Positions 1 to 64,000 of a stretch of DNA of 64,000 nucleotides are shown here, piece by piece. The notes under the pieces are model-generated. The model was not told the origin of the DNA, made no database searches, and saw only the letters and a list, made by a program, of their open reading frames with translations. A program made the translations under genes and the position numbers. The stretch's first letter is position 1. Each line of letters starts with the position of its first letter. The DNA comes from Robiginitalea sediminis (GTDB taxonomy: Bacteria; Bacteroidota; Bacteroidia; Flavobacteriales; Flavobacteriaceae), in contig NZ_NGNR01000003.1 of the NCBI RefSeq assembly GCF_002198115.1, positions 491,546 through 555,545 on the forward strand, given 5' to 3'.

Positions 1-40
1 AAATCGATACTTTTGGCCACTGCCTGTAAAACCATTGTCT

Positions 41-1198
41 ATGTCCCAGGTTTACCTCGATAACGCCGCTACCACGCCTATTCGCGAAGAAGTCGTTTCC
101 TGCATGAGCCAGGCGCTCACCGAGTGCTTTGGCAACCCGTCTTCCACCCATGCCTTTGGCCGGATGGCCAAAAGCGGACTGGAGAAGGCGCGTAAGGCCA
201 TTGCGGCCCAGTTGGGGGCCAAACCCGGGGAAATCATCTTCACCTCCGGGGGTACGGAGGCAGACAACATGATCCTGCGCTGTGCGGTGCGGGACCTGGG
301 CGTAAAAACCCTGATCACCTCCCGCATTGAGCACCATGCCGTGTTGCATACCGCAGAGGCACTTGCCGAGGAATGCGGCATCCGACTGGAATTCGTAGAC
401 CTCGATGCAGACGGCAACCCGGACCTGGAAAGCCTGCGCGCTTTGCTGGGTTCTGACGAGTCTAAAAAACTGGTCAGCCTCATGCATGTGAATAATGAGA
501 TCGGCAACCTGATCGATATCGAAGCCGTTGGTACGCTTTGTCGGGAACACGGGGCACTTTTCCATTCGGATACGGTACAGTCCATCGGGCATTTTCCCTG
601 GGATTTCAGTACCGCCCCGGTGGACTTTGCGACGGCTGCTGCCCATAAGTTCCATGGCCCCAAAGGGGTGGGGTTTGCCTATATCCGGAAAAACACGGGC
701 CTTGGGGGGTTAATCCTCGGGGGTGCCCAGGAGCGGGGCCAGCGGGCCGGTACCGAGCCGTACCACAACATCCTGGGGCTGGAAACCGCATTTACCTCGG
801 CCTATCGCGAACTCGAAAAGGAGCGGGCTTACGTGGCCGGGTTGAAACAATACCTTATAGACCAGCTCCGGGAAGCTATCCCCGGGGTGGCTTTTAACGG
901 TTTGTCTGCCGACCCTCAGCGCAGTACATATACCCTGGTAAGCGTCCGTTTGCCCCTTTCCGAAGACCAGGCGCAGCTCCTGCTGTTCCACCTGGACCTG
1001 AAAGGTATCGCGTGCTCCCGGGGGAGTGCCTGCCAGAGCGGTGCAGACAGCGGCTCGCACGTACTCAACGAGATCCTGGATGCCGAGCAGCGCCGCCAGC
1101 CTTCCCTGAGGCTGTCACTGTCGCATTACAATACGCGGGAGGAGGTAGATTATACGGTTGCCGTACTGAAGGAGTTCGTGGAAGGTCAAAAGGGATAA
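41..1198 (+). CDS. Cysteine desulfurase (class V aminotransferase family)
   Basis: Predicted PLP enzyme that takes sulfur from L-cysteine for Fe-S cluster or thiocofactor assembly in the cytoplasm. It opens with the family signature YLDNAATTP. The PLP-binding lysine lies in AAHKFHGPKGVGF near residue 207, and the catalytic cysteine in the loop RGSACQSG near residue 331. At 385 residues it is full length for an IscS/NifS-like enzyme. I chose the ATG at 41 over an in-frame TTG two codons upstream because MSQVYLDNAATTP is the usual N-terminus. No Fe-S scaffold genes are adjacent, so the sulfur acceptor cannot be told. Confidence 0.93.
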   Translation: MSQVYLDNAATTPIREEVVSCMSQALTECFGNPSSTHAFGRMAKSGLEKARKAIAAQLGAKPGEIIFTSGGTEADNMILRCAVRDLGVKTLITSRIEHHAVLHTAEALAEECGIRLEFVDLDADGNPDLESLRALLGSDESKKLVSLMHVNNEIGNLIDIEAVGTLCREHGALFHSDTVQSIGHFPWDFSTAPVDFATAAAHKFHGPKGVGFAYIRKNTGLGGLILGGAQERGQRAGTEPYHNILGLETAFTSAYRELEKERAYVAGLKQYLIDQLREAIPGVAFNGLSADPQRSTYTLVSVRLPLSEDQAQLLLFHLDLKGIACSRGSACQSGADSGSHVLNEILDAEQRRQPSLRLSLSHYNTREEVDYTVAVLKEFVEGQKG

Positions 1199-1202
1199 CA
1201 GC

Positions 1203-1850
1203 CTAACTTCCGGACTGCCGGCGGCTCTCCTTGTCGTAGGGGAATTTACGGGCCGCTTTTTTCATCATCTTGTCGATGAGATCTGCCGTATTTTTCCCGG
1301 ATTTTCGGCTGATCACCTGCTCGTATTTCCACAGGAGCTTTCCGGAGTCCCCATCACTGATCTTTATCCCGATCCGGCCATAGTCGGCTTCCCCCATAAA
1401 GTAGTCCAGCAGGCTGAAGTCCGCCGGCACCCCCTGTGAAAGCAGGACGTTTACGTCCAGATTCCCGCTGATGATGCCGTCCACACCCAATATCCCGGCC
1501 AGTTCCTTGATGGTGTAGCGGTCTATATTCCCAAAGGTGATTTCATTTTGGGCCAGCAGGGCATTAGTCTCCTGGGTATTCTGGAAATCGACGGTGAATT
1601 TCTTTTTCTTCCGCCCGCGCCCGAAATACATCTCGAGGGCATCCTGTACGGCATAGCCTTCCTTTTCTTCCAGGGGCTCCCGCTCGGCCGGGCGTATATC
1701 GTCCAGGTCCAGGTGGGTAAAAAAAGGCAGGATAGCCAAAACGCGGTGGTCCTTGCTCAGCTCCTCAAAGCGGTTGCTCTGGTAGATGTCCTTCTGGGCG
1801 CTGACACCCAGCGAAACCGATAGGAAAAGAAGGAATAATGCTTTTTTCAT
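1203..1850 (-). CDS. Secreted hypothetical protein
   Basis: A 215-residue protein starting MKKALFLLFLSVSLGVSAQ, a clear Sec signal peptide with cleavage after SAQ; longer upstream starts would bury the signal. The mature part is mixed alpha/beta with an FPYD-containing basic tail and no catalytic motif that I recognise. A phrase around residues 145-180 (KISDGDSGKLLWKYE) resembles proteins that bundle into envelope-associated lipoprotein-like families, but I cannot assign one. It runs convergent to the cysteine desulfurase, four bases away, and lies downstream of the M23 peptidase gene on the same strand. Confidence 0.7.
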   Translation of the reverse strand: MKKALFLLFLSVSLGVSAQKDIYQSNRFEELSKDHRVLAILPFFTHLDLDDIRPAEREPLEEKEGYAVQDALEMYFGRGRKKKKFTVDFQNTQETNALLAQNEITFGNIDRYTIKELAGILGVDGIISGNLDVNVLLSQGVPADFSLLDYFMGEADYGRIGIKISDGDSGKLLWKYEQVISRKSGKNTADLIDKMMKKAARKFPYDKESRRQSGS

Positions 1851-1945
1851 GGGCGGCATCTGCAGCTTTTGGCTGCTGCAAAAGTACGCCAAAATGCCGT
1901 CAGGGCAAGGGTGAGAATTCCCAAAGCGGCGTTAAAGGCGGGGGT

Positions 1946-3646
1946 TTAGCGCCTGAAGACGGTGGCTTCGTACCGGCTGGTGTTCCCCACATTGTCGGTG
2001 ACTTCCACCTCCAGGTCGCACTGTCGTGCATCCCCGATGCGGTCGTCGAAGGTGTAGGTAAGGGTCCGGGTCTTGGGCTCGTATTCCATCAGGATCCACT
2101 GCCCGTTTATCCGGGCGGAGTAGGTGTTGATCCCACTCAGGTCATCTTGGATTTGCAGGCTGAGGTAACGGTAATTGGTGAGCCATTGCTTTGGTTTGAA
2201 GTTCTTGGGGCGGATGGAAGGCGGGACGGTATCCGAAGCCAGGGTAAAACGGCCCAGTTCCCGGCTGCGCATGCTGAAACGGTCTGCCCGCTTATAGGTT
2301 TGGGTGTACTGCGGGCGGTCGCGATCGTCCAGGCGAGCAATAAACGCCTGTCTGCGGCTGGCTTCCGGGAGGTGGCTTACATCGAATGTCAGGGTGAAGT
2401 TCCGGTGTAGCGGCAGGCTGGCATCGTGGATGCGAACGGTATCTCCATTGGCTTCGAGGTTGAGGTAGGCGCCCTGGTATAGGCTGCCGGATGGGAAATA
2501 CACCTGGGCCTGCCCAAGGTCGAAACTCGAGGGTTTGTCTGCCCGGGCGTAATAGGGCGTGCGGGCCTCTTCCCGGGGCGCAGAAAGGGGGAGGTCCCGG
2601 CCTTCCACAGGGATGCGGAGCAGGGTCCGGTTGCCCGCCAGATCCAACACTTCCACCTCCACCTGGTAGTCCATCCCGGGCACCACGACGACCATGCCCT
2701 CGTTTTCAAGGGTCCGGTACATGCTGAGGTTGTTGCCCGGATCACGGAAACACTTCTGGATCCGGTTGCGGTAGCGGGCGTAATAAGGGTAATCGATCAG
2801 GGTGTTGATATAACGGGTTTCCCCAAAGGAGAACCGTTCGAAGACCAGGTCGGTAAGGGTGGTGCCGTTGACCCGCTGCACCAGGCGGTAAATCCCGTTC
2901 TTGTTGGCCGCCATGTCCTGCCGGTCGTAGGCGGAAACCCCGAACCCGATGGTGCCGGAGGCTGTTACAGGGTCGGCCAGGAAACTGCCGTCTGCCTGCC
3001 TTCGGACCGTGAGTTTAACCCGATCCGCACTTTGGTTGACCTGAGCCTTGTCCGAGATGGGGTAGGCGAAGGCCGCTTCCAGGGTTGGGTTGGTGGCATC
3101 CCGCACTTCCAGGCCGTAGAGCAGGGGGTTGGTAGGTTTTTCATCCAGGCTGTTGCGGATCTCAAAATGCAGGTGGGGCCCTGAGGAACCGCCGGTATTC
3201 CCGCTGTAGGCGATAATATCCCCTTTTTTGACCGTCAGCTCCCCGTAATCCGGGAAGGTTTCCACCTCGTAGGACTGCTTGCCATATTGCAAGTCCCGCA
3301 CGTGCTCCTCAATCCCCGGCCCGAATTTCTGCAAATGGGCATAGACGGTGGTATAGCCATTGGGATGGGACACGTAAAGGGCTTTGCCGTACCCCCAGTG
3401 GGAGACCTTTATCCGGCTCACGGTCCCGTCTGCCACGGCGTATACGGGTAAACCCTGGCGCTGCTGGGTTTTGATATCCACCCCGGCATGAAAGTGGTTA
3501 GACCGCAGTTCTCCAAACGTTCCCGCGAGGATAATAGGGATATCCAGGGGTGGTCTGAACTGGGTTTCTTCCGGGGCATATTGCGCGCCAAGGCGGAACA
3601 TGCCAATAAAAACAAACAGGGTTGTTAAAAAATAAAGGGGCTTCAT
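1946..3646 (-). CDS. M23 family metallopeptidase (LytM-type), secreted
   Basis: Predicted peptidoglycan endopeptidase of the periplasm. It begins MKPLYFLTTLFVFIGMFRLGAQ, a signal peptide. The LytM/M23 domain follows at about residues 35-190: HFHAGVDIK carries the first zinc ligands, and GPHLHFEIR carries the HxH motif. Roughly 370 further residues are beta-rich and look like an Ig-like or substrate-binding region. At 566 residues it matches the long flavobacterial M23 proteins. The start at 3646 puts the signal peptide at the N-terminus; an upstream in-frame start would add 11 non-hydrophobic residues. M23 fold and activity are well supported; the role in division or remodelling is inferred. 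Confidence 0.9.
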   Translation of the reverse strand: MKPLYFLTTLFVFIGMFRLGAQYAPEETQFRPPLDIPIILAGTFGELRSNHFHAGVDIKTQQRQGLPVYAVADGTVSRIKVSHWGYGKALYVSHPNGYTTVYAHLQKFGPGIEEHVRDLQYGKQSYEVETFPDYGELTVKKGDIIAYSGNTGGSSGPHLHFEIRNSLDEKPTNPLLYGLEVRDATNPTLEAAFAYPISDKAQVNQSADRVKLTVRRQADGSFLADPVTASGTIGFGVSAYDRQDMAANKNGIYRLVQRVNGTTLTDLVFERFSFGETRYINTLIDYPYYARYRNRIQKCFRDPGNNLSMYRTLENEGMVVVVPGMDYQVEVEVLDLAGNRTLLRIPVEGRDLPLSAPREEARTPYYARADKPSSFDLGQAQVYFPSGSLYQGAYLNLEANGDTVRIHDASLPLHRNFTLTFDVSHLPEASRRQAFIARLDDRDRPQYTQTYKRADRFSMRSRELGRFTLASDTVPPSIRPKNFKPKQWLTNYRYLSLQIQDDLSGINTYSARINGQWILMEYEPKTRTLTYTFDDRIGDARQCDLEVEVTDNVGNTSRYEATVFRR

Positions 3647-3747
3647 ACTGGGATACGAAAGTACGGATTCGGCCCGCAATATTGCAACACTGCGCCTGGG
3701 GTACTTCCTTGCCCGGGTGCCCTTACGCGTTATAAATGTGAAAAGGG

Positions 3748-3778
3748 TTGCGAAGTCGGCCCCGGTTTGTTAGCTTTG
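3748..3778 (+). promoter_or_regulatory. Flavobacterial-type promoter for the zapB-like/zapA genes
   Basis: TTG at 3748-3750, a 20-base spacer, and a perfect -7 element TAGCTTTG at 3771-3778. This fits the Bacteroidetes housekeeping promoter pattern (TTG, 17-23 bases, TAnnTTTG). Transcription would start near 3784, giving a leader of fewer than 20 bases before the GTG start at 3801. Confidence 0.7.
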
Positions 3779-3800
3779 TGTAAAGCATGGAAGAAGCCAG

Positions 3801-4091
3801 GTGAGTGAGTTGGTACATATCGTCGGGTCCCTCGAGAACAAGGTGAGCAAGCTGCTGCACAAGCTGGATTTGCTTAAGCAACAGAAGGCCGCCCTCGAAG
3901 GAGACCTGCAGGCCCTGCGGGACCAATACGAAGCCGCCCAACGCACCGCCGAAGAGTGGGAGCAGCAATACAACTCCCTGAAAATGGCCCAATCCGTGCT
4001 GGGCAGTGAGACCAATAATAAAGAAGCCAAGCTCAAAATAAATGCGTTAATCAGGGAACTGGACCATTGTATCGTCCAGTTGGCTGAATAA
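3801..4091 (+). CDS. Small coiled-coil protein, ZapB-like, upstream of zapA
   Basis: A 96-residue, almost wholly helical protein with heptad-like leucines from residue 8 to 80 (VSKLLHKLDLL, AALEGDLQALRDQYEAA). The start is GTG; the nearby ATG at 3787 leads to a stop after five codons, and the protein from GTG begins MSELVHIVGSLENKVSKLL, like small coiled-coil proteins placed before zapA in other Flavobacteria. It is 15 bases from zapA and shares its promoter. A structural role at the division ring is inferred from size, coiled coil and neighbour; direct homology to enterobacterial ZapB is not shown. Confidence 0.75.
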   Translation: MSELVHIVGSLENKVSKLLHKLDLLKQQKAALEGDLQALRDQYEAAQRTAEEWEQQYNSLKMAQSVLGSETNNKEAKLKINALIRELDHCIVQLAE

Positions 4092-4106
4092 CAAGGGTTC
4101 AGAACC

Positions 4107-4403
4107 ATGACCGAGAGGCTCAAGATAAAGCTATCCATCGCAGACCGCGTCTACCCCCTGACCATAGACCCGGCTCAGGAGGAGGGGTTGCGGAAGGCAG
4201 CGAAGAATATTGAGCAGCTTGCGAAGCAATTTGAACAGAATTACGCCGTTAGAGATAAACAGGATGTGCTGGCCATGTGTGCCCTGCAGTTTGCATCCAA
4301 AATTGAACAGCGGGGTATAGAAAAACAGGAAGACAACCAGGAGGTAACCGAGCGCCTGCAAGCCCTCGAAGCCCTGGTAACATCCAAACTGAGTACGCTT
4401 TAA
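4107..4403 (+). CDS. zapA: Cell division protein ZapA
   Basis: ZapA binds FtsZ and promotes bundling of the Z ring. The 98 residues show the family layout: an N-terminal beta segment (LKIKLSIADRVYPLTI), an EEGLRKAAKNIEQLAKQF helix, and a C-terminal coiled coil (NQEVTERLQALEALV). Length is typical. It lies between the coiled-coil gene and a structured RNA, then rny; zapA next to a 6S-type RNA is a recurring bacterial arrangement. The call is confident from sequence pattern plus context. Confidence 0.88.
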   Translation: MTERLKIKLSIADRVYPLTIDPAQEEGLRKAAKNIEQLAKQFEQNYAVRDKQDVLAMCALQFASKIEQRGIEKQEDNQEVTERLQALEALVTSKLSTL

Positions 4404-4429
4404 GTTCTTTTACATAGCATACGGATACT

Positions 4430-4597
4430 GCCCACATTGGTATTATTTTTTTGACAAACTCAACACTTACATTTTTAAAAAGGGTGAGTTTAGGTTGTAA
4501 AAGCAAGCCTTCCTGAAAGGATCCTTGATCAGCCTGTTAGCCCTAAACCTGTTTTTTGGAGTTTGTACAAAACTTCATCAATGTGGGCTTTTTTTTT
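4430..4597 (+). ncRNA. ssrS: 6S-Flavo-type regulatory RNA
   Basis: The 238-base gap between zapA and rny can fold into a long rod. A closing stem pairs GCCCACATTG (4430-4439) with CAATGTGGGC (4579-4588) and is followed by nine T residues, so it doubles as a terminator. An inner stem pairs ACAAACTC (4454-4461) with GAGTTTGT (4559-4566), and a third pairs GTTTAGG (4488-4494) with CCTAAAC (4542-4548), leaving a large central loop. This nested-stem, open-bubble shape and the position after zapA match the known 6S-Flavo RNA class, which is thought to bind RNA polymerase. Exact 5' end unknown. Confidence 0.8.
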
Positions 4598-4641
4598 CGT
4601 AGCCGTGCACTCCCTGCCCGCGATACTATAAAACACTACAC

Positions 4642-6210
4642 ATGGATCTGACTACTGGTATTATCGCATTGGCAGCAGGCCTTCTGATAGGCTTCCTTAT
4701 TGCCAAGATGCTCGAAAAGGGCAAAGCTTCCAAAACCATCGCTTCCGCCAAGAAAGAGGCGGCCGCCATCATCAAAAATGCCCAGTCCGAAGGGGAGGGG
4801 ATCAAGAAAGACAAAATCTACCAGGCCAAGGAGAAATTCCTCGAACTCAAGGCCGAACACGAAAAAGTAATCCTCTCCAAGGACAAGAAAATCTCCGAGG
4901 CCGAGAAACGGACCCGCGACAAGGAATCGCAGGTCAGTAGTGAACTGGCCCGCAATAAAAAACTCAACGAGAAGCTGGAGGCCCAGCTTCATGACCTTGA
5001 CCAGAAGCGGGATTTCTACGAGCGCAAGCAGGAGGAATTGGAGAAACTGCACACCTCCCAGGTACAGCAACTCGAGGTTATTTCCGGCCTCTCTGCCGAG
5101 GAGGCGAAGGCGCAGCTCCTGGAATCGCTCAAGGAGAAGGCCAAGTCCGATGCCATGGCGTTTTTACAGACCTCGGTGGAGGAAGCCAAGATGACCGCCC
5201 AGCAGGAAGCCAAAAAGATCATCGTCAACACCATCCAGCGCATTGGGACCGAAGAGGCCGTGGAAAACTGCGTGTCGGTCTTTAACCTGGAATCGGACGA
5301 TGTAAAAGGCCGGATCATTGGCCGTGAAGGCCGCAACATCCGCGCCATAGAGGCGGCAACGGGCGTTGAGATCATCGTAGACGATACCCCGGAGGCCATC
5401 ATCCTCTCCTGCTTCGATTCGGTACGACGGGAAGTAGCCCGCCTGTCGCTCCACAAACTGGTGACCGACGGGCGCATCCACCCGGCCCGGATCGAGGAAA
5501 TCGTCCGCAAGACCGAGAAGCAGATCGAACAGGAAATTGTGGAGGTGGGCAAGCGCACGGTAATTGACCTGGGCATCCACGGGCTGCACCCGGAACTCAT
5601 CCGCCTGGTCGGGCGCATGAAATACCGCTCCTCCTACGGGCAAAACCTCCTGCAGCACTCCCGGGAGGTTGCCAAACTCTGCGGGGTGATGGCGGCCGAA
5701 CTGGGCCTGAACCCCAAACTGGCCAAACGCGCCGGCCTGCTGCACGATATCGGCAAGGTGCCGATCAGCGAGGTGGATATGGAGACCCCCCACGCCATCC
5801 TGGGGATGCAGTGGGCGGAAAAACACGGGGAGAAACCCGAAGTCTGCAATGCCATTGGCGCCCACCACGACGAGGTGGAAATGCAGTCCCTCATTGCCCC
5901 TGTGGTACAGGTTTGTGACGCCATTAGCGGCGCCCGCCCCGGCGCCCGCAGGCAGGTACTGGACTCCTACATCCAGCGCCTGAAGGACCTGGAGCAGATC
6001 GCCTTTGGTTTTGGCGGCGTCCAGAAGGCCTATGCCATCCAGGCCGGTCGCGAATTACGGGTCATTGTGGAAAGCGAAAAGGTAAGCGATGAAAAGGCTG
6101 CCCAGCTTTCCTTCGAGATATCCCAGAAGATCCAGACCGATATGACCTACCCCGGGCAGGTCAAGGTTACCGTAATCCGGGAGACCCGTTCGGTAAACGT
6201 AGCTAAATAA
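4642..6210 (+). CDS. rny: Ribonuclease Y
   Basis: Membrane-anchored endoribonuclease that starts mRNA decay. Domain order is complete: a transmembrane helix at residues 5-24, a long charged coiled coil to about 165, a KH RNA-binding domain near 210-275 ([15 protein letters not shown]), and an HD phosphohydrolase domain from about 330 with LLHDIGKV and AHHDEVE supplying metal ligands. At 522 residues it has the usual length. It is preceded by the 6S-type RNA with its own terminator, so it probably has its own promoter, although I see no strong TAnnTTTG box just upstream. Confidence 0.97.
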
Positions 6211-6214
6211 ACCA

Positions 6215-6413
6215 TTAGATATTGACAAACTGGAAGCCGGCCAGGGGGTCCCCCCTCAGGTCGGCTTCTTTTTCGTGGAGCAGGATGCCGTGCTCCAGCC
6301 AGGCTTTCAGGTTGGCCTCCCTGGGACGCCCCCGGCACGAATCAGGATTTCTCAGGTGAATCCGGTAAGGGACTATCCTTCCAAGGGTTTTTATTTTTCC
6401 CGCTGTTTTTCAT
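6215..6413 (-). pseudogene. Possible small gene broken by one frameshift
   Basis: Reading toward lower coordinates, an ATG at 6413 that overlaps the end of the beta-lactamase-like gene gives 23 codons (MKNSGKNKNPWKDSP...) and then TGA near 6342. In the next frame, coding-like sequence continues to a TAA at 6215-6217 (RGRPREANLKAWLEHG, then DPLAGFQFVNI), with third codon positions mostly G or C as in the neighbours. The total of 199 bases is one base more than a multiple of three, so a single indel would give a 65-residue protein. I do not recognise the family. The 3' part also overlaps the rny terminator, so chance coding look cannot be excluded. Confidence 0.35.
6233..6273 (+). terminator. 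Rho-independent terminator after rny
   Basis: Stem GAAGCCG (6233-6239) pairs with CGGCTTC (6262-6268), extended by a further G/C-rich inner helix, and is followed by a run of five T. Confidence 0.75.
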
Positions 6414-7539
6414 ATTCGTAAACAGCGCGTCCCAGTGCAGCGAGAAAAGGGATGCCCACCTCGTCGTATTCGTACTGGTCATCGTTGAATACCCCGTTCT
6501 CATTCACCAGCAGGGTGGCGCAAAGGAAGAACTCCACCCCGTATCGGGAGTCGCGGATATACGCTCCGTCCGAAAGGGTACCATAGGCAAACCCCACCTT
6601 ATTGAAGATTTGCAATTCCCGAGGGATACGGACCTGCCCGTCCCCGAAGATGAAGAACTTGCAGTACCCGTCCGGGTAGATTTCCGGGTCGTACCCGGCC
6701 TCCCTCGGGGTAATCTGCATGGCATACCGCAAAAAGTCCAATTGTTCGGGGCTCAGGCGGAAGCGCTCGTGCTCCGGGAATGCCTCGGGGAAGATCACCC
6801 GCTTCAGGATGCCGTCCAGGCTGGTCAAGGGCAGGTAATTCTTCAGCCCGAAATCGAAGGGGTGGGCCACCAGTGAGTCTTCACTCATATACCCGGACCC
6901 CTTGGTGATCCCGGGCAGGTCCAGGCGCTGCGCTGGCCGGTTGGTGAGAGGCCCAGACTGGAAGGTGGTACTGTCGTTGCGGTAGTAGACCAGGGGTTGG
7001 GTGCTGGTGTCGTCCCGGTGGTACCCCAGGCGGTGAGAAAGCCGCACAGGTCCCACCCCGCGGGCGGCGAGGGAGTCGTTAATGGCATCCTGGCCGAGGA
7101 ATTCGAAGAGGCGGTTATTGGCGTGGTTGTCGCTAACCGCGAAGATTTGCACCAGGTCATCTGCAAAGGACTGCTCCACGCTGTCACCCTCAATGTAATA
7201 CCGGGTGTCCCGGTCTATGCTGTCTATGGTGGCGAGTTTTTCCAGGGCCAGGACCGCTACCGGGAATTTTACCGTGCTGGCCGGGTAGTAATACACCCTA
7301 GGGTCTACCCGGTAGTCGAACGCGTCAAAACGCACCGAGTCGCCTTCGCGCCGTACCTGGGTATACCGGATTTGCAGTTCGTACTTCCCAGGGTCTGCCA
7401 TGACCCGTGCAATGGCCGGGTCGCTGGATTGCAGGATGGCTGCGAGGGGGTCTTCAGGGGCCGCCTCCTGCCCGCAGCCTAAGAAGAGCCACAGGGACTG
7501 GAGCAGGATCGGGATGTGCAAGTAACGGATGAGTCTCAT
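6391..7539 (-). CDS. Class A beta-lactamase-like serine hydrolase lipoprotein
   Basis: A 382-residue exported protein. The N-terminus ends in SLWLFLGCGQE, a lipoprotein signal with the lipid-modified cysteine near residue 23. Catalytic motifs of the class A penicilloyl-serine transferase fold are visible: the Ser-x-x-Lys tetrad in PASTVKFPV (near residue 89) and an SDN motif in AVSDNHANN (near residue 136); KVGFAYG near residue 315 may stand for KTG. No clear Omega-loop Glu is obvious, so penicillinase activity is uncertain and a role in wall metabolism is possible. Its start overlaps the stop of the upstream 78-residue gene by four bases, so they are co-transcribed. Confidence 0.82.
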   Translation of the reverse strand: MRLIRYLHIPILLQSLWLFLGCGQEAAPEDPLAAILQSSDPAIARVMADPGKYELQIRYTQVRREGDSVRFDAFDYRVDPRVYYYPASTVKFPVAVLALEKLATIDSIDRDTRYYIEGDSVEQSFADDLVQIFAVSDNHANNRLFEFLGQDAINDSLAARGVGPVRLSHRLGYHRDDTSTQPLVYYRNDSTTFQSGPLTNRPAQRLDLPGITKGSGYMSEDSLVAHPFDFGLKNYLPLTSLDGILKRVIFPEAFPEHERFRLSPEQLDFLRYAMQITPREAGYDPEIYPDGYCKFFIFGDGQVRIPRELQIFNKVGFAYGTLSDGAYIRDSRYGVEFFLCATLLVNENGVFNDDQYEYDEVGIPFLAALGRAVYEYEKQREK

Positions 7540-7772
7540 GGCGATTCCACATATATACCCCTATGGGGTTTTAAGGCATCCCGGAGGGTACGGATGGCGC
7601 TTTCCGGTACTATCATATAGGCAATGCTGTGTGAGGGCCCGTTATTTTCCGTCCCGGTTTCCGGGTCAAGGCCTTCCAGGGGGTAGGCCTGGAGGTGGTG
7701 CAAAAAGTGGGCTGCCGTGGCCGGGGCGTCCGGCCCGCGGAAATCCCAGATCAGTTTTACGGTCCGTTCCAT
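7536..7772 (-). CDS. Small conserved-looking hypothetical protein
   Basis: A 78-residue soluble protein with no signal peptide (MERTVKLIWDFRGPDAPAT..., later HHLQAYPLEG). It sits in a three-gene - strand run: 12 bases after the SRPBCC gene and overlapping the beta-lactamase-like gene by four bases (ATGA), which argues that it is a real translated gene. It is histidine-rich in the middle (HFLHHL). I do not recognise the family and infer no function. Confidence 0.7.
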   Translation of the reverse strand: MERTVKLIWDFRGPDAPATAAHFLHHLQAYPLEGLDPETGTENNGPSHSIAYMIVPESAIRTLRDALKPHRGIYVESP

Positions 7773-7784
7773 AGGCTGGGTCGG

Positions 7785-8240
7785 TTACTCCTGCAAAACG
7801 GAAGTGCCGGTTTCGGCAAAGCGCTTAAAGTCCTGCAGGTATTTCATCGATTGCTTTTTAAAGGCGCCCGGCATGATCCACCCCATGAGCTTCATCCCCA
7901 GGGAAGCAAACTGGAACTCGGATTCGGACACCCACTGGGACCGCGTCGGGTCTACTTCGCGAAAATAGTTTTTCTGGATATTATGCACCCCCTTCACGTC
8001 GTAAGTCGTGTGCATTTCATAGGGCATGTTGTGTTTGATGATGGTTTCTACCATGAGCATATGCCTGCGGCCCATGCGGTATTCCAGTTCGGTCTGCGCG
8101 CCTTCCTGGCCCGGGGTCCCCGAGAGGTGCTTATATCCGGTTAGCCCCCGTTGCCAGTGCTTCATATTTTCCGGGTTGTCCAGGAGTTTCACCATTTCGT
8201 CCCGGGGCAGGTCAATGGTGATTTCGCAGGTGTATTTCAT
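7785..8240 (-). CDS. SRPBCC (START-like) family protein
   Basis: A 151-residue cytosolic protein whose opening MKYTCEITIDLPRDEMVKLLDNPENMKHWQ is the first strand and helices of the SRPBCC helix-grip fold, which binds small hydrophobic ligands. Length is normal for a single domain. It heads a - strand set with the 78-residue protein and the beta-lactamase-like lipoprotein. Ligand unknown. Confidence 0.85.
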   Translation of the reverse strand: MKYTCEITIDLPRDEMVKLLDNPENMKHWQRGLTGYKHLSGTPGQEGAQTELEYRMGRRHMLMVETIIKHNMPYEMHTTYDVKGVHNIQKNYFREVDPTRSQWVSESEFQFASLGMKLMGWIMPGAFKKQSMKYLQDFKRFAETGTSVLQE

Positions 8241-8321
8241 GGGGGCTTGCTTTGGCTTTTAAGATACAAAAAATGGAGGTGTGCGGGCCTACTAAAAATC
8301 TGTTAATCCGAAACTCCCCGC

Positions 8322-8351
8322 TTGCCGGAGCAGTGGTTATTGTTATTTTTG
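8322..8351 (+). promoter_or_regulatory. Promoter of the parvulin/surA/moxR genes; decides the first start codon
   Basis: TTG at 8322-8324, a 19-base spacer and a perfect -7 box TATTTTTG at 8344-8351. Transcription should begin around 8356-8358, on top of the ATG at 8356, so translation more likely starts at the ATG at 8368, which also gives a good lipoprotein signal peptide. Confidence 0.75.
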
Positions 8352-8367
8352 GCGAATGACCCAACCG

Positions 8368-9243
8368 ATGCTGGTTTCCCGTTTGCGGATGGCCGGGCTG
8401 CTGGCCCTTATCCTGACGGCTGTTGTGGGGTGTGAATCCCTGTGGAACAAACAGCCGGAGCGCACACCCATTGCCCGGGTCGGGGAGCATTACCTCTACA
8501 GGGACGATGTGGCCCCACTGCTTGCCGAGAACCTTTCCAAAGAAGACAGCGCAGCCTTTGTGACCAACCTGATCAATGTCTGGGCTACCCGGCGGTTGCT
8601 TATGGATAAAGCCCGGTTGAACCTGCCCCAGGAGCAGATTGCCGAATACGAGAAACTCATTTCGGATTACCGCACCGACCTGTATACCCGGGCCTACAAG
8701 GAAGCCCTGGTTGCGGAAGCCTCGGATACCCTGGTCCGGGATTCCGAATTGCAGGCTTTTTACGATGCGGAAAAGGAGAATTTCCGTCTGCAGGAACCCC
8801 TTGTCCAAATGCGGTTTGTGGAATTGCCCCGGCAATTCCTCAATACGGACGAGGTACGGGAACGGCTGCGACGCTTTTCGGACCAGGATGTACGATACCT
8901 GGATTCTGTAGGCGTGCAGTTCCGCAAGTTGCATTTTAACGACTCCCTTTGGGTTCAGACCTCCCGAGTTATTGCGGAAATCCCCCCTCTTACCGCCGAA
9001 AACGCCCCGGAATATTTAAAAAAGTCACAATTTTTTGAACTGGAAGACGAACAGGGGGTATATTTGGCAGAGGTGGTCGATGTGCTCGAAATCAATGACA
9101 TCGCCCCCCTTTCCTTCATTGAGCCCACCCTTCGTCAGGTACTGTTAAACCGTAGGAAAATGCGCTACCTCAGTACGCTGGAGGCGGATCTGCTCAGCGA
9201 GGCGGTACAGCGTAATGAATTTGAGATTTATGAAAAGAATTGA
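8368..9243 (+). CDS. Peptidyl-prolyl isomerase-like periplasmic foldase, lipoprotein
   Basis: A 291-residue SurA-family-like protein. From the ATG at 8368 it reads MLVSRLRMAGLLALILTAVVGCES, with a lipoprotein cleavage site before Cys22. A helical SurA-N-like part follows (residues 30-110), then a degenerate parvulin-like segment (NFRLQEPLVQMRFVELPRQF and FFELEDEQGVYLAEVVDV). It overlaps the following surA start by 14 bases, and this pairing of a divergent PPIase with SurA recurs in Bacteroidetes. Probably an outer-membrane-protein chaperone anchored at the inner or outer membrane; isomerase activity is doubtful because the catalytic core is poorly conserved. Confidence 0.8.
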   Translation: MLVSRLRMAGLLALILTAVVGCESLWNKQPERTPIARVGEHYLYRDDVAPLLAENLSKEDSAAFVTNLINVWATRRLLMDKARLNLPQEQIAEYEKLISDYRTDLYTRAYKEALVAEASDTLVRDSELQAFYDAEKENFRLQEPLVQMRFVELPRQFLNTDEVRERLRRFSDQDVRYLDSVGVQFRKLHFNDSLWVQTSRVIAEIPPLTAENAPEYLKKSQFFELEDEQGVYLAEVVDVLEINDIAPLSFIEPTLRQVLLNRRKMRYLSTLEADLLSEAVQRNEFEIYEKN

Positions 9244-10675
9244 ATTGCTATTGCCCCTGTTGCTCCTGGCGGCAGGCGTGGCCAGGGCCCAGGTCAGAGA
9301 CTCTGTGCCGGACACCCAGATTGAACCCCCTGCGGAGCTTACCCCCCCTGCGGAGATGAGTGAGAACACCGGGGCGCAACAGCGCCAGCGCGTTAAGCTG
9401 GATGGGATTGCCGCCGTTGTGGGCGATTATGTGATCCTGGATTCGGATGTGGAAAAAACCCTGATCGACCTGCGGGCCCAGGGTGCCACCGAGTCCGATG
9501 TGAACCGCTGCAGCCTGCTGGGTAAACTCCTGGAGGACCGCCTTTACGCCCACCAGGCCGTACAGGACAGTATCCTGGTCTCGGACGAGGAGGTGTACGC
9601 CACCAGCGATCGGTATATGCAGGAGTTTGAGCAGCGCCTGGGTTCTGTGGAAAAGGTGCTGGAATTCTACAACAAGGAAAGCGTGGAAGACCTGCGGGAG
9701 GAGTTGTTCCAGATCAATAAACTGCAGATGCTTTCCCAGAAGATGCAGCAGGAAATCGTTGGGGAAATCAAGGTAACTCCGGAAGAGGTACGCCAGTTCT
9801 TCCAGGCCATCCCGGAAGATGAGAAGCCCGTGTTCGGAGCAGAGCTGGAGATCTCCCAGATCGTTAAAAAGCCGGTTATTCCGGAAGAGGAGAAGCAAAA
9901 GGTCATCAACAAGCTACGGGAAATCAAACAGGACGTGGAGGACAATGGAGCCAATTTCCGCGTTAAGGCTATCCTGTTTTCCCAGGATCCCGGATCCAAA
10001 TCCAACGGTGGGTTTTACAGCATCACCCGCCAGACCCAATTTGTTAAGGAATTCAAGGATGTGGCCTTCAGCCTGCGCGAAGGCGAGATTTCCGAACCCT
10101 TTGAAACACAGTTCGGGTACCACATCATCTATATCGAAAAAATCCGGGGTCAGGAAGTGGACCTCCGGCATATCCTGATCCAGCCCGAAGTACCAGCTTC
10201 CGCTATGGAAGCGGCTCGGAAGGAGCTAGACACTATACGCAAGCACATCATGGATGGCAAATACACCTTTGCCGAAGCGGCCCGGAATTTCTCGGACGAG
10301 AAGGAGACCAAATTTGACGGTGGGTTATTGCGCAACCCCATGAACTTCGATTCCCGTTTTGAGCTGACCAAGATGGACCCCAACCTCTACAACCAGGTGC
10401 GCAACCTGAAGGACAACGAGATTTCCCTCCCCATCCGGGAAGATGACCCCAGGGGTGGTCCCTCTACTTACAAAATCCTGATGGTTTCCAACCGGTATGA
10501 CGAGCATGAGGCCGACTTTGCCCAGGACTACCTGAAGATTCAGGAGCTGGCCCTCAGGGACAAACAGTTTAAGGCCATCCGGGAATGGATACAGGAGCAC
10601 ATAGACGAGACCTATATCAGCGTAAACGGGGAATACAAGTCCTGTTCCTTCGCCAATAACTGGGTAAAAGAATAG
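9230..10675 (+). CDS. surA: Periplasmic chaperone / peptidyl-prolyl isomerase SurA
   Basis: Helps outer-membrane proteins fold on their way to the BAM complex. The ATG at 9230 gives MKRIELLLPLLLLAAGVARAQ, a signal peptide; the in-frame ATG five codons earlier puts non-signal residues in front. A SurA-N helical domain spans about residues 45-165, followed by two parvulin domains: residues about 195-305 (GGFYSITRQTQFVKEF, PFETQFGYHIIYI) and about 310-420 (LRHILIQPE, GGLLRNPM). At 481 residues the length is normal. It overlaps the upstream PPIase-like gene and is two bases from moxR. Confidence 0.93.
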   Translation: MKRIELLLPLLLLAAGVARAQVRDSVPDTQIEPPAELTPPAEMSENTGAQQRQRVKLDGIAAVVGDYVILDSDVEKTLIDLRAQGATESDVNRCSLLGKLLEDRLYAHQAVQDSILVSDEEVYATSDRYMQEFEQRLGSVEKVLEFYNKESVEDLREELFQINKLQMLSQKMQQEIVGEIKVTPEEVRQFFQAIPEDEKPVFGAELEISQIVKKPVIPEEEKQKVINKLREIKQDVEDNGANFRVKAILFSQDPGSKSNGGFYSITRQTQFVKEFKDVAFSLREGEISEPFETQFGYHIIYIEKIRGQEVDLRHILIQPEVPASAMEAARKELDTIRKHIMDGKYTFAEAARNFSDEKETKFDGGLLRNPMNFDSRFELTKMDPNLYNQVRNLKDNEISLPIREDDPRGGPSTYKILMVSNRYDEHEADFAQDYLKIQELALRDKQFKAIREWIQEHIDETYISVNGEYKSCSFANNWVKE

Positions 10676-10676
10676 T

Positions 10677-11630
10677 ATGTCCGACGTAGCTGCCCTGGAA
10701 CGGCTGGTGGTAAAACACCAGGAGCTCAAAAGGGAAATCGCGAAAGTAATTGTGGGCCAGCAGGCTGCAGTAGACCAGATATTGTGGTCTATCTACACCG
10801 GGGGGCATTCCCTGCTTATCGGGGTACCCGGCCTGGCCAAGACCCTTATGGTCAATACCATTGCCAGGACCCTGGGTCTGGACTTCAAGCGGATCCAGTT
10901 TACCCCGGATCTGATGCCTTCGGACATTTTGGGTAGCGAGATCCTGGACGAACACCGCAAGTTCCACTTTGTTAAGGGCCCCGTTTTTGCCAATATCATC
11001 CTGGCCGATGAAATCAACAGGACCCCGCCCAAAACCCAGGCAGCCCTCCTGGAAGCCATGCAGGAGAAGGCTGTAACTATTACGGGTCAGCGCTACCAGC
11101 TGCCCCGCCCGTATTTCGTTCTGGCCACCCAGAACCCTATAGAGCAGGAGGGGACCTACCCCTTGCCCGAAGCCCAGCTGGACCGGTTTATGTTCGCCAT
11201 AGAACTTACTTACCCCAGCGTGGAGGAGGAAATCGAGGTGGTAAAGACCACCACAGACGACACCGAACCCGAATTGAAAACCCTTTTCCAGGCCGAGGAA
11301 CTACTGGAGGTCCAGCACCTGGTGCGGCGGATCCCGGTGGCCGATAACGTTGTGCGCTACGCCGTGGAACTGGCCCAGAAAACACGCCCGGGCCAGCCCG
11401 GGGTACCAGACCTGGTTAACGAATACCTGGATTGGGGCGCCGGGCCCCGGGCCTCCCAGAACCTGGTACTGGCTGCCAAGGCCCACGCTGCGGTAGACGG
11501 GCGTTTCTCCCCGGATATCTCAGATGTGAAGGCGGTTTCCATGGGCATCCTCAGGCACCGCATCCTCAGGAACTACAAGGCAGAAGCAGAAGGCATTACC
11601 GATGCCGATATCATAGGCAAGCTCCTCTGA
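10677..11630 (+). CDS. MoxR-family AAA+ ATPase
   Basis: A 317-residue ATPase expected to act as a chaperone-like motor in maturing partner protein complexes. Walker A is GVPGLAKT near residue 48, Walker B is ILADEINRTPPKTQAALLEAMQE near residue 107, and the sensor region ATQNPIEQEGTYPLPEAQLDRF is canonical. MoxR genes usually precede DUF58 and VWA-domain genes, but here a terminator follows directly and no partners are adjacent. It is translated as the last gene of the PPIase-surA unit. Confidence 0.95.
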   Translation: MSDVAALERLVVKHQELKREIAKVIVGQQAAVDQILWSIYTGGHSLLIGVPGLAKTLMVNTIARTLGLDFKRIQFTPDLMPSDILGSEILDEHRKFHFVKGPVFANIILADEINRTPPKTQAALLEAMQEKAVTITGQRYQLPRPYFVLATQNPIEQEGTYPLPEAQLDRFMFAIELTYPSVEEEIEVVKTTTDDTEPELKTLFQAEELLEVQHLVRRIPVADNVVRYAVELAQKTRPGQPGVPDLVNEYLDWGAGPRASQNLVLAAKAHAAVDGRFSPDISDVKAVSMGILRHRILRNYKAEAEGITDADIIGKLL

Positions 11631-11640
11631 AACAAAAAAA

Positions 11641-11660
11641 CCGGCCGTTTGGCCGGTTTT
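11641..11660 (+). terminator. Bidirectional terminator between moxR and the CHRD-like gene
   Basis: CCGGCC GTTT GGCCGG followed by TTTT and preceded by a run of seven A, so it can end transcripts from both converging genes. Confidence 0.85.
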
Positions 11661-11678
11661 CTTCATTTAAAGCTATTC

Positions 11679-12158
11679 CTAGAAGGCATTGGACCCGATG
11701 TCTACCTGGGCAATCACATTCTCCGGCAATTGCTCGGATTGGTAGATGTTGATGTGGCCGTCAAAGGTCATTAGTTCGTCGAAACTAATGGCGGTGCCAT
11801 TGTCCAGTTGGGTGATGACCGTTTCACTAATCTGGCATTCGCATGCATTCAGGGTAATGGCCACCGCTCCGCCTTCCGCTACACTGTTGTAATGAACTGC
11901 GGCAGGGTGCAGGCCTTCAGGGCCGGCCGTGAGTTCAATGTAAATGGTGGAGGTTCCATTGTCGTTTCGGATCAGCTCGGCAGTTCCCGCCGCTCCGGAG
12001 CCGTTCGCCGCTACCAGGTTGTAGGTAACGCGTTCTACGGGATCGGGTTCAGGATCGGGGTTGCTGTCGGGATCGGGGGTTTTTCCGTCGTCGCTTTTGC
12101 TGCAGGCCAATGCGAGGGATAGCAAAAGCAGCAGCAGGATTTTTGGGGCATTTTTCAT
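11679..12158 (-). CDS. CHRD-domain-like lipoprotein
   Basis: A 159-residue cell-surface lipoprotein starting MKNAPKILLLLLLSLALACSKSDD, with the lipobox LALAC. A short acidic Pro/Asp linker (TPDPDSNPDPEPDP) follows, then a beta-rich CHRD-like domain: GSGAAGTAELIRNDNGTSTI, an LHPAAVHYNS histidine motif and DGHINIYQSE near the end. CHRD domains are immunoglobulin-like modules first seen in chordin; their bacterial function is not settled. Two cysteines in NACECQ could form a disulfide. The start at 12158 is preferred because upstream codons are not signal-like. Confidence 0.75.
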   Translation of the reverse strand: MKNAPKILLLLLLSLALACSKSDDGKTPDPDSNPDPEPDPVERVTYNLVAANGSGAAGTAELIRNDNGTSTIYIELTAGPEGLHPAAVHYNSVAEGGAVAITLNACECQISETVITQLDNGTAISFDELMTFDGHINIYQSEQLPENVIAQVDIGSNAF

Positions 12159-12518
12159 TTTCAAAAGGTTAATAGGTACTATAAATGTATTGGGGAAACC
12201 TATGGGTAAAGGTATATGTTCCATGAAATACAACTTCTATCGACGAATGAAACTTATCAACCCACTAATCAACTGATTTCCGTAATGAAAGGCGTTTTGG
12301 CGGGGCATGGTTTTCCCCGGTTTTCGGGGTCCTGAACAGAAGCCACCCTGTATTGCCGCAATACCGGTTTCCCTGCCAGAGAAGGCCAGGTTTGGACAAG
12401 GAAGGCATGCCGAATTTGCCGATTTCACAAATCGGTGGCTCCCGGTCCGATAATAGTTTTAATTCCCTGCTGTTTTTAGTACTTTTGGAGCTATTCGAAA
12501 CCCGAAAAATTTTAGAGA
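12159..12518. other. Non-coding spacer between divergent CHRD-like and aconitase genes
   Basis: About 360 bases with no coding sequence that I can support; it is more A/T-rich at its two ends. It holds the aconitase -7 element described separately and presumably the promoter of the CHRD-like gene, for which I see no clean TAnnTTTG box. No convincing dyad or RNA structure was found. Confidence 0.6.
12480..12487 (+). promoter_or_regulatory. -7 promoter element of aconitase
   Basis: TACTTTTG is a perfect match to TAnnTTTG. The -33 region is only T-rich (TTTTA at about 12457-12461). Transcription would start near 12493, leaving a leader of about 25 bases without a Shine-Dalgarno sequence. Confidence 0.6.
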
Positions 12519-14789
12519 ATGGCATTCGACATAGATATGATCCAAAAAGTCTACCAGGCCATGCCCGGCCGCGTGGACGCTGCCCGCAAACTCGTGGGCA
12601 AACCCCTGACCCTCGCGGAGAAAATCCTGTACGCTCACCTTTGGGACGGTACCCCGACCCGGGTTTTTGAAAGGGGAAAGGATTACGTCGATTTTGCCCC
12701 GGACCGGGTAGCCTGCCAGGATGCCACGGCCCAGATGGCGCTGCTGCAGTTTATGCACGCCGGAAAACCCAAGGTTGCGGTACCCACAACGGTGCACTGC
12801 GACCACCTGATTCAAGCCAAGGTAGGCGCCGAAAAAGATTTAAAGCGGGCCAATGAAACCAGCAACGAGGTCTTTGATTTCCTCGGCTCGGTATCGAATA
12901 AATACGGAATCGGCTTCTGGAAGCCCGGAGCAGGGATTATCCACCAGGTGGTCCTGGAGAACTATGCCTTCCCCGGCGGGATGATGATCGGAACGGATTC
13001 CCATACCGTAAACGCAGGGGGCCTCGGAATGGTGGCCATAGGCGTAGGCGGCGCCGATGCTGTGGATGTGATGGCCGGGATGGCATGGGAACTTAAATTC
13101 CCGAAACTGATCGGAGTAAAACTCACCGGGAAGCTCTCCGGGTGGACCGCCCCCAAGGATGTCATCCTGAAGGTGGCCGATATCCTAACCGTTAAGGGAG
13201 GTACCGGTGCCATCATCGAATATTTCGGGGAAGGGGCTACTTCCATGTCCTGTACCGGGAAGGGAACCATCTGCAACATGGGCGCAGAAGTTGGAGCCAC
13301 AACCTCCACCTTCGGATACGACGACTCCATGGACCGCTACCTGCGCGCCACCGGGCGGGCGGATGTGGCCGATGCTGCCAAAGCGGTGGCGCCATACCTC
13401 ACCGCAGACCCTGAGGTCTATGCGAACCCGGAGGCCTATTTCGACCAGGTCATAGAGATTGACCTGAATACCCTGGAGCCCCACCTGAACGGGCCCTTTA
13501 CGCCGGACCTGGCCACTCCCATCTCCAAGATGTCGGAAGCCGCCAGGGAAAACGACTGGCCCCTCAAGGTAGAGGTAGGCCTGATCGGCTCCTGTACCAA
13601 CTCTTCCTATGAGGATATTTCACGGGCTGCCTCTCTGGCCAAACAAGTGGCTGAAAAGAACTTGAAGACCAAAGCGGACTTCACCATTACCCCCGGTTCC
13701 GAGCAGGTGCGCTACACCATAGAGCGGGACGGGTTTATCGATACGTTCAACAACATCGGGGCTACGGTCTTCGCCAATGCCTGCGGACCATGTATCGGGA
13801 TGTGGGACCGCTATGGAGACAAAGCTGCACAGGGGCCGCGCAACACCATCGTGCACTCCTTTAACCGCAACTTTGCCAAGCGGGCAGACGGCAACCCCAA
13901 TACGCTCGCGTTTGTGGGGTCACCGGAATTGGTTACGGCCATAGCCATTGCCGGGCGTCTGGATTTTAACCCCTTAACCGACACCCTCATCAATGAAGAT
14001 GGGCAAGAGGTACGTCTGGATGAGCCTCGGGGCTATGAGTTACCGCCAGAAGGTTTTGCAGTGGAAGACGCCGGATTTGTTGCCCCCATGGCCGATGGCA
14101 GCGGGGTGGAAGTAATCGTGGCCGAAGACAGCGAGCGCCTGCAGTTGCTGGAGCCCTTTGAACCCATCCGCCCGGAATCCCTGCAGGGGATGAAGCTTTT
14201 GATAAAAGCCTTCGGCAAATGCACCACCGACCATATCTCCATGGCCGGGCCCTGGCTGCGCTTCCGGGGCCACCTGGACAATATTGCCAACAACACCCTT
14301 ATCGGTGCCGTAAACGCCTTTAACAAGAAGACCAATTTTGTCAAAAACCAGCTCACCGGCGAATATGGCGGAGTCCCCGATACCCAGCGGGCCTACAAGG
14401 CCAAGGGGATCAAAACCCTGGTAGTGGGCGACCACAACTACGGAGAGGGGTCCTCCCGCGAGCATGCGGCCATGCAGCCGCGCCACCTCGGGGTGGCTGC
14501 CGTACTGGTGAAGTCCTTTGCCCGTATCCACGAAACCAACCTGAAGAAGCAGGGGATGTTGGCGCTGACTTTTGCCAACGAGGCCGATTACGACAAAATC
14601 CAGGAAGACGATACCTTCAACTTTGTGGATATCGATGCCTTTGCGCCGGATAAACCGCTTACCATTGAAGTGGTCCATGCCGATGGCAGCACCGATACCA
14701 TTATCGCCAACCATTCCTATAACAACACCCAGATCCAGTGGTTCCGGGAAGGTTCGGCCCTGAACCTGATTAAAAAGGAAAACGCCTGA
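12519..14789 (+). CDS. acnA: Aconitate hydratase
   Basis: TCA-cycle enzyme converting citrate to isocitrate through a 4Fe-4S cluster. The 756-residue length and opening match the mitochondrial-type aconitase found in Bacteroidetes. Cluster cysteines are seen in [13 protein letters not shown] (near residue 357) and [11 protein letters not shown] (near residues 420-423). The C-terminal swivel domain carries the active-site loop [19 protein letters not shown]. It stands alone between its own promoter and a strong terminator. The symbol follows common usage for this branch. Confidence 0.96.
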
Positions 14790-14800
14790 TGCTAACCTAA

Positions 14801-14828
14801 AGCCCCCGCCCAGGCGGGGGCTTTTTTT
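14801..14828 (+). terminator. Terminator of the aconitase gene
   Basis: AGCCCCCGC (14801-14809) pairs with GCGGGGGCT (14814-14822) around a four-base loop and is followed by seven T. Confidence 0.92.
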
Positions 14829-14835
14829 CTATCCC

Positions 14836-15399
14836 ATGGCCCAGATAAAGCGAAAGACCCTCCTGAATATCCTGCTGATAGGCGTGGTCCTGTCTTTTTT
14901 TGTCACCCCTCTGGGGCACCACTCCAAGCTCCTGCTAATGGAGCTCTTTGCCTTTGCACCGTCTGAACTGCCACAAGGGGAGCGACCAACCCTGGCTTCC
15001 TACGACTGGACCCTGAAAGATGCTTCCTGGGAGTTTTTCAATTTCAGGCAGTCCCAGGATCGGGTTGTAGTCCTGAACTTCTGGGCATCCTGGCGCCTGC
15101 CCTGCCTGCCCGAGCTGCGCAGTATGCAGGCCTTATACGAGGACTACGCGGGCAAGGTGGATTTCTACATCATTACCGACGAGGAGCGGGAGCCGGTAGA
15201 GGCCTTTATGGAGGAACACGGCTTCACCTTCCCGGTTACCTATCTCATTATTGGCGAGCCCAGCCCGGTTGAGACCCAGGATCCTCCGCGTTCCTATGTC
15301 ATAGACCGCAACGGGGCCATAGTGGTGGCCGAGGAGGGCATCTCCGACTGGGATTCCCGTAAGGTCCGGGACTTGCTGGACCGGTTGTTACGCCAGTAG
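14836..15399 (+). CDS. TlpA-like thioredoxin-fold protein with incomplete CxxC
   Basis: A 187-residue membrane-anchored protein: an N-terminal hydrophobic segment at residues 8-25, then a thioredoxin fold (RVVVLNFWASWRLPCLPELRS). The usual WCxxC redox pair is WRLPC here: the first cysteine is Arg87 and only Cys90 remains, so ordinary dithiol exchange is not expected. The fold's cis-proline region (FTFPVTYLI) and the PRSYVIDRNGAIV strand are intact. It starts only eight bases after the aconitase terminator and 10 bases before the crtA-like gene, so those two genes form a unit. A redox-independent or mixed-disulfide role is possible. Confidence 0.82.
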   Translation: MAQIKRKTLLNILLIGVVLSFFVTPLGHHSKLLLMELFAFAPSELPQGERPTLASYDWTLKDASWEFFNFRQSQDRVVVLNFWASWRLPCLPELRSMQALYEDYAGKVDFYIITDEEREPVEAFMEEHGFTFPVTYLIIGEPSPVETQDPPRSYVIDRNGAIVVAEEGISDWDSRKVRDLLDRLLRQ

Positions 15400-15409
15400 G
15401 TGCCGTGCC

Positions 15410-16141
15410 ATGCCAGCCATGACCACCATAACGCTATTTCGGTATACCGGTTTGAGCAATCAATTCTGGGCGCTTTCCCAGATGGGCCTGGCCCCCGGAA
15501 GGCTTAAGAATGTCCCCGGCCAGACTTTTTTCAAGATGCTGGGCACGGGCCGCTCGGGCTTCAGTACCAGGCCGGACTGGGGGGTGTACGCCTTGTTACA
15601 GACCTGGCATGATGAAGGCGATGCCACGCATTTCCTGGATTCCCACACCATAATGTGCGCCTTCCGGGAGCGTGCCTCGGAACACCTGACTCTGTTTATG
15701 CGCCCCTTGCGATCCCACGGCAAATGGGATGGCCGCAATCCGTTTGTAGCATCCCCAACAGGTGCCAGCACCGGTCCGGTGGCGGTGCTGACCCGGGCCA
15801 CCATCCGCAAGCGGTACCTCTACCGGTTTTGGAAGTATGTCCCCTCTGCCCAGCGCCCCCTGGTATCCATGCCGGGGTTACTCTATAGCAAAGGGGTTGG
15901 GGAAACCCCATTTATCGACATGGCTACTTTCAGTCTATGGGAAAACGCCGAAGCTATGGAAAGCTATGCCTACGGGACCGATGCGCATAAAGTAGCTATC
16001 CGAAAAACCCGGGAGCTGGGATGGTACCGGGAAGAGCTTTTTGCCCGGTTCCTGCCCTACCGCGCGGTAGGAAGCTGGGCCGATATTCCCGACCTGGGAC
16101 TATTCAGGGAAGGCCCGGATAGTAAAGGGCAAGGGATATAA
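15410..16141 (+). CDS. CrtA-family (spheroidene monooxygenase-like) carotenoid hydroxylase
   Basis: A 243-residue protein with the CrtA family core QTFFKMLGTGRSGFSTRPDWGVYALL at residues about 38-65 (key positions LGTGRSGFS and PDWGVYAL) and VLTRATIRKRYLYRFWKYVP later. In purple bacteria CrtA adds a 2-keto group to spheroidene; marine flavobacterial homologues are known to hydroxylate C-2 of the acyclic end, the step that turns saproxanthin-type into myxol-type carotenoids. Its location against the crt operon supports that role. A second ATG three codons in is an alternative start. Its last 38 bases overlap the end of cruF on the other strand. Confidence 0.85.
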   Translation: MPAMTTITLFRYTGLSNQFWALSQMGLAPGRLKNVPGQTFFKMLGTGRSGFSTRPDWGVYALLQTWHDEGDATHFLDSHTIMCAFRERASEHLTLFMRPLRSHGKWDGRNPFVASPTGASTGPVAVLTRATIRKRYLYRFWKYVPSAQRPLVSMPGLLYSKGVGETPFIDMATFSLWENAEAMESYAYGTDAHKVAIRKTRELGWYREELFARFLPYRAVGSWADIPDLGLFREGPDSKGQGI

Positions 16142-16766
16142 AGAAGACAAATTGCGCACCCAACAGGTGCAGGGAGAATTCCTGGTTTCCCCGGATTTTC
16201 AGGGCATGGTAGCACCCCTGAAAGAGTAGAGCCAACACCAGCCAGCAGATATAATTCCACAGGGGTGGATGCCCCCCGACAAAGGTCCAGTACCCTAGTG
16301 CCGGAGCCAGTTGTTCCAGGAAGAAATCCAGACTTACCATCAGCAGCCCGCCGATGAGGACCTGCCAGGCCATGGACAGCTTCCAGTACTGACTCACGCT
16401 GCCGCTGGCCATACTTAGCAAGGCCCAGTTGATCCCGATGAGATAGGGCACCCCATCCAGTTTGGGACCGAGGTTCTCGCCGTAGGAATAGGATCCGAAC
16501 AGGTACCCGGTATGGACCCCAATCCACTCGGCCCCTATGCCGCAAACCACAATCAGGGCAAACAAGCATGACTTTTTCAGGGTGTTCACCGGAAATACCC
16601 AGAGGAATAACCCGGCGCAGAGGATCAGGTTCAGGGGTGTTTTGGGAATAAACCACTCGGCCCCGCCCAGCAGGATTCCCACCAGGCCGCTCAGGTGGAA
16701 CAGCCATATCAGGAAGATACCAGCCTTGGTTCTGTGACGGTTTAACAGGGTAACGAGGTTCTTCAT
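16104..16766 (-). CDS. cruF: Carotenoid 1,2-hydratase CruF
   Basis: A 220-residue polytopic membrane protein (about seven hydrophobic segments) of the CruF/DUF422 family, which adds water across the terminal double bond to make the 1'-hydroxy group of gamma-carotene-derived pigments. Characteristic stretches are AEWIGVHTGYLFGSYSYG, GPKLDGVPYLIGINW and LDFFLEQLAPALGYW. The ATG at 16766 overlaps the crtD stop by four bases, so it is the last gene of the crt operon; the longer upstream start would lie inside crtD. The 3' end overlaps the crtA-like gene. Confidence 0.9.
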   Translation of the reverse strand: MKNLVTLLNRHRTKAGIFLIWLFHLSGLVGILLGGAEWFIPKTPLNLILCAGLFLWVFPVNTLKKSCLFALIVVCGIGAEWIGVHTGYLFGSYSYGENLGPKLDGVPYLIGINWALLSMASGSVSQYWKLSMAWQVLIGGLLMVSLDFFLEQLAPALGYWTFVGGHPPLWNYICWLVLALLFQGCYHALKIRGNQEFSLHLLGAQFVFFISLALYYPGLP

Positions 16767-18229
16767 GCGGCGGGAATGGAATCGCTGACGATTTTGGCGG
16801 ACAACAGGCAAAGCGGAATCCCGCCTCCCGGGTGGACCGACCCTCCTGTAAAGTATAATCCCCGGATTCGGTTACTGAAATTCGGGTGCCGCAGGAAAGC
16901 CGCAAAACGGTTGTTGCTGGCGGCCCCGTAGAGGGCCCCGCGGAAGGAACGGGTACGCTCGGATATCCCGGGGGGCGTAAGCACCTTTTCCACTTCAATG
17001 AGGGTCTCAAGGGGCTCCCCCAGAATGCGGCTCAGCTTTGCCAGGATGTTTTTACGGGCAGCATTTACCAGGATGTCCCAATCCTGTCCGTAGTCCCCAG
17101 GGGCGTTGATCATGACAAACCAGTTTTCGCATCCGGCAGGAGCATCGGCTGGCCGCTCCTTACTGGTGATGTTGATGTAGACCGTGGGGTCCGCAGACAG
17201 CCCCCTGGCTTCGAAGATTTGCCTGAATTCCTCCGGGTAGTCTTCACTGAAGAAAATGTTGTGCAGGTCCAGCTGCGGAAATACCTTTCGTATGCCCCAG
17301 TAAAAGATCAGTGCAGAGCTGGATCGCTCTTGGGAGAGGGTGCGTTCCGGAGCTGGGTGGTCCGGCAGGAGGTTGCGGTAGGTAGGATAGATGTCCATAT
17401 TGGATACCACCAGGTCTGCCGGTATTTCAACCCCGCCTGCCCGAATCCCGCAGGCGCGTTTTCCTTTGGTCAGGATTTGGTTTACCGGGGTGTTGAAATG
17501 GAAGGTGACCCCCTGCTCGCAGGCCAGCTGGTATAGGCTGTCAGGAATCTGGTGCATCCCCTCCCGGGGGAAGTAAGTGCCCAGGCCCATCTCCAGGTGG
17601 GGAATCATAGACATGATGCCAGGAGCCTGATAGGGGTTGGAGCCATTGTAGGTGGCATAGCGGTTGAAAAGCTGTACGAGTTTTGGGCTTTGGAAGTAGG
17701 CGCGGTTAACCCCATCGAGGGTGTTAAAAATACCGAGCCCTCCGATACCCGCCAATGCCTTGAGGGTACTGCCTTTCAGGTAGGTCTTGGGTTTATGCAG
17801 GGATTGTTCCAGGAAAACAGAGCGGGTCAGTTCGAATTTCCTCCGGTTTTTTTCCAGGTAAGCGGCAATGCGGTCCTCGTCATCCCCGAAAATACAAGCC
17901 GCCTCCCTGGCAAAGGAGGCCAGAGGGGCCGGTGCCTGAAACCGGGTACCGTCTTCCCAGAAGTAGTGGCAGAGCGTGTCCTTGCGGATATAGGGAAAAT
18001 GGTCTTTCGGACTTTTACCGCAAAGCTCGAAAAGCTCTTCCACCAACCCCGGCATGGTAAAGAGGGAAGGCCCCAGGTCGAACCGGTACCCCTGGTATTG
18101 TTCGGAGTGCATTTTGCCGCCGGGGTAGGGGTTGGCTTCAAAGACATCCACCTGATATCCCTTACGACGCAGCCGAATAGCCGATGCCAGGCCAGCAATG
18201 CCGGAACCTACCACACATGCCTTAGCCAT
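16763..18229 (-). CDS. crtD: Carotenoid 3',4'-desaturase, CrtD-like (CrtI family)
   Basis: FAD-dependent flavoprotein of 488 residues with an N-terminal dinucleotide fold (VVGSGIAGLASAIRLRRKG) and C-terminal family motif (GLYFTGGSVHPGGGIPLCLLSAKI). Two CrtI-family genes lie in this operon; the one paired with cruF is assigned as CrtD, which puts the 3',4' double bond next to the hydrated end group, because it is translationally coupled to cruF and the other pairs with crtB. The paralogue assignment is by context and could be reversed, though that is unlikely. It follows crtZ by six bases. Confidence 0.85.
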   Translation of the reverse strand: MAKACVVGSGIAGLASAIRLRRKGYQVDVFEANPYPGGKMHSEQYQGYRFDLGPSLFTMPGLVEELFELCGKSPKDHFPYIRKDTLCHYFWEDGTRFQAPAPLASFAREAACIFGDDEDRIAAYLEKNRRKFELTRSVFLEQSLHKPKTYLKGSTLKALAGIGGLGIFNTLDGVNRAYFQSPKLVQLFNRYATYNGSNPYQAPGIMSMIPHLEMGLGTYFPREGMHQIPDSLYQLACEQGVTFHFNTPVNQILTKGKRACGIRAGGVEIPADLVVSNMDIYPTYRNLLPDHPAPERTLSQERSSSALIFYWGIRKVFPQLDLHNIFFSEDYPEEFRQIFEARGLSADPTVYINITSKERPADAPAGCENWFVMINAPGDYGQDWDILVNAARKNILAKLSRILGEPLETLIEVEKVLTPPGISERTRSFRGALYGAASNNRFAAFLRHPNFSNRIRGLYFTGGSVHPGGGIPLCLLSAKIVSDSIPAA

Positions 18230-18235
18230 AGGCTG

Positions 18236-18691
18236 TTATTTCTTGAAATATTTGAAGGGTACGAATAGCATTCCAAAGCATTCCCCATCCTCTTTGCCGA
18301 GGTGCTTGTGGTGGATTTTGTGGGCACGGCGGATGCCCCGGGCATACCAATTGTTGGCATTGCGGAACAGCTTGAATCGCTGGTGTATAAAAATGTCGTG
18401 TACCAGGAAATACGCTATCCCATAAGCCAGGATGCCCAAACCTATGGGCCATCCCTGCCAGAAGGAGGTGTTGACTGCCGTGGCGATGAAACTCATGGAA
18501 ACCACGGCATAGAAAATAAAGAAGGCATCGTTGCGCTCAAACCAGGAATCGTGGTCCTTGCGGTGGTGGTCTTTATGCAGGACCCACAGGAAACCGTGCA
18601 TGATGAACTTGTGGGTAAACCATGCCATAAACTCCATAAAGCAAAAGGTTGCCAGGAAGATTCCGATCCAGAACAGGGTATGCATACTCAT
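18236..18691 (-). CDS. crtZ: Beta-carotene 3-hydroxylase CrtZ
   Basis: Membrane di-iron hydroxylase that adds the 3-hydroxy group to the beta-ionone ring. The 151-residue protein has four hydrophobic segments and the histidine clusters of the fatty-acid-hydroxylase superfamily: HKFIMHG, HKDHHRKDH, HDIFIHQR and HKIHHKH. The ATG overlaps the crtB stop by four bases, so translation is coupled. Length is typical of the bacterial enzyme. Confidence 0.95.
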   Translation of the reverse strand: MSMHTLFWIGIFLATFCFMEFMAWFTHKFIMHGFLWVLHKDHHRKDHDSWFERNDAFFIFYAVVSMSFIATAVNTSFWQGWPIGLGILAYGIAYFLVHDIFIHQRFKLFRNANNWYARGIRRAHKIHHKHLGKEDGECFGMLFVPFKYFKK

Positions 18692-19527
18692 ACTAAATTT
18701 AAACGATATTTTACATAGGAACGCGCCAGCAGCCCCACTTTCTGATAATTGGGAACCCGGATCCGCGTGTGGCGGATTTCCATGGATGGGGTGCGCTGGA
18801 GCTTCTTCAGAAGTTTGTGGTAGTAGCGGTAGGCCATGTAAACCCCAAACTTGGATTCGGCCGGGAGTTTAAGGATGCCGGCATAGCCTTTGGCAAAATC
18901 TGCCTCGATTTCCGCTACAATCCGATCCTTGGAGGCTTCGTCCAGTTCCAGCAGGTTGGTGTTGGGGAAATAGGTGCGTTCCAGCCCGTCGAAATCCGCT
19001 CTCAGGTCGCGGAGGAAGTTGACCTTCTGGAAGGCCGAGCCCAGCGCCATGGCGGAATCCTTGAGTTCCTCATAGCGGACCTGGTCCCCCTTTACAAAGA
19101 CACACAGGCACATCAGGCCCACAACGTCGGCAGACCCGTAGATGTATTCCTTATACTCCTCCTCGGACCGGTAGACCTTTTTGTGCAGGTCCATCCGCAT
19201 ACTCTTCATAAAGGCATCCACCAGGTGCCTGTGGATGCTATAGCGGTGGTAGGTGGCCTGGAAGGCATTCAGGATGGGGTTCAGGCTAATCTCAGATTTC
19301 AGGGCGTGTTCCAGGTCGTCTTCGAACCGCTCCAGTAAGTCAGCCTTATCGAATTCGTGAAAGGAGTCCACGATTTCGTCTGCGAAACGCACAAAGCCGT
19401 AAATGTTGTAAATGTCCTGGCGGATACTGGGAGCCAGCATGCGGGTGGCAAGGGAAAACGATGTGCTGTACCGCCGGGTTACGACCTGGCTGCAGCGTTG
19501 GGAGACGGTATCGAAGAGAGCTTTCAT
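18688..19527 (-). CDS. crtB: Phytoene synthase
   Basis: Joins two geranylgeranyl diphosphates head to head to make phytoene, the first committed carotenoid step. The 279-residue protein has two aspartate-rich motifs of the squalene/phytoene synthase family: FADEIVDSF near residue 50 and FLRDLRADFDGL near residue 171. Length is normal. It overlaps crtI by four bases upstream and crtZ by four bases downstream. Confidence 0.95.
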   Translation of the reverse strand: MKALFDTVSQRCSQVVTRRYSTSFSLATRMLAPSIRQDIYNIYGFVRFADEIVDSFHEFDKADLLERFEDDLEHALKSEISLNPILNAFQATYHRYSIHRHLVDAFMKSMRMDLHKKVYRSEEEYKEYIYGSADVVGLMCLCVFVKGDQVRYEELKDSAMALGSAFQKVNFLRDLRADFDGLERTYFPNTNLLELDEASKDRIVAEIEADFAKGYAGILKLPAESKFGVYMAYRYYHKLLKKLQRTPSMEIRHTRIRVPNYQKVGLLARSYVKYRLNLV

Positions 19528-20999
19528 ACGGTGCTGGGTTGCGGGGTTTGCTTCACGATGAGTTCGGAGACCAGTTTCCCGGAGATCAGGGAGGGGGGTA
19601 CCCCCGGGCCGGGAACTGTGAGCTGGCCCGTAAAATAGAGGTCCTGCACTTTTTTGCTCTGCAGGCCGGGCCTCAGAAATGCGGTTTGCCTCAGGGTATT
19701 GGCCATTCCATAGGCATTCCCCTTATAAGAATTATAGCGCTCCATAAAATCGGAGACACAAAAACTTTCCTTGAACAGGATGCTCGAGCGCACCTTTTCT
19801 CCCGTGCGGGCCTCAAAGCGGTCCATGATGCGCTGGAAATAGGTTTCCCGCAGCTCCGGGCTGTCCTCCAGGCCCGGGGCCAGGGGAATCAGGAAAAATC
19901 CGGCTTCCTTGCCTTCAGGGGCCATCAACGGATCGGTTACCGAGGGGAAGTTGGCATAAAACAGAGGGGCCTCGGGCCACTTGGGAGTATCGTAGATTTC
20001 CCGTGCGTGTTGCCCGAAATCGGTATCGAAAAACAGGTTGTGGTGTTTTACACCGCCTATTTTCTGGTCGAATCCCACATAGAATAAGAGGGAGGAGGGA
20101 GCAAACGTGCGTTTATCCCAATACGATTCGGAATACTGTCGGTATTCTGGTGGCAAAAGGGTCTCCGTGTGGTGGTAATCCGCCCCACTCAGGACGACAT
20201 CTGCCTCGAAGAATCCCTGATGCGTATAAACCCCGGTCGCGCGCCCATCGGCTACGGCAATCTGCTGTACGGGGGTATTCATTTCAAACCGGACGCCGAG
20301 GGATTTGGCCAGGGAGACCATGGCCTCCACAATCCGGTACATCCCCCCGCGGGGGTGCCAGGTGCCCAGGGCAAAATCCGCATGGTTCATAAAACTGTAA
20401 AACGACGGGGTGTCCGACGGCTTGGCCCCCAGGAAGAGGACCGGAAACTCGAGGATAGAAACCAGTTTCGGGTTTTTAAAATCCCGTCGCACATCCCGGC
20501 TGATGGTGCTGAAAAAGCGGCCTACCCGCTGGACGGTATCGAGGCTAACCAGTTCCAGGGGCGATTGCCCTGGTTTGTAGACCATCTTGTTGATGGCGAT
20601 ATCGTAATGGTCGGCAGCCCGTTCCATGAACCGCTTCAGCGGCTGGGAACTCCCGGGTTCTATGCGTTCGAACTCGGCCTGGATCTTCTCCATGCTATCC
20701 CCGATGGTCACCACCTCGTCTTCGAAGATGATCTGGTAACCGGGGTCCAGGCGGTCCAGGGTATAATAGTCTGACACCTGTTTGCCGAAATCCTCAAAAA
20801 AGCGTTGAAAAATATCGGGCATCCAGTACCAGCTGGGTCCCATATCGAAGGTAAACCCATCGCGTACCAGTTGGGAGGCCCTGCCCCCAGGCTGTTCGTT
20901 TTTCTCCAGGACAGTAACCTGGTGGCCTTCCCGGGCCAGGTAACAGGCCGCTGAAAGGCCGGAAAACCCGGATCCGATAATCGCAACGCGCTTCTCCAT
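19524..20999 (-). CDS. crtI: Phytoene desaturase CrtI
   Basis: Bacterial-type FAD desaturase that takes phytoene to lycopene. The 491-residue protein opens with the FAD-binding motif IIGSGFSGLSAACYLAREG and closes with LYFTGQLTVPGPGVPPSLISGKLVSELI, the family tail signature. It is coupled to crtB by a four-base overlap, the usual crtI-crtB pairing, and starts 17 bases after the CarH-like regulator, which makes it the first biosynthetic gene of the operon. Confidence 0.95.
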   Translation of the reverse strand: MEKRVAIIGSGFSGLSAACYLAREGHQVTVLEKNEQPGGRASQLVRDGFTFDMGPSWYWMPDIFQRFFEDFGKQVSDYYTLDRLDPGYQIIFEDEVVTIGDSMEKIQAEFERIEPGSSQPLKRFMERAADHYDIAINKMVYKPGQSPLELVSLDTVQRVGRFFSTISRDVRRDFKNPKLVSILEFPVLFLGAKPSDTPSFYSFMNHADFALGTWHPRGGMYRIVEAMVSLAKSLGVRFEMNTPVQQIAVADGRATGVYTHQGFFEADVVLSGADYHHTETLLPPEYRQYSESYWDKRTFAPSSLLFYVGFDQKIGGVKHHNLFFDTDFGQHAREIYDTPKWPEAPLFYANFPSVTDPLMAPEGKEAGFFLIPLAPGLEDSPELRETYFQRIMDRFEARTGEKVRSSILFKESFCVSDFMERYNSYKGNAYGMANTLRQTAFLRPGLQSKKVQDLYFTGQLTVPGPGVPPSLISGKLVSELIVKQTPQPSTV

Positions 21000-21016
21000 G
21001 GGACTTAAATTAAGGC

Positions 21017-21916
21017 TTAAACTTCATCCAGCAAGTGCTCGATGGAATTAAATGCTCGGAAATGCTCAGGCAGGTCCTTTTCCAGTAACTGTTCGGCTTG
21101 TCTGCCGAGAATCCACAGGTGGGCCGGGGAATCGGTCATCAGGTGCTCCCGGAAGTCGTCCAGGTAACTTTGCAGGCCGTCGGCTGTTGGGGAAACCGTA
21201 AAATAAGATATAAAATACGGCTCGTCGTAGTAATTCTTCAGGTCCGGCAGATTCTCCAGAGGGATGGTCTGCCCCAGGTAAATGGTCCGGTACCCGCGCA
21301 GGACCAGCTCGTAATTGACAAAGAGCAGGCCAATCTCGTGGATTTCATTCTCGGGGAGGTAGAGTACAAAGACCTTGTCTGTTTTGGTGGGCTCAATAGT
21401 CTGAAGCTTCTCCGTACAGGTGTAGATTTTTTGTTTAATCAGGTGGGTAATGAAATGCTCGTGTGCAGGACCGATCGTATCGGTTTGCCAGAGCAGGCCC
21501 AACTCATGCAGTAGCGGGATAAAGACATCCCAGAAAATCTCCCGGAAGGACCTTTCGGACAAAAGCCCGGCGAAGGTTTTCTGGAAGAGGCCCTGATCAA
21601 AATTGATCATGGCGAGCTTCAGGGCATTTATCGCATGGCTTTTCACCGTACTCTGAGCTACAATTTCCCTGACGTGAACCGGGATCTCGCCTTCCGGAAT
21701 TTCTGCAATCTTGGAAATCTTATACCCGTTGTTGTACAACAGGGTAATGTTTAACAGTTTCTGGAGGCTTTTGAGGCTGTAGGTCCGGATATTGGTGGCT
21801 GTACGCTCGGGTTCCAGCAGGTTGTATCGCTTTTCCCAAATCCGTATGGTATGGGCCTTGATACCGGTCAGGTTTTCAAGGTCTCGGATACCAAAGGATT
21901 TTTTAACACTGTTCAT
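21017..21916 (-). CDS. CarH/LitR-like MerR regulator with B12-binding domain
   Basis: A 299-residue regulator heading the carotenoid operon. Residues 8-75 form a MerR winged helix (FGIRDLENLTGIKAHTIRIWEKRY). Residues about 95-170 are the helical cobalamin-cap region with the full W-x9-E-H motif (Trp143, Glu153, His154) that in CarH senses light through adenosylcobalamin. Residues 180-299 are the Rossmann B12 domain, with Glu191-x-His193-x-x-Gly196 giving the lower axial histidine. All known cofactor-contact motifs are therefore present. By analogy, it should repress the operon in the dark and release DNA when light breaks the Co-C bond; that behaviour is inferred. Confidence 0.88.
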   Translation of the reverse strand: MNSVKKSFGIRDLENLTGIKAHTIRIWEKRYNLLEPERTATNIRTYSLKSLQKLLNITLLYNNGYKISKIAEIPEGEIPVHVREIVAQSTVKSHAINALKLAMINFDQGLFQKTFAGLLSERSFREIFWDVFIPLLHELGLLWQTDTIGPAHEHFITHLIKQKIYTCTEKLQTIEPTKTDKVFVLYLPENEIHEIGLLFVNYELVLRGYRTIYLGQTIPLENLPDLKNYYDEPYFISYFTVSPTADGLQSYLDDFREHLMTDSPAHLWILGRQAEQLLEKDLPEHFRAFNSIEHLLDEV

Positions 21917-21937
21917 TTTTTCAGCTCAAATATTAAA

Positions 21938-21954
21938 CAAAAGTATCAAAAATA
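21938..21954 (-). promoter_or_regulatory. Tandem -7-like boxes / direct repeat before the CarH-like gene
   Basis: Read on the - strand, TATTTTTG (21954-21947) and TACTTTTG (21945-21938) lie nine bases apart, both perfect TAnnTTTG matches and together a 9-bp direct repeat. The second box would place transcription start near 21932, some 15 bases before the ATG. A direct repeat overlapping the promoter is where a CarH-type autorepressor would be expected to bind. Confidence 0.5.
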
Positions 21955-22071
21955 TGGGAACACTACCTTTAGGAATCGTTAAAATTCTGTGGGAACTGCT
22001 TTAAAATCCGCAGGTCCCTTCATAAAGTGCTGCAAAACGCCGGCTTGATCCGCCGGTTGCGTGGGAATTTG

Positions 22072-23322
22072 CTAAAAACGCCGGTCCGGGTGGAAGGCGT
22101 CCAAAGCCATGGACGCAGGTTTCTCCGAAATGATTTCTGAGATAAGCTTCCCTGTAATAGGCCCCAGGCTCCAACCCATCATGGCATGTCCGGTGGCCAG
22201 GGTGAGGTTTTCCCATTTAGCAGGACGGCCGATGTAGGGCAACCCGTCCGGACTTACAGGCCTGAGCCCGCATTTAGCCGCGGCCAAATCCGGTTCGGTG
22301 ACCTTGAAATCCTCATAATACGTCTCAGCTGCCCTGGCGATAGCCCTCACCCGGTTCTCCCGGATTTGGTGATTAATTCCGGAGAGTTCCATGGTCCCGG
22401 CCAGACGGGTGAACCCTTCCATGGGGGTGACAGCCACCTTGGTTTCCATCAATACAGCCGGCAGGCGTACAGGTGTCTGGCCCTTAATATCTATGCGATA
22501 CCCCTTTCCGGCCTGCAGGGAAAGGCGAAGCCCGAGTCTTTTGGCGAGTAGCGGGCTCCAGGAGCCGGAAGCCAATACCACTTCGTCTGCGAAGACCTCG
22601 CCTTCGGGTGTCTGCACACTGCGGATATGTCCTCCCGCCGTCTTAAAGCCAGTGGCTTCGGTATTAACCCGGATCGCAACACCCTTTTCTTCCAGAGATT
22701 TGCGCAACAGGGGCATAAGCTGGGTAGGGGTTGTATGGGCGTCGCAATGGTAATGGAATGCCCCTTCAATCTCCGGGCGCAAACCCGGCTGAAGGGAGTC
22801 GAGGGCTGTCCGGGATAATTCCTCTGCTTCCAGGCCCAGGTCCCGGGCCCAGGCCATGACTTCTGATTCGGCGCGTCTGGCTGCATCTGTTCTGAAGATC
22901 ATCAGCAGGCCGTTTTTTTCCAGTTGGAACGGCCCCAGGTCTCCACTGGAATGCATTTCCTCGTACAGGGCCTTGCTCAGCAGGTTGATCTCGGCGATGA
23001 CCGGCAGGGCGCGGGCCACCTTCGAAGCCGTGGAGGAGCGGTGGAAGTACCAGGCCCAGCGTAAAAAATCGGCATTGAGCCTCGGTTTAAGGTAGAAAGG
23101 GCTGCTGCTGTTGAACATCCACTTCAGCCCCTTGGCCATGACTCCTGGGGCCGCCAGGGGAACGATATGGCTTGGGGTTAGGTACCCGGCATTCACGTAG
23201 GAGGCCCCGCCATCCATAGAGGAGCGGTCCAGAACGGTTACCTGGTGTCCTTCTTTTTTCAGGTAATAGGCCGAGCAGAGCCCCATGATGCCCCCTCCGA
23301 TTACAACTACATGTTTTGCCAT
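22072..23322 (-). CDS. FAD-dependent D-amino-acid dehydrogenase-like oxidase (DAO family)
   Basis: A 416-residue flavoprotein. From the ATG at 23322 it starts MAKHVVVIGGGIMGLCSAYYLKKEG, the FAD fold; an open frame runs 61 codons further upstream but has no family likeness and is probably untranslated. The tail GLPYIGRPAKWENLTLATGHAMMGWSLGP is typical of DadA and related glycine/D-amino-acid oxidases. Likely oxidises a D-amino acid or sarcosine-like substrate. It is monocistronic, between the crt operon and the tRNA-Leu spacer. Confidence 0.85.
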   Translation of the reverse strand: MAKHVVVIGGGIMGLCSAYYLKKEGHQVTVLDRSSMDGGASYVNAGYLTPSHIVPLAAPGVMAKGLKWMFNSSSPFYLKPRLNADFLRWAWYFHRSSTASKVARALPVIAEINLLSKALYEEMHSSGDLGPFQLEKNGLLMIFRTDAARRAESEVMAWARDLGLEAEELSRTALDSLQPGLRPEIEGAFHYHCDAHTTPTQLMPLLRKSLEEKGVAIRVNTEATGFKTAGGHIRSVQTPEGEVFADEVVLASGSWSPLLAKRLGLRLSLQAGKGYRIDIKGQTPVRLPAVLMETKVAVTPMEGFTRLAGTMELSGINHQIRENRVRAIARAAETYYEDFKVTEPDLAAAKCGLRPVSPDGLPYIGRPAKWENLTLATGHAMMGWSLGPITGKLISEIISEKPASMALDAFHPDRRF

Positions 23323-23536
23323 AGCCGTTGAATTGGTAGGGCTAATGTACGAATTGCCCGGTTTCATTGGCCGAAACAGTATGGAATTTGGAAGGGGGTA
23401 TTTGGGGGCGCATGGGATGTGGGGATTCAGAAAAAGAGGACGAATCACAAAGGGGAATGCCCCAAATCCCCGGATGCAAGGTACACGCCTTCCCCGCACC
23501 TCCATTGCAGCTCTTTTAAATTCTTAGGGGTTTGTT

Positions 23537-23607
23537 CCCGACACCTATCGGGTTGGCATGTTCATCTGGAGTACCTCCCCCGATAGCTATCGGGGTCGGT
23601 GCTCCAG
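23537..23607. repeat. Two copies of a CCCGATAGCTATCGGG-type palindromic repeat
   Basis: CCCCGATAGCTATCGGGG at 23578-23595 is a perfect 18-bp palindrome. It is nested inside a longer inverted repeat, CTGGAGTACC (23566-23575) with GGTGCTCCAG (23598-23607). A second, diverged copy, CCCGACACCTATCGGG, lies at 23537-23552 (14 of 16 positions identical). Such elements are likely dispersed intergenic repeats in this lineage. Confidence 0.7.
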
Positions 23608-23713
23608 AATGTGCTCCCGCATGAAAATGCAAACCCTGCACTGGCTCTGCCAGTGCGGTTTTGTTTTCCCGGTCCCCTTACAAAAGCTTGCTTTTGACGG
23701 GTCCCGGAAAAAC

Positions 23714-23745
23714 AAAACCCCGCTCTCATGCGAGAGCGGGGTTTT
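23714..23745 (-). terminator. Terminator of tRNA-Leu
   Basis: CCCCGCTCTC (23718-23727) and GAGAGCGGGG (23732-23741) form a 10-bp stem flanked by AAAA and TTTT. It lies nine bases past the 3' end of the tRNA on the - strand. Confidence 0.85.
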
Positions 23746-23754
23746 CGCTTTAAG

Positions 23755-23837
23755 TGACCACGACTGGAGTCGAACCAGCACGTCCTGAGGACACTACCCC
23801 CTCAAGGTAGCGCGTCTACCAATTCCGCCACGTGGCC
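23755..23837 (-). tRNA. tRNA-Leu (anticodon GAG)
   Basis: Read on the - strand, an 83-base tRNA: acceptor GGCCACG pairs with CGTGGTC (one G-U pair), the D arm is the leucine type GCGGAATTGGTAGACGCGC, the anticodon stem CTACC/GGTAG encloses TTGAGGG with anticodon GAG, a variable arm follows (TGTCCTCAGGACG), and the T arm is CTGG-TTCGACT-CCAG. CCA is not encoded. It reads CUC/CUU codons. Confidence 0.95.
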
Positions 23838-23930
23838 CTGAAATTAGCGGCACAAATATAACCCCCTTTTTGTATCCCGCCCAAACCTTTTCCAAGGTTT
23901 TCTGAAAATTCCGTCCAACGGGCATGGAGG

Positions 23931-23944
23931 CTGATCTAAATCAG
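23931..23944 (+). promoter_or_regulatory. Crp/Fnr-type site F, before the TauE-DnaJ-CbpM genes
   Basis: CTGATCTAAATCAG is a perfect 14-bp dyad with FNR-like half-sites TGAT-N4-ATCA. A -7 element TACCTTCG lies at 23967-23974; centre-to-centre distance is exactly 33 bp. The predicted start site is near 23980, just before the ATG at 23993. Confidence 0.65.
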
Positions 23945-23992
23945 GGAATTGGGCCTTTTAAAGATGTACCTTCGGGAAAAGCACATACGCTG

Positions 23993-24754
23993 ATGCTCAC
24001 TCGGTATCTGCCATGGTTTATTTTGTTGGCGTTGCTGGCTGAAATTCTGGGGACGGTCGGGGGCTTCGGGTCTTCCGTCTACTTCGTGCCCATGGCCAAT
24101 TTCTTCATGGATTTCCAGTCCGTGCTGGGGATTACGGCCTTGTACCACCTGGCGAGCAACCTCAGTAAGATCGGGTTTTTCCGTAAAGGGATCGATAAAT
24201 CGCTGATCCTGTACATGGGAATCCCGGCTGTGGTGCTGGTTTCGGCCGGGGCATGGATGAGTCGCTGGATTGACCCGGAGTCGCTGAGTATGGTCCTGGG
24301 GGTCTTCCTGCTGGTGTTCTCCCTGGTATTTCTAATCCGGCGTGACCTTAAGGTGAAGCCCGATGGGAAGAATGCCCTGATAGGGGGAGCCCTTTCGGGG
24401 TTCCTGGCTGGTATTTTGGGAACCGGAGGGGCGGTACGCGGTGCGGTGATGACTACCTATAACCTGTCCAAGGAGCGATTCATCGCTACTTCGGCAGTCA
24501 TCGATCTGGCTGTTGATGTCAGCCGGACCCTGGTTTATGCCAACAACGGGTATATCCACAAACACGATCTGTACCTGGTGCCCTTTCTGATTGTGGTAAG
24601 CGTTGTGGGCACGTATATCGGGAAAAAAATACTGCAGCGGATTACCCAACAGCAGTTCAGGAAGTTTGTGTTGTTCCTGCTACTGCTCATAGGCCTGGTC
24701 ACCCTGGTTTACCATGTACCGGGCGTCTTGGGTTGGATTCGGGTAGCAGATTGA
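23993..24754 (+). CDS. TauE/SafE-family membrane permease
   Basis: A 253-residue inner-membrane protein with about eight hydrophobic segments of the TauE/SafE family, whose members export sulfite or organosulfonates and related anions. Family-like glycine-rich helices are seen in ILGTVGGFGSSVYFVP and GGALSGFLAGILGTGGAVRG. The ATG at 23993 (MLTRYLPWFILL) is chosen because the upstream 23 codons are polar and lie over the predicted promoter. It is 27 bases before the dnaJ-like gene. Substrate unknown; linkage to chaperone genes is unusual. Confidence 0.85.
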   Translation: MLTRYLPWFILLALLAEILGTVGGFGSSVYFVPMANFFMDFQSVLGITALYHLASNLSKIGFFRKGIDKSLILYMGIPAVVLVSAGAWMSRWIDPESLSMVLGVFLLVFSLVFLIRRDLKVKPDGKNALIGGALSGFLAGILGTGGAVRGAVMTTYNLSKERFIATSAVIDLAVDVSRTLVYANNGYIHKHDLYLVPFLIVVSVVGTYIGKKILQRITQQQFRKFVLFLLLLIGLVTLVYHVPGVLGWIRVAD

Positions 24755-24781
24755 GAATCGGTGCATTTATATGTTTTTGTG

Positions 24782-25675
24782 ATGGTGGAATTTATCGATT
24801 ATTACAAGGTTCTGGAACTCGGCCAATCGGCCAGTGAAAAAGAGATCAAAAAGGCCTACAGGAGGCTGGCGCGGAAGTACCATCCGGACTTGAACCCGGG
24901 CGATGCGGAAGCCGAGCGGCGATTTAAGCAGGTCAACGAGGCCCATGAGGTACTGAGCGACCCGGAGAAACGCAAGAAATACGACCAGTACGGCAAGGAC
25001 TGGGAACACGCCGAGGCCTTCGAGGCGCAGCGGAAAGCCCGGCGGACCCGTGGTACGGGAGGGGCTCATACCCACAGTGGCAGTGGCGAGGGAGACTTTT
25101 CGGACTTTTTCGAATCGATGTTCGGGGGGTTCTCCCGTTCCGGTTCACGCCAGGCCAGGGGGTTTAAGGGGCCCGACCTGTCGGCAACCCTGGAACTGGA
25201 CTTGCAGCAGGCCTACCGCACGCACAAACGGACCCTGGACCTGGGCGGCAAACAAATCCGCATCACTATTCCTGCGGGGGTGGAAAACGGGCAGACGATA
25301 CGGATCAAGGGCCATGGCGGGCCTGGCCTGAACGGTGGGCCGGATGGTGACCTCTACATTACCTTCAGTATCCGGAACCAAAGCGGTTTCACCAGGGAAG
25401 GCCCGCAGCTGTACAAAACCGTTCGGGTTCCTCTTACTACAGCCGTCCTTGGAGGTACCTTAACTATCGACACCTTCGATGGGCAGGCCCGGTTAAAGGT
25501 CAAACCGCTTACCCAGAACGGGACCCGGGTGAAACTCAAAGGCAAAGGGTTCCCGTTTTATAAGGAAGAAGGCGTTTATGGGGACCTGGTGGTTTCCTAC
25601 GAGGTGGCCCTGCCCACACAGCTTACGGACCGTCAGAAAGCCTTGTTCGAACAGCTAAAAGAGACGCAACTCTGA
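24782..25675 (+). CDS. cbpA: DnaJ-like co-chaperone, CbpA type
   Basis: A 297-residue Hsp40 that delivers substrates to DnaK. The J domain at residues 2-68 contains the essential HPD (KYHPDLNPG), then a G/F-rich linker, and then the two C-terminal beta domains ([36 protein letters not shown]). The zinc-finger of true DnaJ is absent, which is the CbpA/type II layout. The gene after it encodes a CbpM-like modulator three bases downstream, supporting the name. Start at 24782 ([13 protein letters not shown]). Confidence 0.92.
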
Positions 25676-25678
25676 ACC

Positions 25679-25975
25679 ATGAAAAACAAGACCTATATCC
25701 ACATTTCCGATGTTTGCCGGGGCCATGGCCTGGAACGCACCTTTTTGTACCGCCTGAGGGAATTTGAACTCATTGAGATCCGGGAGACGGATTCAGGAGA
25801 GGTCATAGACCATGGCCAGTTACCCCGTCTGGAGCGCCTTATCCGATTGCACCGCGACCTTGAAATTGAACCACAGGGGCTCTTGGCAGTGGAACAGTTG
25901 CTGCAACGTGTAGGGGAGTTGCAGGATGAAATCCGGATGCTCCGGTCCCGTCTGGGTCGCTGGGAGGATTTCTAA
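25679..25975 (+). CDS. cbpM: CbpM-like chaperone modulator (MerR-like)
   Basis: A 98-residue protein with a MerR-like winged-helix part (YIHISDVCRGHGLERTFLYRLREFELIEI) and a helical C-terminus (GLLAVEQLLQRVGELQDEIRML). CbpM binds the J domain of CbpA and blocks its work with DnaK. It is three bases after cbpA. Its final four bases overlap the end of the ABC ATPase gene on the opposite strand. Confidence 0.88.
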   Translation: MKNKTYIHISDVCRGHGLERTFLYRLREFELIEIRETDSGEVIDHGQLPRLERLIRLHRDLEIEPQGLLAVEQLLQRVGELQDEIRMLRSRLGRWEDF

Positions 25976-26658
25976 CCCCCGGTCACAATCCTTCCGTCCT
26001 CCATCTGGATGATGCGGTCCGTGCGGCGGGCAAAGTCCTCGTCGTGGGTCACAATAAGGAGGGACAGGCCTTTCTCTTCTTTGAGCTGCCTGAAAATCTG
26101 AAAGACATTTTCGGAATTGTAGCTGTCCAGGTTGCCCGTGGGTTCATCGCCCATCAGGATGGCCGGGTCATTGATCAGGGCCCTGGCAATGGCCACCCGT
26201 TGTTTTTCCCCTCCCGATATGCGCGAAGCCCGCTTGGCTGCCAGATGGTCTATGTGCAGCATTTTCAGCTTTTCCATGGCATCGTGCCGGACTTCCGCCG
26301 TTGTTTTCCGGGCCAGTTTCAGGCCCGGGAGCATCACATTATCCAGGACGGTGAATTCCCCTAAAAGGTAATGGAACTGGAAGACGAAACCGATATGGGC
26401 ATTGCGGATGGCAGATAACCGGTTGGCTGGTTTCCTGGTTAGCAATTCCCCTTTCAGGTACAGGGATCCGGTATATTCGGTATCCATGGTAGAGAGGATA
26501 TAGAGGAGTGTAGATTTCCCGGAACCTGACTTCCCCATAATGCTGGTGAATTCCCCCGGTTGTATGCTAAAACCGATATCCTTCAGCACGTGGAAGCGCA
26601 CGGGCTTGGTAAAGTGCTTGTCTATATGTTTGGCTTCCAGGACAGGGGTCATAGGCAT
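25972..26658 (-). CDS. ABC transporter ATP-binding protein (MacB/LolD type)
   Basis: A 228-residue ATPase with Walker A GKSGSGKST, Q-loop FQFHYLLGEF, signature ISGGEKQRVAIARAL, Walker B ILMGDEPTGNLD and an H-loop in VTHDEDFA. It drives the FtsX-type permease encoded just upstream, whose stop overlaps its start by one base (TAATG). With the HlyD-like adaptor it forms a three-gene export system, all on one transcript. Confidence 0.93.
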   Translation of the reverse strand: MPMTPVLEAKHIDKHFTKPVRFHVLKDIGFSIQPGEFTSIMGKSGSGKSTLLYILSTMDTEYTGSLYLKGELLTRKPANRLSAIRNAHIGFVFQFHYLLGEFTVLDNVMLPGLKLARKTTAEVRHDAMEKLKMLHIDHLAAKRASRISGGEKQRVAIARALINDPAILMGDEPTGNLDSYNSENVFQIFRQLKEEKGLSLLIVTHDEDFARRTDRIIQMEDGRIVTGG

Positions 26659-27920
26659 TAGTTTCCTCTGATAATTTTAACCGGGTCTATCCTGCGGGCC
26701 CGGGCTGCAGGGAGGTACCCGGCAATAAAGGTGGACACCAGGGCAAAACCAATCCCGATCAGGTAATACCAGGGGTCGTGGTTTACCGGGAAGGTGCTTA
26801 TGGTGGGCAGGGCCTCCGTTTCGAAGGGCAGGCTGTCGATGAGGTGGCTGAGGCCGAAGCCGATAAGCAGGCCCAGCAACCCGCCCCCCAGACCGATAAT
26901 AAGGGCCTGGCTCATAAAAATCTGGTGGACATCCCTGCCCGAAAACCCCGTGGCTTTCAGGATGGCGATATCGTTCATCTTCTCGTAGATGAGCATATTG
27001 AGGATGTTGTAGATGCCAAAGCCGGCTACAATCAGCAGGGTAATGGAAACGGCATAGGTGATGAGGTTGCGGATACTGGTTCCGGTTTCGAACTGGGCAT
27101 TGGCCTCCTGAATGTCCCGCGCCCTCACCCGGAACAGGGTTTCCAGTTCCCGGGCCATTGGGACTGCTGCTTCCAGCCTGTGGAGTTTGACGTTGATATC
27201 GGTGATGTAATTGGTAGGCTTGCCCATAATCCGCTGTACCGTCTGCACCTGGGCAAAACTCTGGCTATTGTCTATTTCGGCCAGGCCGCTCTGGTAGAGG
27301 CCTACGATTTTAAGGGGGAAAACCCCGCCTTCCGGGGTACTGACCTGGATCCGGTCTCCCAGGGCCAGGGAGAACTTATCCGCCAGTCCTGCGCCCAGGA
27401 TAATGCCGTTCTCGGAACGATGTAAGGCCTCCGGACTGCCCGCCACAATGTAATCCCCGATATTGGAGAGTCGGTCCTCCTCCAGGATGTCCACTCCGGA
27501 AAGGACACCACCCAGGTCCTGGGAACCCGACAGATAGAATATCTGTGCCCGGATCTGGGGGGTGGCCCCCAGAACGCGATCGTCCCGGCGCAGGTAGTCC
27601 AGGATGGGCAGGGCATTGTGTATTTTCAGCTGGCCCTGTTTGGGTTTTACAGACTGTATTTGCAGCAGATCACCGGAGAGGGATTCCAGCCTATGGGCAG
27701 GCTGTACGGCCGCGGGTTCCACTTCGTTGTAGAGGTGGATGTGCGGGGTCTGGTTCAGGATCAAATCGTCCAGCATCTGGTTGAGCCCGGTCATAAAACT
27801 CACCAGGGTGATATAGGCGCCAATGCCGAAGGTAACCCCAAGGGCTGCCGTTACGGTAGACTTTATCTTGGTTACCAGGTGGGTTCGCGCAATCCCCAGG
27901 ATGAGTTTCAGCCGGTTCAT
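26658..27920 (-). CDS. ABC transporter permease, MacB/LolE-like (FtsX family)
   Basis: A 420-residue inner-membrane protein with one N-terminal membrane helix (residues 20-45), a large periplasmic domain (about 50-275) and three C-terminal helices (VSITLLIVAGFGIYNIL, GLGGGLLGLLIGFGL, IGFALVSTFIAGYL). This is the mechanotransmission-type layout used to push lipoproteins, peptides or drugs through the envelope. Overlaps the adaptor gene by four bases. No outer-membrane channel gene is next to it, so a TolC-like partner must be elsewhere. Confidence 0.9.
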   Translation of the reverse strand: MNRLKLILGIARTHLVTKIKSTVTAALGVTFGIGAYITLVSFMTGLNQMLDDLILNQTPHIHLYNEVEPAAVQPAHRLESLSGDLLQIQSVKPKQGQLKIHNALPILDYLRRDDRVLGATPQIRAQIFYLSGSQDLGGVLSGVDILEEDRLSNIGDYIVAGSPEALHRSENGIILGAGLADKFSLALGDRIQVSTPEGGVFPLKIVGLYQSGLAEIDNSQSFAQVQTVQRIMGKPTNYITDINVKLHRLEAAVPMARELETLFRVRARDIQEANAQFETGTSIRNLITYAVSITLLIVAGFGIYNILNMLIYEKMNDIAILKATGFSGRDVHQIFMSQALIIGLGGGLLGLLIGFGLSHLIDSLPFETEALPTISTFPVNHDPWYYLIGIGFALVSTFIAGYLPAARARRIDPVKIIRGN

Positions 27921-29017
27921 TCTTCGGGTTTTAGTAAACGTGTTCCCGGTTGCAATCCGGAGCGGATCTCCACCCGATCCAGGGTAATGAGACCTGTTTC
28001 CACCTTAACCATGCCCGCTGTGGTACGGACGCTGTCGGCACCCACCAGATAGCTGCGCGGTATTGTCAGGGCGTCCTGACGGGTAGCAATCACGATGTTG
28101 GCCTCCCCGGAAAGGCCAGGGTAGAGTACTTCCGGGGGGGTGGTAAACCGCGCTTCCACCAGGAAGGTTTGGTTCCGGGTGTCTTTCTCCGGGTAGATTT
28201 TGGAGACCTTACCCTCAAAAAGCCTGTCTGCATAGGCATCCAGGGTTATCAGAACCTGTTGGCCCGTTTTCAGGCGTACTATGTCTACCTCGTCTACAAG
28301 CATTTCGGCAAGGAAGGTTTCCGCACTGCCCAGCATCGCCAAAGGTTCGTTGGGCAGGACGGCTTCCCCCGGTTCTTTGTAGAGGGCATAAACCTTACCG
28401 TAAATAGTACTGCGTATACGGAACTCCTCGGCATCGGAACTGCTGGCCTGATAGGTGTTTCGGGCTTGTTCCAGCTGGGTGCGCAGTTCCCGCTGCAGGC
28501 GGTGGTATTCGCTTTGAAGTTCCCGCAGGGTACTGGCCGAGCGCTCAAAGGCCAATTGCCGGCGTTCCAGTTCTGCCAGGGAGCCTATCTGCCGTGCCCA
28601 GAGTTTTGTTTGGCGGTCGTAGTTGGTGGAATCGTCCCGGTAGGTGAGTTCAGCCACCCGTATCCGGGCTGCGAGGTCATTGAGCGGGCTGGCTTCCCCC
28701 TGCAAGTTGGAAGCTGCCAGTTCCATTTGCAGGCGGGCGTTTTCACGGTATAAGTCCGTGGCATGGCCGTTGATCTGCAGCAAAGGGTCGCCAGGAACGA
28801 CCTGCCGGCCTTCTTCCACAAGATTGGCCTCCAGGATGCCGCTCACGGCAGCGTGGACCCGGTACATGCTGTCCGGCACAATGGTTACGGAGGCATAAAC
28901 CGCTTCGGTCACATCCAGGATTTCAGGGGCGATGCCGGCCTCGCCACCCCGGCACCCGGACAAGAGTGCGGCAGAAAGGGCAGATACAACTGCCATCAAA
29001 GGGGAAATAGGTTTCAT
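27917..29017 (-). CDS. HlyD/MacA-type periplasmic adaptor lipoprotein
   Basis: A 366-residue membrane-fusion protein. It begins MKPISPLMAVVSALSAALLSGCRGG, with a lipobox at LLSGC. A split biotinyl-lipoyl domain (HAAVSGILEANLVEEGRQVVPGDPLLQI, later TIYGKVYALYKEPGEAV) flanks a helical hairpin rich in charged residues (about 100-190), then beta-barrel and membrane-proximal domains. It is the first gene of the efflux operon. Upstream lies a predicted Crp/Fnr-type site and -7 box. Confidence 0.92.
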   Translation of the reverse strand: MKPISPLMAVVSALSAALLSGCRGGEAGIAPEILDVTEAVYASVTIVPDSMYRVHAAVSGILEANLVEEGRQVVPGDPLLQINGHATDLYRENARLQMELAASNLQGEASPLNDLAARIRVAELTYRDDSTNYDRQTKLWARQIGSLAELERRQLAFERSASTLRELQSEYHRLQRELRTQLEQARNTYQASSSDAEEFRIRSTIYGKVYALYKEPGEAVLPNEPLAMLGSAETFLAEMLVDEVDIVRLKTGQQVLITLDAYADRLFEGKVSKIYPEKDTRNQTFLVEARFTTPPEVLYPGLSGEANIVIATRQDALTIPRSYLVGADSVRTTAGMVKVETGLITLDRVEIRSGLQPGTRLLKPEE

Positions 29018-29068
29018 CCGCAAGAGGTTAAGGATTCTTAAAGGTACCACCGTAAACCGAAGATATGC

Positions 29069-29082
29069 ATGACAATTCTCAT
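29069..29082 (-). promoter_or_regulatory. Crp/Fnr-type site A, before the efflux operon
   Basis: On the - strand ATGAGAATTGTCAT. The -7 element TACCTTTA lies at 29039-29046 (- strand), centre-to-centre 33 bp. Predicted start near 29033, 16 bases before the adaptor ATG. Confidence 0.65.
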
Positions 29083-29182
29083 TAAAGGGGCTTGTAGGAA
29101 GTATCAGGTAATCCTGCCCCGGGTTAATGATGATAAAAGTTGATTAATAAAGGGTTAATGACGCGGATTCGGGCAACAGACG

Positions 29183-29196
29183 ATGAGGATTGTCAT
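29183..29196 (+). promoter_or_regulatory. Crp/Fnr-type site B, before the DoxX-like gene
   Basis: ATGAGGATTGTCAT, 13 of 14 positions the same as site A in promoter orientation. The -7 element TAGTTTGG lies at 29219-29226, again exactly 33 bp centre to centre. It points at the DoxX-like gene at 29267. Confidence 0.65.
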
Positions 29197-29266
29197 ATTT
29201 TGACCCTGGCCAAAGATTTAGTTTGGGCCCCAGTCAAACGTCAAAACCATTAATAAATTAACACGT

Positions 29267-29698
29267 ATGAATTTTCCATCTGTACTTAAATCGACCCAAT
29301 CTGAGCCCTTCGGTTTTATTGCAAGGGGCCTTGGACTGGTATACCTCTGGTTTGGCGCCCTGAAGTTCTTTCCGGGCCTCAGCCCGGCAGAAGCCCTGGC
29401 GGGGTCCACTATAGAAGTGCTTACTTTTGGCCTGATAGGCCCTTCCCTGGGTCTGGTCCTGCTCGCCCTTTGGGAATTCGCCATCGGCACCCTGCTTATT
29501 ACGGGTATTTGCCGCAAATGTGCCTTAACGGCAGCGCTTCTGCACATTGTCCTGACCTTTACCCCCCTGTTCTTTTTTCCTGAACTCTGCTTTACTGAAT
29601 TTCCCTTCGGCCTGACCCTTGTGGGGCAGTATATCATCAAAAACGTGGTTTTCCTGGGGGTTATGGTTGCCATGTACCGCAAGCTCCCGCGCAGCTAA
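29267..29698 (+). CDS. DoxX-like membrane protein
   Basis: A 143-residue protein with four hydrophobic helices and conserved-looking motifs of the DoxX/DUF417 group: LVYLWFGALKFFPG in helix 1 and LWEFAIGTLLITG in helix 2. These small membrane proteins are linked to redox or oxidative stress in several bacteria, but their reaction is unclear. It is transcribed divergently from the efflux operon and ends eight bases from the thioredoxin gene, which comes from the other side. Confidence 0.82.
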   Translation: MNFPSVLKSTQSEPFGFIARGLGLVYLWFGALKFFPGLSPAEALAGSTIEVLTFGLIGPSLGLVLLALWEFAIGTLLITGICRKCALTAALLHIVLTFTPLFFFPELCFTEFPFGLTLVGQYIIKNVVFLGVMVAMYRKLPRS

Positions 29699-29705
29699 GC
29701 CTGTG

Positions 29706-30005
29706 TTATAAAAACGGGGTTACGGCCTGGGTAAGCGCCTGTATGGGGACCACCCCGGACTGGCGCCATACGGCCTGCCCGTTTTTGAACAGGACCAGGG
29801 TAGGGACGCCCCTTACCTGGTAACGCCCGGCAATGGCCGGGTTTCGGTCTACATCTATCTTGATGATTTTAATGCGGGCGCCAGCACTGTCCTTGAGTTG
29901 CTTCAGGATGGGAGCCATTGTTTTGCAGGGCCCGCACCACTCGGCGTGGAAATCTACCAGGACAGGGATTTCGGAGGCGATAAGCTGGTTGAAGGAGGCC
30001 TTCAT
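29706..30005 (-). CDS. trxA: Thioredoxin
   Basis: A 99-residue cytosolic thioredoxin with intact WCGPC (residues about 22-26), a KIDVDRNPAIAGRYQVRGVPTLVLFKNG core including the cis-proline VPT, and no export signal. Reduces protein disulfides. A perfect -7 box, TATTTTTG on the - strand at 30023-30030, lies 18 bases from the ATG. Confidence 0.93.
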   Translation of the reverse strand: MKASFNQLIASEIPVLVDFHAEWCGPCKTMAPILKQLKDSAGARIKIIKIDVDRNPAIAGRYQVRGVPTLVLFKNGQAVWRQSGVVPIQALTQAVTPFL

Positions 30006-30022
30006 ATTACACGTTTATAGAT

Positions 30023-30030
30023 CAAAAATA
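30023..30030 (-). promoter_or_regulatory. -7 element of thioredoxin, 34 bp from site C
   Basis: TATTTTTG on the - strand is a perfect TAnnTTTG. Its centre is 34 bp from the centre of site C, nearly the same spacing as the promoters on the other sites, so site C may serve both directions. Confidence 0.6.
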
Positions 30031-30053
30031 CGGATAGGAACCCCAGGGCTCCC

Positions 30054-30067
30054 ATGACCTAAGTCAT
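30054..30067 (+). promoter_or_regulatory. Crp/Fnr-type site C, between trxA and the USP operon
   Basis: ATGACCTAAGTCAT is a near-perfect 14-bp palindrome with half-sites ATGAC/GTCAT. Toward the USP gene, a -7 box TATCTTTA lies at 30090-30097, 33 bp centre to centre. Confidence 0.7.
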
Positions 30068-30120
30068 ATGCCGTTGGCAGGAAGATGGGTATCTTTAAAT
30101 AAACCTCCAAGACCTGCCCT

Positions 30121-30978
30121 ATGGAACTGCGTATTGCCATCCCCACGGATTTTTCCCCGGCCGCCGAAAAGGCAGCCCGCTATACCCTGGAACTCTTCCG
30201 GGAGGTGCCCTGTGTCTTTTTCCTGATGCACAGTTATACCCCTTCTTTTTTCAGGGCCGAGTACCTGTTGCACAGCCCCGGGCAGATAGGACTGGGCGAT
30301 TTTTATCGGTTCCGGGTAATGGATAAGCTCAGTACGCTTCGCAAGCGGCTGCAGAAAAGTGCAGATAACCCGAAGCACCGTTTTATAACCCATGCGGCTT
30401 TCAACACCCTCGATGCCGAACTCAATGAAATGGCGGAAAAGGAATCCCTCCACCTCATTGCCATGGGGACCCAGGGGGCCACAGGGGCCAAGGAAGTACT
30501 GTTGGGTACCCACGCGGTTATGGTAGCCCATAAATCCAGGATCCCCGTATTGATCATTCCTTCAGAGGCACAGGCTTCGGAGGTGGAAAACATCCTTTTC
30601 CCGGCCGATTATACCGCTTCCTATGCCGCCTTGCCCTGGACGGTCCTGGAGGCGATACTCCGCCAAACCAGTGCCCGTTTGCACGTATTGCATACGTATA
30701 CAGCGGAAGATGAAAGCCCGGAGCGGGTGGCCGGAAAGGAAGCCCTGGCCCATAGCCTCGAACCCTTCAAACCCGAATGGCACGAGCGGGAAAGCGCCGG
30801 GCTGGTAGAAGCCATCAATGCGTTTGCGGCGGAAGTACCTGTCCAGCTCCTGGTCCTGGTGCGCAACCGCCATACCTTCCTGGAGAACCTGTTGGTGACC
30901 CCGGTCATCGACCAGATTGGGTTCCATACCCGGATCCCGTTGCTCGTGCTCCCCCAGGTATCGATTACAAACCCTTAA
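30121..30978 (+). CDS. Universal stress protein (two UspA domains)
   Basis: A 285-residue cytosolic protein made of two UspA folds, about residues 1-142 and 145-280. The first keeps the ATP-binding signature (AMGTQGATGAKEVLLGTHA, G-2x-G-9x-G-T); in the second this motif is degenerate (LVLVRNRHTFLENLLVTPV). Tandem USPs of this length are common in Bacteroidetes and are usually induced by oxygen limitation, starvation or stress. It is the first gene of a + strand operon with the next three genes. Confidence 0.9.
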   Translation: MELRIAIPTDFSPAAEKAARYTLELFREVPCVFFLMHSYTPSFFRAEYLLHSPGQIGLGDFYRFRVMDKLSTLRKRLQKSADNPKHRFITHAAFNTLDAELNEMAEKESLHLIAMGTQGATGAKEVLLGTHAVMVAHKSRIPVLIIPSEAQASEVENILFPADYTASYAALPWTVLEAILRQTSARLHVLHTYTAEDESPERVAGKEALAHSLEPFKPEWHERESAGLVEAINAFAAEVPVQLLVLVRNRHTFLENLLVTPVIDQIGFHTRIPLLVLPQVSITNP

Positions 30979-30990
30979 AAACAGTATGTC

Positions 30991-31395
30991 ATGAAAGATA
31001 CAGGCATTTGGATAGACAAGCAGGAAGCCTGGCTGGTACACCTGGCAGAAACAGGAGAACATCTCGAAACAGTAGCCTCTGAAGTGGAATTTTTCAACCC
31101 CAAAGGGGGGTCCCGTTCCAAAACCCGGTGGGGGCCGCAGCAGGTGGTGCACGACAGCAAGTACACCGAGCGCGAAAAACAACAGCTGCATCGCTATTTC
31201 GAAGATCTCAGCGCCCGTCTGGGGGATACCGGCAAACTGGTCCTCTACGGGCCGGCAGGAACCAACGAACAGTTTAAGCGTTATTTGGACCGCCGCCACC
31301 CTGAACTGGCTGCCCGCGTGAGCGATGTCCTCACGGCAGACAGCATGACCGAGAACCAGTTCCGGGCCCTGGTACGGGAGTATTACGCCCACTGA
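30991..31395 (+). CDS. Small eRF1-domain-2-like protein in the stress operon
   Basis: A 134-residue cytosolic protein. The shape (MKDTGIWIDKQEAWLVHL at the start, KLVLYGPAGTNEQFKRYLDRR and ADSMTENQFRALVREYY at the end) resembles the RNase H-like middle domain of release factor eRF1 found in small bacterial proteins often linked to stress genes. Such proteins may act on ribosomes, but the function is unproven. It sits 12 bases after the USP gene and two bases before the ATP-cone protein. Confidence 0.65.
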   Translation: MKDTGIWIDKQEAWLVHLAETGEHLETVASEVEFFNPKGGSRSKTRWGPQQVVHDSKYTEREKQQLHRYFEDLSARLGDTGKLVLYGPAGTNEQFKRYLDRRHPELAARVSDVLTADSMTENQFRALVREYYAH

Positions 31396-31396
31396 C

Positions 31397-32260
31397 ATGG
31401 CCGGCAGCAGGGCTTCCAAGCCCAAAATCCGCAAAGCCTCGGGCCAGATGGCCACGTATTCGGAGGCTAAACTCCGGCGTTCGCTCCGCAGGAGCGGGGC
31501 AGATCCCGGGGCGGTGGATGCCATTGTCCAAACCCTGAACAGTGAGTTATACCCGGGCATGACCACGCGTGAGATTTACAACCGGGCCTTTTCCCTGCTG
31601 CGGGCCTACAGGAATTCCTTTGCATCCCGTTACAAACTCAAGCGGGCCATCTACGAATTGGGTCCCACGGGATTCCCCTTCGAGAAATTCGTTGCGGCCT
31701 TGCTGAACCACTCCGGGTACTCAGCGACAACCAACGTGATACTACATGGGGATTGCGTAGACCACGAGGTGGATGTGGTGGCCCGCAACGGGGATACCCA
31801 GACCCTGATAGAATGTAAGTTCCATGCAGATGACGGCCGCAAATGCCATGTGAAAGTCCCGCTGTATATCGATTCCCGGTTTCGGGATATCGCTGCCGGT
31901 TCCGATAAAAACGGTGCTTTAGACATCCGCCTGGAACCCGGGTGGGTGGTCACCAATACCCGGTTCACCTCCGACGCCCTGAAGTACGGCAACTGCGCGG
32001 GGTTGTATCTGCTCAGTTGGAACCACCCCAGAGGGAATGGCCTGAAGGACCGCATTGACCGGCACCGCCTATACCCCATAACGGTCAGTATGCTTCTAAG
32101 TGGCCGGGAGAAGGAGTTTTTACTCGGACGGGAGGTGGTGCTGGGGCGCCAGCTCCTGGAGTCTGCCTTTTTGCTGGACCACCTTGGGGTATCCCGGGAA
32201 AGGAAAGACAGGATCCTGGGGGAATTCCTGGAATTGTGTGAACCCAAAAACAAAACATGA
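31397..32260 (+). CDS. ATP-cone plus restriction-endonuclease-fold protein
   Basis: A 287-residue protein with an N-terminal ATP-cone at about residues 10-100 (the nucleotide-sensing module of ribonucleotide reductases) followed by an Mrr-like PD-(D/E)xK nuclease domain at about 103-220. Active-site candidates are Asp in HEVDVVARNG and the E-x-K of LIECKFH. ATP/dATP sensing joined to DNA cleavage suggests a nuclease gated by nucleotide pools. No methyltransferase is present, so it is not a classical restriction system. Its last four bases overlap the next gene (ATGA). Confidence 0.8.
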   Translation: MAGSRASKPKIRKASGQMATYSEAKLRRSLRRSGADPGAVDAIVQTLNSELYPGMTTREIYNRAFSLLRAYRNSFASRYKLKRAIYELGPTGFPFEKFVAALLNHSGYSATTNVILHGDCVDHEVDVVARNGDTQTLIECKFHADDGRKCHVKVPLYIDSRFRDIAAGSDKNGALDIRLEPGWVVTNTRFTSDALKYGNCAGLYLLSWNHPRGNGLKDRIDRHRLYPITVSMLLSGREKEFLLGREVVLGRQLLESAFLLDHLGVSRERKDRILGEFLELCEPKNKT

Positions 32261-33621
32261 GCCCTTTTAAGATTCATTTTTGGGGTGCTGCCGGAGGGGT
32301 TACCGGCTCCAAATTCCTGGTGGAATCCGGAGAGGATCGGGTATTGGTCGATTGTGGCCTGTTTCAGGGTCTTAAAGAACGACGGCTCCTGAACCGCGCC
32401 CCCTGGCCCCTTGCCCCGGAGTCGATCCGTGCCGTGTTGCTTACCCACGGGCACCTGGACCATGTGGGGCTTCTGCCCCGGTTGGTCCGTCAGGGATTCC
32501 GGGGCCCGGTCTATGGTACGCCGCCCAGCCTGGAAGTTGCGCGGATTGTCCTGGAGGACAGCGCGGAAATACAGGTAGAGGAAGCCGAAAAAGCGGCCAG
32601 GGAGGGCTACAGCCGTCACGCCAGGCCGGAACCCCTTTACGAGCCTGCCGATGTTGCCCTAAGCCTGCCGCTGCTGCAGTCGGTTTCCTTGGAAGAGTGG
32701 CGGCAAATCCGGCCCGGATGGCGGTTCCGCTTCCGGTACAACGGACATATCCTCGGGGCCGCCTTCATCGAGATGGACCTGGACGGAAAGCGTCTGGTCT
32801 TTTCCGGCGATGTGGGCCGGCCGGAAGACCCCTTGCTTTACCCGCCCCAGCGGCCAGACCGGGCAGATGTACTCCTTCTGGAGAGCACTTACGGAAATAC
32901 CTTGCACCCCAAAGACGATATGGGCCGGGATCTTGCCCTGGAGATCAATGCTGCCGTCCGGGACCGGGGGACCTGTATTATCCCCAGTTTTGCGGTTGAG
33001 CGCCTCCAAACCGTGGTGTATCTGCTCTGGCAGCTTCGGAAAGCGAACCGCATCCCTCCCTTGCCGATCTATGTGGACAGCCCCATGGGGATTGACGTAT
33101 GGTCCCTCTTCCAGCGCTTTCCCCAGTGGCACCGCTTGCCCGAAGACCAGTTTGGGATTATGGCCCGCTCTGTTACCCTAATCCGGGAGTACCGGGATAC
33201 CTGGAAAGCCATAGATGATTCCCGGCCCAAGGTGGTGGTTGCCGGCAGCGGGATGCTCAGTGGCGGTCGGGTACTGACCTACCTGAGCCAGTTGCTGGAC
33301 CAGGAGACTACCCGCATTGTACTGGTGGGTTTTCAGGCAGAAGGGACCCGGGGCCGAAACCTGCTGGAAGGTGCACACGAGCTGAAGCTTTTTGGCCGGT
33401 ATACCCGGGTAGCGGCAAAAGTCCGGCAACTCGATGCCCTCTCGGCCCATGCCGACCAGGAGGAGCTCCTGTGGTGGACCTCCCAAATCCGGGAACGCCC
33501 CGCACATGTTTTCCTGGTTCATGGGGAAGAAACCGCCCGCGACGCCTTACGGGTGAAGTTGTATACCGAGCGCGGGTGGGAAGCCGAAATGCCCCAACAG
33601 GGGCAGGTGGTGACCTTGTAG
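32257..33621 (+). CDS. Metallo-beta-lactamase/beta-CASP nuclease
   Basis: A 454-residue cytosolic enzyme of the RNA-processing MBL family (CPSF73/RNase J-like). Zinc ligands are visible in LLTHGHLDHVG (HxHxDH, near residue 68), SGDVGRP and DALSAHADQEELL; the beta-CASP insert lies at about residues 190-370 (VDSPMGIDVW, VVVAGSGMLSGGRVLTYL), and the C-terminal HGEE motif is VFLVHGEETAR. It probably cleaves RNA. It is coupled to the ATP-cone nuclease gene. Confidence 0.9.
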   Translation: MSPFKIHFWGAAGGVTGSKFLVESGEDRVLVDCGLFQGLKERRLLNRAPWPLAPESIRAVLLTHGHLDHVGLLPRLVRQGFRGPVYGTPPSLEVARIVLEDSAEIQVEEAEKAAREGYSRHARPEPLYEPADVALSLPLLQSVSLEEWRQIRPGWRFRFRYNGHILGAAFIEMDLDGKRLVFSGDVGRPEDPLLYPPQRPDRADVLLLESTYGNTLHPKDDMGRDLALEINAAVRDRGTCIIPSFAVERLQTVVYLLWQLRKANRIPPLPIYVDSPMGIDVWSLFQRFPQWHRLPEDQFGIMARSVTLIREYRDTWKAIDDSRPKVVVAGSGMLSGGRVLTYLSQLLDQETTRIVLVGFQAEGTRGRNLLEGAHELKLFGRYTRVAAKVRQLDALSAHADQEELLWWTSQIRERPAHVFLVHGEETARDALRVKLYTERGWEAEMPQQGQVVTL

Positions 33622-33625
33622 AGCC

Positions 33626-33639
33626 CTGACCTTTGTCAT
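33626..33639 (+). promoter_or_regulatory. Crp/Fnr-type site D, before the 215-residue lipoprotein
   Basis: CTGACCTTTGTCAT, five bases after the MBL stop codon. A -7-like TACCTTGT lies at 33662-33669, 33 bp centre to centre. The transcript would have a leader of about 70 bases before the ATG at 33746. Confidence 0.6.
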
Positions 33640-33745
33640 TGGGGGTACCGCTTCTGGGGTGTACCTTGTAGAAAAGCGTGGGACCCTGCCGGAGGAGGAG
33701 CCGGCGTTCTCCCGAAATCGCTCAAACCCTGAAAAGACAGACGCC

Positions 33746-34393
33746 ATGAAACCTTTCCGATTGTTCAGTCTCTTTCTGTTATTGCTCCCAATGGCCTGTA
33801 GTACGGTTCGTCTGGAGAGTTCCTATAAAGATCCCGATACGGTTCTCTTTAACGCCAACAAATTACTCGTAATTGGCCTTACCCAGGATATGGGGGTGCG
33901 GGAGGCGTTCGAAAGCCGCCTGCAGGAAATCTTTTCAGACCAGGGCATTGAAACTGTGCGCAGTATCGATGTTTTCGACGTGGAGTTTACCGCTTCCGAA
34001 CGCTCCGAGGCCGAACTGGACCTGGTGGAACAGCAACTCCTGGAAAAGGACTTCGACGCCATTCTGTTTACCAAAGTCCTCGGAACGGAAACCCGGACCA
34101 CCCTACGGCGTAAAATAAGGGAGATTGGCGAATCCTACGACCGGTTCAACGAAGACTACATCCTTCACCAGGGGGTGTATTACGACCGCTCCTACTATGA
34201 ACTCGCCACGGATTACTACGCCGAAACCTCGGTGTACTGCATCTGCGAAGGCAAGGAGCGCAACCTGATCTGGCGCAGTGTGGTGCTGATTTCAGAACCC
34301 CGAAATACGCGTCAGGCCGTGAAGGACTTCATTGAACTGATTACCCAAAACATGACCGAGAACCAGGTCCTGCTGGGCACCGAAGCGTTTTAG
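33746..34393 (+). CDS. Hypothetical lipoprotein of the stress cluster
   Basis: A 215-residue protein; from the ATG at 33746 it starts MKPFRLFSLFLLLLPMACSTVRLESSYKD, with lipobox LPMAC. The mature part has an alternating alpha/beta pattern (LLVIGLTQDMGVREAFESRL, DAILFTKVLGTETRTT), resembling small DUF4136-like lipoproteins but not clearly a member. Several tyrosine pairs occur near residues 150-165. Ends three bases from the convergent cardiolipin synthase gene. Function unknown. Confidence 0.75.
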   Translation: MKPFRLFSLFLLLLPMACSTVRLESSYKDPDTVLFNANKLLVIGLTQDMGVREAFESRLQEIFSDQGIETVRSIDVFDVEFTASERSEAELDLVEQQLLEKDFDAILFTKVLGTETRTTLRRKIREIGESYDRFNEDYILHQGVYYDRSYYELATDYYAETSVYCICEGKERNLIWRSVVLISEPRNTRQAVKDFIELITQNMTENQVLLGTEAF

Positions 34394-34396
34394 GGG

Positions 34397-35794
34397 CTAC
34401 AGCAAGGGACTCAGGGTCCTGGCAGCACCTTCAATAAGCCGGTGGGTCCACGGCCGCCTGCGGAATGTTTCATAATCGAGCACAATACTCCGCTCGCTGT
34501 CCCGGATGAAATCCTCTCGCAGGGTGATGGCCTTTTCCGGGTCGAATATCAAGGCGTTTACCTCGTAGTTGTGCTGAAAACTCCTGTTGTCTACATTGGC
34601 CGTCCCCACGGTGCAAATCCGGTCGTCTACCGTAATGGTTTTACTGTGGAGGAACCCCTCCGGGTACTGGTAAATCCGGATTCCGCTTTTCAGGAACCCG
34701 TTAAAGTAGGAGCGGACACACCAGTTTACCAGGGCGCTGTCTGCCTGGGCTGAAACCAGGACCCGGACATCCACCCCGCCCAGGGCAGCGGTTTGCAGGG
34801 CCAGCTGAATGGCCGGGCTGGGGATCAGATAGGGGTTGGTGATGTAGATATGCCGGCGGGCATGGTTGATCAGGGAGAAATAAAACTGCTCCATAAGCGG
34901 GAAATCGTCGTCCGGGCTGGAAGCGAGGATTTGTACCGCCGATGACCCTCGGGGCTCATCTTTTGGGTAATCCGGCAGCGGAAGGTGCTGGCGGGTTACC
35001 AATTCCCAATCGTTGGCGAATACCGTGTCCAGGTGCACCGCTGCACTGCCGCGCACCATCAGGTTCATGTCGTGCCACATGCCAAGGTCCTGGTCTCCTT
35101 TGAGGTATTTGTCCGAAATGTTGATTCCCCCTGTAAAGGCCACTTCCCCGTCCACCACAATGATCTTGCGGTGGTTGCGGTAATTTACCGAGGTCATGAA
35201 TTTACCCAGCCGGAACGGGAGGAAGGCATAGACCTCAATCCCTGCCTTTCGCAGGCGCCTTAGGTAGGAAGGGCTCAGGGAATAGCTCCCAATGCTGTCG
35301 TAGATAAGCCGGACCTCCACCCCTTCGGCTTCCTTTCGGGTAAAAAGTTCCAGCAGCCGCTCGGCCAGTTCCCCTTCTTCAAAAATATAATACTGCAGGT
35401 GGATGGTGGTGCGGGCATCCTGCAGGGCCTGAAATACACGGTTAAAGGTCTCTTCCCCATCCTTGAGGAAGACCACCTCATTGTCCGCACTAAGCGGGAA
35501 TCCGGTTTGTGATGCGATCAGTTGGTGTAAGCGGCCCCTGGGGCTGTCGGGTGAAAATAGGTTGTTGGACGGGTCCGGGGCTTCGGGGGGGCTGCGGCGC
35601 TGTTGCAGGTAGACCTTCTGCTTGCGGCGGTTTCGGCCTACCAGGAGGTATAAAAGTATGCCTCCTACCGGGATGGTGAAAATGGCTAACAGCCAAGCCA
35701 ATGTTTTCGAGGGTCGTACACCATTCAGTAGGAGGCTTATAACAATAGAGATTGCTACGAGTATGTAAAGAACGATCAGGATGTAGAGCCACAC
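34397..35794 (-). CDS. cls: Cardiolipin synthase (phospholipase D family)
   Basis: Makes cardiolipin from phosphatidylglycerol. The 465-residue protein has two N-terminal membrane helices (residues 2-25 and 33-53) and two HKD motifs: HRKIIVVD near residue 225 and HSKTITVD near residue 395, each followed by the usual GG/GTANVDNRSF context. It follows tonB by 22 bases and is probably co-transcribed with it. A second cardiolipin synthase is encoded at 54605-56047. Confidence 0.93.
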   Translation of the reverse strand: MWLYILIVLYILVAISIVISLLLNGVRPSKTLAWLLAIFTIPVGGILLYLLVGRNRRKQKVYLQQRRSPPEAPDPSNNLFSPDSPRGRLHQLIASQTGFPLSADNEVVFLKDGEETFNRVFQALQDARTTIHLQYYIFEEGELAERLLELFTRKEAEGVEVRLIYDSIGSYSLSPSYLRRLRKAGIEVYAFLPFRLGKFMTSVNYRNHRKIIVVDGEVAFTGGINISDKYLKGDQDLGMWHDMNLMVRGSAAVHLDTVFANDWELVTRQHLPLPDYPKDEPRGSSAVQILASSPDDDFPLMEQFYFSLINHARRHIYITNPYLIPSPAIQLALQTAALGGVDVRVLVSAQADSALVNWCVRSYFNGFLKSGIRIYQYPEGFLHSKTITVDDRICTVGTANVDNRSFQHNYEVNALIFDPEKAITLREDFIRDSERSIVLDYETFRRRPWTHRLIEGAARTLSPLL

Positions 35795-35816
35795 AGCGCC
35801 TCGGTTTTACCCGAAT

Positions 35817-36539
35817 TTACATCAATTTGAAATTGATGGGGATGCTGTAAGGCACTTTTACATTTCGGTTCCGTTGGCGGCCCGGCTTCATTTGCGGGAG
35901 GGAAGCGATAATCCGATGGGCTTCTTTCTCCAGGATCCGGTCCGGGCCACGGGTAACGATGTCGGTAACCTTTCCGTTGCTGCCGATGGCAAAAAGTACA
36001 TATACTTTTCCTTGTATACCCAGTTCAAGGGCTGTATCCGGGTATTTGAAGTGTTTGGCGATGTGCTCCTGGATTTTTTGCTGGAAGCAAACCCGCTGGT
36101 CTGCGGCAGACATACCTTCACAACCTGGGAAAACAGGTACTTCCTCGATGATGGCAAAAGGCACGGAAATCTCTTCTTCCGCTTCGAATGTATCCAGGTC
36201 CGAGGCATCCAGGTCTACATCGGCAATGACGGTTTCCTGGGTGATTTCGGTACTCTCGATAACGGTTTCCTCAATTTCCTCGGTGTCTTCAATGACTTCG
36301 ATCACCTCGGGTGCGGCAGGGGGCGGTGGCGGTGGCTGGGTGCGTACCTGCTCGGTTACCGGTGCCTCTTCATTGAGGTTGTCCACTTGAACCAGTTGGA
36401 CGATTTCTTCCTGGACACTGTCGTAGGATTTCCACTCCAGGGCCCTCCAGGTCAGGAACAGCACTACAGTGAGCCCGATTACAAAATACAGGCCACTATC
36501 CCTGTTCAAATCTGCTTTGGGATTTTTCTTGACTTGCAT
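35817..36539 (-). CDS. tonB: TonB-family energy transducer
   Basis: A 240-residue protein spanning the periplasm: an N-terminal inner-membrane helix (LYFVIGLTVVLFLTW), a proline run (QPPPPPPAAP) followed by an acidic Ile/Glu/Thr-rich spacer, and a TonB C-terminal domain (LGIQGKVYVLFAIGSNGKVTD, LPQMKPGRQRNRNVKVPYSIPINFKL). No ExbB/ExbD genes are nearby. A predicted Crp/Fnr-type site lies upstream. Confidence 0.93.
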   Translation of the reverse strand: MQVKKNPKADLNRDSGLYFVIGLTVVLFLTWRALEWKSYDSVQEEIVQLVQVDNLNEEAPVTEQVRTQPPPPPPAAPEVIEVIEDTEEIEETVIESTEITQETVIADVDLDASDLDTFEAEEEISVPFAIIEEVPVFPGCEGMSAADQRVCFQQKIQEHIAKHFKYPDTALELGIQGKVYVLFAIGSNGKVTDIVTRGPDRILEKEAHRIIASLPQMKPGRQRNRNVKVPYSIPINFKLM

Positions 36540-36587
36540 GGCTGTTAAATTTATACCTCAATGTACGTCCATGCATCCGGTTAAAAC

Positions 36588-36601
36588 ATGATAATAATCA
36601 G
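36588..36601 (-). promoter_or_regulatory. Crp/Fnr-type site G, before tonB-cls
   Basis: ATGATAATAATCAG on the + strand, with FNR-like halves TGAT-N4-ATCA. On the - strand a -7-like TACATTGA lies at 36558-36565, 33 bp centre to centre; start predicted near 36552, 13 bases before the tonB ATG. Confidence 0.6.
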
Positions 36602-36686
36602 TTTGACCAGCCTGAAATTCAGAAAGATTCAGTATTAACCCTTAAAATTTGAGAAACCCTTAAGAAAGCGGTATGACGGTTGGCCC

Positions 36687-37652
36687 TCAGGTAATGGTCT
36701 GTACCAGGTAAAAATACAGGGGCATGCCCAGGGTGATGTTAAAGGGAAAGGTGATGGCCAGGGCCATGGGCAGGTAGAGGGAAGGGTTTGCTTTGGGGGC
36801 AGCCAGGCGCATGGCTGCCGGGACAGCGATGTAAGAAGCGCTTGCCGCCAGGATTGCAAACAGGAACCGGTCGCCGGGGTTGGTCAGGAAGGTGGAGGTG
36901 ATGGCTACGGCCAGGCATCCATTGATCAGGGGGATTACGATAGCAAAAACCAGGGCAAACCACCCCTTTTTGACCAGGGCCGAGAGTTTGGAGCCGCTGC
37001 TGATTCCCATATCCAGTAAGAATACCGCAAGGAAGCCTTTAAAGATATCCGTGGTGAAGGGTTTAATTCCTTCGGCTTGTTGGTCGCTGGCCAGGAAGCC
37101 GATCAACAGGCTGCCCAGGATAAGCAGCACGCTTCCATTGGTCAGCGAGTGCCTGCACACCTTGGACATGCTAAGGGCGCTCCCGTTTTTCTTGTCGAAA
37201 AGGGCAATAAGCAGGACACCTACCACAATGGAAGGGGCTTCCATAAGGGCCATGACCGCTACCATGTGCCCGCCATAGGTAACCTTTTCCAGGTCCAGGA
37301 AGGAAATGGCCGTTACAAAAGTTACGGCACTCACGGAGCCGTAAGAAGCTGCAATAGCACCTGCGTTGGCTACGCTGAAACGCCTGCGCAGGATGGCGAA
37401 GGAATACAGGGGGACCCAGATGGCCAGTAAGATCCCCAGGATAAGGGACCAGATGATTTCCCAGCTGAACGGGCTGTGAGCCAATTCCTGCCCTCCCTTG
37501 AAGCCAATCGAAAAAAGTAAGTAAAGAGAAATGAATTTCGAGGAGTTGGCTGGGATTTCGAGATCACTCTTAAGTTGGACAGCCAGGATTCCCAGAAAGA
37601 AAAACAGGAGGGCAGGATTGCTCAGATTATCTGCCAGCAGGTGTAGGTCCAT
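36687..37652 (-). CDS. sbtA: SbtA-like sodium-dependent bicarbonate transporter
   Basis: A 321-residue inner-membrane protein with about ten hydrophobic helices, related to the cyanobacterial Na+/HCO3- symporter SbtA (FFFLGILAVQLKSDLEIP, LLFSIGFKGGQELA, and GISSGSKLSALVKKGW). It imports bicarbonate in cyanobacteria; in a heterotrophic flavobacterium it may feed anaplerotic carboxylation or balance pH. Upstream are two small genes on the same strand and a divergent LysR gene. No SbtB-like PII protein is recognisable in the set. Confidence 0.88.
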   Translation of the reverse strand: MDLHLLADNLSNPALLFFFLGILAVQLKSDLEIPANSSKFISLYLLFSIGFKGGQELAHSPFSWEIIWSLILGILLAIWVPLYSFAILRRRFSVANAGAIAASYGSVSAVTFVTAISFLDLEKVTYGGHMVAVMALMEAPSIVVGVLLIALFDKKNGSALSMSKVCRHSLTNGSVLLILGSLLIGFLASDQQAEGIKPFTTDIFKGFLAVFLLDMGISSGSKLSALVKKGWFALVFAIVIPLINGCLAVAITSTFLTNPGDRFLFAILAASASYIAVPAAMRLAAPKANPSLYLPMALAITFPFNITLGMPLYFYLVQTIT

Positions 37653-37676
37653 GCGGGGGATTCGGGAGGGAAAAGG

Positions 37677-37973
37677 TTATTCGCCTTCCAGGGTCATGGT
37701 AATGTTTCCACTGATCTGAACCATTTTACCGGACGCCCGTGCCGCGCGGATAAAGGAACGAATCTTGTCTTTTTCGGCTTCCAGTTCTGCGATTCGGGTA
37801 TCGGCATATGAGGTATCTGCCTTAAAGTAGCCCTCGCACCAGCGAAGCCGTTGCAGCTTGTGGAAATTGATCTTTTCGTCTACAAGACCTTTAAGCAGGT
37901 CGGATGCCTCGGAAGGGGTAAAACTGCCGCGTACCAGCGCTACTTTTTCGGCTACTTTGGTTTTAGAATCCAT
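37677..37973 (-). CDS. Small helical hypothetical protein next to sbtA
   Basis: A 98-residue soluble protein, mainly helical (TPSEASDLLKGLVDEKINFHKLQRLRWCEG) with a charged coiled-coil-like middle (RIAELEAEKDKIRSFI) and a final beta stretch (VQISGNITMTLEGE). It lies 24 bases before sbtA and one base after the small membrane protein gene, so it is in the transport operon. It could be a regulator of SbtA in place of SbtB, but that is a guess from position only. Confidence 0.7.
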   Translation of the reverse strand: MDSKTKVAEKVALVRGSFTPSEASDLLKGLVDEKINFHKLQRLRWCEGYFKADTSYADTRIAELEAEKDKIRSFIRAARASGKMVQISGNITMTLEGE

Positions 37974-37974
37974 G

Positions 37975-38259
37975 TTATCGGGAGTTACGTGTCGGTTCGT
38001 TTTTCACTGCCATGAGGTGCACAAATCCGATCAGGGTCAGAATTCCGGTTACGGTCAGGAGTTCCCGGAAAAAAAGACCATCTGAGGACCAGGAGAACGC
38101 CGTGAGGGCTACCAGGCCGCCCCAGCCAGCCAGGGCCAGGAGTGCTTTCCCGCCTATCCCTTTGACGGGGGTCCGGTCACTAACCCGTGTGGATTCTTTT
38201 TCCTTGGTTACATGCTCCTGCGAAGGAGCCTGAAGGATTTGAGCCATGGTGTGTTGCAT
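37975..38259 (-). CDS. Small membrane protein, first gene of the sbtA operon
   Basis: About 94 residues with two predicted membrane helices (ALLALAGWGGLVALTAF and LLTVTGILTLIGFVHLMAV) joined by a short loop, preceded by a polar N-terminus. Starts at 38259 (MQHTMAQ) or 38247 are both possible. It resembles YgaP/DUF2892-like small membrane proteins in size and layout. Divergent from the LysR gene, so it should be the first gene controlled by it. Confidence 0.65.
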   Translation of the reverse strand: MQHTMAQILQAPSQEHVTKEKESTRVSDRTPVKGIGGKALLALAGWGGLVALTAFSWSSDGLFFRELLTVTGILTLIGFVHLMAVKNEPTRNSR

Positions 38260-38306
38260 TTTATGGTGCAAATTTGAAAACAATTTTTGATAAAATATTA
38301 TATATC

Positions 38307-38326
38307 TTTATGATGTAAAACATAAA
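38307..38326. promoter_or_regulatory. Inverted repeat in the LysR-sbtA divergent promoter
   Basis: TTTATG (38307-38312) and CATAAA (38321-38326), exact inverted 6-bp arms around an 8-base A/T-rich spacer. The repeat overlaps a -7-like TATCTTTA (38303-38310) that points toward the LysR gene, so binding would allow autorepression while acting upstream of the sbtA operon. Confidence 0.5.
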
Positions 38327-38334
38327 TAAAGATT

Positions 38335-39261
38335 ATGAACTATACGTTAAACCAACTCAATATATTCTTCCATATAGCTAGTTTGCAGAGTGTTACAAAG
38401 GCTGCTGAGGCCCTTCATCTTACCCAGCCAGCCGTCTCTATTCAGTTAAAAAATTTTCAGGACCAGTTCTCCATTCCCCTTACGGAAGTGGTGGGGCGAA
38501 GGTTGTACATTACCGATTTTGGCCGGGAGATCGCCCGGTCGGCGGAGCAGATCCTCAACCAGGTAGAGGCTATCAACTATAAGACCCACGCGTTTGAAGG
38601 TCATATTGCGGGCCGGTTGAAAATCACAACAGTTTCCACTGCCAAATATGTTATGCCCTATTTCCTATCCGATTTTATGGAGCGGCACCCCGGGGTAGAC
38701 CTGGTCATGGATGTAACTAACAAGGGGCGCGTGGTCCGCAGTCTGGAAGAGAATGAGGTGGATTTTGCCATGGTTTCGGTTATGCCGGAGCACCTGAATG
38801 TAGACCGTGTGGAGCTAATGCGCAACAAACTATACCTGGTAGGGGGTACGCGACGCAAACGGCAGTCCGGGGCCCCGAAGGTGGATATTTTCCGGAAGGA
38901 ACCCCTTATTTACCGCGAACCGGGCTCGGCCACCCGTGCCGCGATGGAGCGGTTTCTGGAATCCAAAGGCCTGAGCAGCCCCAAGAAGATGGAACTCACC
39001 AGCAACGAGGCCCTTAAGCAGGCCCTTATAGCCGGGTTGGGGTACAGTATTATGCCCCTTATAGGCCTTAAGAACGAGTTGCGAAACGGGGAACTGGAAA
39101 TCATACCCTACCGGGGTTTGCCGGTAACTACCCACTGGAACCTGATCTGGCTCAGCAGCAAAAAACTCTCTCCAACGGCCCAGGCCTATCTCGATTTCGT
39201 CCGGAAGGAAAAGGACCGGATCATAAAGGAGCAGTTTGCCTGGTTTGAGCGGTATGAGTGA
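38335..39261 (+). CDS. LysR-type regulator of the sbtA operon
   Basis: A 308-residue LysR regulator: N-terminal winged helix (QLNIFFHIASLQSVTKAAEALHLTQPAVSIQLKN) and a periplasmic-binding-like effector domain from about residue 90. It resembles CbbR/CmpR-type regulators in its N-terminal part, and those control carbon fixation or bicarbonate uptake, which agrees with the divergent SbtA genes. Effector not known. Confidence 0.9.
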   Translation: MNYTLNQLNIFFHIASLQSVTKAAEALHLTQPAVSIQLKNFQDQFSIPLTEVVGRRLYITDFGREIARSAEQILNQVEAINYKTHAFEGHIAGRLKITTVSTAKYVMPYFLSDFMERHPGVDLVMDVTNKGRVVRSLEENEVDFAMVSVMPEHLNVDRVELMRNKLYLVGGTRRKRQSGAPKVDIFRKEPLIYREPGSATRAAMERFLESKGLSSPKKMELTSNEALKQALIAGLGYSIMPLIGLKNELRNGELEIIPYRGLPVTTHWNLIWLSSKKLSPTAQAYLDFVRKEKDRIIKEQFAWFERYE

Positions 39262-39301
39262 AAGCACCTGGGAATGGCCTTAGCCTTAATTTTCGAGGGG
39301 G

Positions 39302-40183
39302 TTACCACCAATAAGAGATTCCGGCGCTGATATAAAACACAGGCTTGAGGTCCTCCTCATAGTCCATTTCCGCCCCGCTTACCGTAGCCGGGCTTTGGGG
39401 GAGGGACAGGTATGGGCTTGCGGTAATGATCCAATGCTTCTGGAAGAAATGAACCGGCAACCCGAATTCCACGTTGAGAACCTTAAAGGCAGCTACTTCA
39501 TCGATTTGGAGCTCAGAAAAGGGCTCCATGCTGCTTCCCTGGCCGCGTCCGCTGTCTTTTCGGTTACCCAGTCGGCTGGTGTTGTAATACGCCTGGTAGA
39601 AATACTGGCTTCCCGCATATAGGGATACCTGCGGCCGGAAGAGCCAGTGCTGCTGCGTGTCCTTCAGGTCTTTCATAAGGGTAAGGCCGAGGAAGTAATC
39701 GGCGCCCTCGTCCGGACCGAAAAAACCGTGGAGGCTCACCTGGGTTTCCACCACCTTCCAGTCGTAGCCCAACAAGCCTGTAAGGCCTGCCACGGTTTCG
39801 GACTGCACGTTGTAGCTGTCCTGGTCAAAGAAATAAGCGGTGACCGCAGCGCCACCGCTCCAGCGTTCCCCGGAGGCCTGGTATCCCGCCGAGGCCAGTA
39901 CCAGGTCTACCCGGCCTTCTCCTTCTGCCAGGAGATAGGAAAGTGAGGCGTCTGCGTAGAACCCGGATTTATGGTAATAGCCCAGGGAGGGCAGCAGGTA
40001 TGGGGCTGCCACGGTGTCGCGCCTGCCCATAAAGACGGCATCGCTGACATAACTAACATCAGAAAGGACATAAGAAAAAGGTTCGCCTTCCGGGCTGGAG
40101 GTGGCCTGTTTGAGTTCTTGCGAAGTCAGGGTGAGAACGGATCCCGCGAGAAAGGCCAGAAGTAAGGGCGTAGTAGTTTTCAT
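39302..40183 (-). CDS. Secreted barrel-like hypothetical protein
   Basis: A 293-residue protein with a signal peptide (MKTTTPLLLAFLAGSVLTLTSQ) and strongly alternating beta strands rich in Tyr, Trp and Gly, ending in an aromatic strand (PVFYISAGISYWW), as in outer-membrane beta barrels. About ten strands can be traced (GLTGLLGYDWKVVETQVSLHGFF, FGLPVHFFQKHWIITASPYLSL). No family recognised. Follows the DUF6799-type gene by 73 bases with a stable hairpin between, so it may be partly co-transcribed from site E. Confidence 0.72.
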   Translation of the reverse strand: MKTTTPLLLAFLAGSVLTLTSQELKQATSSPEGEPFSYVLSDVSYVSDAVFMGRRDTVAAPYLLPSLGYYHKSGFYADASLSYLLAEGEGRVDLVLASAGYQASGERWSGGAAVTAYFFDQDSYNVQSETVAGLTGLLGYDWKVVETQVSLHGFFGPDEGADYFLGLTLMKDLKDTQQHWLFRPQVSLYAGSQYFYQAYYNTSRLGNRKDSGRGQGSSMEPFSELQIDEVAAFKVLNVEFGLPVHFFQKHWIITASPYLSLPQSPATVSGAEMDYEEDLKPVFYISAGISYWW

Positions 40184-40203
40184 GGTTATCCGTTAAAAAG
40201 CAA

Positions 40204-40243
40204 GCCGACACCGGGGCAGGTTAAAGCAAGCCCCGGTCTCGGC
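40204..40243 (-). terminator. Hairpin between the DUF6799-type and barrel-like genes
   Basis: GCCGACACCGGGGC (40204-40217) pairs with GCCCCGGTCTCGGC (40230-40243), 13 of 14 positions, 12-base loop. On the - strand it is followed by TTGCTTTTT: a leaky terminator or RNA-stability element. Confidence 0.5.
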
Positions 40244-40256
40244 ATATGCCATGGGT

Positions 40257-40934
40257 TTAGGTAGATTTCTTCTTAGCCGCTGCCATAGGAGGGGCTGTAG
40301 GCTTTTTCAGCATCTTCTTAGCCTGGATTTGCTTGCGTTGTATCAGCTGCTTGCGCATCTGGTACATGTTCCGGAACAGTTCCCCGTCAACGCCCAGGCA
40401 CTCTCCGTCCTGGAGCCTTACCCGGTCCTGGGTGCGCATCTGGTAGGTGCCATCCGGAAACACGGTTGTTCCGTTTTCCAGGCGTGTGGCGGTTTCAAGC
40501 CTGACCTGTTCCTGGTTTCGGATTTGGTAGACATTACCGTCCATGAAGGTGTAGTGCACCCGGTTTTGGTTGCGCATCCGTACCTGTTCGGCATTCAGCC
40601 CGGCATTTTCTTTCTGGACCTTGTTGCGGTACTGGTACTCGTTGCGGTACATGACACCGTCACCGTCCAGGCATTCGCCATCCCTGAGGCGGTAGCGTTT
40701 ACCGTCCGGGGCTTCATAATTCCCGTTCGGGTAAAGCACGGTTCCGTCGGAGAGGGTTTGTTGTTCCCTGAGATGGATTTCTGCCCGGTCTCTGAGTTGG
40801 AGCATTTCACCATCGACGGCGACTAGTTTCGTTCTGTCCTGATCCTGGATCCGGTCGCGATCGCGGTCCTGGGCATTCAGTGTTGCTGCAGCCATGGCGA
40901 GCAACATAAGGCCAATGGTTTTCTTTTTCATCAC
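40257..40934 (-). CDS. Secreted DUF6799-type protein with two repeat units
   Basis: A 225-residue exported protein (MMKKKTIGLMLLAMAAATLNAQ). Two similar modules follow, about residues 32-95 and 115-180, each containing a LxxGTTVFPDGTYQM-like turn (SDGTVLYPNGNYEAPDGK; ENGTTVFPDGTYQMRTQD) and then RLxDGECLxxDGxxxRN. This is the pattern of the DUF6799 family. The end is basic (QRKQIQAKKMLKKP). Role unknown; found in the periplasm by prediction. It has a Crp/Fnr-type site upstream. Confidence 0.8.
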   Translation of the reverse strand: MMKKKTIGLMLLAMAAATLNAQDRDRDRIQDQDRTKLVAVDGEMLQLRDRAEIHLREQQTLSDGTVLYPNGNYEAPDGKRYRLRDGECLDGDGVMYRNEYQYRNKVQKENAGLNAEQVRMRNQNRVHYTFMDGNVYQIRNQEQVRLETATRLENGTTVFPDGTYQMRTQDRVRLQDGECLGVDGELFRNMYQMRKQLIQRKQIQAKKMLKKPTAPPMAAAKKKST

Positions 40935-40988
40935 CGTAAGATTTAAAGTTTATGGTGATGAAAGTACGTAGGGTATATAGGAGTATCA

Positions 40989-41002
40989 ATGACCTACATC
41001 AT
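40989..41002 (-). promoter_or_regulatory. Crp/Fnr-type site E, before the DUF6799-type gene
   Basis: On the - strand ATGATGTAGGTCAT. A -7-like TACTTTCA lies at 40959-40966 (- strand), 33 bp centre to centre; start near 40953, about 20 bases before the ATG. Confidence 0.62.
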
Positions 41003-41096
41003 TCCAACTGCCTTTTAACTAAGTCTTTAAGTGTAACTATGATTACATAGTTATCGCGAGAGTAATCCGCGGATTCCATGGGGGTCCGGGTAATTC

Positions 41097-41726
41097 TCAG
41101 GGCGTCAGCGCTTCAGGTTTCCGGCGAAAGGTGCAAAACAGGAAGTGTTGCACCGCCCCTGAAGGGGTCTTGTGTTCCGGGTAAAAGCACCTCACGGTCT
41201 CGAAGGTGTCCTCCCATATCTCTTGCAGGGCCTCAGCGCTGTAGCGCTGCACGGGAAGCCCGCTGCATTTCTGCGGGCCTTCATGGGAGAAGGTCCCGAT
41301 CACCAGATAGCCACCCGGGCGGATATGGGCGGCGGCAATCGCCACATAACTGCGTGCCTCCTGCGGGTCTGTCAGGAAATGGAAGGCAGCCCGGTCGTGC
41401 CACAGGTCGTACATCCTCACAGGCTGCCAATGGGCGGCATCGGCACAAATCCAGTCCACCTCTGAAGCCGCTTCCCCAAGGCGGGAGGCGGCTTTTGAAA
41501 GGGCGGTTTGTGAGATATCGAGCACGGTCAGGTTCCGGTACCTCCGGGCCAGAAGCTGGTCCACCAGCCGGCTGTCTCCACCTCCCACATCGATAAGGGC
41601 CGCATCGGGCGCCAGGCCCAGGGGTTCGATCAGGGAAAGGGAAGTCTCCGGGGTAGGCTGGTACCAGCTTACCGTCTTGGTGTCCTTGGTTTGGTATACG
41701 TTTTCCCAGTGCTGCTGTTTGTCCAT
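41097..41726 (-). CDS. Class I SAM-dependent methyltransferase
   Basis: A 209-residue cytosolic enzyme with the SAM-binding motif I in LIDVGGGDSRLVD (near residue 39) and motif II/III region DAAHWQPVRMYDLWHDRAAFHFLTD. The start MDKQQHWENVYQTKDTKTVSWYQP is common in small methyltransferases of the thiopurine/tellurite-like group, so a toxic small molecule may be the substrate, but this is not shown. It follows the VKA-repeat gene by 20 bases. Confidence 0.88.
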   Translation of the reverse strand: MDKQQHWENVYQTKDTKTVSWYQPTPETSLSLIEPLGLAPDAALIDVGGGDSRLVDQLLARRYRNLTVLDISQTALSKAASRLGEAASEVDWICADAAHWQPVRMYDLWHDRAAFHFLTDPQEARSYVAIAAAHIRPGGYLVIGTFSHEGPQKCSGLPVQRYSAEALQEIWEDTFETVRCFYPEHKTPSGAVQHFLFCTFRRKPEALTP

Positions 41727-41746
41727 GGCCCGTGAAGCGCGTCCTG

Positions 41747-42847
41747 TTACTCTATCTGGGGCACGGCCTTGACATGGGCCTGGATTTCCACCCCGTTTAC
41801 CACCCCTTCGGATTTGCCGGATTCCATTTTGACGCCTTTTACGTCATTGAGCAATCCTTCGGGGGACAGGGCCTTTACCCCGTAAAACGCGCCATCGGGA
41901 GCAACGACCTTGATATCTAAAATATTACCGGCTAACCGAACTCCTTTTACATCCAGGCGCTCCCCTTCCGGAGTTAGGGCTTTGATGTCGTAAATTGTCC
42001 CATCCGCACCAATGGCTTTCACCGGGGCATAGGGACCCCCACCCACCAGGATCTTGACGGGTAACTTCATCCCGTCCATTAAGGCTTTAACATCCATGAT
42101 TTGCCTCTGCCCGCCATCCTGGATGGCTTTAACATCGTAGCGGTTGCCGTCTTGGTCCAGCGCTTTGATATCCAGGGTCCTGCCCTCCGGGTGGATCCCC
42201 TTGACATGCCAGATGGGCGACTCGCCGGGGCCTTCTGCCTGAGGCAGGGCTTTGATATGGGCGTGGATGGCCACCCCGTTGATGATTCCTTCTTCCTGCC
42301 CGGTGACCATCTTTACTCCCTTTACGTCGTTGAGCTGGCCTTCAGGAGAAATGGCCTTTACCCCGTACTGCGCCCCGTCCTGGGCAATAGCTTTGATGTG
42401 GATGATGTTTCCGGAGGACCTAACCCCCTTAACGTCCAGTACTTCTCCCTGGTCAAGGGCTTTGATGTTGAAAATAGTCCCATCCGCTCCAATAGCCTTT
42501 ACCGGGGCCAGGGCATCCTCGCTTACCAGGATTTTTACAGGGACTTTCAGACTGCCCATTAGGGCTTTCACATCCATGACCTGCCGCTGCCCATCCCCCT
42601 GGAGGGCCTTTACATCGAAGATGTTCCCTTCACTGTCCAGGGCTTTCACATCGAGGAAACGGCCTTCGGGATGTACGGCCTTGATATGCCATACAGCGGT
42701 CCGGACTTCAGGTACATCCGGAGTTTCAGGCGTCTGTACAGGCTCGGTTTGGGTTTCCCCGCAACTGGCGAGCAAGATCGTGAGGGTCAGCATAAAACCC
42801 TTGGCCAGGGTCGATGCCATTCGGTGTTTGGTTTTAAGCGGTTTCAT
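41747..42847 (-). CDS. VKA-repeat lipoprotein with an internal duplication (DUF7486-like)
   Basis: A 366-residue lipoprotein (lipobox LLASC near residue 29). The mature protein is two copies of a 150-residue unit, residues 52-203 and 212-364, about 160 residues apart. Each copy is a string of short strands ending in VKA, IKA or VKG roughly every 10 residues, e.g. HPEGRFLDVKAL, KAIGADGTIFNIKAL, SPEGQLNDVKGVKM. The pattern predicts a beta-solenoid or propeller-like fold. I believe it matches a Bacteroidetes family annotated DUF7486. Function unknown. It lies 43 bases after the YbjQ-like gene. Confidence 0.75.
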   Translation of the reverse strand: MKPLKTKHRMASTLAKGFMLTLTILLASCGETQTEPVQTPETPDVPEVRTAVWHIKAVHPEGRFLDVKALDSEGNIFDVKALQGDGQRQVMDVKALMGSLKVPVKILVSEDALAPVKAIGADGTIFNIKALDQGEVLDVKGVRSSGNIIHIKAIAQDGAQYGVKAISPEGQLNDVKGVKMVTGQEEGIINGVAIHAHIKALPQAEGPGESPIWHVKGIHPEGRTLDIKALDQDGNRYDVKAIQDGGQRQIMDVKALMDGMKLPVKILVGGGPYAPVKAIGADGTIYDIKALTPEGERLDVKGVRLAGNILDIKVVAPDGAFYGVKALSPEGLLNDVKGVKMESGKSEGVVNGVEIQAHVKAVPQIE

Positions 42848-42890
42848 ATTGGTGGGTTGTTGGGTTCGGATACTACGGCGGGAAGGGGTT

Positions 42891-43220
42891 TTATACTCCT
42901 TCGGAAAGGCTCACGGCGGTGCCGCTTGCCGTAACCATGATCATGCCCCCGTTTGCACCGAGGGTCTCGTAATCCAGGTCTATGCCCACAACGGCATCTG
43001 CCCCGAGTTTCCGGGCCTTGTCGGTCATCTCCGAGATGGCGCTCTGGCGGGCTTCGTTCAGCACCCGTTCATACGAGCCCGAACGCCCACCCACAATATC
43101 CCGGATGCCGGCAAAAATATCCTTAAAGATATTGGCGCCAATGATGGTTTCCCCGGTAACGATGCCGTGGTATTCCCGGATCTTCTGGTTTTCAACAGTT
43201 GGGGTAGTGGTTACAATCAT
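42891..43220 (-). CDS. YbjQ/DUF74-family protein
   Basis: A 109-residue cytosolic protein of the YbjQ family, which forms pentameric barrels: residues [25 protein letters not shown] at the start and [16 protein letters not shown] near residue 75 are diagnostic. Once listed as heavy-metal binding; the biochemical role is not settled. It is ten bases after the M20 peptidase gene. Confidence 0.92.
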
Positions 43221-43230
43221 AAAGGGTTTT

Positions 43231-44661
43231 TCAGGGGTTAAGGGCCCGGATCAGTGCATGGGTAAAGCCGATCATCTCGGCGTAGTTTTCCTTGGAGATC
43301 TTCTCGTCTATCCCGTGGAAACGGGTCATGCTGTCCGGGCCAATGCGGATGGGGTAGAAGCGATATACATCTTGCGAAATGCCATAGAAATACCGGGCAT
43401 CCGTCCCACCTCCTACCAGGCCGGGAACGACAATGGCATCCGGGAAGGCCGAACGGATGGTTTGTTCCAGGATCCGGTAGGCCTCGGAATCGATTTCCGA
43501 TACGGGGGAGGGGTTGGTCAGAAAGCCTACGGGTTCTACTCGCACTTTATCGCTAATGCTTTCCTGTATATGGGCCTTTACGGATTCAATGGTTTCCCCG
43601 GGCAGGATCCGGAAGTTGATGGTTGCCTCAGCCACGGTTGGGATCACATTGTTTTTGACCCCGCCCCCGATGATGGTGGGGGCTGTTGTGGTGTGGGCAT
43701 TCAGGGCTTTAAGGATGGGTTTTTTCAGGAGCCAGGGGTTGGCGAAAGCCATGCGCTGGAGGAACGGCAGCTCCGGCCCCAAGTATTCAAACTGGTAGGT
43801 GATTGGGTCTACTAGGTTGTAGGGTCTTTGGTTGTTTTCCAGGTCCACGATGGCCTGGGCCAGGATGCCGATGGTATTTTCCCGTGGGGGCTGGGAACTG
43901 TGCCCGCCACTGGTTTCCACAATAAGCCGGAAGGAGGCAAAGCCCTTTTCTGCCAGGTTGACCATAGCTACGGGAGCGTCCACCCCGGGGATCATCCCTT
44001 CGGCTAAAAAGCCGCCTTCATCCAGTGTCATAGCGGCCTTTATCCCCAGGCTTTCGAGGTGGGCTGCGATTTTGGCGGCCCCATTGGAGCCGCCAACCTC
44101 CTCGTCGTGGCCAAAAGCGAGGTAAAAGGTCCGTTTCGGGATAAAGCCCTCGGCCAGTAGCATTTCTACGCTTTCCAGGATGGCCATCAGGGAGCCCTTG
44201 TCGTCCATGGTCCCACGGCCAATAATGTGGCTGTCGGTTATACGGCCCTCAAAGGGTCCGGCTTCCCAGTCACCCAGGGTGGGCTCATCTACCGGCACAA
44301 CATCCTGGTGGGACATCAGGATAACAGGCTGTGCCGAAGCATCGGTCCCTTTCCAGGTATACAGGAGGCTGTATTGGTTGATCGTATCCAGTTGCAGGCG
44401 TTGGTGGACCAGGGGGAATTCCTCTCTCAGGTAGGTGTGGAAACCCCGGAAGGCTGCTGAGTCCGGTTCGGCATCCTCGCTGTAAGACACGGTAGGGAAG
44501 CGCACGGCCCCTGCCAATCTTTCATATGCCGCCTCCGGGACCCCCGGGAGTTCCAGGGCCTGGGGGGCAACCTGTTTCGATTGGAGCATTACAGTATTGA
44601 AGACCAGAATGGCTGCTACCACCAGGGCCAGCCCCAGCAGGAGGTAAAGGATTTTTTTCAT
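43231..44661 (-). CDS. M20 family metallopeptidase, carboxypeptidase S/PM20D1-like
   Basis: A 476-residue zinc dipeptidase/amidase with an N-terminal membrane anchor ([18 protein letters not shown]). Metal ligands are seen in [11 protein letters not shown] (His, Asp), [25 protein letters not shown] and the C-terminal HGIDEKI. The long size and N-terminal helix match the PM20D1-like branch, which hydrolyses or condenses N-acyl amino acids. It starts an apparent unit with YbjQ, the VKA-repeat protein and the methyltransferase. Confidence 0.92.
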
Positions 44662-44697
44662 TGCGGTTGGTTAAAACAGGAAACCCTGTTGGGGTAT

Positions 44698-44728
44698 TAA
44701 AGCTACTGTATTTTGGGCGTAATGCCAA
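44698..44728 (-). promoter_or_regulatory. Promoter of the M20 peptidase unit
   Basis: On the - strand TTG (44728-44726), a 20-base spacer and TAGCTTTA (44705-44698), seven of eight matches to TAnnTTTG. It gives a leader of about 30 bases. Confidence 0.6.
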
Positions 44729-44748
44729 GCCGGAAGATAGCGGAAATG

Positions 44749-46929
44749 CTAGCTTGCAAGCGCCTCCCTGACCCGCTCCGGGGTAAAAGGAAGGTGGCGG
44801 AGCCTTTTGCCGGTGAGACGGAAAAAAGCATTGGCTATGGCACAAGCCACCATGGGGGTTGCTGTCTCCCCAACCCCTTCCGGGTGATCCGAGGATGGCA
44901 GGATGTCCACTTCAATGCTTTCAGGGGCCTCGTTCATCCGCAATAGGGGGTAATCGCTATAATTGGATTGTTGTACATGGCCATCCACAATGGTAATCCG
45001 CTCTTTAAGCACACTGCTCATGCCCATGATCAGGCCCCCTTCCATCTGGGCCCGGATATTGTCCGGGTGCACGGCAACCCCGGCATCGAGAGCACACCAG
45101 AACCGGTGTACCCGGATGTCCCCGCTGGAGCGGTTTACAGAAATCTCGCAAATCCCGGTACCCAGCGAACCGTGTTCCACAAAGGCGACCCCCCGTGCCC
45201 TGCCTTCAGGTGCGGGGGTGTCCCACCCCGCCATCTCTGCAGCCCGGTTTAGCGTAGCAAGGGCCCTGGGCGAGCGGGCCATCAGGTTGCGGCGCAGCGC
45301 CACAGGGTCCATTCCCTCCCCGGCTGCCACCTCGTCCAGGAGGCATTCAATGGCGTATTTATTGGGGCCGTGCCCAACCGAACGCCAGTGTTTCAGGCGA
45401 ACGCCATGGGAGGTCTCCCTCCATTCCGCGCATTGGTTAGGGATATCGTAGTGGTCATTTCGTGAACCGCTGGCCACCAGGTTGCCCCCGTCACCCACCA
45501 CGCAGTGATACAGGGCGGTAACGCGGCCCTTGCCGTCCACCCCTGCTTTAAGGTGCTGCAGGCTTAACGGGCGATACGCGCCATAGCGCACATCGTCTTC
45601 CCGGGTCCATAGCAGTTTTACCGGGCGGGGGGCCATTTCCTTGGCTAACAGGACGCATTCAGTCACAAAATCGTTCATGCTGCGGCGCCCGAAGCCCCCA
45701 CCGAGGTATTGCAGGTGGATGTCTACATTTTCCGGTGGGATGCCCAACAGGCCTGGTACGCCCAGTTTGGAGTCGGGCCCTTGTTGGGAGCCTACCCAGA
45801 CCTCTGCCTTTTGCCCATCCTCCGAGATGCGGGCTACGGCATTAAGGGGTTCCATCTGTGCGTGGTAGACATAGTCGTTTCGGAACTCCCCGGAATAGAC
45901 TTTTACCGCTGAGGCCAGGGCTGCAGACACGTCCCCCGATTCGTGCACCGTTTCCCCGGCTTCCCCGGAACGGGCCCGGTTCGCATAAGAGGAAAAAATT
46001 TCCTGGGAGTTGAACCCTGTGGCCGGGGCTTCGCTCCAGGAAATTTCCAGGCGATTTTTGGCAGTCAGGGCTGCTTCCAGAGTTTCGGCGACCACCCCAA
46101 TGGCGTACTCGAACGGGACGATCTTCAGGACCCCTTTCATCGCGAGGATATCCGATTCATTGCGCAGGGTGGGGCGTGACCCGTGGAGGTTGCCTCGCTC
46201 CAGGACCCCATATATCATTTCCGGGAGGCGTATATCGCAGGCAAACCGGGCGGACCCGTCTACCTTGGCTGGGATTTCGGTGCGTGCAATTTCCTTTCCC
46301 ACCCATCGGAATTCCGTGGGGTCCTTGAGCTGGTCAGGGCCGAATTCCGGCAGCGTTTCCGGCATTTGGAGCAGGGATGCCAGTTCGCCGAAAGAAAGGG
46401 CCTTGCCGGAAGGCCGGTGGAGTACGCGGTGCGGCTCGGTCTCTAATTCGTCTAAAGGTACCTGCCAGTGCTGGGCTGCCGAATACATCAGGACGTACCG
46501 CGCCTGTGCCCCGGCATTCCGCATCACGTTATAATAGCTGTTGGTGGTCCGGCTCCCTACCGTGAACATCAGTTTGGTGCCCGGAGCCCATCCGGGGGAG
46601 CCATAGATTTCGGTGACCTGGGGGGAGAAGGCCACTTGCACCTGGTTCCAGTCGGCATCCATCTCTTCGGCAAAGAGTAAGGGAAGCGAGGTCATAGAAC
46701 CCTGGCCCATTTCCGCTGCGGGGTTGAAGATGGTCAGGGAACCGTCCTCGGCCAGACGGACCCAGGCAGTGAGTTCATGTTGGGCGAGGGTTTTGGTTAT
46801 CCGGTCCTTGTCGGAACAGGAAATTAAGGTGGGAAGCAGGCCGGATGTGCCAATGAAAAGGGCTGTTCCCCCAGTGGTTTTCAGGAATTGCCGGCGGCTG
46901 GTGCTGGTGTTGGTGTTGGGATGCGGCAT
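44749..46929 (-). CDS. Molybdenum hydroxylase large subunit (IorB-like, xanthine dehydrogenase family)
   Basis: A 726-residue molybdopterin-binding subunit with a Tat-type signal (RRQFLKTTGGTALFIGTSG), so it is exported folded with its cofactor. Family motifs include MGQGSMTSLPLLFAEEM, YLGGGFGRRSMNDFV and the C-terminal GVGETATPMVACAIANAFF with the likely catalytic Glu. The layout matches isoquinoline 1-oxidoreductase beta-type proteins. Partner is the 2Fe-2S subunit encoded two bases upstream. No FAD subunit or cytochrome is adjacent, so the electron acceptor is unknown. Confidence 0.9.
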   Translation of the reverse strand: MPHPNTNTSTSRRQFLKTTGGTALFIGTSGLLPTLISCSDKDRITKTLAQHELTAWVRLAEDGSLTIFNPAAEMGQGSMTSLPLLFAEEMDADWNQVQVAFSPQVTEIYGSPGWAPGTKLMFTVGSRTTNSYYNVMRNAGAQARYVLMYSAAQHWQVPLDELETEPHRVLHRPSGKALSFGELASLLQMPETLPEFGPDQLKDPTEFRWVGKEIARTEIPAKVDGSARFACDIRLPEMIYGVLERGNLHGSRPTLRNESDILAMKGVLKIVPFEYAIGVVAETLEAALTAKNRLEISWSEAPATGFNSQEIFSSYANRARSGEAGETVHESGDVSAALASAVKVYSGEFRNDYVYHAQMEPLNAVARISEDGQKAEVWVGSQQGPDSKLGVPGLLGIPPENVDIHLQYLGGGFGRRSMNDFVTECVLLAKEMAPRPVKLLWTREDDVRYGAYRPLSLQHLKAGVDGKGRVTALYHCVVGDGGNLVASGSRNDHYDIPNQCAEWRETSHGVRLKHWRSVGHGPNKYAIECLLDEVAAGEGMDPVALRRNLMARSPRALATLNRAAEMAGWDTPAPEGRARGVAFVEHGSLGTGICEISVNRSSGDIRVHRFWCALDAGVAVHPDNIRAQMEGGLIMGMSSVLKERITIVDGHVQQSNYSDYPLLRMNEAPESIEVDILPSSDHPEGVGETATPMVACAIANAFFRLTGKRLRHLPFTPERVREALAS

Positions 46930-46931
46930 GA

Positions 46932-47411
46932 TCAGGCGGTTTTGGATTCAGTCATGGCCTTCCCGGCCCTTTCGATGGCTTCCAGGATACGCATATAGGT
47001 ACCGCACCGGCAAAGCACCCCACTCATATAATTGCGGATGGTTTCCCGGTCTGCAGTGGGGTTTTGGCGCAGTAGGGCTGCGGCCTGCATGATCTGCCCG
47101 GGCTGGCAATACCCGCATTGGGGGACCTGTGCGGCTATCCAGGCTTCCTGCAGCGGGTGGTTACCGCCCTCGGAAAGCCCTTCTATAGTGGTAATCTGCT
47201 GCCCGCCGGAGACGTTTTCCACCCGCAGGGCACAGGCCCGCATGGGGTTGCCGTCTACATGGATGGTGCAGGTGCCGCATTGGGCAATGCCGCAGCCGTA
47301 TTTCGTACCGGTGAGCCCCAGGTCTTCGCGGAGGATCCACAGGAGCGATGCCCCGGGGTCTGCCTCCACCTGGTGCCGGGTGCCGTTTATGAGTAATTCA
47401 AATTGAGCCAT
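46932..47411 (-). CDS. 2Fe-2S subunit of the molybdenum hydroxylase (IorA-like)
   Basis: A 159-residue protein carrying two 2Fe-2S clusters: the plant-ferredoxin type in YGCGIAQCGTCTIHVDG and CxxC-x-CxC type in QCGYCQPGQIMQA and VLCRCGTYMRI. The ATG at 47411 (MAQFELLINGTRHQVEADPG) is the family start; an open frame upstream is not family-like. The large subunit follows after two bases. Transfers electrons from the molybdenum site. Confidence 0.93.
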   Translation of the reverse strand: MAQFELLINGTRHQVEADPGASLLWILREDLGLTGTKYGCGIAQCGTCTIHVDGNPMRACALRVENVSGGQQITTIEGLSEGGNHPLQEAWIAAQVPQCGYCQPGQIMQAAALLRQNPTADRETIRNYMSGVLCRCGTYMRILEAIERAGKAMTESKTA

Positions 47412-47637
47412 GCGTAATGCTTTAGCCCATAAAAGATACTGAAAATGCTGGATTCTGATGTGGTTCCGGATGGGTTTTCCATCGGGAAATGTTTCGGGGT
47501 GATGGGATGTTGCAGGGGTTGGGTTTAGTTTGATGGGTGGGGGGAGGGGGCCTGCCACATCACAACCTTATACCCCTTCCAGCAACACCAAACATACAGC
47601 CCCTCCTTCGGGGACAACTCCAGCCCAAGCAGACCTT

Positions 47638-48090
47638 TTACAGGCCATAGGTCCTGCGCGCCCGCTCCACTTGTGCTTCCTCTGTAGTATCGGGGTAGAG
47701 TACATATCTGGGGGCTACTATAGGCTTAATCTTCTCTACGGTAAGGCGGGTAACGGTGCCAAAAGGGAACTGGTCTGAGGCCAATCCGGATAGGGCTTCG
47801 TGCATTTTGGCGAAATCCGGATGGTCTTTCCCGATAATTTCTGCCTTCCCTTTCATCTGAAATCCTTTCTGGATAAGGATGTCGATAAAACTGGCGCAGG
47901 CCTGAGGGTTGTCCCGGATATTGCGAACCGTTTGGGGCGATGCAATGTTGGCAATGATAATGGCGTCTGGCCCGAAATGGGTGAAAATCTCTTTCGGGGA
48001 AACATTGGGCTCCCCGGTTTTGGAGGCTGTAGCCAGCCAGCATAAGACACATTTGTCTATGTATGCCTTGTGGGTTTGGGTGAGTTCCAT
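47638..48090 (-). CDS. Pyridoxamine 5'-phosphate oxidase-like flavin-binding protein
   Basis: A 150-residue split-barrel protein. The start at 48090 (MELTQTHKAYIDKCVLCWLATASKTGEPNVSPKEIF) is that of small PNPOx-family proteins that bind FMN and may reduce small molecules; the upstream extension is proline-rich and unlikely. The middle (RNIRDNPQACASFIDILIQKGFQMKGKAEI) is characteristic. True PNP oxidase activity is not implied. Confidence 0.88.
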   Translation of the reverse strand: MELTQTHKAYIDKCVLCWLATASKTGEPNVSPKEIFTHFGPDAIIIANIASPQTVRNIRDNPQACASFIDILIQKGFQMKGKAEIIGKDHPDFAKMHEALSGLASDQFPFGTVTRLTVEKIKPIVAPRYVLYPDTTEEAQVERARRTYGL

Positions 48091-48116
48091 AGCATTGCCT
48101 TTAGGTCCGGGTTGGG

Positions 48117-48404
48117 CTAGCTGCCGGCGAGGGGGGAACCAAAAAGGCCTACAGCCAATTCGAGCCATAAAAGTAACACAGTCAGAAGAATTAGCACCAT
48201 CATTCCCGTGCGAATTCCGGGAGATTGGATTTTGGTCCTTACGACGTAGATGGAAAGACTAGCCCCATACAGCAGGATAGCAGCCACGAGGAAGTCTGCC
48301 GGCCCCCAGTTTACCTGGTGGGTAAACAGCATGGCACCAAGAGGTAGCAAGAGGATCATTATGGGAAGTATTAAGGCCCACTTTAAGGTTGTTGAAACAG
48401 CCAT
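48117..48404 (-). CDS. Small three-helix membrane protein
   Basis: About 95 residues from MAVSTTLKWALILPIMILLLPL with three hydrophobic segments (WALILPIMILLLPLGAML, FLVAAILLYGASLSIYVV, GMMVLILLTVLLLWLELAVGL). No family recognised. The upstream 17 codons lie in A/T-rich promoter-like sequence, so the ATG at 48404 is preferred. It is 26 bases upstream of the PNPOx-like gene on the same strand. Confidence 0.7.
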   Translation of the reverse strand: MAVSTTLKWALILPIMILLLPLGAMLFTHQVNWGPADFLVAAILLYGASLSIYVVRTKIQSPGIRTGMMVLILLTVLLLWLELAVGLFGSPLAGS

Positions 48405-48525
48405 TTTAAAAGAACTTTGAAATACAAAGTAAATAAATATTTTGCAAAGGACCAAGGAGGGCTGTGAATTCCTGCGTACGGATAGGGGAGTTTAAATAGC
48501 TTGTTGGGAGGTATGGAACTTCCGG

Positions 48526-48891
48526 TCAGGGCTCCCGTAGTATTTTCTCCATTTTACGACCCTTGGCCAATTCGTCCACCAACTTGTCCAGGTAGCGCAC
48601 CTGTTGGGTTACGGGATTCTGGATTTCCTCAACCCGGTATCCGCAGATAACGCCTTTAATCAGGTGTGCGTTCGGGTTTAGTTCTGCCCCTCCAAAGAAT
48701 TCGGCAAAGGTGGCCTTTTGTGCTATCAATTCCTGTACCTTTTTGGTGTCATAGCCTGTAAGCCATTCAATAACCTGGTGTAATTCCTCCAGGGTACGTC
48801 CTTTCTTTTCAACCTTGGCTACGTAATGGGGATATACAGACGCGAAGGACATGTTTGCAATCCGCTCGTCGTGGTGGCTGGTGTCTTTCAT
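48526..48891 (-). CDS. DUF2200 family protein
   Basis: A 121-residue cytosolic protein of the DUF2200 family, recognised by RIANMSFASVYPHYVAKVEKKGRT, the helical VIEWLTGYD and GVICGYRVEEIQNPVTQQVRYLDKLVDELAKG. The family is broadly spread and uncharacterised; it is related in outline to DUF2200/YdhG-like proteins. It lies five bases after the secreted 150-residue gene. Confidence 0.88.
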   Translation of the reverse strand: MKDTSHHDERIANMSFASVYPHYVAKVEKKGRTLEELHQVIEWLTGYDTKKVQELIAQKATFAEFFGGAELNPNAHLIKGVICGYRVEEIQNPVTQQVRYLDKLVDELAKGRKMEKILREP

Positions 48892-48896
48892 GAGTT

Positions 48897-49349
48897 TCAG
48901 GTTTTTGGGTTGGGTTTTGTGTTACTCCGGATCAGTACCCGCGTTTCGTACCGGTATTTCCTGTGGTCCCGCATCAGGCGCCTTATGGTGCGTTTCCCCC
49001 TGTAGCTACTGTTTTCAACCCATCCGAGCAGGACCAGCTCCAGGTGGGATCCGGAAGGCGAGTCGATAAGGTAAACCAGGGTTTCATCATACAAGAGGGA
49101 GGCTGTTGGCGGGAAATGGCAGGGAAGTTGCCCGCTTCCGGTCCGTATCACGAGATAGTTTCCGTCAATCGCGTAGGCGCCCATCCCGGCGACATCCACG
49201 GAGACGCCACCATTACTGAGGGTCCGCAGACATACCGAATCCCGCATGAATACCAGGGTATCCTTGGCCCCGGTGTACGTGCCTGAAAGCGATTGGCCGC
49301 AAAGCGGCACGGAAGCCCCCAGAATAAGAACCCAAAGCAGACGCATCAT
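48897..49349 (-). CDS. Secreted hypothetical protein
   Basis: A 150-residue protein with a signal peptide (MMRLLWVLILGASVPLCGQ) and a small beta-rich domain (LSGTYTGAKDTLVFMRDSVCLRTLS, GAYAIDGNYLVIRTGSG). Two mature cysteines, in DSVCLR and QLPCHF, may pair. A basic C-terminus follows (RRLMRDHRKYRYETRVLIR). Not recognised. Co-transcribed with the DUF2200 gene. Confidence 0.68.
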   Translation of the reverse strand: MMRLLWVLILGASVPLCGQSLSGTYTGAKDTLVFMRDSVCLRTLSNGGVSVDVAGMGAYAIDGNYLVIRTGSGQLPCHFPPTASLLYDETLVYLIDSPSGSHLELVLLGWVENSSYRGKRTIRRLMRDHRKYRYETRVLIRSNTKPNPKT

Positions 49350-49422
49350 TGTTTTTCAGTGTCTTTCTCCAGTAAGATAGCCAATTATTACAAGCCATTG
49401 CAGGGAACCGGATGTACAGGCC

Positions 49423-50274
49423 TTAGTCTACCTGCAGGGAGAAGTTGTCTACATACATGGGGATGGTACGGGGGGTGGGGTTGGCGGTTGCCCCGATCTG
49501 TACCCGTTCGTAATAGGTGGGTTGCTGGAGTGTAAAGTCGATCCCCTCTTGGGCAAAGACGTCTCTGAAAACCCCGGGATTCGGGAAGTTCATGGCCGGC
49601 TGGTCCAGGACCTGCTGCCCGTCTATGACCAAAAGGTTACGGCCGGAATCGGTGGCCGAGAGGGTCATGGTCCATTCCACCCGAACCCATTGCTGCCTCG
49701 GAAACGCATACCGGGTCTGCTGCAGGGTGGAACCGGAGATTTTGCCCCGTTCAATAGACAAATAATCGTTACCCCCGGACATCATCAGACGTACCCCCGG
49801 GCATTGGTTTTCGGAACCGTAGTTATCGCCTACGGCGGGGTCCCAGCAATTGCAGCACTCCAGGTCCAGAAGCAGCAGGTCTGCCAGAGGCTCGGTGGTA
49901 TCGATGTAGAAATCGGCCGAGATGCGTACAGTGCTCCCTTCCGGGATTTGCAGGCCGTTCTTTTCGATGTCGATTTTTGAGAGTTGGGAATCGGAACCAT
50001 AAGCCAGTATCCGCAAGGCATTTCCCCCTTCCGAAACCGGGTTGGTTACCACAGAAATCGCATTTTCAGCCCCTGAAGGATCGGTTTGCTGGATGGTGGA
50101 CCACCGGCTGCCATCCGTCGGGAAAAGGGCGTTAAGGGAGTTATTGGTCGTTTCGAAGCCGTCTTCAAAACGATACGATTGTTCCGGGGCCGGGTTTTCC
50201 TCCGGGTCATTTTTATCGCAGCCCAGGCAAAAAACACATAAAAGGCTGATGGTAAGGAAGTAATAGGCTTTCAT
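49423..50274 (-). CDS. Lipoprotein with polysaccharide-lyase/LamG-like jelly-roll fold
   Basis: A 283-residue lipoprotein (lipobox CVFCLGC). The mature part looks like a concanavalin-type jelly roll: DGFETTNNSLNALFPTDGSRW, VRISADFYIDTTEPLADLLLLDLE, WVRVEWTMTLSATDSGRNLLVIDGQQV and a terminal IPMYVDNFSLQVD strand. A Cys-rich loop (LECCNCWDPA) is odd for the fold and could bind metal or form disulfides. No sugar-processing genes are adjacent, so a binding role is as likely as a lyase. Confidence 0.72.
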   Translation of the reverse strand: MKAYYFLTISLLCVFCLGCDKNDPEENPAPEQSYRFEDGFETTNNSLNALFPTDGSRWSTIQQTDPSGAENAISVVTNPVSEGGNALRILAYGSDSQLSKIDIEKNGLQIPEGSTVRISADFYIDTTEPLADLLLLDLECCNCWDPAVGDNYGSENQCPGVRLMMSGGNDYLSIERGKISGSTLQQTRYAFPRQQWVRVEWTMTLSATDSGRNLLVIDGQQVLDQPAMNFPNPGVFRDVFAQEGIDFTLQQPTYYERVQIGATANPTPRTIPMYVDNFSLQVD

Positions 50275-50365
50275 AGTATGGAAAACGCAAAAAACGAAAA
50301 CTTCTTGCGCGCTATCCCTATTTTACCGGACAGCCTACCCTAAGGGCAATGCCCTACGTTCTTCC

Positions 50366-51475
50366 TTACAGGGCTAACAGCAGGTCCATAAGTTCAAAAC
50401 AAAGGTCATCGATCTTTCCTTTGTCCTGATGAAACGCCGATACATTGGAAAGGATAACGACCCCGAACTTCTTGTTGGGTTCCAGGGCCATCGATGCCGT
50501 GTATCCTGCAGTGCCCCCGTTATGCCAGAGGACCTCCTGCCCGCTCTTGGTCCTGGGCAGGTGCCAGCCCAGACCAATTCGCATATTGTCCCTAATGTTG
50601 AACGTCGCCTCCCGCGTGAGGGCTAAAACCGGATTTTCCAGGTCGAAATGTGCCCGAGCAAAAATAGAGAGGTCATTAGCAGAGGAGAGGATGGCCCCTG
50701 CCCCGGCCAGGGCATCGAATTCCCAATGGGGGGTGGGTTCTCCCACTGCATTTAACCCGGGAATCAGATGGGAATCCACCTTGGCTAAATCCGTGGTGGA
50801 GTGCGTCATGTCCTGGGGGAGGAACACCTGTTGCTGTAGCTGTTCTTCATATGAAGCCCCGGAAATCCTTTCCAGCAGATAACCCAGCAGGCCTGCACCC
50901 AGGTTGGAATACCCATAGGTACTCCCGGGCTGGTTTTCCGCCTCCATACCACCGGTAAGATATTCCTCCAGTTTGGCGCCGTCGTAATCCCGGTATGGGT
51001 TTTCCGGGTTGAAGGTAAAAGGATTGAGGTTTGTCGGAAGCCGCGGTAACCCGGAGGTGTGGTTGGCCAGTTGCAAGAAGGTAATTTCACGCGCTTCGTT
51101 CAGTTCTTTCTCCACATAGTGGCCAATGGGTTCGGTTAGGGAAACGCGCCCCTGAATGACCTGATGGGCCAGCAGAGTTGCCGTAAAGACCTTGCTGATG
51201 GAGCCGACCTCAAAAACGCGGGATTCGTTTGCTGCAAACCGCAGGGTATCGTTTTCCCGGAGTATGCCCAAAAAATACGTCTGGTCCGGATAAAGCAGGG
51301 CCACGGAGAGTTGTGTTTTTTCGGGGAAGGTTTTCGCATGCTGGTAGACCAATGCCGCATGCTCTTCGGAAACGCCATTAGGAAGGGGAGTAAGTCCATT
51401 GGCAGCCGGTACGGTTTGACCCCTGGAACAAGCGCAAAAAATGCAACCCAGGAGAACCAGCCAGTAGTTTTTCAT
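50366..51475 (-). CDS. Serine beta-lactamase-like hydrolase (class C fold)
   Basis: A 369-residue exported enzyme with a lipoprotein-type signal (LVLLGCIFCACSRG). Motifs of the AmpC/esterase EstB fold: Ser-x-x-Lys in VGSISKVFTA (near residue 94), Tyr-x-Asn in YGYSNLGAGLL (near residue 190) and HNGGTAGY (near residue 318) for the KTG equivalent. AmpC-like fold is sure; the substrate (beta-lactam, D-Ala peptide or ester) is not. A related enzyme is encoded at 60073-61143. Confidence 0.9.
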   Translation of the reverse strand: MKNYWLVLLGCIFCACSRGQTVPAANGLTPLPNGVSEEHAALVYQHAKTFPEKTQLSVALLYPDQTYFLGILRENDTLRFAANESRVFEVGSISKVFTATLLAHQVIQGRVSLTEPIGHYVEKELNEAREITFLQLANHTSGLPRLPTNLNPFTFNPENPYRDYDGAKLEEYLTGGMEAENQPGSTYGYSNLGAGLLGYLLERISGASYEEQLQQQVFLPQDMTHSTTDLAKVDSHLIPGLNAVGEPTPHWEFDALAGAGAILSSANDLSIFARAHFDLENPVLALTREATFNIRDNMRIGLGWHLPRTKSGQEVLWHNGGTAGYTASMALEPNKKFGVVILSNVSAFHQDKGKIDDLCFELMDLLLAL

Positions 51476-51546
51476 TGTAATACGCGTTCTTTAGACCATT
51501 AAAGGTAATATTCCAAGGGGTTTACAGGCACAAGCCATGCGAAAAA

Positions 51547-52575
51547 TTACAGACTTTGGCCGCCTCTCCAGGTTTGGGAAGTCATTTCAAACTGGATTTC
51601 CCCATCCGGGAAACGGCTGGTTTCCAACCACCCTAGGTTGCGGTAAAACCCCTCCGCACGGGTCCCCGGCCCGGTAGAAAGCCAGGCCTTTTCCTTGCCC
51701 TGCCCAAAGTACCAATCCATCATAACCCGGTGGAGCCTGCGTCCGATGCCCCGACCCTCCGCCTCTGGCAGCAGGAAAAGCGCCCAGATGTTGTTATCCG
51801 CCAGGTCGGCTATGGCAAACCCGACCACGCCTTCCGGGGTTTCGGCTACCCAACCTCGGCCGCGCCGGGTGATATAGTCCAGGCAAATGGCATCGGTAAC
51901 CTTCTCGGGGTGTAGCAGGATGTTTTCCCGGACCCCCCTTCGGATTTGCTGCATGCGGGGGATATCCGAAGTCGTAGCCTCCCGGATTCGGATGTTTATG
52001 GCCGAAGGACCCTTAAGTGAATTTGAGGCCCGTCTGGGAGTAGTGGTTTTTGGGTGCTCCAGAATCATCAGCAGGAGTTCTTCAGGAGGATCTCCAAGCC
52101 TGATGGACCCGGAAGGCCGAAAACCCAGTTTTGCGAGGAGTCCCCGGGAGGCCTGGTTGTCCGGCCTTGTTATCGCCTTTAGGGTTTCAAGGCCAAAGGT
52201 GTGGAATGCCGCCTCGATAACCCCGCTTGCCGCTTCAAAGCCATAACCCTTGCCCTCGTAGGCCGGCAGGAGGGCAAACCCCAGGTCGATACCTTCCAAC
52301 CCCTCCCGGTCATATAGGCCGCAGGTTCCTATTTTCGCCTGGTCTTCCTTCCGGATGAGGGTGAAATTGCCAAAGCCCAGGCGTTCCTGCTGGGACATGG
52401 TGTTTTTTAGGATATATGCCCTGGCGTCGGCCTCGGACCCGATTCCCCGGTCTCCAATATACTGAAGCCATTTCGGGGTGTTGGCCAGGAGGTGGAAAAA
52501 CGCAGCGTCTTCCGCGTTAGTGGGCCTGAGCCAAAGCCGCTGGGTTTCAAGGATGCCGGGAGGGTTGTGTTGCAT
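51547..52575 (-). CDS. Fusion of two GNAT acetyltransferases
   Basis: A 342-residue protein with two complete GNAT modules. Residues 7-172 are RimJ/RimL-like (LETQRLWLRPTNAEDAAFF, LLPAYEGKGYGFEA for acetyl-CoA binding, NQASRGLLAKLGFRPSGS). A short linker (TTTPRRASNSLKGPSA) leads to a second GNAT at 193-336 (IRIREATTSDIPRM, LLPEAEGRGIGRRLH, GFYRNLGWLETS). Both keep the Q/RxxGxG/A-type loop, so both may be active. Substrates unknown. Confidence 0.88.
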   Translation of the reverse strand: MQHNPPGILETQRLWLRPTNAEDAAFFHLLANTPKWLQYIGDRGIGSEADARAYILKNTMSQQERLGFGNFTLIRKEDQAKIGTCGLYDREGLEGIDLGFALLPAYEGKGYGFEAASGVIEAAFHTFGLETLKAITRPDNQASRGLLAKLGFRPSGSIRLGDPPEELLLMILEHPKTTTPRRASNSLKGPSAINIRIREATTSDIPRMQQIRRGVRENILLHPEKVTDAICLDYITRRGRGWVAETPEGVVGFAIADLADNNIWALFLLPEAEGRGIGRRLHRVMMDWYFGQGKEKAWLSTGPGTRAEGFYRNLGWLETSRFPDGEIQFEMTSQTWRGGQSL

Positions 52576-52623
52576 GGCTTGCCGGGGTTTCCCGCAGCGC
52601 CCAAATGGGTGCTTTGGAGAGGG

Positions 52624-52980
52624 TTACACCTGTTGCCCGAAGGTAAGCAAATTGTTATCCGGGTCCAGCAGGGAGAATTCCCGCTGCCCCCAGGGCTTGG
52701 TTTCCAGCTGGCCGTTGGGGTGGATGGGAACCTCCCCATCCAACAGAGCGCGATAAAAGGCGTCTATTTGCGCCACACGGATGTACACCTGGCCGTAGTT
52801 TTCGGCCGGGTTCAGGCCGGGGAATTCAAAGAAGTGGATCTGAACCTGGTCGCGCGCCACCATCAGGTATCCTGGATAGTCGGCATTACCGTACTCCTGA
52901 AAACCCAGGGTTTTGGTGTAGAAGGCGCGGGTTACGGCTTTGCTGCGCATAGGCAGCTTCGGGTGGATGGCAGTGAGCAT
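52624..52980 (-). CDS. VOC-family (bleomycin-resistance/glyoxalase-like) protein
   Basis: A 118-residue protein of the vicinal-oxygen-chelate fold: LPMRSKAVTRAFYTKTLGFQEYG, QIHFFEFPGLNPAENYGQVYIRV and the last strand REFSLLDPDNNLLTFGQ. It resembles bleomycin-binding (Sh ble-like) members. Drug binding is possible but not shown. It is 48 bases upstream of the GNAT fusion gene, on the same strand. Confidence 0.88.
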   Translation of the reverse strand: MLTAIHPKLPMRSKAVTRAFYTKTLGFQEYGNADYPGYLMVARDQVQIHFFEFPGLNPAENYGQVYIRVAQIDAFYRALLDGEVPIHPNGQLETKPWGQREFSLLDPDNNLLTFGQQV

Positions 52981-53019
52981 ATCGGCTTTAGTGTTGGTTC
53001 AAAGAGTGGAAGGTGCCGG

Positions 53020-54129
53020 TCAGTCGGGTTTCGAAAGGCCAGGGCTGTTGTACTCGATTTCTTCTATATGGAGCTGCAACCAGGTCCAGTCCCCAGTTTC
53101 GGTTTTCCATTGCACCTCACACCGCACCGGTATTTCCACCCCGTTGCGTACCTGGGTTTCCTTCGCCAGGACGGTCCACGGTGTAGGCTGGGAAACGCTG
53201 GCATCCCGGTAGCGCAGGGCTGTGAACGTTTCAAAGCTGCCCTGATGGTCAAAATAAAAAGTGCCGGACCCGGAAACACCTTTGTAGGAGAGGGTAGCCA
53301 TGGCAGCGTTTTCCCCCTTTGGTTCCCAGGTGATATAGGGGCTCAGGGCCGCCGACGGGAACCAGACCATCTCAGCCAGGTAGCGCTGCAGGGTGGCCTG
53401 GTCTACCTTGGGGTCGGCGGTTGCTCTGGCCACGGGGATTAACGACCCAAGGGCAATGTGCATTTCCCCTTTCCCCCCGGTAAACCGGTCACGGCCGGTT
53501 ACCGGTAAAAACGCATTCATCTCCGTTTGGATACTCCAAACAAAACCGGGGGGATCAACGGTAAAAACCTGTTCGGCCCTCCCGGGGTTCCAGGAATCCT
53601 GCCCTGGTTTCAGTTTGAGTTGCAGTTCCTGCCGGAGCCAGACGGTAGATACGGCAGGTTTCCCTACCACCCCGCTGCGGGACAACCATTGATGTACAAC
53701 CGGAGGGAGGCCCTGTAGGTCCGTTTCTGTTATCCGCTGCGGTGAAGGCGTCGAGGCCTGGGATAGCAACTCAGCCCGCTCCTGCTGTACCTGCTGCTGG
53801 AAGGATGCCTTTGCGTGGCCCAGGACAACCCCCACTAGGATAAGGACATTGGCTATGGTACCAAAACGGGCATCCGTCCAGGCCATTGCGATTACTGCCT
53901 GGGAGATCACCAATCCGGCCAGGGCCGCCAGGTACCAGGAGGGAACCTCAAGGTAATGCAATACAGCTGTCAGGGAGAAAAGGACAAAAGCCAACAACCA
54001 AAACACCCCTGCGGTCCGGCTTACGGGCTGGCCCAGGCCTTCTAGTTCCGCCAGCCCAAAGGCTTTGGCAAAGCCCATTAGGTGGATAAGGCCATGCAGG
54101 GCAACCAGCAATGTAAAGGCAAACCGCAT
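53020..54129 (-). CDS. DUF6544/DUF6920-type membrane-anchored protein
   Basis: A 369-residue protein with four N-terminal membrane helices (residues 1-115: FTLLVALHGLIHLMGFAKAF, VFWLLAFVLFSLTAVLHYL) and a soluble domain from about 130. The latter has the family marks LPPVVHQWLSRSGVVG, FLPVTGRDRFTGGKGEMHIAL and LSPYITWEP. The family is not characterised. Its neighbours are the VOC gene and DUF4345-like gene. Confidence 0.8.
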   Translation of the reverse strand: MRFAFTLLVALHGLIHLMGFAKAFGLAELEGLGQPVSRTAGVFWLLAFVLFSLTAVLHYLEVPSWYLAALAGLVISQAVIAMAWTDARFGTIANVLILVGVVLGHAKASFQQQVQQERAELLSQASTPSPQRITETDLQGLPPVVHQWLSRSGVVGKPAVSTVWLRQELQLKLKPGQDSWNPGRAEQVFTVDPPGFVWSIQTEMNAFLPVTGRDRFTGGKGEMHIALGSLIPVARATADPKVDQATLQRYLAEMVWFPSAALSPYITWEPKGENAAMATLSYKGVSGSGTFYFDHQGSFETFTALRYRDASVSQPTPWTVLAKETQVRNGVEIPVRCEVQWKTETGDWTWLQLHIEEIEYNSPGLSKPD

Positions 54130-54195
54130 TCCATCAGGGTATTGGAAAAAAGCCAGTAGGCTACCTGAACTAAGGTAGAAAATTTCTGGGTTGGT

Positions 54196-54591
54196 TTACC
54201 CGGGTTTTCCCGGCTGTGCCCCTGGATGTTTCCGCAGCTGGTATAGGGCGAACCCCCCCAGTACCAGCTCTCCTACCCACCCGAAGGCGTAGGCTGGGGA
54301 GGGAATCCCGTCCAGGGCAATACTCAGCAGCCGTCCTGCAGCCAACCCGAGCATGAAAACGATATTCAGCAGCGTAGCCGCTTTCCAGTACCCCGACTTA
54401 AAGATACCCAGGATCCACAGGGCTGCGCTACCCAGGTAGAGCCCCATAATGGCGCGGAAGACGTTGTTCAGGTCCGTACTGTCTACTTGAAAATCGAAAA
54501 GCAGGGGTAGGGCATCGGCCGGAGCCACCCCATAGAGCAAGGCGGCGGGGATTACAATTACCGAGGAGAGGACCAGGTGGAGGTTTTTCAT
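54196..54591 (-). CDS. DUF4345-type membrane protein
   Basis: A 131-residue integral membrane protein with four hydrophobic helices and the family-like motif NVFRAIMGLYLGSAALWILGIF. Function unknown. It is 13 bases after the second cardiolipin synthase gene and may be translated from the same transcript. Ends in a short Pro/Gly-rich cytosolic tail. Confidence 0.8.
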   Translation of the reverse strand: MKNLHLVLSSVIVIPAALLYGVAPADALPLLFDFQVDSTDLNNVFRAIMGLYLGSAALWILGIFKSGYWKAATLLNIVFMLGLAAGRLLSIALDGIPSPAYAFGWVGELVLGGFALYQLRKHPGAQPGKPG

Positions 54592-54604
54592 GGTGTTAGC
54601 CTTA

Positions 54605-56047
54605 CTACATTAGGGCAGAAAACAAGTGCAGGAGTTTTTCCCAGAACCGGACCAGCATGGGCCTTTTATTCCACTCTTCTTCGGATATTTCCCGGGCATC
54701 CTCAAGGTCCTTGAAAAACTGGTCGCTCAAAAGGCCTGCCAGGCCCGTGTCAAATACCAGGGCGTTGATTTCAAAGTTAAGGTCGAAACTCCTGTTGTCC
54801 AGGTTGGCGGTGCCTACCACCGATACTTTTTTGTCGCAAACCAGGGTCTTGGCATGGACAAAGCCCTTCCGGTATAAATGGATATGCACGCCTGCTTCCA
54901 GGAGCTCCTGGTAAAAGGAGCGGGAAGTGCTGTTCACGATAAAGGAATCCGAAACCTCCGGAACCAGGATATGGATGGTAACTCCGCTTAAGGCGGAAAT
55001 TTTCAGGGCATTCAGAAAGGAGCTGTCCGGGATGAGGTAGGGGGTGGTAATCAGGACCTCCTCCCTGGCCAAAAGGATGGTTTGTATCAGGGAATAAAGG
55101 ATATTCGGGTAGTCGGAATCCGGGCCGCTTTCCACTATCTGGACCAACTGATCCCCATGCTTTTGCGCTATGTTTTCAATGGGGAAGTAGTCCGTGGAGA
55201 ACCCAATATCCTGCCCGGCACAGAAATTCCAGTCCGTCAGGAAGGTGAATTGCAGGTTCATGACGGCGGTGCCGGTAATACGCAGGTGCGTATCCCTCCA
55301 ATACAGGTCGTTTTTGGGTTGGTTGATGTACTTGTCGCTGACATTAATACCCCCTATAAAACCGGTAAGCCCATCGATGACCACAATTTTCCGGTGGTTG
55401 CGGTAGTTAATCCGGTTTGCAAACCTGATAAATGTGATTTTGTGGAAGGGGTAGGCCTCCACCCCTCCTTCGCGCAGTCTTTTCGCCAGGGTAGCGCGGA
55501 TCCCCTGGCTGCCGAAATCATCGTAAATAAAGCGAACCTGGACGCCTTCCCCCGCTTTGGCGATCAGGATATCCGCAATCTGGTTGCCGATGTCATCATC
55601 CTCATAGATATAGTATTCCATATGGATGTGGTGCCTGGCGTTCCGCAGGCATTCCAGCAGGATAGGGAACTTAGACTCCCCATTGATACAAAGGGATACG
55701 GCATTGTTCTCCGACACCATCCCCCTTTGTTTCTGAAAGTGTGCGAGGGGGTAGAAATGCCCCAATTCCTCCTTGTTTTTCTTCAGGATGGCCGAGGCAT
55801 GCGCCAACCTTCTTTCCCTTAGTTGGGGGAAGGCCGTATTATTGACTGCCAGCTTCTTCTTGTAGAGTTTCCTTTTCCGGTAATTCAGCCCCACACTGAA
55901 ATAGATCAGTATACCAATTACCGGCAGTCCAAGGATGAGCAGGAGGTAGCCCAGTCCCTTGCTGGGGGTGGTGGTATGCAGGATAATCCGAATGCAGACC
56001 AGGAGCACGACCAGGAAATACAGGCCGATCAGTAGCGGGTATTCCAT
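54605..56047 (-). CDS. Second cardiolipin synthase (phospholipase D family)
   Basis: A 480-residue membrane enzyme from MEYPLLIGLYFLVVLLVCIRIIL, with two N-terminal helices and two HKD motifs: HRKIVVID and HAKTLVCD, each in the NYRNHRK / GTANLDNRSFD contexts. The ATG at 56047 begins with the hydrophobic helix as expected; an upstream ATG at 56119 adds 24 mostly basic/aromatic residues and is less likely. Clearly a paralogue of the 34397-35794 product. Confidence 0.9.
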   Translation of the reverse strand: MEYPLLIGLYFLVVLLVCIRIILHTTTPSKGLGYLLLILGLPVIGILIYFSVGLNYRKRKLYKKKLAVNNTAFPQLRERRLAHASAILKKNKEELGHFYPLAHFQKQRGMVSENNAVSLCINGESKFPILLECLRNARHHIHMEYYIYEDDDIGNQIADILIAKAGEGVQVRFIYDDFGSQGIRATLAKRLREGGVEAYPFHKITFIRFANRINYRNHRKIVVIDGLTGFIGGINVSDKYINQPKNDLYWRDTHLRITGTAVMNLQFTFLTDWNFCAGQDIGFSTDYFPIENIAQKHGDQLVQIVESGPDSDYPNILYSLIQTILLAREEVLITTPYLIPDSSFLNALKISALSGVTIHILVPEVSDSFIVNSTSRSFYQELLEAGVHIHLYRKGFVHAKTLVCDKKVSVVGTANLDNRSFDLNFEINALVFDTGLAGLLSDQFFKDLEDAREISEEEWNKRPMLVRFWEKLLHLFSALM

Positions 56048-56269
56048 GTAAATTGTCTTTATGGCTTGCACAGAAAGATACACCTTCTTGAGCGGTTCGG
56101 GCCAAATAGGTTTCCACATCTTCTGGTAAGGAATGCAGATAAGCCGTGGGATACCACCACCCAGCTCTTTTTTAGCCCTTCGGGAAGGTTGTTTTGGGCG
56201 TTAACCATGGCTTGCATGTTATCGCCCCAGGCGGGCTATCCGAGGATTTTGGGTTGATCGGTAATTCGG

Positions 56270-57055
56270 TTACTTTATCTCCCGATCCAGTAACTCAAGC
56301 ATTTCCCGGATGCGGTCGCGGAGGGTCTCGGATTGGATATTGGTAATCTGGTGATAGGTAACTACCTGGCTGATAATACCTTCCAGGGCTGTATCCTGCA
56401 GGACGGCTATCAGGTCCAGTGGCTTGCGTGTGGGCTTTAAGGTGAATTTGTAACTGAAGGTACTGTCCAGGGCTTCCGTCGGGGTATACCCATCTTTCCA
56501 TAGGTTGTCATTCAAATTACGCGCGATACCGAGCCGAACATGACTTGGAAAAATCATTTCAGTCCTATACTTCTTGAAGTCGGTTTCTAACTCCTGAACC
56601 TGATACACCTCAGAGGACCAGTTGGAAAGGTAACGGACCAGGGTGTCGTTTTGGATCAGCCGTATTTTATCCGTGCCGATAATATCATTTTTTATAGGGT
56701 CGAAGGTCGGATCCCGGCTAATGTTGGCCATGGCCGAATAAAAAACAGCTTCTTCCAATGATTCCGGCTCGTCTATAAATTCCAGCAGGGTATTACAGGC
56801 CATAAGGCCCTCATTGCGCATTTCTATTTTCTGGTTAAGCTGCTCCAGGTTGTTCTGGTATTCACTTCTCAACTGCCGGAGGATGGCTTGCTCCTTTTCC
56901 CGGTCCTTCCGTGCTTCATTCAGGTTATTTATTTGCAGGGCAATCAGGATCCCAATGACCACCAAAACGATTTCCCCTGCGGCGTAAAACAGGTATTTGC
57001 GGAAATTGTTTTGGGAAAGAAGCTGGTTTCGGATGGTTCTGAAAAACTGGATCAT
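56270..57055 (-). CDS. DUF6090-type membrane-anchored protein
   Basis: A 261-residue protein of the Bacteroidetes DUF6090 type: it starts MIQFFRTIRNQLLSQNNFRKYLFYAAGEIVLVVIGILIALQINNLNE, i.e. a cytosolic stretch, one membrane helix (residues 23-43), and then a charged helical extracytosolic domain. Family is common in large numbers in Flavobacteriia and uncharacterised. Confidence 0.85.
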   Translation of the reverse strand: MIQFFRTIRNQLLSQNNFRKYLFYAAGEIVLVVIGILIALQINNLNEARKDREKEQAILRQLRSEYQNNLEQLNQKIEMRNEGLMACNTLLEFIDEPESLEEAVFYSAMANISRDPTFDPIKNDIIGTDKIRLIQNDTLVRYLSNWSSEVYQVQELETDFKKYRTEMIFPSHVRLGIARNLNDNLWKDGYTPTEALDSTFSYKFTLKPTRKPLDLIAVLQDTALEGIISQVVTYHQITNIQSETLRDRIREMLELLDREIK

Positions 57056-57142
57056 AGCCTGGGCCCGGGTGGGGTATTGACGTGTGCGCTGCGCTCCCTA
57101 AATGTAGTCCTTTTTCCAAAAATGCGAGGGTATGGTATGTAG

Positions 57143-58063
57143 TCAGTCCCTCCCCAGGGAACCGATAAACCGAATAGCCCCCGGCAGGATGCTGAAGGTA
57201 GCCGGGGCCTGGCCCACGTACTCCCCGTCTGCCTCAATGCCGCAGGGGTGTACGCTTTCCAGCCGGATCATCCGTGCCTCACGGTAGTGCACTTCGGGGT
57301 GGTGGATGGCAACTCCCTTTTTCAGTTTTGGGAGGTTCAACAAATAGTCCTTCAGGCTGAGGTCCCCGAAAATGGACAGGTGGAGCTTCCCGTCGTCCGG
57401 AATGGCCTCAGGTGCCACGCAAATCGCATTGCCGAAATACCTTCCGTTGGCAACGGCCAGCTGCATCAACGGCCCTTTCCAATGCCAGTCTCCTTCCGTA
57501 AGGAGCACTTCTTTTTTGGTGTACCGGTAAAACCCCTTCAGGATATGCCAGAAATAGCCCATGCGCGAATCCAGGAATCCCGAGGCATTTTCCATGCGCT
57601 TTACCACTTCGGCTCCCAGCCCAACCCCTGAAATATTGATGAAATATCGGGTTTCGCCCCTGGGATCCAGGATAATTTTTCCCAGGTCCAGCCGGCGGGT
57701 GGCCCTGTTCCGGATATTCAGGATTAAGGCCTCAAAAGAAGGGGTAATCCCGGTCGTACGGGCAAAGTCATTTGCTGACCCATAGGGGAGCAGACCTAAA
57801 GCCGGGTGGGCATTGGTGGGGATGTTGCTCTGCATCATCCCGTTTACCACTTCGTGCAGGGTCCCGTCTCCCCCCACGGCCACCAGGTAATCGCACCCGT
57901 CCTGGGTGGCCTGGCGGGCCAGTTCCACCGCGTGCCCCGCCCAAAGGGTGGTCAGCAGGTGTACGCTTCCCAGGGCCGGTTCCCGGCTCATGCGTTCCAG
58001 TTGGGGAAGCAGCCGCGAGAGGCGGTTGTTTTTGTTGTTGATGATACAAACGACCTTCACCAA
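57143..58063 (-). CDS. YegS/DagK-type lipid kinase
   Basis: A 306-residue diacylglycerol-kinase-family enzyme. The nucleotide-binding motif is VAVGGDGTLHEVVNGMM near residue 75, with LLPYGSANDFARTTG following and ISGVGLGAEVVKRM in the C-terminal domain (LHLSIFGDLS, then CGIEADGEYVG). Phosphorylates a lipid such as diacylglycerol or a sphingoid base; which one cannot be read from sequence. Confidence 0.92.
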   Translation of the reverse strand: MVKVVCIINNKNNRLSRLLPQLERMSREPALGSVHLLTTLWAGHAVELARQATQDGCDYLVAVGGDGTLHEVVNGMMQSNIPTNAHPALGLLPYGSANDFARTTGITPSFEALILNIRNRATRRLDLGKIILDPRGETRYFINISGVGLGAEVVKRMENASGFLDSRMGYFWHILKGFYRYTKKEVLLTEGDWHWKGPLMQLAVANGRYFGNAICVAPEAIPDDGKLHLSIFGDLSLKDYLLNLPKLKKGVAIHHPEVHYREARMIRLESVHPCGIEADGEYVGQAPATFSILPGAIRFIGSLGRD

Positions 58064-58104
58064 AAGGAGTTTATCACGGTTACCCCTCTGCGCTCCATCT
58101 TATT

Positions 58105-58392
58105 TTAGTTGCCGGAGTCTACTTCGGCGCCGGTGAACTGCTGATGTCCGTTGCAAATCTTCAGGGAAGGGTGGAGGGCTACCTTGCCCTCCGCGGTAAG
58201 GACGGCTTTCTGGCGGTTTACAAGGAATTCCAGGGCGTCTTCCTTGGGAAATGCGGTCCCGGAACAGGAGCCGAAGCGGACATCTTCCCCCCAGGTTTCC
58301 CCAATAGCCAGGGTTAGTTCTTCGGGGGTCCATTGGGTGTTATGCTGTTCGATGAGGAAAATTACCTCGTGGATGTGTTTGACGTTTGGCAT
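58105..58392 (-). CDS. YecH/DUF2492-type metal-binding protein
   Basis: About 95 residues from MPNVKHIHEVIFLIEQHNTQWTPEEL. The family's metal-ligand candidates are present: His6 and His8 in KHIHEV, Cys in FGSCSGTAF and Cys/His in LKICNGHQQ. The upstream in-frame start at 58470 would add a 26-residue non-family tail. Metal and role unknown. Confidence 0.82.
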   Translation of the reverse strand: MPNVKHIHEVIFLIEQHNTQWTPEELTLAIGETWGEDVRFGSCSGTAFPKEDALEFLVNRQKAVLTAEGKVALHPSLKICNGHQQFTGAEVDSGN

Positions 58393-58506
58393 GCGGGTGC
58401 TTATCAAATGGGTTAGGCAATGGGTTCGGGCCGGAAAAGGCCTGACATGTTTAAAGGTAATCAATTCCACGGCCTCAGGAGCACTTTTTATGCCCCGGAA
58501 GACAGC

Positions 58507-58995
58507 TTAACCCCGGATAGTTACCCCCCGTTTCAGCTCTTCAGGAGTAGGCGGCTCAAACCAGGTTTCCATAAAGTCGAAGTTTTCACGGGATACCTCA
58601 AAGGCATAGGTTTCCCCTTTTTCGGTATTCCGCTGCATGACCCGCTTCAGCCGGACCTCCTTCGGGATATCCAAGAAGTGGATTTTAAGCCCCAGGCCTT
58701 CTTTCCGGGCAATCGCCCTGAATTTTTCCCGGTGCTCGAACCGGGCCAGGCCCAGGTCCAGGATCGAATCGGTACCCGAAGCCTCCAGTTGCCGGACCAA
58801 ATCCAAAATAACGGCTTCGGCCCTCTCGATGCGTTCCAGAAACCAATCCAGGCCGTCATCCGGGGTTTTGTCGGGCATAAAAAGGGTGTTGTTCCAGGTA
58901 TCTATGGAGAAGATTACCCCCTGGGTTTCTTCCCTGAGGCGTTTGGCATAGGTGGTTTTTCCGGAGCCGGTATTCCCGACAATCAAGTGGATCAT
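58507..58995 (-). CDS. P-loop kinase-like ATPase
   Basis: A 162-residue protein beginning with Walker A (IVGNTGSGKTTYAKRL), then a Asp in IFSIDTWNN and an LDLGLARFEHREKF lid-like region. It resembles AAA_33/zeta-toxin-type kinases that phosphorylate small substrates or act in antibiotic modification. No antitoxin partner is adjacent, so a toxin role is not supported. Confidence 0.85.
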   Translation of the reverse strand: MIHLIVGNTGSGKTTYAKRLREETQGVIFSIDTWNNTLFMPDKTPDDGLDWFLERIERAEAVILDLVRQLEASGTDSILDLGLARFEHREKFRAIARKEGLGLKIHFLDIPKEVRLKRVMQRNTEKGETYAFEVSRENFDFMETWFEPPTPEELKRGVTIRG

Positions 58996-59117
58996 AATTT
59001 ACGTTCTGGGATTAATCTGCCCCCATATCAGTAGGAGAAGGTCTTTTTTTGTTACGAACCGGGTAATGCCTACTCCTCTTTCAGGAAGGAATAACCGGGT
59101 GGGTGAGGAGGCGGCAG

Positions 59118-60038
59118 CTACTCCGGGATGGTAAGAACCACATTGCCCCGTTTACGCCCGGAGTCCACGTAGCGGTGGGCTTCCACGACCTCACTCAAGG
59201 GGTAGGTCCGGTCTATAAACGGAATGAGCAGGTCTTTTTCGGCCATCTCCCGAATCTCAACCAGATGGGCCGCCTGCTCCTGGGTCATGCTGTTAACACC
59301 CACAAAGCAGCCCTTTGGTTTCAAAACGTTCCGGGCCTTCCGCTTGCTGGTTTTACCTACGGCATCGAAGACGATGTCGAAGGATCTTCCCAGGGTGGTG
59401 TAATCTTCCTGTTTGTAATCCACTACTTGATGGGCCCCAAGACTGCGGACCATTTCCTGGTTTTGGGTGCTGCACACCCCTGTTACCTCCGCCCCAAGGG
59501 CGCGTGCAAGCTGAACCGCGTAACTGCCCACGCTCCCCGATGCTCCGTAAACCAGAATGTCCATCCCGCTCCGGATCTCTGCCTTCCGCAGCAGGAACAG
59601 GGCGGTCATGGCCCCAACCGGGAGGGCTGCTGCCTGCTCAAAACTCAGGTTTGAGGGCATTTTTTCCACTACCCCGTTTTTCCAGTTTTCCGGGATACAC
59701 ATATACTGGGCATAGGAGCCTGTTTTCAATAATGTTGTGGTCCCAAAGACGGCATCGCCCACCTGAAACCGGGAGGCATCCGGGCCAAGGGCTTCAATGG
59801 TTCCCGCCCACTCATGGCCGAGGATCTTCTTTTTCGGGGCGAACAACCCGAAAATCAGCCGGGCCGGCAACCAGAAAAGCGGCGGGAAATCTGAGCTTCT
59901 CAGCCGTGCGTCCCCCGAAGTTACTGTGGCGGCGTGTACCTTCACCAGGATTTCATTTTTCCCGGGCGCGGGCTTCTCAATTTCCTGGAGCCGGAGTACT
60001 TCCGGCCCTCCGTATCTATGGTAGAGCACTGCTTGCAT
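59118..60038 (-). CDS. Quinone-oxidoreductase-like NAD(P)H enzyme (zinc-free MDR family)
   Basis: A 306-residue medium-chain reductase starting MQAVLYHRYGGPEVLRLQE. The GroES-like domain and Rossmann motif are present (DILVYGASGSVGSYAVQLARALGAEVTGV). HEWAGTIEALG lies near the usual position but the full zinc-binding cysteine set is missing, which suits the NADPH quinone oxidoreductase branch. The longer frame to 60125 lacks similarity. Confidence 0.9.
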   Translation of the reverse strand: MQAVLYHRYGGPEVLRLQEIEKPAPGKNEILVKVHAATVTSGDARLRSSDFPPLFWLPARLIFGLFAPKKKILGHEWAGTIEALGPDASRFQVGDAVFGTTTLLKTGSYAQYMCIPENWKNGVVEKMPSNLSFEQAAALPVGAMTALFLLRKAEIRSGMDILVYGASGSVGSYAVQLARALGAEVTGVCSTQNQEMVRSLGAHQVVDYKQEDYTTLGRSFDIVFDAVGKTSKRKARNVLKPKGCFVGVNSMTQEQAAHLVEIREMAEKDLLIPFIDRTYPLSEVVEAHRYVDSGRKRGNVVLTIPE

Positions 60039-60072
60039 GGAGCTTGTTTTCAGGGCATTGGCAGCCCTTGGA

Positions 60073-61143
60073 TTATTCCCGTTCCCCCTCCGAAAACCCG
60101 ATGAGCTGGGAGGCAAAACCTGCAATTTCCGGGTAGTTCCCGGAAGTGTTGGACAGAACCACCACCGCGGTTTTGGTTTTGGGTACCAGCATCAACTGGC
60201 TGGTACACCCCGTTTGCCCCCCGCTGTGTCCAATAACCAGGTGTTCGTTCGGGGGTGGGCCGTACAAATACCACCCCAGTCCGTATTTGTTCCCTTCGTA
60301 GGCTACCGGCTGGGGCCGGATCATCAGCTCCAGGGTCTCCGGCTTCAGCAGAGTGCCGTCAAGCACGGCATGGCCGAATTTCAGGACGTCTTCCACAGTG
60401 CTTCGAAACCCGCCCCCGGGAGTGCGGTTGCTCAAGTCGTTCTGCTTGCCGGCTTTGGCACGCCGCCCATTGTGGTGATACAGACAGGAAGCGTCGGGCT
60501 GCACCTGGTCCAAGTTTTCCGCATAGGTGGCCGTCATCCCGGCGGGGTCAAAAATAAAGCGCTTCATATAGGCCGCGTAGGGCATGCCGGAAACGGTTTC
60601 CAGGATCCGGCCCAGGACCACAAAGCCATAGGTGGTATAGAAGTACTGGGTGCCCGGGGGAAACAGCAGGGGCCGGTCTATAAATACTTCCATGGCCTCT
60701 TGCAGGCTACGGTAATGGATAGTATTCTCAATCTCCGCCTCGTCCCTGTACTGGGTAAGCCCGGAGGTATGCCCCAGGAGTTGGGCCACGGTAAGTTGCT
60801 TTTTATTTTCTGGCAGGTCCGGCAAATAGGTTTCAATGGGCGCCTCCAGGGCAACCTGCCCGCTTTCGACCAGTTGCATGACGGCCACAGCCGTAAAACT
60901 TTTAGCGATAGAGGCAATCCGGGTAGGGGTAGAAGCTGAAAAAGGCGCCCCTTGTTCCATGCAACGCTCTCCTGCCGCCCCGGCCCATTGCAGCTCCCCG
61001 TCAACGCTCACGGCCGCAGCAATGCCGATGTTCTTTTTTTCTCCCGCCAGGCTCTGCAGTGCCTGGTCCGGGTCAAAGGGCTGCTGGGCCAGGACGTTTC
61101 CCAGCAATAAAATACATAGTAGGCTTAAGGGTCTTCTCCTCAT
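60073..61143 (-). CDS. Serine beta-lactamase-like hydrolase (class C fold), secreted
   Basis: A 356-residue exported enzyme (MRRRPLSLLCILLLGNVLAQ). It shares the AmpC fold with the 50366-51475 product: Ser-x-x-Lys in IASIAKSFTAV (near residue 78), Tyr in YFYTTYGFVVLG (Tyr-x-x, with Asn replaced), and HSGGQTGC (HxGG). The missing Asn in the YxN motif suggests an esterase/peptidase instead of a true beta-lactamase. Divergence from the other copy is large, so this is not a recent duplicate. Confidence 0.9.
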   Translation of the reverse strand: MRRRPLSLLCILLLGNVLAQQPFDPDQALQSLAGEKKNIGIAAAVSVDGELQWAGAAGERCMEQGAPFSASTPTRIASIAKSFTAVAVMQLVESGQVALEAPIETYLPDLPENKKQLTVAQLLGHTSGLTQYRDEAEIENTIHYRSLQEAMEVFIDRPLLFPPGTQYFYTTYGFVVLGRILETVSGMPYAAYMKRFIFDPAGMTATYAENLDQVQPDASCLYHHNGRRAKAGKQNDLSNRTPGGGFRSTVEDVLKFGHAVLDGTLLKPETLELMIRPQPVAYEGNKYGLGWYLYGPPPNEHLVIGHSGGQTGCTSQLMLVPKTKTAVVVLSNTSGNYPEIAGFASQLIGFSEGERE

Positions 61144-61176
61144 CGGATGGCGTTTATGTAGTCCGGTTTTACTGTT

Positions 61177-61680
61177 TTAGTTTTCCGTATTCCTGCTTTT
61201 CTCAGACCTGAACGCGAAAGAAATTTGCATATCCGTATTGGATACTGCAGCATGAAGCCCAGCTTCCTCCTTCCAGTATTGTATCTTTTTAGGAAACTCC
61301 AGCTCCGGGTTTTCGCAAGTGAACCCTGTAGGGCCGAATTCGGTCATGAAAAAGACCACCGGCTCGGGATCTTCCGGGGCTTGGACATGGAGGGCCCAGG
61401 CAGCCCCGGTACGTTTCAGACGCATGTTTTCCTGCCAGATGGTATCCTGATCTTGCAGGGTAAACCCGAACCCTGTGTATTCGCTATCCCCGGCCTTCTC
61501 CCAGAATTCATAGGTGGCTTTCCCGAGTTCTTCGCCCACCCGTTCCCATCGGCCCACAAGCCAGTCGAAGTAGGTTTCAGAGACAGCCGTTGACGTCGTT
61601 TTCTCTGGCGTTGCGTTGTGCTTCTGGGTTGGGGTGCAGGCAAGGATCAATAATACGGGTAATAGGGTAATCTTACTCAT
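61177..61680 (-). CDS. DUF6265-type lipoprotein
   Basis: About 167 residues from MSKITLLPVLLILACTPTQ, lipobox LILAC. The mature part is a beta-rich DUF6265-like domain (FDWLVGRWERVGEELGKATYEFWE, then TGFTCENPELEFPKKIQYW). The first codons of the longer frame precede the hydrophobic signal core, so the ATG at 61680 is preferred. Unknown role. Confidence 0.78.
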   Translation of the reverse strand: MSKITLLPVLLILACTPTQKHNATPEKTTSTAVSETYFDWLVGRWERVGEELGKATYEFWEKAGDSEYTGFGFTLQDQDTIWQENMRLKRTGAAWALHVQAPEDPEPVVFFMTEFGPTGFTCENPELEFPKKIQYWKEEAGLHAAVSNTDMQISFAFRSEKSRNTEN

Positions 61681-61725
61681 GACTATGGTATAAGGGTAAA
61701 TGGAGATCAAGTACATATTTCCGGT

Positions 61726-62396
61726 TCAAATTTGGTCTGTTTCCAATGGTAACTGGTTATGTCTCTTTTGGAGAGCACGATAAAGTTCTATACCCTTGTT
61801 CCTGCCCCTTAATTCGACCTGTCCCAGTGGCTGAAAATGATAATCCCCCAGGCATCCAACTCCCTCAGGAAATCTCCTTAAACCAATAAATCGGTTTCAT
61901 AGAAGTTACACAAGTTTTGTATACAGGCGGTAGTGTTCAGCGTGTCCCCGGTAAAGACGATGTCTTTTTTGAGCGTCCCGATTTCTTCGGTAGTGACGTT
62001 GCCGTAATGTAGGCCCGCTTTAAACGAGGGCGCAACGTCATATTTTGAAAGGTACTTATGTCGATGTCCCTCAAGAGTTTCTTTCATTAAGAAAAAGCAT
62101 GTCAACGCCCCAATGGGGGTAGGGGATGAAGTAATGTATCCGAGAAACCTGGGATGTCCGTTAAAGAGCGAATGGTTAAAGAGCAATGCGGTAGCTTCCG
62201 AAAGAATAACGGAAGGATCGGTCCCTTTTTGGGGAAGGGCCTTCTGGCCCAGTTCAACCTGCACTTCGGAGGGAAGCCGGCCAAAGGTAACCGGTTTACT
62301 TTGCATACTGCTGTTGAAATCGGCAATGGCATCGACAAACTGGTGCCCCAATTGCCGGAAGGATTCTTTACTGAGTGCTATTGGGTTGTTCTCCAT
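61726..62396 (-). pseudogene. Chimeric pseudogene: PLP decarboxylase head joined to adenylate-cyclase tail
   Basis: From ATG 62396 the frame is open for 172 codons. Residues 1 to about 98 are the N-terminus of an aromatic-L-amino-acid/PLP-dependent decarboxylase (FRQLGHQFVDAIADF; FNGHPRFLGYITSSPTPIGAL). It then switches in frame (near 62100) to the tail of a class III adenylate/guanylate cyclase (KYDVAPSFKAGLHYGNVT, DIVFTGDTLNTTACIQNLC). A TAA at 61878-61880 ends it, but cyclase sequence continues: GDFLRELDAWG in the same frame, then after a run of five G near 61845-61849, HFQPLGQVELRGRNKGIELY in the next frame, to TGA at 61726. The PLP lysine and cyclase core are missing, so neither activity survives. 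Confidence 0.85.
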
Positions 62397-62751
62397 GGGT
62401 GGTTTTTACCGCTCCGGAGGAAAGCTGAAGTTCCTCCGCCAGTTCATAATGTTCCGCAAAGGCATCGTACCGTAGCAATACCTTTCGGGCGTTCTCGGGA
62501 ATATACGCCATTCGGTAGTTTTCACCGGCAAATTTCCGGACCGAATCCAGGCAATCGAATTGTAAGGAGAGTAAAAACTCGACTTCTCCTGGAAGCTCCC
62601 GTGTAGTAATCCGCACCTGTTCCAGTCCGGTAACCCCGTTACGCACCACGCCTGGGAAAACTTCTTCGCGCAGCAGTTGCAGGTACTTCGGCGCATTTTC
62701 GAGGGTGGTCCATCCCCGCCAGATGCGGATTACTTTTTGTAGGGTTTTCAT
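62368..62751 (-). CDS. Antibiotic-biosynthesis-monooxygenase-like (ABM) small protein
   Basis: A 127-residue protein with an ABM/dimeric alpha-beta barrel domain: KVIRIWRGWTTLENAPKYLQLLR, ITTRELPGEVEFLLSLQFDCLDSVRKFAG, AYIPENARKVLLRYDAFAEHYE. The last 23 residues (LAEELQLSSGAVKTTHGEQ...) extend beyond the usual end and overlap the first 29 bases of the pseudogene. Substrate unknown; it looks intact. Confidence 0.85.
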   Translation of the reverse strand: MKTLQKVIRIWRGWTTLENAPKYLQLLREEVFPGVVRNGVTGLEQVRITTRELPGEVEFLLSLQFDCLDSVRKFAGENYRMAYIPENARKVLLRYDAFAEHYELAEELQLSSGAVKTTHGEQPNSTQ

Positions 62752-62871
62752 AGGAAGAATTCTTTATACAGAACCCGGGCAGCCGTTTACCCAAAAATAA
62801 GAAAGCCAGAACTACAAGGGTGTAATTCCGGCCTTCTACCTGCGAACCACTAAATGGTTTGGCGGTTTAGT

Positions 62872-63354
62872 TTACCCTTTACTCAGGGGGGAATGGTGTT
62901 CGTGGACCATTTTCCAGCCGTCGGTGGTGTTTACAAACAGCAGGGTGATCTGGTCGTTGACCACCACCAGGTCTTCCCCGAATTTCAGGTGGAAGTCCGA
63001 GTGGAAGGTAACGTTGGCAACATCGCCATAGACGGCAATCTGCAGGTCCTGGGCGTCGAATTTGACCACTTCGCTCACGGAGCCAAAAACATTGCGCTCG
63101 TGGGCTTCATTGGCCAAGCCTCCATTGCGGGGTTCTCCGTTTTTGAATTCGGTGAATTTGGGCCCGTAGGCGTGGAAGGAAATCAGTTTGTCCAGGTCTC
63201 CCTCCTTAATGCTTTGGGCCACGGCCACAAAAGTTTCCAGGACTTCCTGTTTGGCTTCGGGGAATTCGTCGTTGATCAGGTCTACCTGGGAATGGCCATA
63301 AAAAGACACCAATCCCAGAGCCATGCAAATGAGATAAGTAAATCGGGTTTTCAT
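62872..63354 (-). CDS. SnoaL/NTF2-like secreted protein
   Basis: A 160-residue exported protein from MKTRFTYLICMALGLVSFYGHSQ. The rest is the cone-shaped NTF2/SnoaL fold (VAVAQSIKEGDLDKLISFHAYG; VTFHSDFHLKFGEDLVVVNDQITLLFV; TDGWKMVHEHHSPL), ending with a His-rich loop as in DUF4440-type proteins. Start at 63354 is preferred: the signal begins there. Confidence 0.85.
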   Translation of the reverse strand: MKTRFTYLICMALGLVSFYGHSQVDLINDEFPEAKQEVLETFVAVAQSIKEGDLDKLISFHAYGPKFTEFKNGEPRNGGLANEAHERNVFGSVSEVVKFDAQDLQIAVYGDVANVTFHSDFHLKFGEDLVVVNDQITLLFVNTTDGWKMVHEHHSPLSKG

Positions 63355-63365
63355 TTTGTTAGTGG

Positions 63366-63395
63366 TTTTAATGATTGAGGTAAAAGTCATTAAAA
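63366..63395. promoter_or_regulatory. Long inverted repeat before the SnoaL-like gene
   Basis: TTTTAATGA (63366-63374) and TCATTAAAA (63387-63395) are exact 9-bp inverted arms around a 12-base spacer. The repeat is just upstream of the SnoaL-like start on the - strand, where an operator would lie. Confidence 0.5.
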
Positions 63396-63462
63396 CCTGG
63401 GCGGAGGTATTTTCAAATTAGCCCAAAAAATGTGCTGAAACGTCCAAAGGGATTTTTGTGAC

Positions 63463-64000
63463 TCAGGATTGGAGGTGTTTCGCCCGATACTGGTGGGGTG
63501 GAAGGCCGTATTGCTCCTTAAAGGACTTTACGAAATGCGAGGTGTTGATAAACCCGCTATCGTAGCAAATCTGGTTGATGTTCAACCCGGTTTCCAGTAA
63601 CAGCCCTTTGGCGTATTCCAGACGTTTGGCCTTAATCCAGCGGGAGGGGGTAGTGCCAAAGGTCCCTTGGAAATCCCGTTTGAAGGCGGACAAACTCCGG
63701 CCGCATAACCGGGCAAATTCCTCCACTTTTAAATTATAAAGGAAGTTTTCTACCATAACCGTCTCCAGGTCGGCGCCGGACTTTGGTGGTTGGGAGGCCT
63801 TTTCCTGTAAATCGGATCGCTCGGGGCGTTCCCCGGTAACAAACTCTGCTATCTCAGCCAGGATGGGGTAGGTGTCCCCGGTCCAGAAAAGGTGGTCGCG
63901 CCCGTCAAACTCCACCAACCGGGCATGGGGCATCCGATCCGCTATATACCGGCCCTCTTCCACCCGGATTTCAATATCCCCTTTTCGAAACAGCAGCAGG
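63463..64000 (-). CDS. Partial: alpha/beta-hydrolase end joined to AraC-type HTH
   Basis: The frame stays open to the window edge, so the 5' part of the gene is missing. The visible 179 residues begin in the last part of an alpha/beta hydrolase (RKGDIEIRVEEGRYIADRMP; LVEFDGRDHLFWTGD, with the catalytic His in RDH) and switch after EFVTGERPERSDL to an AraC-family domain (SLSAFKRDFQGTFGTTPSRW; CYDSGFINTSHFVKSFKEQYG). The first in-frame GTG at 63963 is not a start. This looks like a transcription factor with an enzyme-like sensor module. Confidence 0.85.
   Translation of the reverse strand, partial: LLLFRKGDIEIRVEEGRYIADRMPHARLVEFDGRDHLFWTGDTYPILAEIAEFVTGERPERSDLQEKASQPPKSGADLETVMVENFLYNLKVEEFARLCGRSLSAFKRDFQGTFGTTPSRWIKAKRLEYAKGLLLETGLNINQICYDSGFINTSHFVKSFKEQYGLPPHQYRAKHLQS

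Follow-up and report, generated by a model that had tools for sequence, protein, structure and literature searches.

The window analysed here, a stretch of 64,000 nucleotides from the genome of Robiginitalea sediminis, contains seven dyads with the core TGA-N6-TCA, each of which is paired with a TAnnTT-type -7 box pointing at an adjacent gene. These elements, the units that they precede and the two candidate regulators are listed in Table 1. All seven 14-mers and their boxes are present where the original prediction placed them, and the centre-to-centre spacing of 33 bp that it gave is correct for an 8-bp TAnnTTTG-type box, equivalent to 32 bp for the hexamer and to 35 from first base to first base in all seven cases.

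Table 1. Promoter elements and target units in the window, and regulators encoded elsewhere in the genome (contigs C1 and C9)
Feature	Position	Strand	Context
Dyad F, TGA-N6-TCA	23932..23943	+	upstream of tauE-dnaJ-cbpM; kept in 3/5 orthologous blocks
-7 box of F, TACCTT	23967..23972	+	predicted start site ~23979, from the -12 to -5 placement in PMC9723704
Dyad A	29070..29081	-	upstream of HlyD-FtsX-ABC efflux operon; kept in 3/5 orthologues
-7 box of A, TACCTT	29041..29046	-	predicted start site ~29034
Dyad B	29184..29195	+	upstream of DoxX-like gene; kept in 2/2 orthologues
-7 box of B, TAGTTT	29219..29224	+	predicted start site ~29231
Dyad C	30055..30066	+	upstream of universal stress protein operon; kept in 5/5 orthologues
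-7 box of C, TATCTT	30090..30095	+	predicted start site ~30102
Dyad D	33627..33638	+	upstream of gene without Pfam match (originally read as a lipoprotein); kept in 5/5 orthologues
-7 box of D, TACCTT	33662..33667	+	predicted start site ~33674
Dyad G, AT-centred, FNR-like	36589..36600	-	upstream of tonB-cls; kept in 5/5 orthologues
-7 box of G, TACATT	36560..36565	-	predicted start site ~36553
Dyad E, GGTCATTG type	40990..41001	-	upstream of DUF6799 gene; kept in 2/2 orthologues found
-7 box of E, TACTTT	40961..40966	-	predicted start site ~40954
Unit F: TauE, DnaJ, MerR_2 protein (originally CbpM-like)	23993..25975	+	Pfam; start from gene caller and homologues
Unit A: ABC ATPase, FtsX/MacB permease, HlyD membrane fusion protein	25972..29050	-	Pfam
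Unit B: DoxX-like membrane protein (original name)	29267..29698	+	gene caller
Unit C: USP, ORF134 (no Pfam match), Mrr_cat-domain protein, beta-CASP metallo-beta-lactamase	30121..33621	+	
Unit D: protein without Pfam match	33659..34393	+	ORF
Unit G: TonB_C protein, PLD/cardiolipin-synthase-like protein	34397..36539	-	Pfam
Unit E: DUF6799 protein	40257..40934	-	Pfam
P0001, FNR-like protein	C1:1050275-1050907		~2.6 kb from cbb3 oxidase promoter
P0004, REC-cNBD-HTH_Crp response regulator	C9:53103-54170		recognition helix GTATE..IR, as in P0001

The open reading frame called TauE probably starts downstream of site F, near 23993, because the gene caller prefers this start and residue 24 is where the alignments of the two homologues found begin. 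For unit D, the gene caller's preferred start is 123 bp downstream of the site, and the true start of the gene is probably inside the open reading frame. For the DoxX-like gene, Pfam yields just a sub-threshold DUF417 match. The unit C genes appear, from strand and spacing, to form a single operon. The additional control of trxA by dyad C that had been proposed finds no support in this genome, because the reverse TAnnTT lies at 36 instead of 35; in the relatives G204 and G205, a reverse site has a spacing of exactly 35.

The spacing between dyad and box is far from random. Among the 23 TGA-N6-TCA dyads of the window (46 orientations), seven carry a TAnnTT at offset 35, each in a single orientation, and the remaining 16 have none at that offset; the 59 other offsets examined average 0.17 matches each. 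Genome-wide, the combined pattern has 45 matches versus 4 for the reversed pattern and approximately 4 expected. The expected number comes from 400 kb of the same genome (20 stretches, 208 dyad orientations, 0.576 matches per offset) scaled to the genome's 1466 orientations; these stretches were chosen once the hits were known and hence contain no hit, so that they give the off-spacing rate only. The genome-wide set would comprise about 40 such promoters, some of the 45 matches being due to chance. A start on the same strand follows 9 to 152 bp past the box in 38 of the 45 cases, and 4 matches lie inside called genes. The match at C9:240649 is probably a chance one: it begins at the 3' end of a Crp-like gene, one of those encoding P0002 and P0003, and 435 bp separate it from the next start on its strand.

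The same phasing is found across the family. Twenty stretches, drawn from 17 related genomes, contain 145 matches at the spacing of 35 versus a mean of 5.1 at other spacings; all but one of these sites (144) fall between called genes although 86% of the sequence is coding, and 130 are at most 250 bp from a same-strand start. The 44 loci retrieved with the response regulator as sole query (those covering the best matches, from 79 fetched) have 72 matches at the right spacing versus a mean of 2.9, and in 199 genomes the class-1 pattern has 901 matches with 22 free bases and 64 with 21. The original claim that the fixed phasing exceeds chance thus holds in the window, in the genome and in the relatives, with reversed patterns and shifted spacings serving as controls in place of shuffled sequence.

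Conservation among close relatives, which had been suggested as a check, is also favourable: in five Robiginitalea genomes, 25 of the 29 orthologous promoters keep the site, with core and spacing preserved and the N6 variable.

The genome encodes four PF13545 genes, two of which, P0001 and P0004, share the recognition helix GTATE..IR. P0001 has an HTH_Crp_2 domain above cut-off and aligns over nearly its full length with Crp/Fnr proteins of solved structure, FNR-type regulators among them, that is, a cNMP-binding fold joined to an HTH_Crp domain. Against the NCBIfam Fnr model NF008365, it scores 94.6 bits, under the cut-off of 228, and we therefore term it FNR-like rather than file it as Fnr. 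Four invariant cysteines (CxxC and two more) are found in 29 of the 30 best-scoring P0001 orthologue loci, the 30th being missed by the helix pattern. The roles of the cysteines in FNR are known. As in the FNR-type oxygen sensors of E. coli and Aliivibrio fischeri, P0001 carries a CxxC close to its N-terminus, and another of its cysteines aligns with the one in the FNR stretch vceip, both matching the FNR spacing, but P0001 has no third N-terminal cysteine, the other invariant cysteine being located elsewhere, in the sensor domain, and cluster binding is putative. P0001 would probably sense oxygen via these conserved cysteines and would favour AT-centred dyads ahead of anaerobic and microaerobic energy genes.

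The receiver domain of P0004 contains the acidic pair E8-D9, D52 and K104, all invariant in 16 orthologues, and its gene overlaps that of the kinase P0005 immediately upstream, as befits a response regulator. Glu of GELS and Arg of PRTSSA have cAMP-binding roles in CRP; when P0004 is aligned to mycobacterial CRP, these residues are absent, the Glu being Gln and the Arg falling on Tyr. P0005 combines a LOV domain carrying the NCRFLQ cysteine (motif GRNCRFLQ) with HisKA and HATPase_c domains, and its best solved-structure matches are blue-light receptors (8a3u, E 1.8e-42). From this domain make-up, P0005 would be a LOV photoreceptor kinase, with predicted flavin binding and light-dependent activity. 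The LOV motif is present in just 10 of 21 kinases adjoining such response regulators, so that light cannot be the general signal. P0004 would be phosphorylated by its adjacent histidine kinase, the LOV-bearing one in this genome, would accept dyads that are richer in GC and often have GTCATT at their end, in front of genes for universal stress proteins, Hsp20, dodecin and flavin reductase, and would activate its own operon. Of 16 kinase-regulator pairs, 11 have a site at most 170 bp upstream of the kinase, suggestive of autoregulation. In 20 of the 44 response-regulator loci, including a Crocinitomicaceae locus and unplaced Flavobacteriales bins, the fetched flanks contain no site, and hence the regulator is not tied to this operator grammar throughout the phylum.

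Within the family, site numbers follow the two regulators. Across the 199 genomes, class-1/class-2 sites average 8.57/4.63 where both regulators are present, 5.54/3.27 where only the response regulator occurs, 3.49/1.36 where only the FNR-like protein does and 0.74/0.33 where neither is present, it being understood that regulator presence correlates with lifestyle and genome size, and that size alone was checked against site number. At most one site occurs in 11 of the 12 genomes of at least 2.9 Mb that have neither regulator. None of the 37 genomes with the response regulator and without FNR has zero sites, 'without FNR' here meaning no match at E <= 1e-40, so that more distant FNR-like paralogues are possible. 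Crp/Fnr-family proteins thus track the sites, with four exceptions among the 43 genomes lacking both regulators that have many sites nonetheless (G048 and G147, 82% and 73% complete, and G138 and G188, both 99% complete).

The Crp/Fnr-type reading of the sites, which are symmetric TGA-N6-TCA-type operators, is accordingly backed by phasing, placement just before genes, conservation among orthologues and dependence on Crp/Fnr-type regulators in 199 genomes. What probably does not stand is the idea of a single regulon, which we reject because genomes with only the response regulator retain sites and most genomes with neither regulator lack them; there are probably two overlapping regulons, and the regulators are most likely the FNR-like protein and the receiver-Crp response regulator. 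The alternative, which we deem unlikely, is that a single FNR-like regulator acts at all sites, that the response regulator has other targets and that the site classes reflect drift in a GC-rich genome. The near-identical recognition helices of the two proteins would fit this scenario, as would the blurring of the site classes in AT-rich genomes and the retention of sites C, D and G by G201, a genome in which no response regulator was found. It accounts poorly for the site averages of the 37 genomes without an FNR match, for the sites that precede the kinase-regulator operon itself and for the abundance of sites around response-regulator genes even in loci fetched by that gene alone. Within the genus, moreover, class-2 sites number 2 to 14 in the eight genomes with the response regulator (counting G206, in which the gene is partial, at a contig end) and are almost gone, 1 and 0, in the two without it.

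How the two regulators would divide the sites is suggested by the dyad centres. In this genome, the centre is AT in 11 of 12 energy units and in 0 of 12 stress units, a split based on 24 sites sorted after inspection, with the rest, G among them, excluded; in AT-rich relatives, the split is unclear and AT-centred sites occur around the response regulator too. Site G, which persists even where no response regulator was found, is most likely a target of FNR, and C and D are probably common to both regulators. For A, B, E and F, we lean towards the response-regulator side; A and F are missing from G201 along with the response regulator, but A is also missing from G200, a genome that has this regulator.

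The mapped flavobacterial -7 box sits at -12 to -5, according to PMC9723704, and on this basis the dyad centre is predicted at -41.5, the class II activator position, in agreement with the original prediction. Each of the seven elements would then be a class II activator-dependent promoter, at which a Crp/Fnr-family dimer on (A/C)TGA-N6-TCAT directly adjoins the sigma-A polymerase occupying the TAnnTT(T) -7 box. Taken as a whole, we consider it probable that these are class II activator promoters forming a set common to two paralogous regulators. Outside the search pattern, conservation is seen at -48 (A/C), at -35 (T, 96% of the relatives' sites and 88% of those in this genome) and at -6/-5 (T and G/A). 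The relatives show no enrichment of a -33 TTG (24 of 144 sites; 14 to 31 in control windows); in this genome, it is found in 11 of 43 sites (2 to 10 in control windows), nine of which arise from TCATTG at the dyad edge, and the activator therefore cannot be said always to replace the -33 element.

Binding near -41.5 can in principle repress, and TTG overlapping the dyad edge in those nine sites would permit steric blocking of the -33 contact. The sites might thus be operators of a Crp/Fnr-family repressor, or combine activation and repression, with the dyad placed beside the promoter through steric need. We regard this as improbable, given that repressors tolerate many positions whereas phasing exact to a single base better suits activator-polymerase contact, and given the lack of -33 TTG enrichment in the relatives.

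The bipartite motif could also be the promoter of an alternative sigma factor, for example, the sigma-70-like 256-aa protein (below the family cut-off) that is encoded beside the response regulator and has relatives in 13 of 26 loci examined. This is very improbable: the -7 box has the usual sigma-A form, TAnnTT(T), its upstream partner is a symmetric dyad used both ways at some divergent promoters, and the other 13 loci, mostly site-bearing, have no match to the sigma-like gene. That the pattern arises by chance, or from the low complexity of AT-rich intergenic DNA, is practically discarded as a general explanation by the spacing and reversed-pattern controls, the footprints and the co-occurrence with regulators, although chance is expected to contribute about 4 of the 45 matches.

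In class II Crp/FNR-dependent promoters of E. coli, FNR (TTGAT-N4-ATCAA) or CRP binds at -41.5. The activator promoters proposed here resemble these in the symmetric TGA...TCA dyad, its predicted centre and the family of the regulators, and the FNR-like targets, namely, cbb3 oxidase, hemN, nosZ and hydrogenase, resemble those of FNR regulons. Unlike the E. coli promoters, they have the flavobacterial TAnnTT -7 box rather than a -10 TATAAT and a flank that is asymmetric, with A or C at -48 and T at -35, and a second, two-component-type regulator probably uses the same operators. The DosS/DosR and Anr-type dormancy and stress regulons control universal stress proteins and Hsp20. With DosS/DosR, the present system shares a sensor kinase with a response regulator and, as predicted targets, USP and Hsp20 genes, but its output domain is of the Crp/Fnr rather than the NarL type and, in this genome, the sensor is LOV. 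LOV-linked general stress responses are known from Bacillus (YtvA-sigma B) and Caulobacter (LovK-PhyR); here too, a LOV blue-light receptor is linked, by prediction, to stress genes, but the output would be a response regulator of the Crp/Fnr class acting on class II promoters, not an alternative sigma factor.

The core of the original interpretation holds; to it we add a probable two-regulator structure and a predicted light sensor. More tentatively, blue light and oxygen might converge on one operator grammar in marine flavobacteria, a LOV kinase-driven Crp/Fnr response regulator competing or cooperating with an FNR-like sensor at the same class II promoters, to yield a general stress regulon without an alternative sigma factor. 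In the open-access literature (mostly titles and abstract openings, with few subscription papers), we found no account of the motif or of a LOV kinase-Crp/Fnr response regulator pair, and the activator grammar of Bacteroidota promoters is little described in the literature searchable here. A rigid motif, phased to the base and recurring throughout the genome and the family, allows start sites and regulators to be predicted for many genes. It ties a two-component Crp/Fnr regulator of unusual type, together with a blue-light sensor, to a stress regulon of marine bacteria, and makes the flavobacterial control of low-oxygen and stress genes directly testable.

The other Crp-like proteins of this genome, P0002 and P0003, were set aside as regulators of the sites because their recognition helices differ. 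A MalR-like carbon role is ascribed in PMC8510549 to Crp/Fnr homologues of one Flavobacteriales genome.

The original prediction read seven TGA-N6-TCA dyads in the window (sites A to G) as Crp/Fnr-type operators, each coupled to a TAnnTT -7 box, and this identification of predicted sites and promoter boxes is right, as are the positions of all seven dyads and boxes. We add that these operators are probably common to two regulators, one of them a Crp/Fnr protein of two-component type whose partner in R. sediminis is a predicted blue-light kinase.

The claim of fixed phasing is borne out. Among the 23 TGA-N6-TCA dyads of the window, seven have, in one orientation, a TAnnTT 35 bp past the first T of the dyad (none of the remaining 16 has a box at this offset), compared with a mean of 0.17 boxes at the 59 other offsets from 12 to 71. 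The proposed genome-wide scan with a control pattern (3.30 Mb, 15 contigs) agrees, with 45 matches to TGA-N6-TCA-N23-TAnnTT versus 4 to the reversed pattern; the chance level is ~4 boxes for the genome's 1466 orientations, from 0.576 per offset per 208 orientations in 400 kb of the same genome that were picked once the hits were known and contain no hit. With gene starts taken from a simple gene caller, a same-strand start lies 9 to 152 bp past the box in 38 of the 45 matches, and no same-strand start within 250 bp is present for seven (L001, L002, L003, L037, L038:8381, L046 and L049). Four matches are inside called genes (L002, L003, L038:8381 and L054:12072), and the last is also 110 bp ahead of a gene.

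Window sites, with their conservation at orthologous genes, and other features with coordinates (L, fetched DNA stretch; C9, contig of the R. sediminis genome)
Feature	Coordinates	Target	Sites kept/orthologues found
Site F		tauE-dnaJ-cbpM	3/5
Site A		HlyD-FtsX-ABC efflux	3/5
Site B		DoxX-like	2/2
Site C	window 30054-30067	USP operon	5/5
Site D		no-Pfam gene	5/5
Site G		tonB-cls	5/5
Site E		DUF6799	2/2
TCATTG site end	window 33636-33641
TCATTG site end	window 40987-40992
Sigma-70-like protein, 256 aa	L031:638-1408 (-); C9 ~52.3-53.0 kb

The sigma-A box TAnnTTTG of Flavobacterium psychrophilum is mapped at -12 to -5 (PMC9723704); with the TA of the box set at -12 on this basis, the 12-mer dyad would occupy -47 to -36, centred at -41.5. 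In an alignment of 144 relatives' sites, conservation extends to positions left free by the search pattern, namely, A or C at -48, T at -35 (96%), T at -6, and G or A at -5, and 43 R. sediminis sites show the same preferences. Of the 144 relatives' sites, 24 have a TTG at -33 (spacer 17-23 bp), which does not exceed the counts in control windows (14 to 31) and is what activator-dependent promoters would be expected to show. The R. sediminis count is 11 of 43 versus 2 to 10 in control windows, and nine of these 11 TTGs arise from TCATTG at the dyad edge, where the TTG could serve as a -33 element that overlaps the margin of the operator. The sites ending in TCATTG (nine of 43, two examples in the table) place TTG at -35 to -33. 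Dyad C had been assigned to both the USP operon and trxA; the USP side has spacing 35, whereas on the trxA side the reverse box is at 36. In the relatives G204 and G205 (stretches L256 and L258), dyad C faces both genes with spacing 35 each way.

The anticipated conservation in relatives is found as well: the site is kept at 25 of the 29 orthologous genes found in five congeneric genomes (G199, G200, G201, G202 and G204). G199 retains all seven sites in unchanged order and orientation, with proteins 55-92% identical. Among orthologous sites, the inner six dyad bases vary freely, whereas TGA, TCA, the spacing and the -7 box are constant. In an evenly drawn sample of 199 Flavobacteriaceae genomes, the AT-centred class 1 pattern (TGATWWWWATCAT-N22-TAnnTT) is present in 155 genomes (901 matches) and the GC-tolerant class 2 pattern (TGAYNNNRGTCAT-N22-TAnnTT) in 137 (457 matches); moving the box one base nearer leaves 64 class-1 matches. 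Twenty stretches around the response regulator from 17 relatives (390 kb, 86% coding, some picked for known sites) contain 145 boxes at offset 35 for 356 dyad orientations, compared with a mean of 5.1 and a maximum of 14 at the other 59 offsets, and 144 of these 145 sites are outside called genes. Loci retrieved with the response regulator as the only criterion (n=44) yield 72 boxes at 35 versus a mean of 2.9 elsewhere, with no box at 35 in 20 of them.

The R. sediminis genome encodes four HTH_Crp_2 proteins, two of which, the FNR-like P0001 and the response regulator P0004, have in common the recognition helix GTATE..IR. P0001 scores below the NCBIfam Fnr cut-off; given its likely start, it contains a CxxC, one of its cysteines lines up with that in the FNR stretch vceip, and four cysteines occur at fixed spacing in 29 of the best-scoring 30 orthologue loci. 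Its gene lies ~2.6 kb from the ccoNO operon promoter and is followed by a site-bearing gene for a USP-sized protein of 285 aa, which has no family match in an NCBIfam scan, so that its USP label rests on size and site context.

P0004 has the domains REC-cNBD-HTH_Crp, and its phosphorylation site is intact at the level of sequence; it is 75% identical to the response regulator of R. aestuariiviva, and the closest named relatives place the organism in Robiginitalea. It is paired with the histidine kinase P0005, encoded upstream, which contains a LOV domain: the motif GRNCRFLQ is present, and residues 235-394 match solved structures of blue-light receptors (best E 1.8e-42). A site lies 28 bp ahead of the kinase gene, and within 170 bp in 11 of 16 kinase-regulator pairs; the LOV motif was found in 10 of 21 such kinases, so the input differs among species. 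A sigma-70-like protein, below the family cut-off, adjoins the response regulator, with relatives at 13 of 26 loci examined.

P0004 relatives occur in 86 of the 199 family genomes (a REC-only hit in G002 removed, a partial hit in G194 retained) and, once seven genomes whose matches were weaker had been removed, P0001 orthologues (E <= 1e-40) are counted in 119. The mean numbers of class-1 and class-2 sites are 8.57 and 4.63 with both regulators (n=49), 5.54 and 3.27 with the response regulator only (n=37), 3.49 and 1.36 with FNR only (n=70), and 0.74 and 0.33 with neither (n=43). Zero sites are found in two of 156 regulator carriers versus 30 of the 43 genomes with neither; among the 12 of the latter that are at least 2.9 Mb, 11 have at most one site, and G138 has seven. 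More than two sites despite neither regulator are found in G048, G138, G147 and G188; G138 and G188 are 99% complete, with seven and five sites and neither regulator matched at the thresholds used. The class-2 mean is 9.0 in the 12 genomes with close P0004 relatives, R. sediminis included, versus 3.24 in the 74 others. Within Robiginitalea, the eight genomes that carry the response regulator contain 11, 4, 8, 14, 2, 6, 13 and 6 class-2 sites, and the two that lack it (G201 and G191) contain one and none; in this count the response regulator of G206 is partial at a contig end, and G203 is 74% complete.

AT-centred sites in R. sediminis precede ccoNO, hemN, PFOR, 2-oxoacid:ferredoxin oxidoreductase, ferredoxin, an Rnf-type operon, NiFe hydrogenase, PEP carboxykinase, PPDK and cytochromes; GC-tolerant sites precede USPs, Hsp20, dodecin, flavin reductase, a pyridoxamine-oxidase-like gene, DnaJ and the kinase-regulator operon. 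In a post hoc sorting of 24 units, which left G (AT-centred), D, E and the remaining sites unsorted and counted the 285-aa gene beside P0001 as stress, an AT centre is found in every energy unit but nos (11 of 12) and in none of 12 stress units.

For the window sites, we infer that G is most likely an FNR target, that C and D would be common to both regulators, and that A, B, E and F would lean to the response regulator. In G201, where the response regulator is missing, most of the window gene block persists together with sites C, D and G, whose dyads are AT-rich; A and F are absent even though the genome still has the HlyD and DnaJ genes; G200 lacks site A despite having the response regulator. 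In G191, also without it, the HlyD gene has no match.

The first genes behind sites in the relatives' stretches (n=130) include Usp (22), Hsp20 (10), patatin (9) and YtxH (7), and the regions around the response regulator (L155-L174) look like stress islands, where sites precede USP, Hsp20, patatin, YtxH and dodecin genes. At some divergent promoters there, a single dyad is read both ways, and an operon recurs with the gene sizes, the only feature compared, of the window's HlyD-FtsX-ABC efflux operon. Eight genomes (G011, G037, G056, G061, G063, G108, G129 and G168) encode two or three receiver-Crp response regulators each, probably representing subfamilies: one copy is close in sequence to P0004 (46-54% identity), the others are at ~40%, and the copies lie within 25 kb in G011, G037 and G056.
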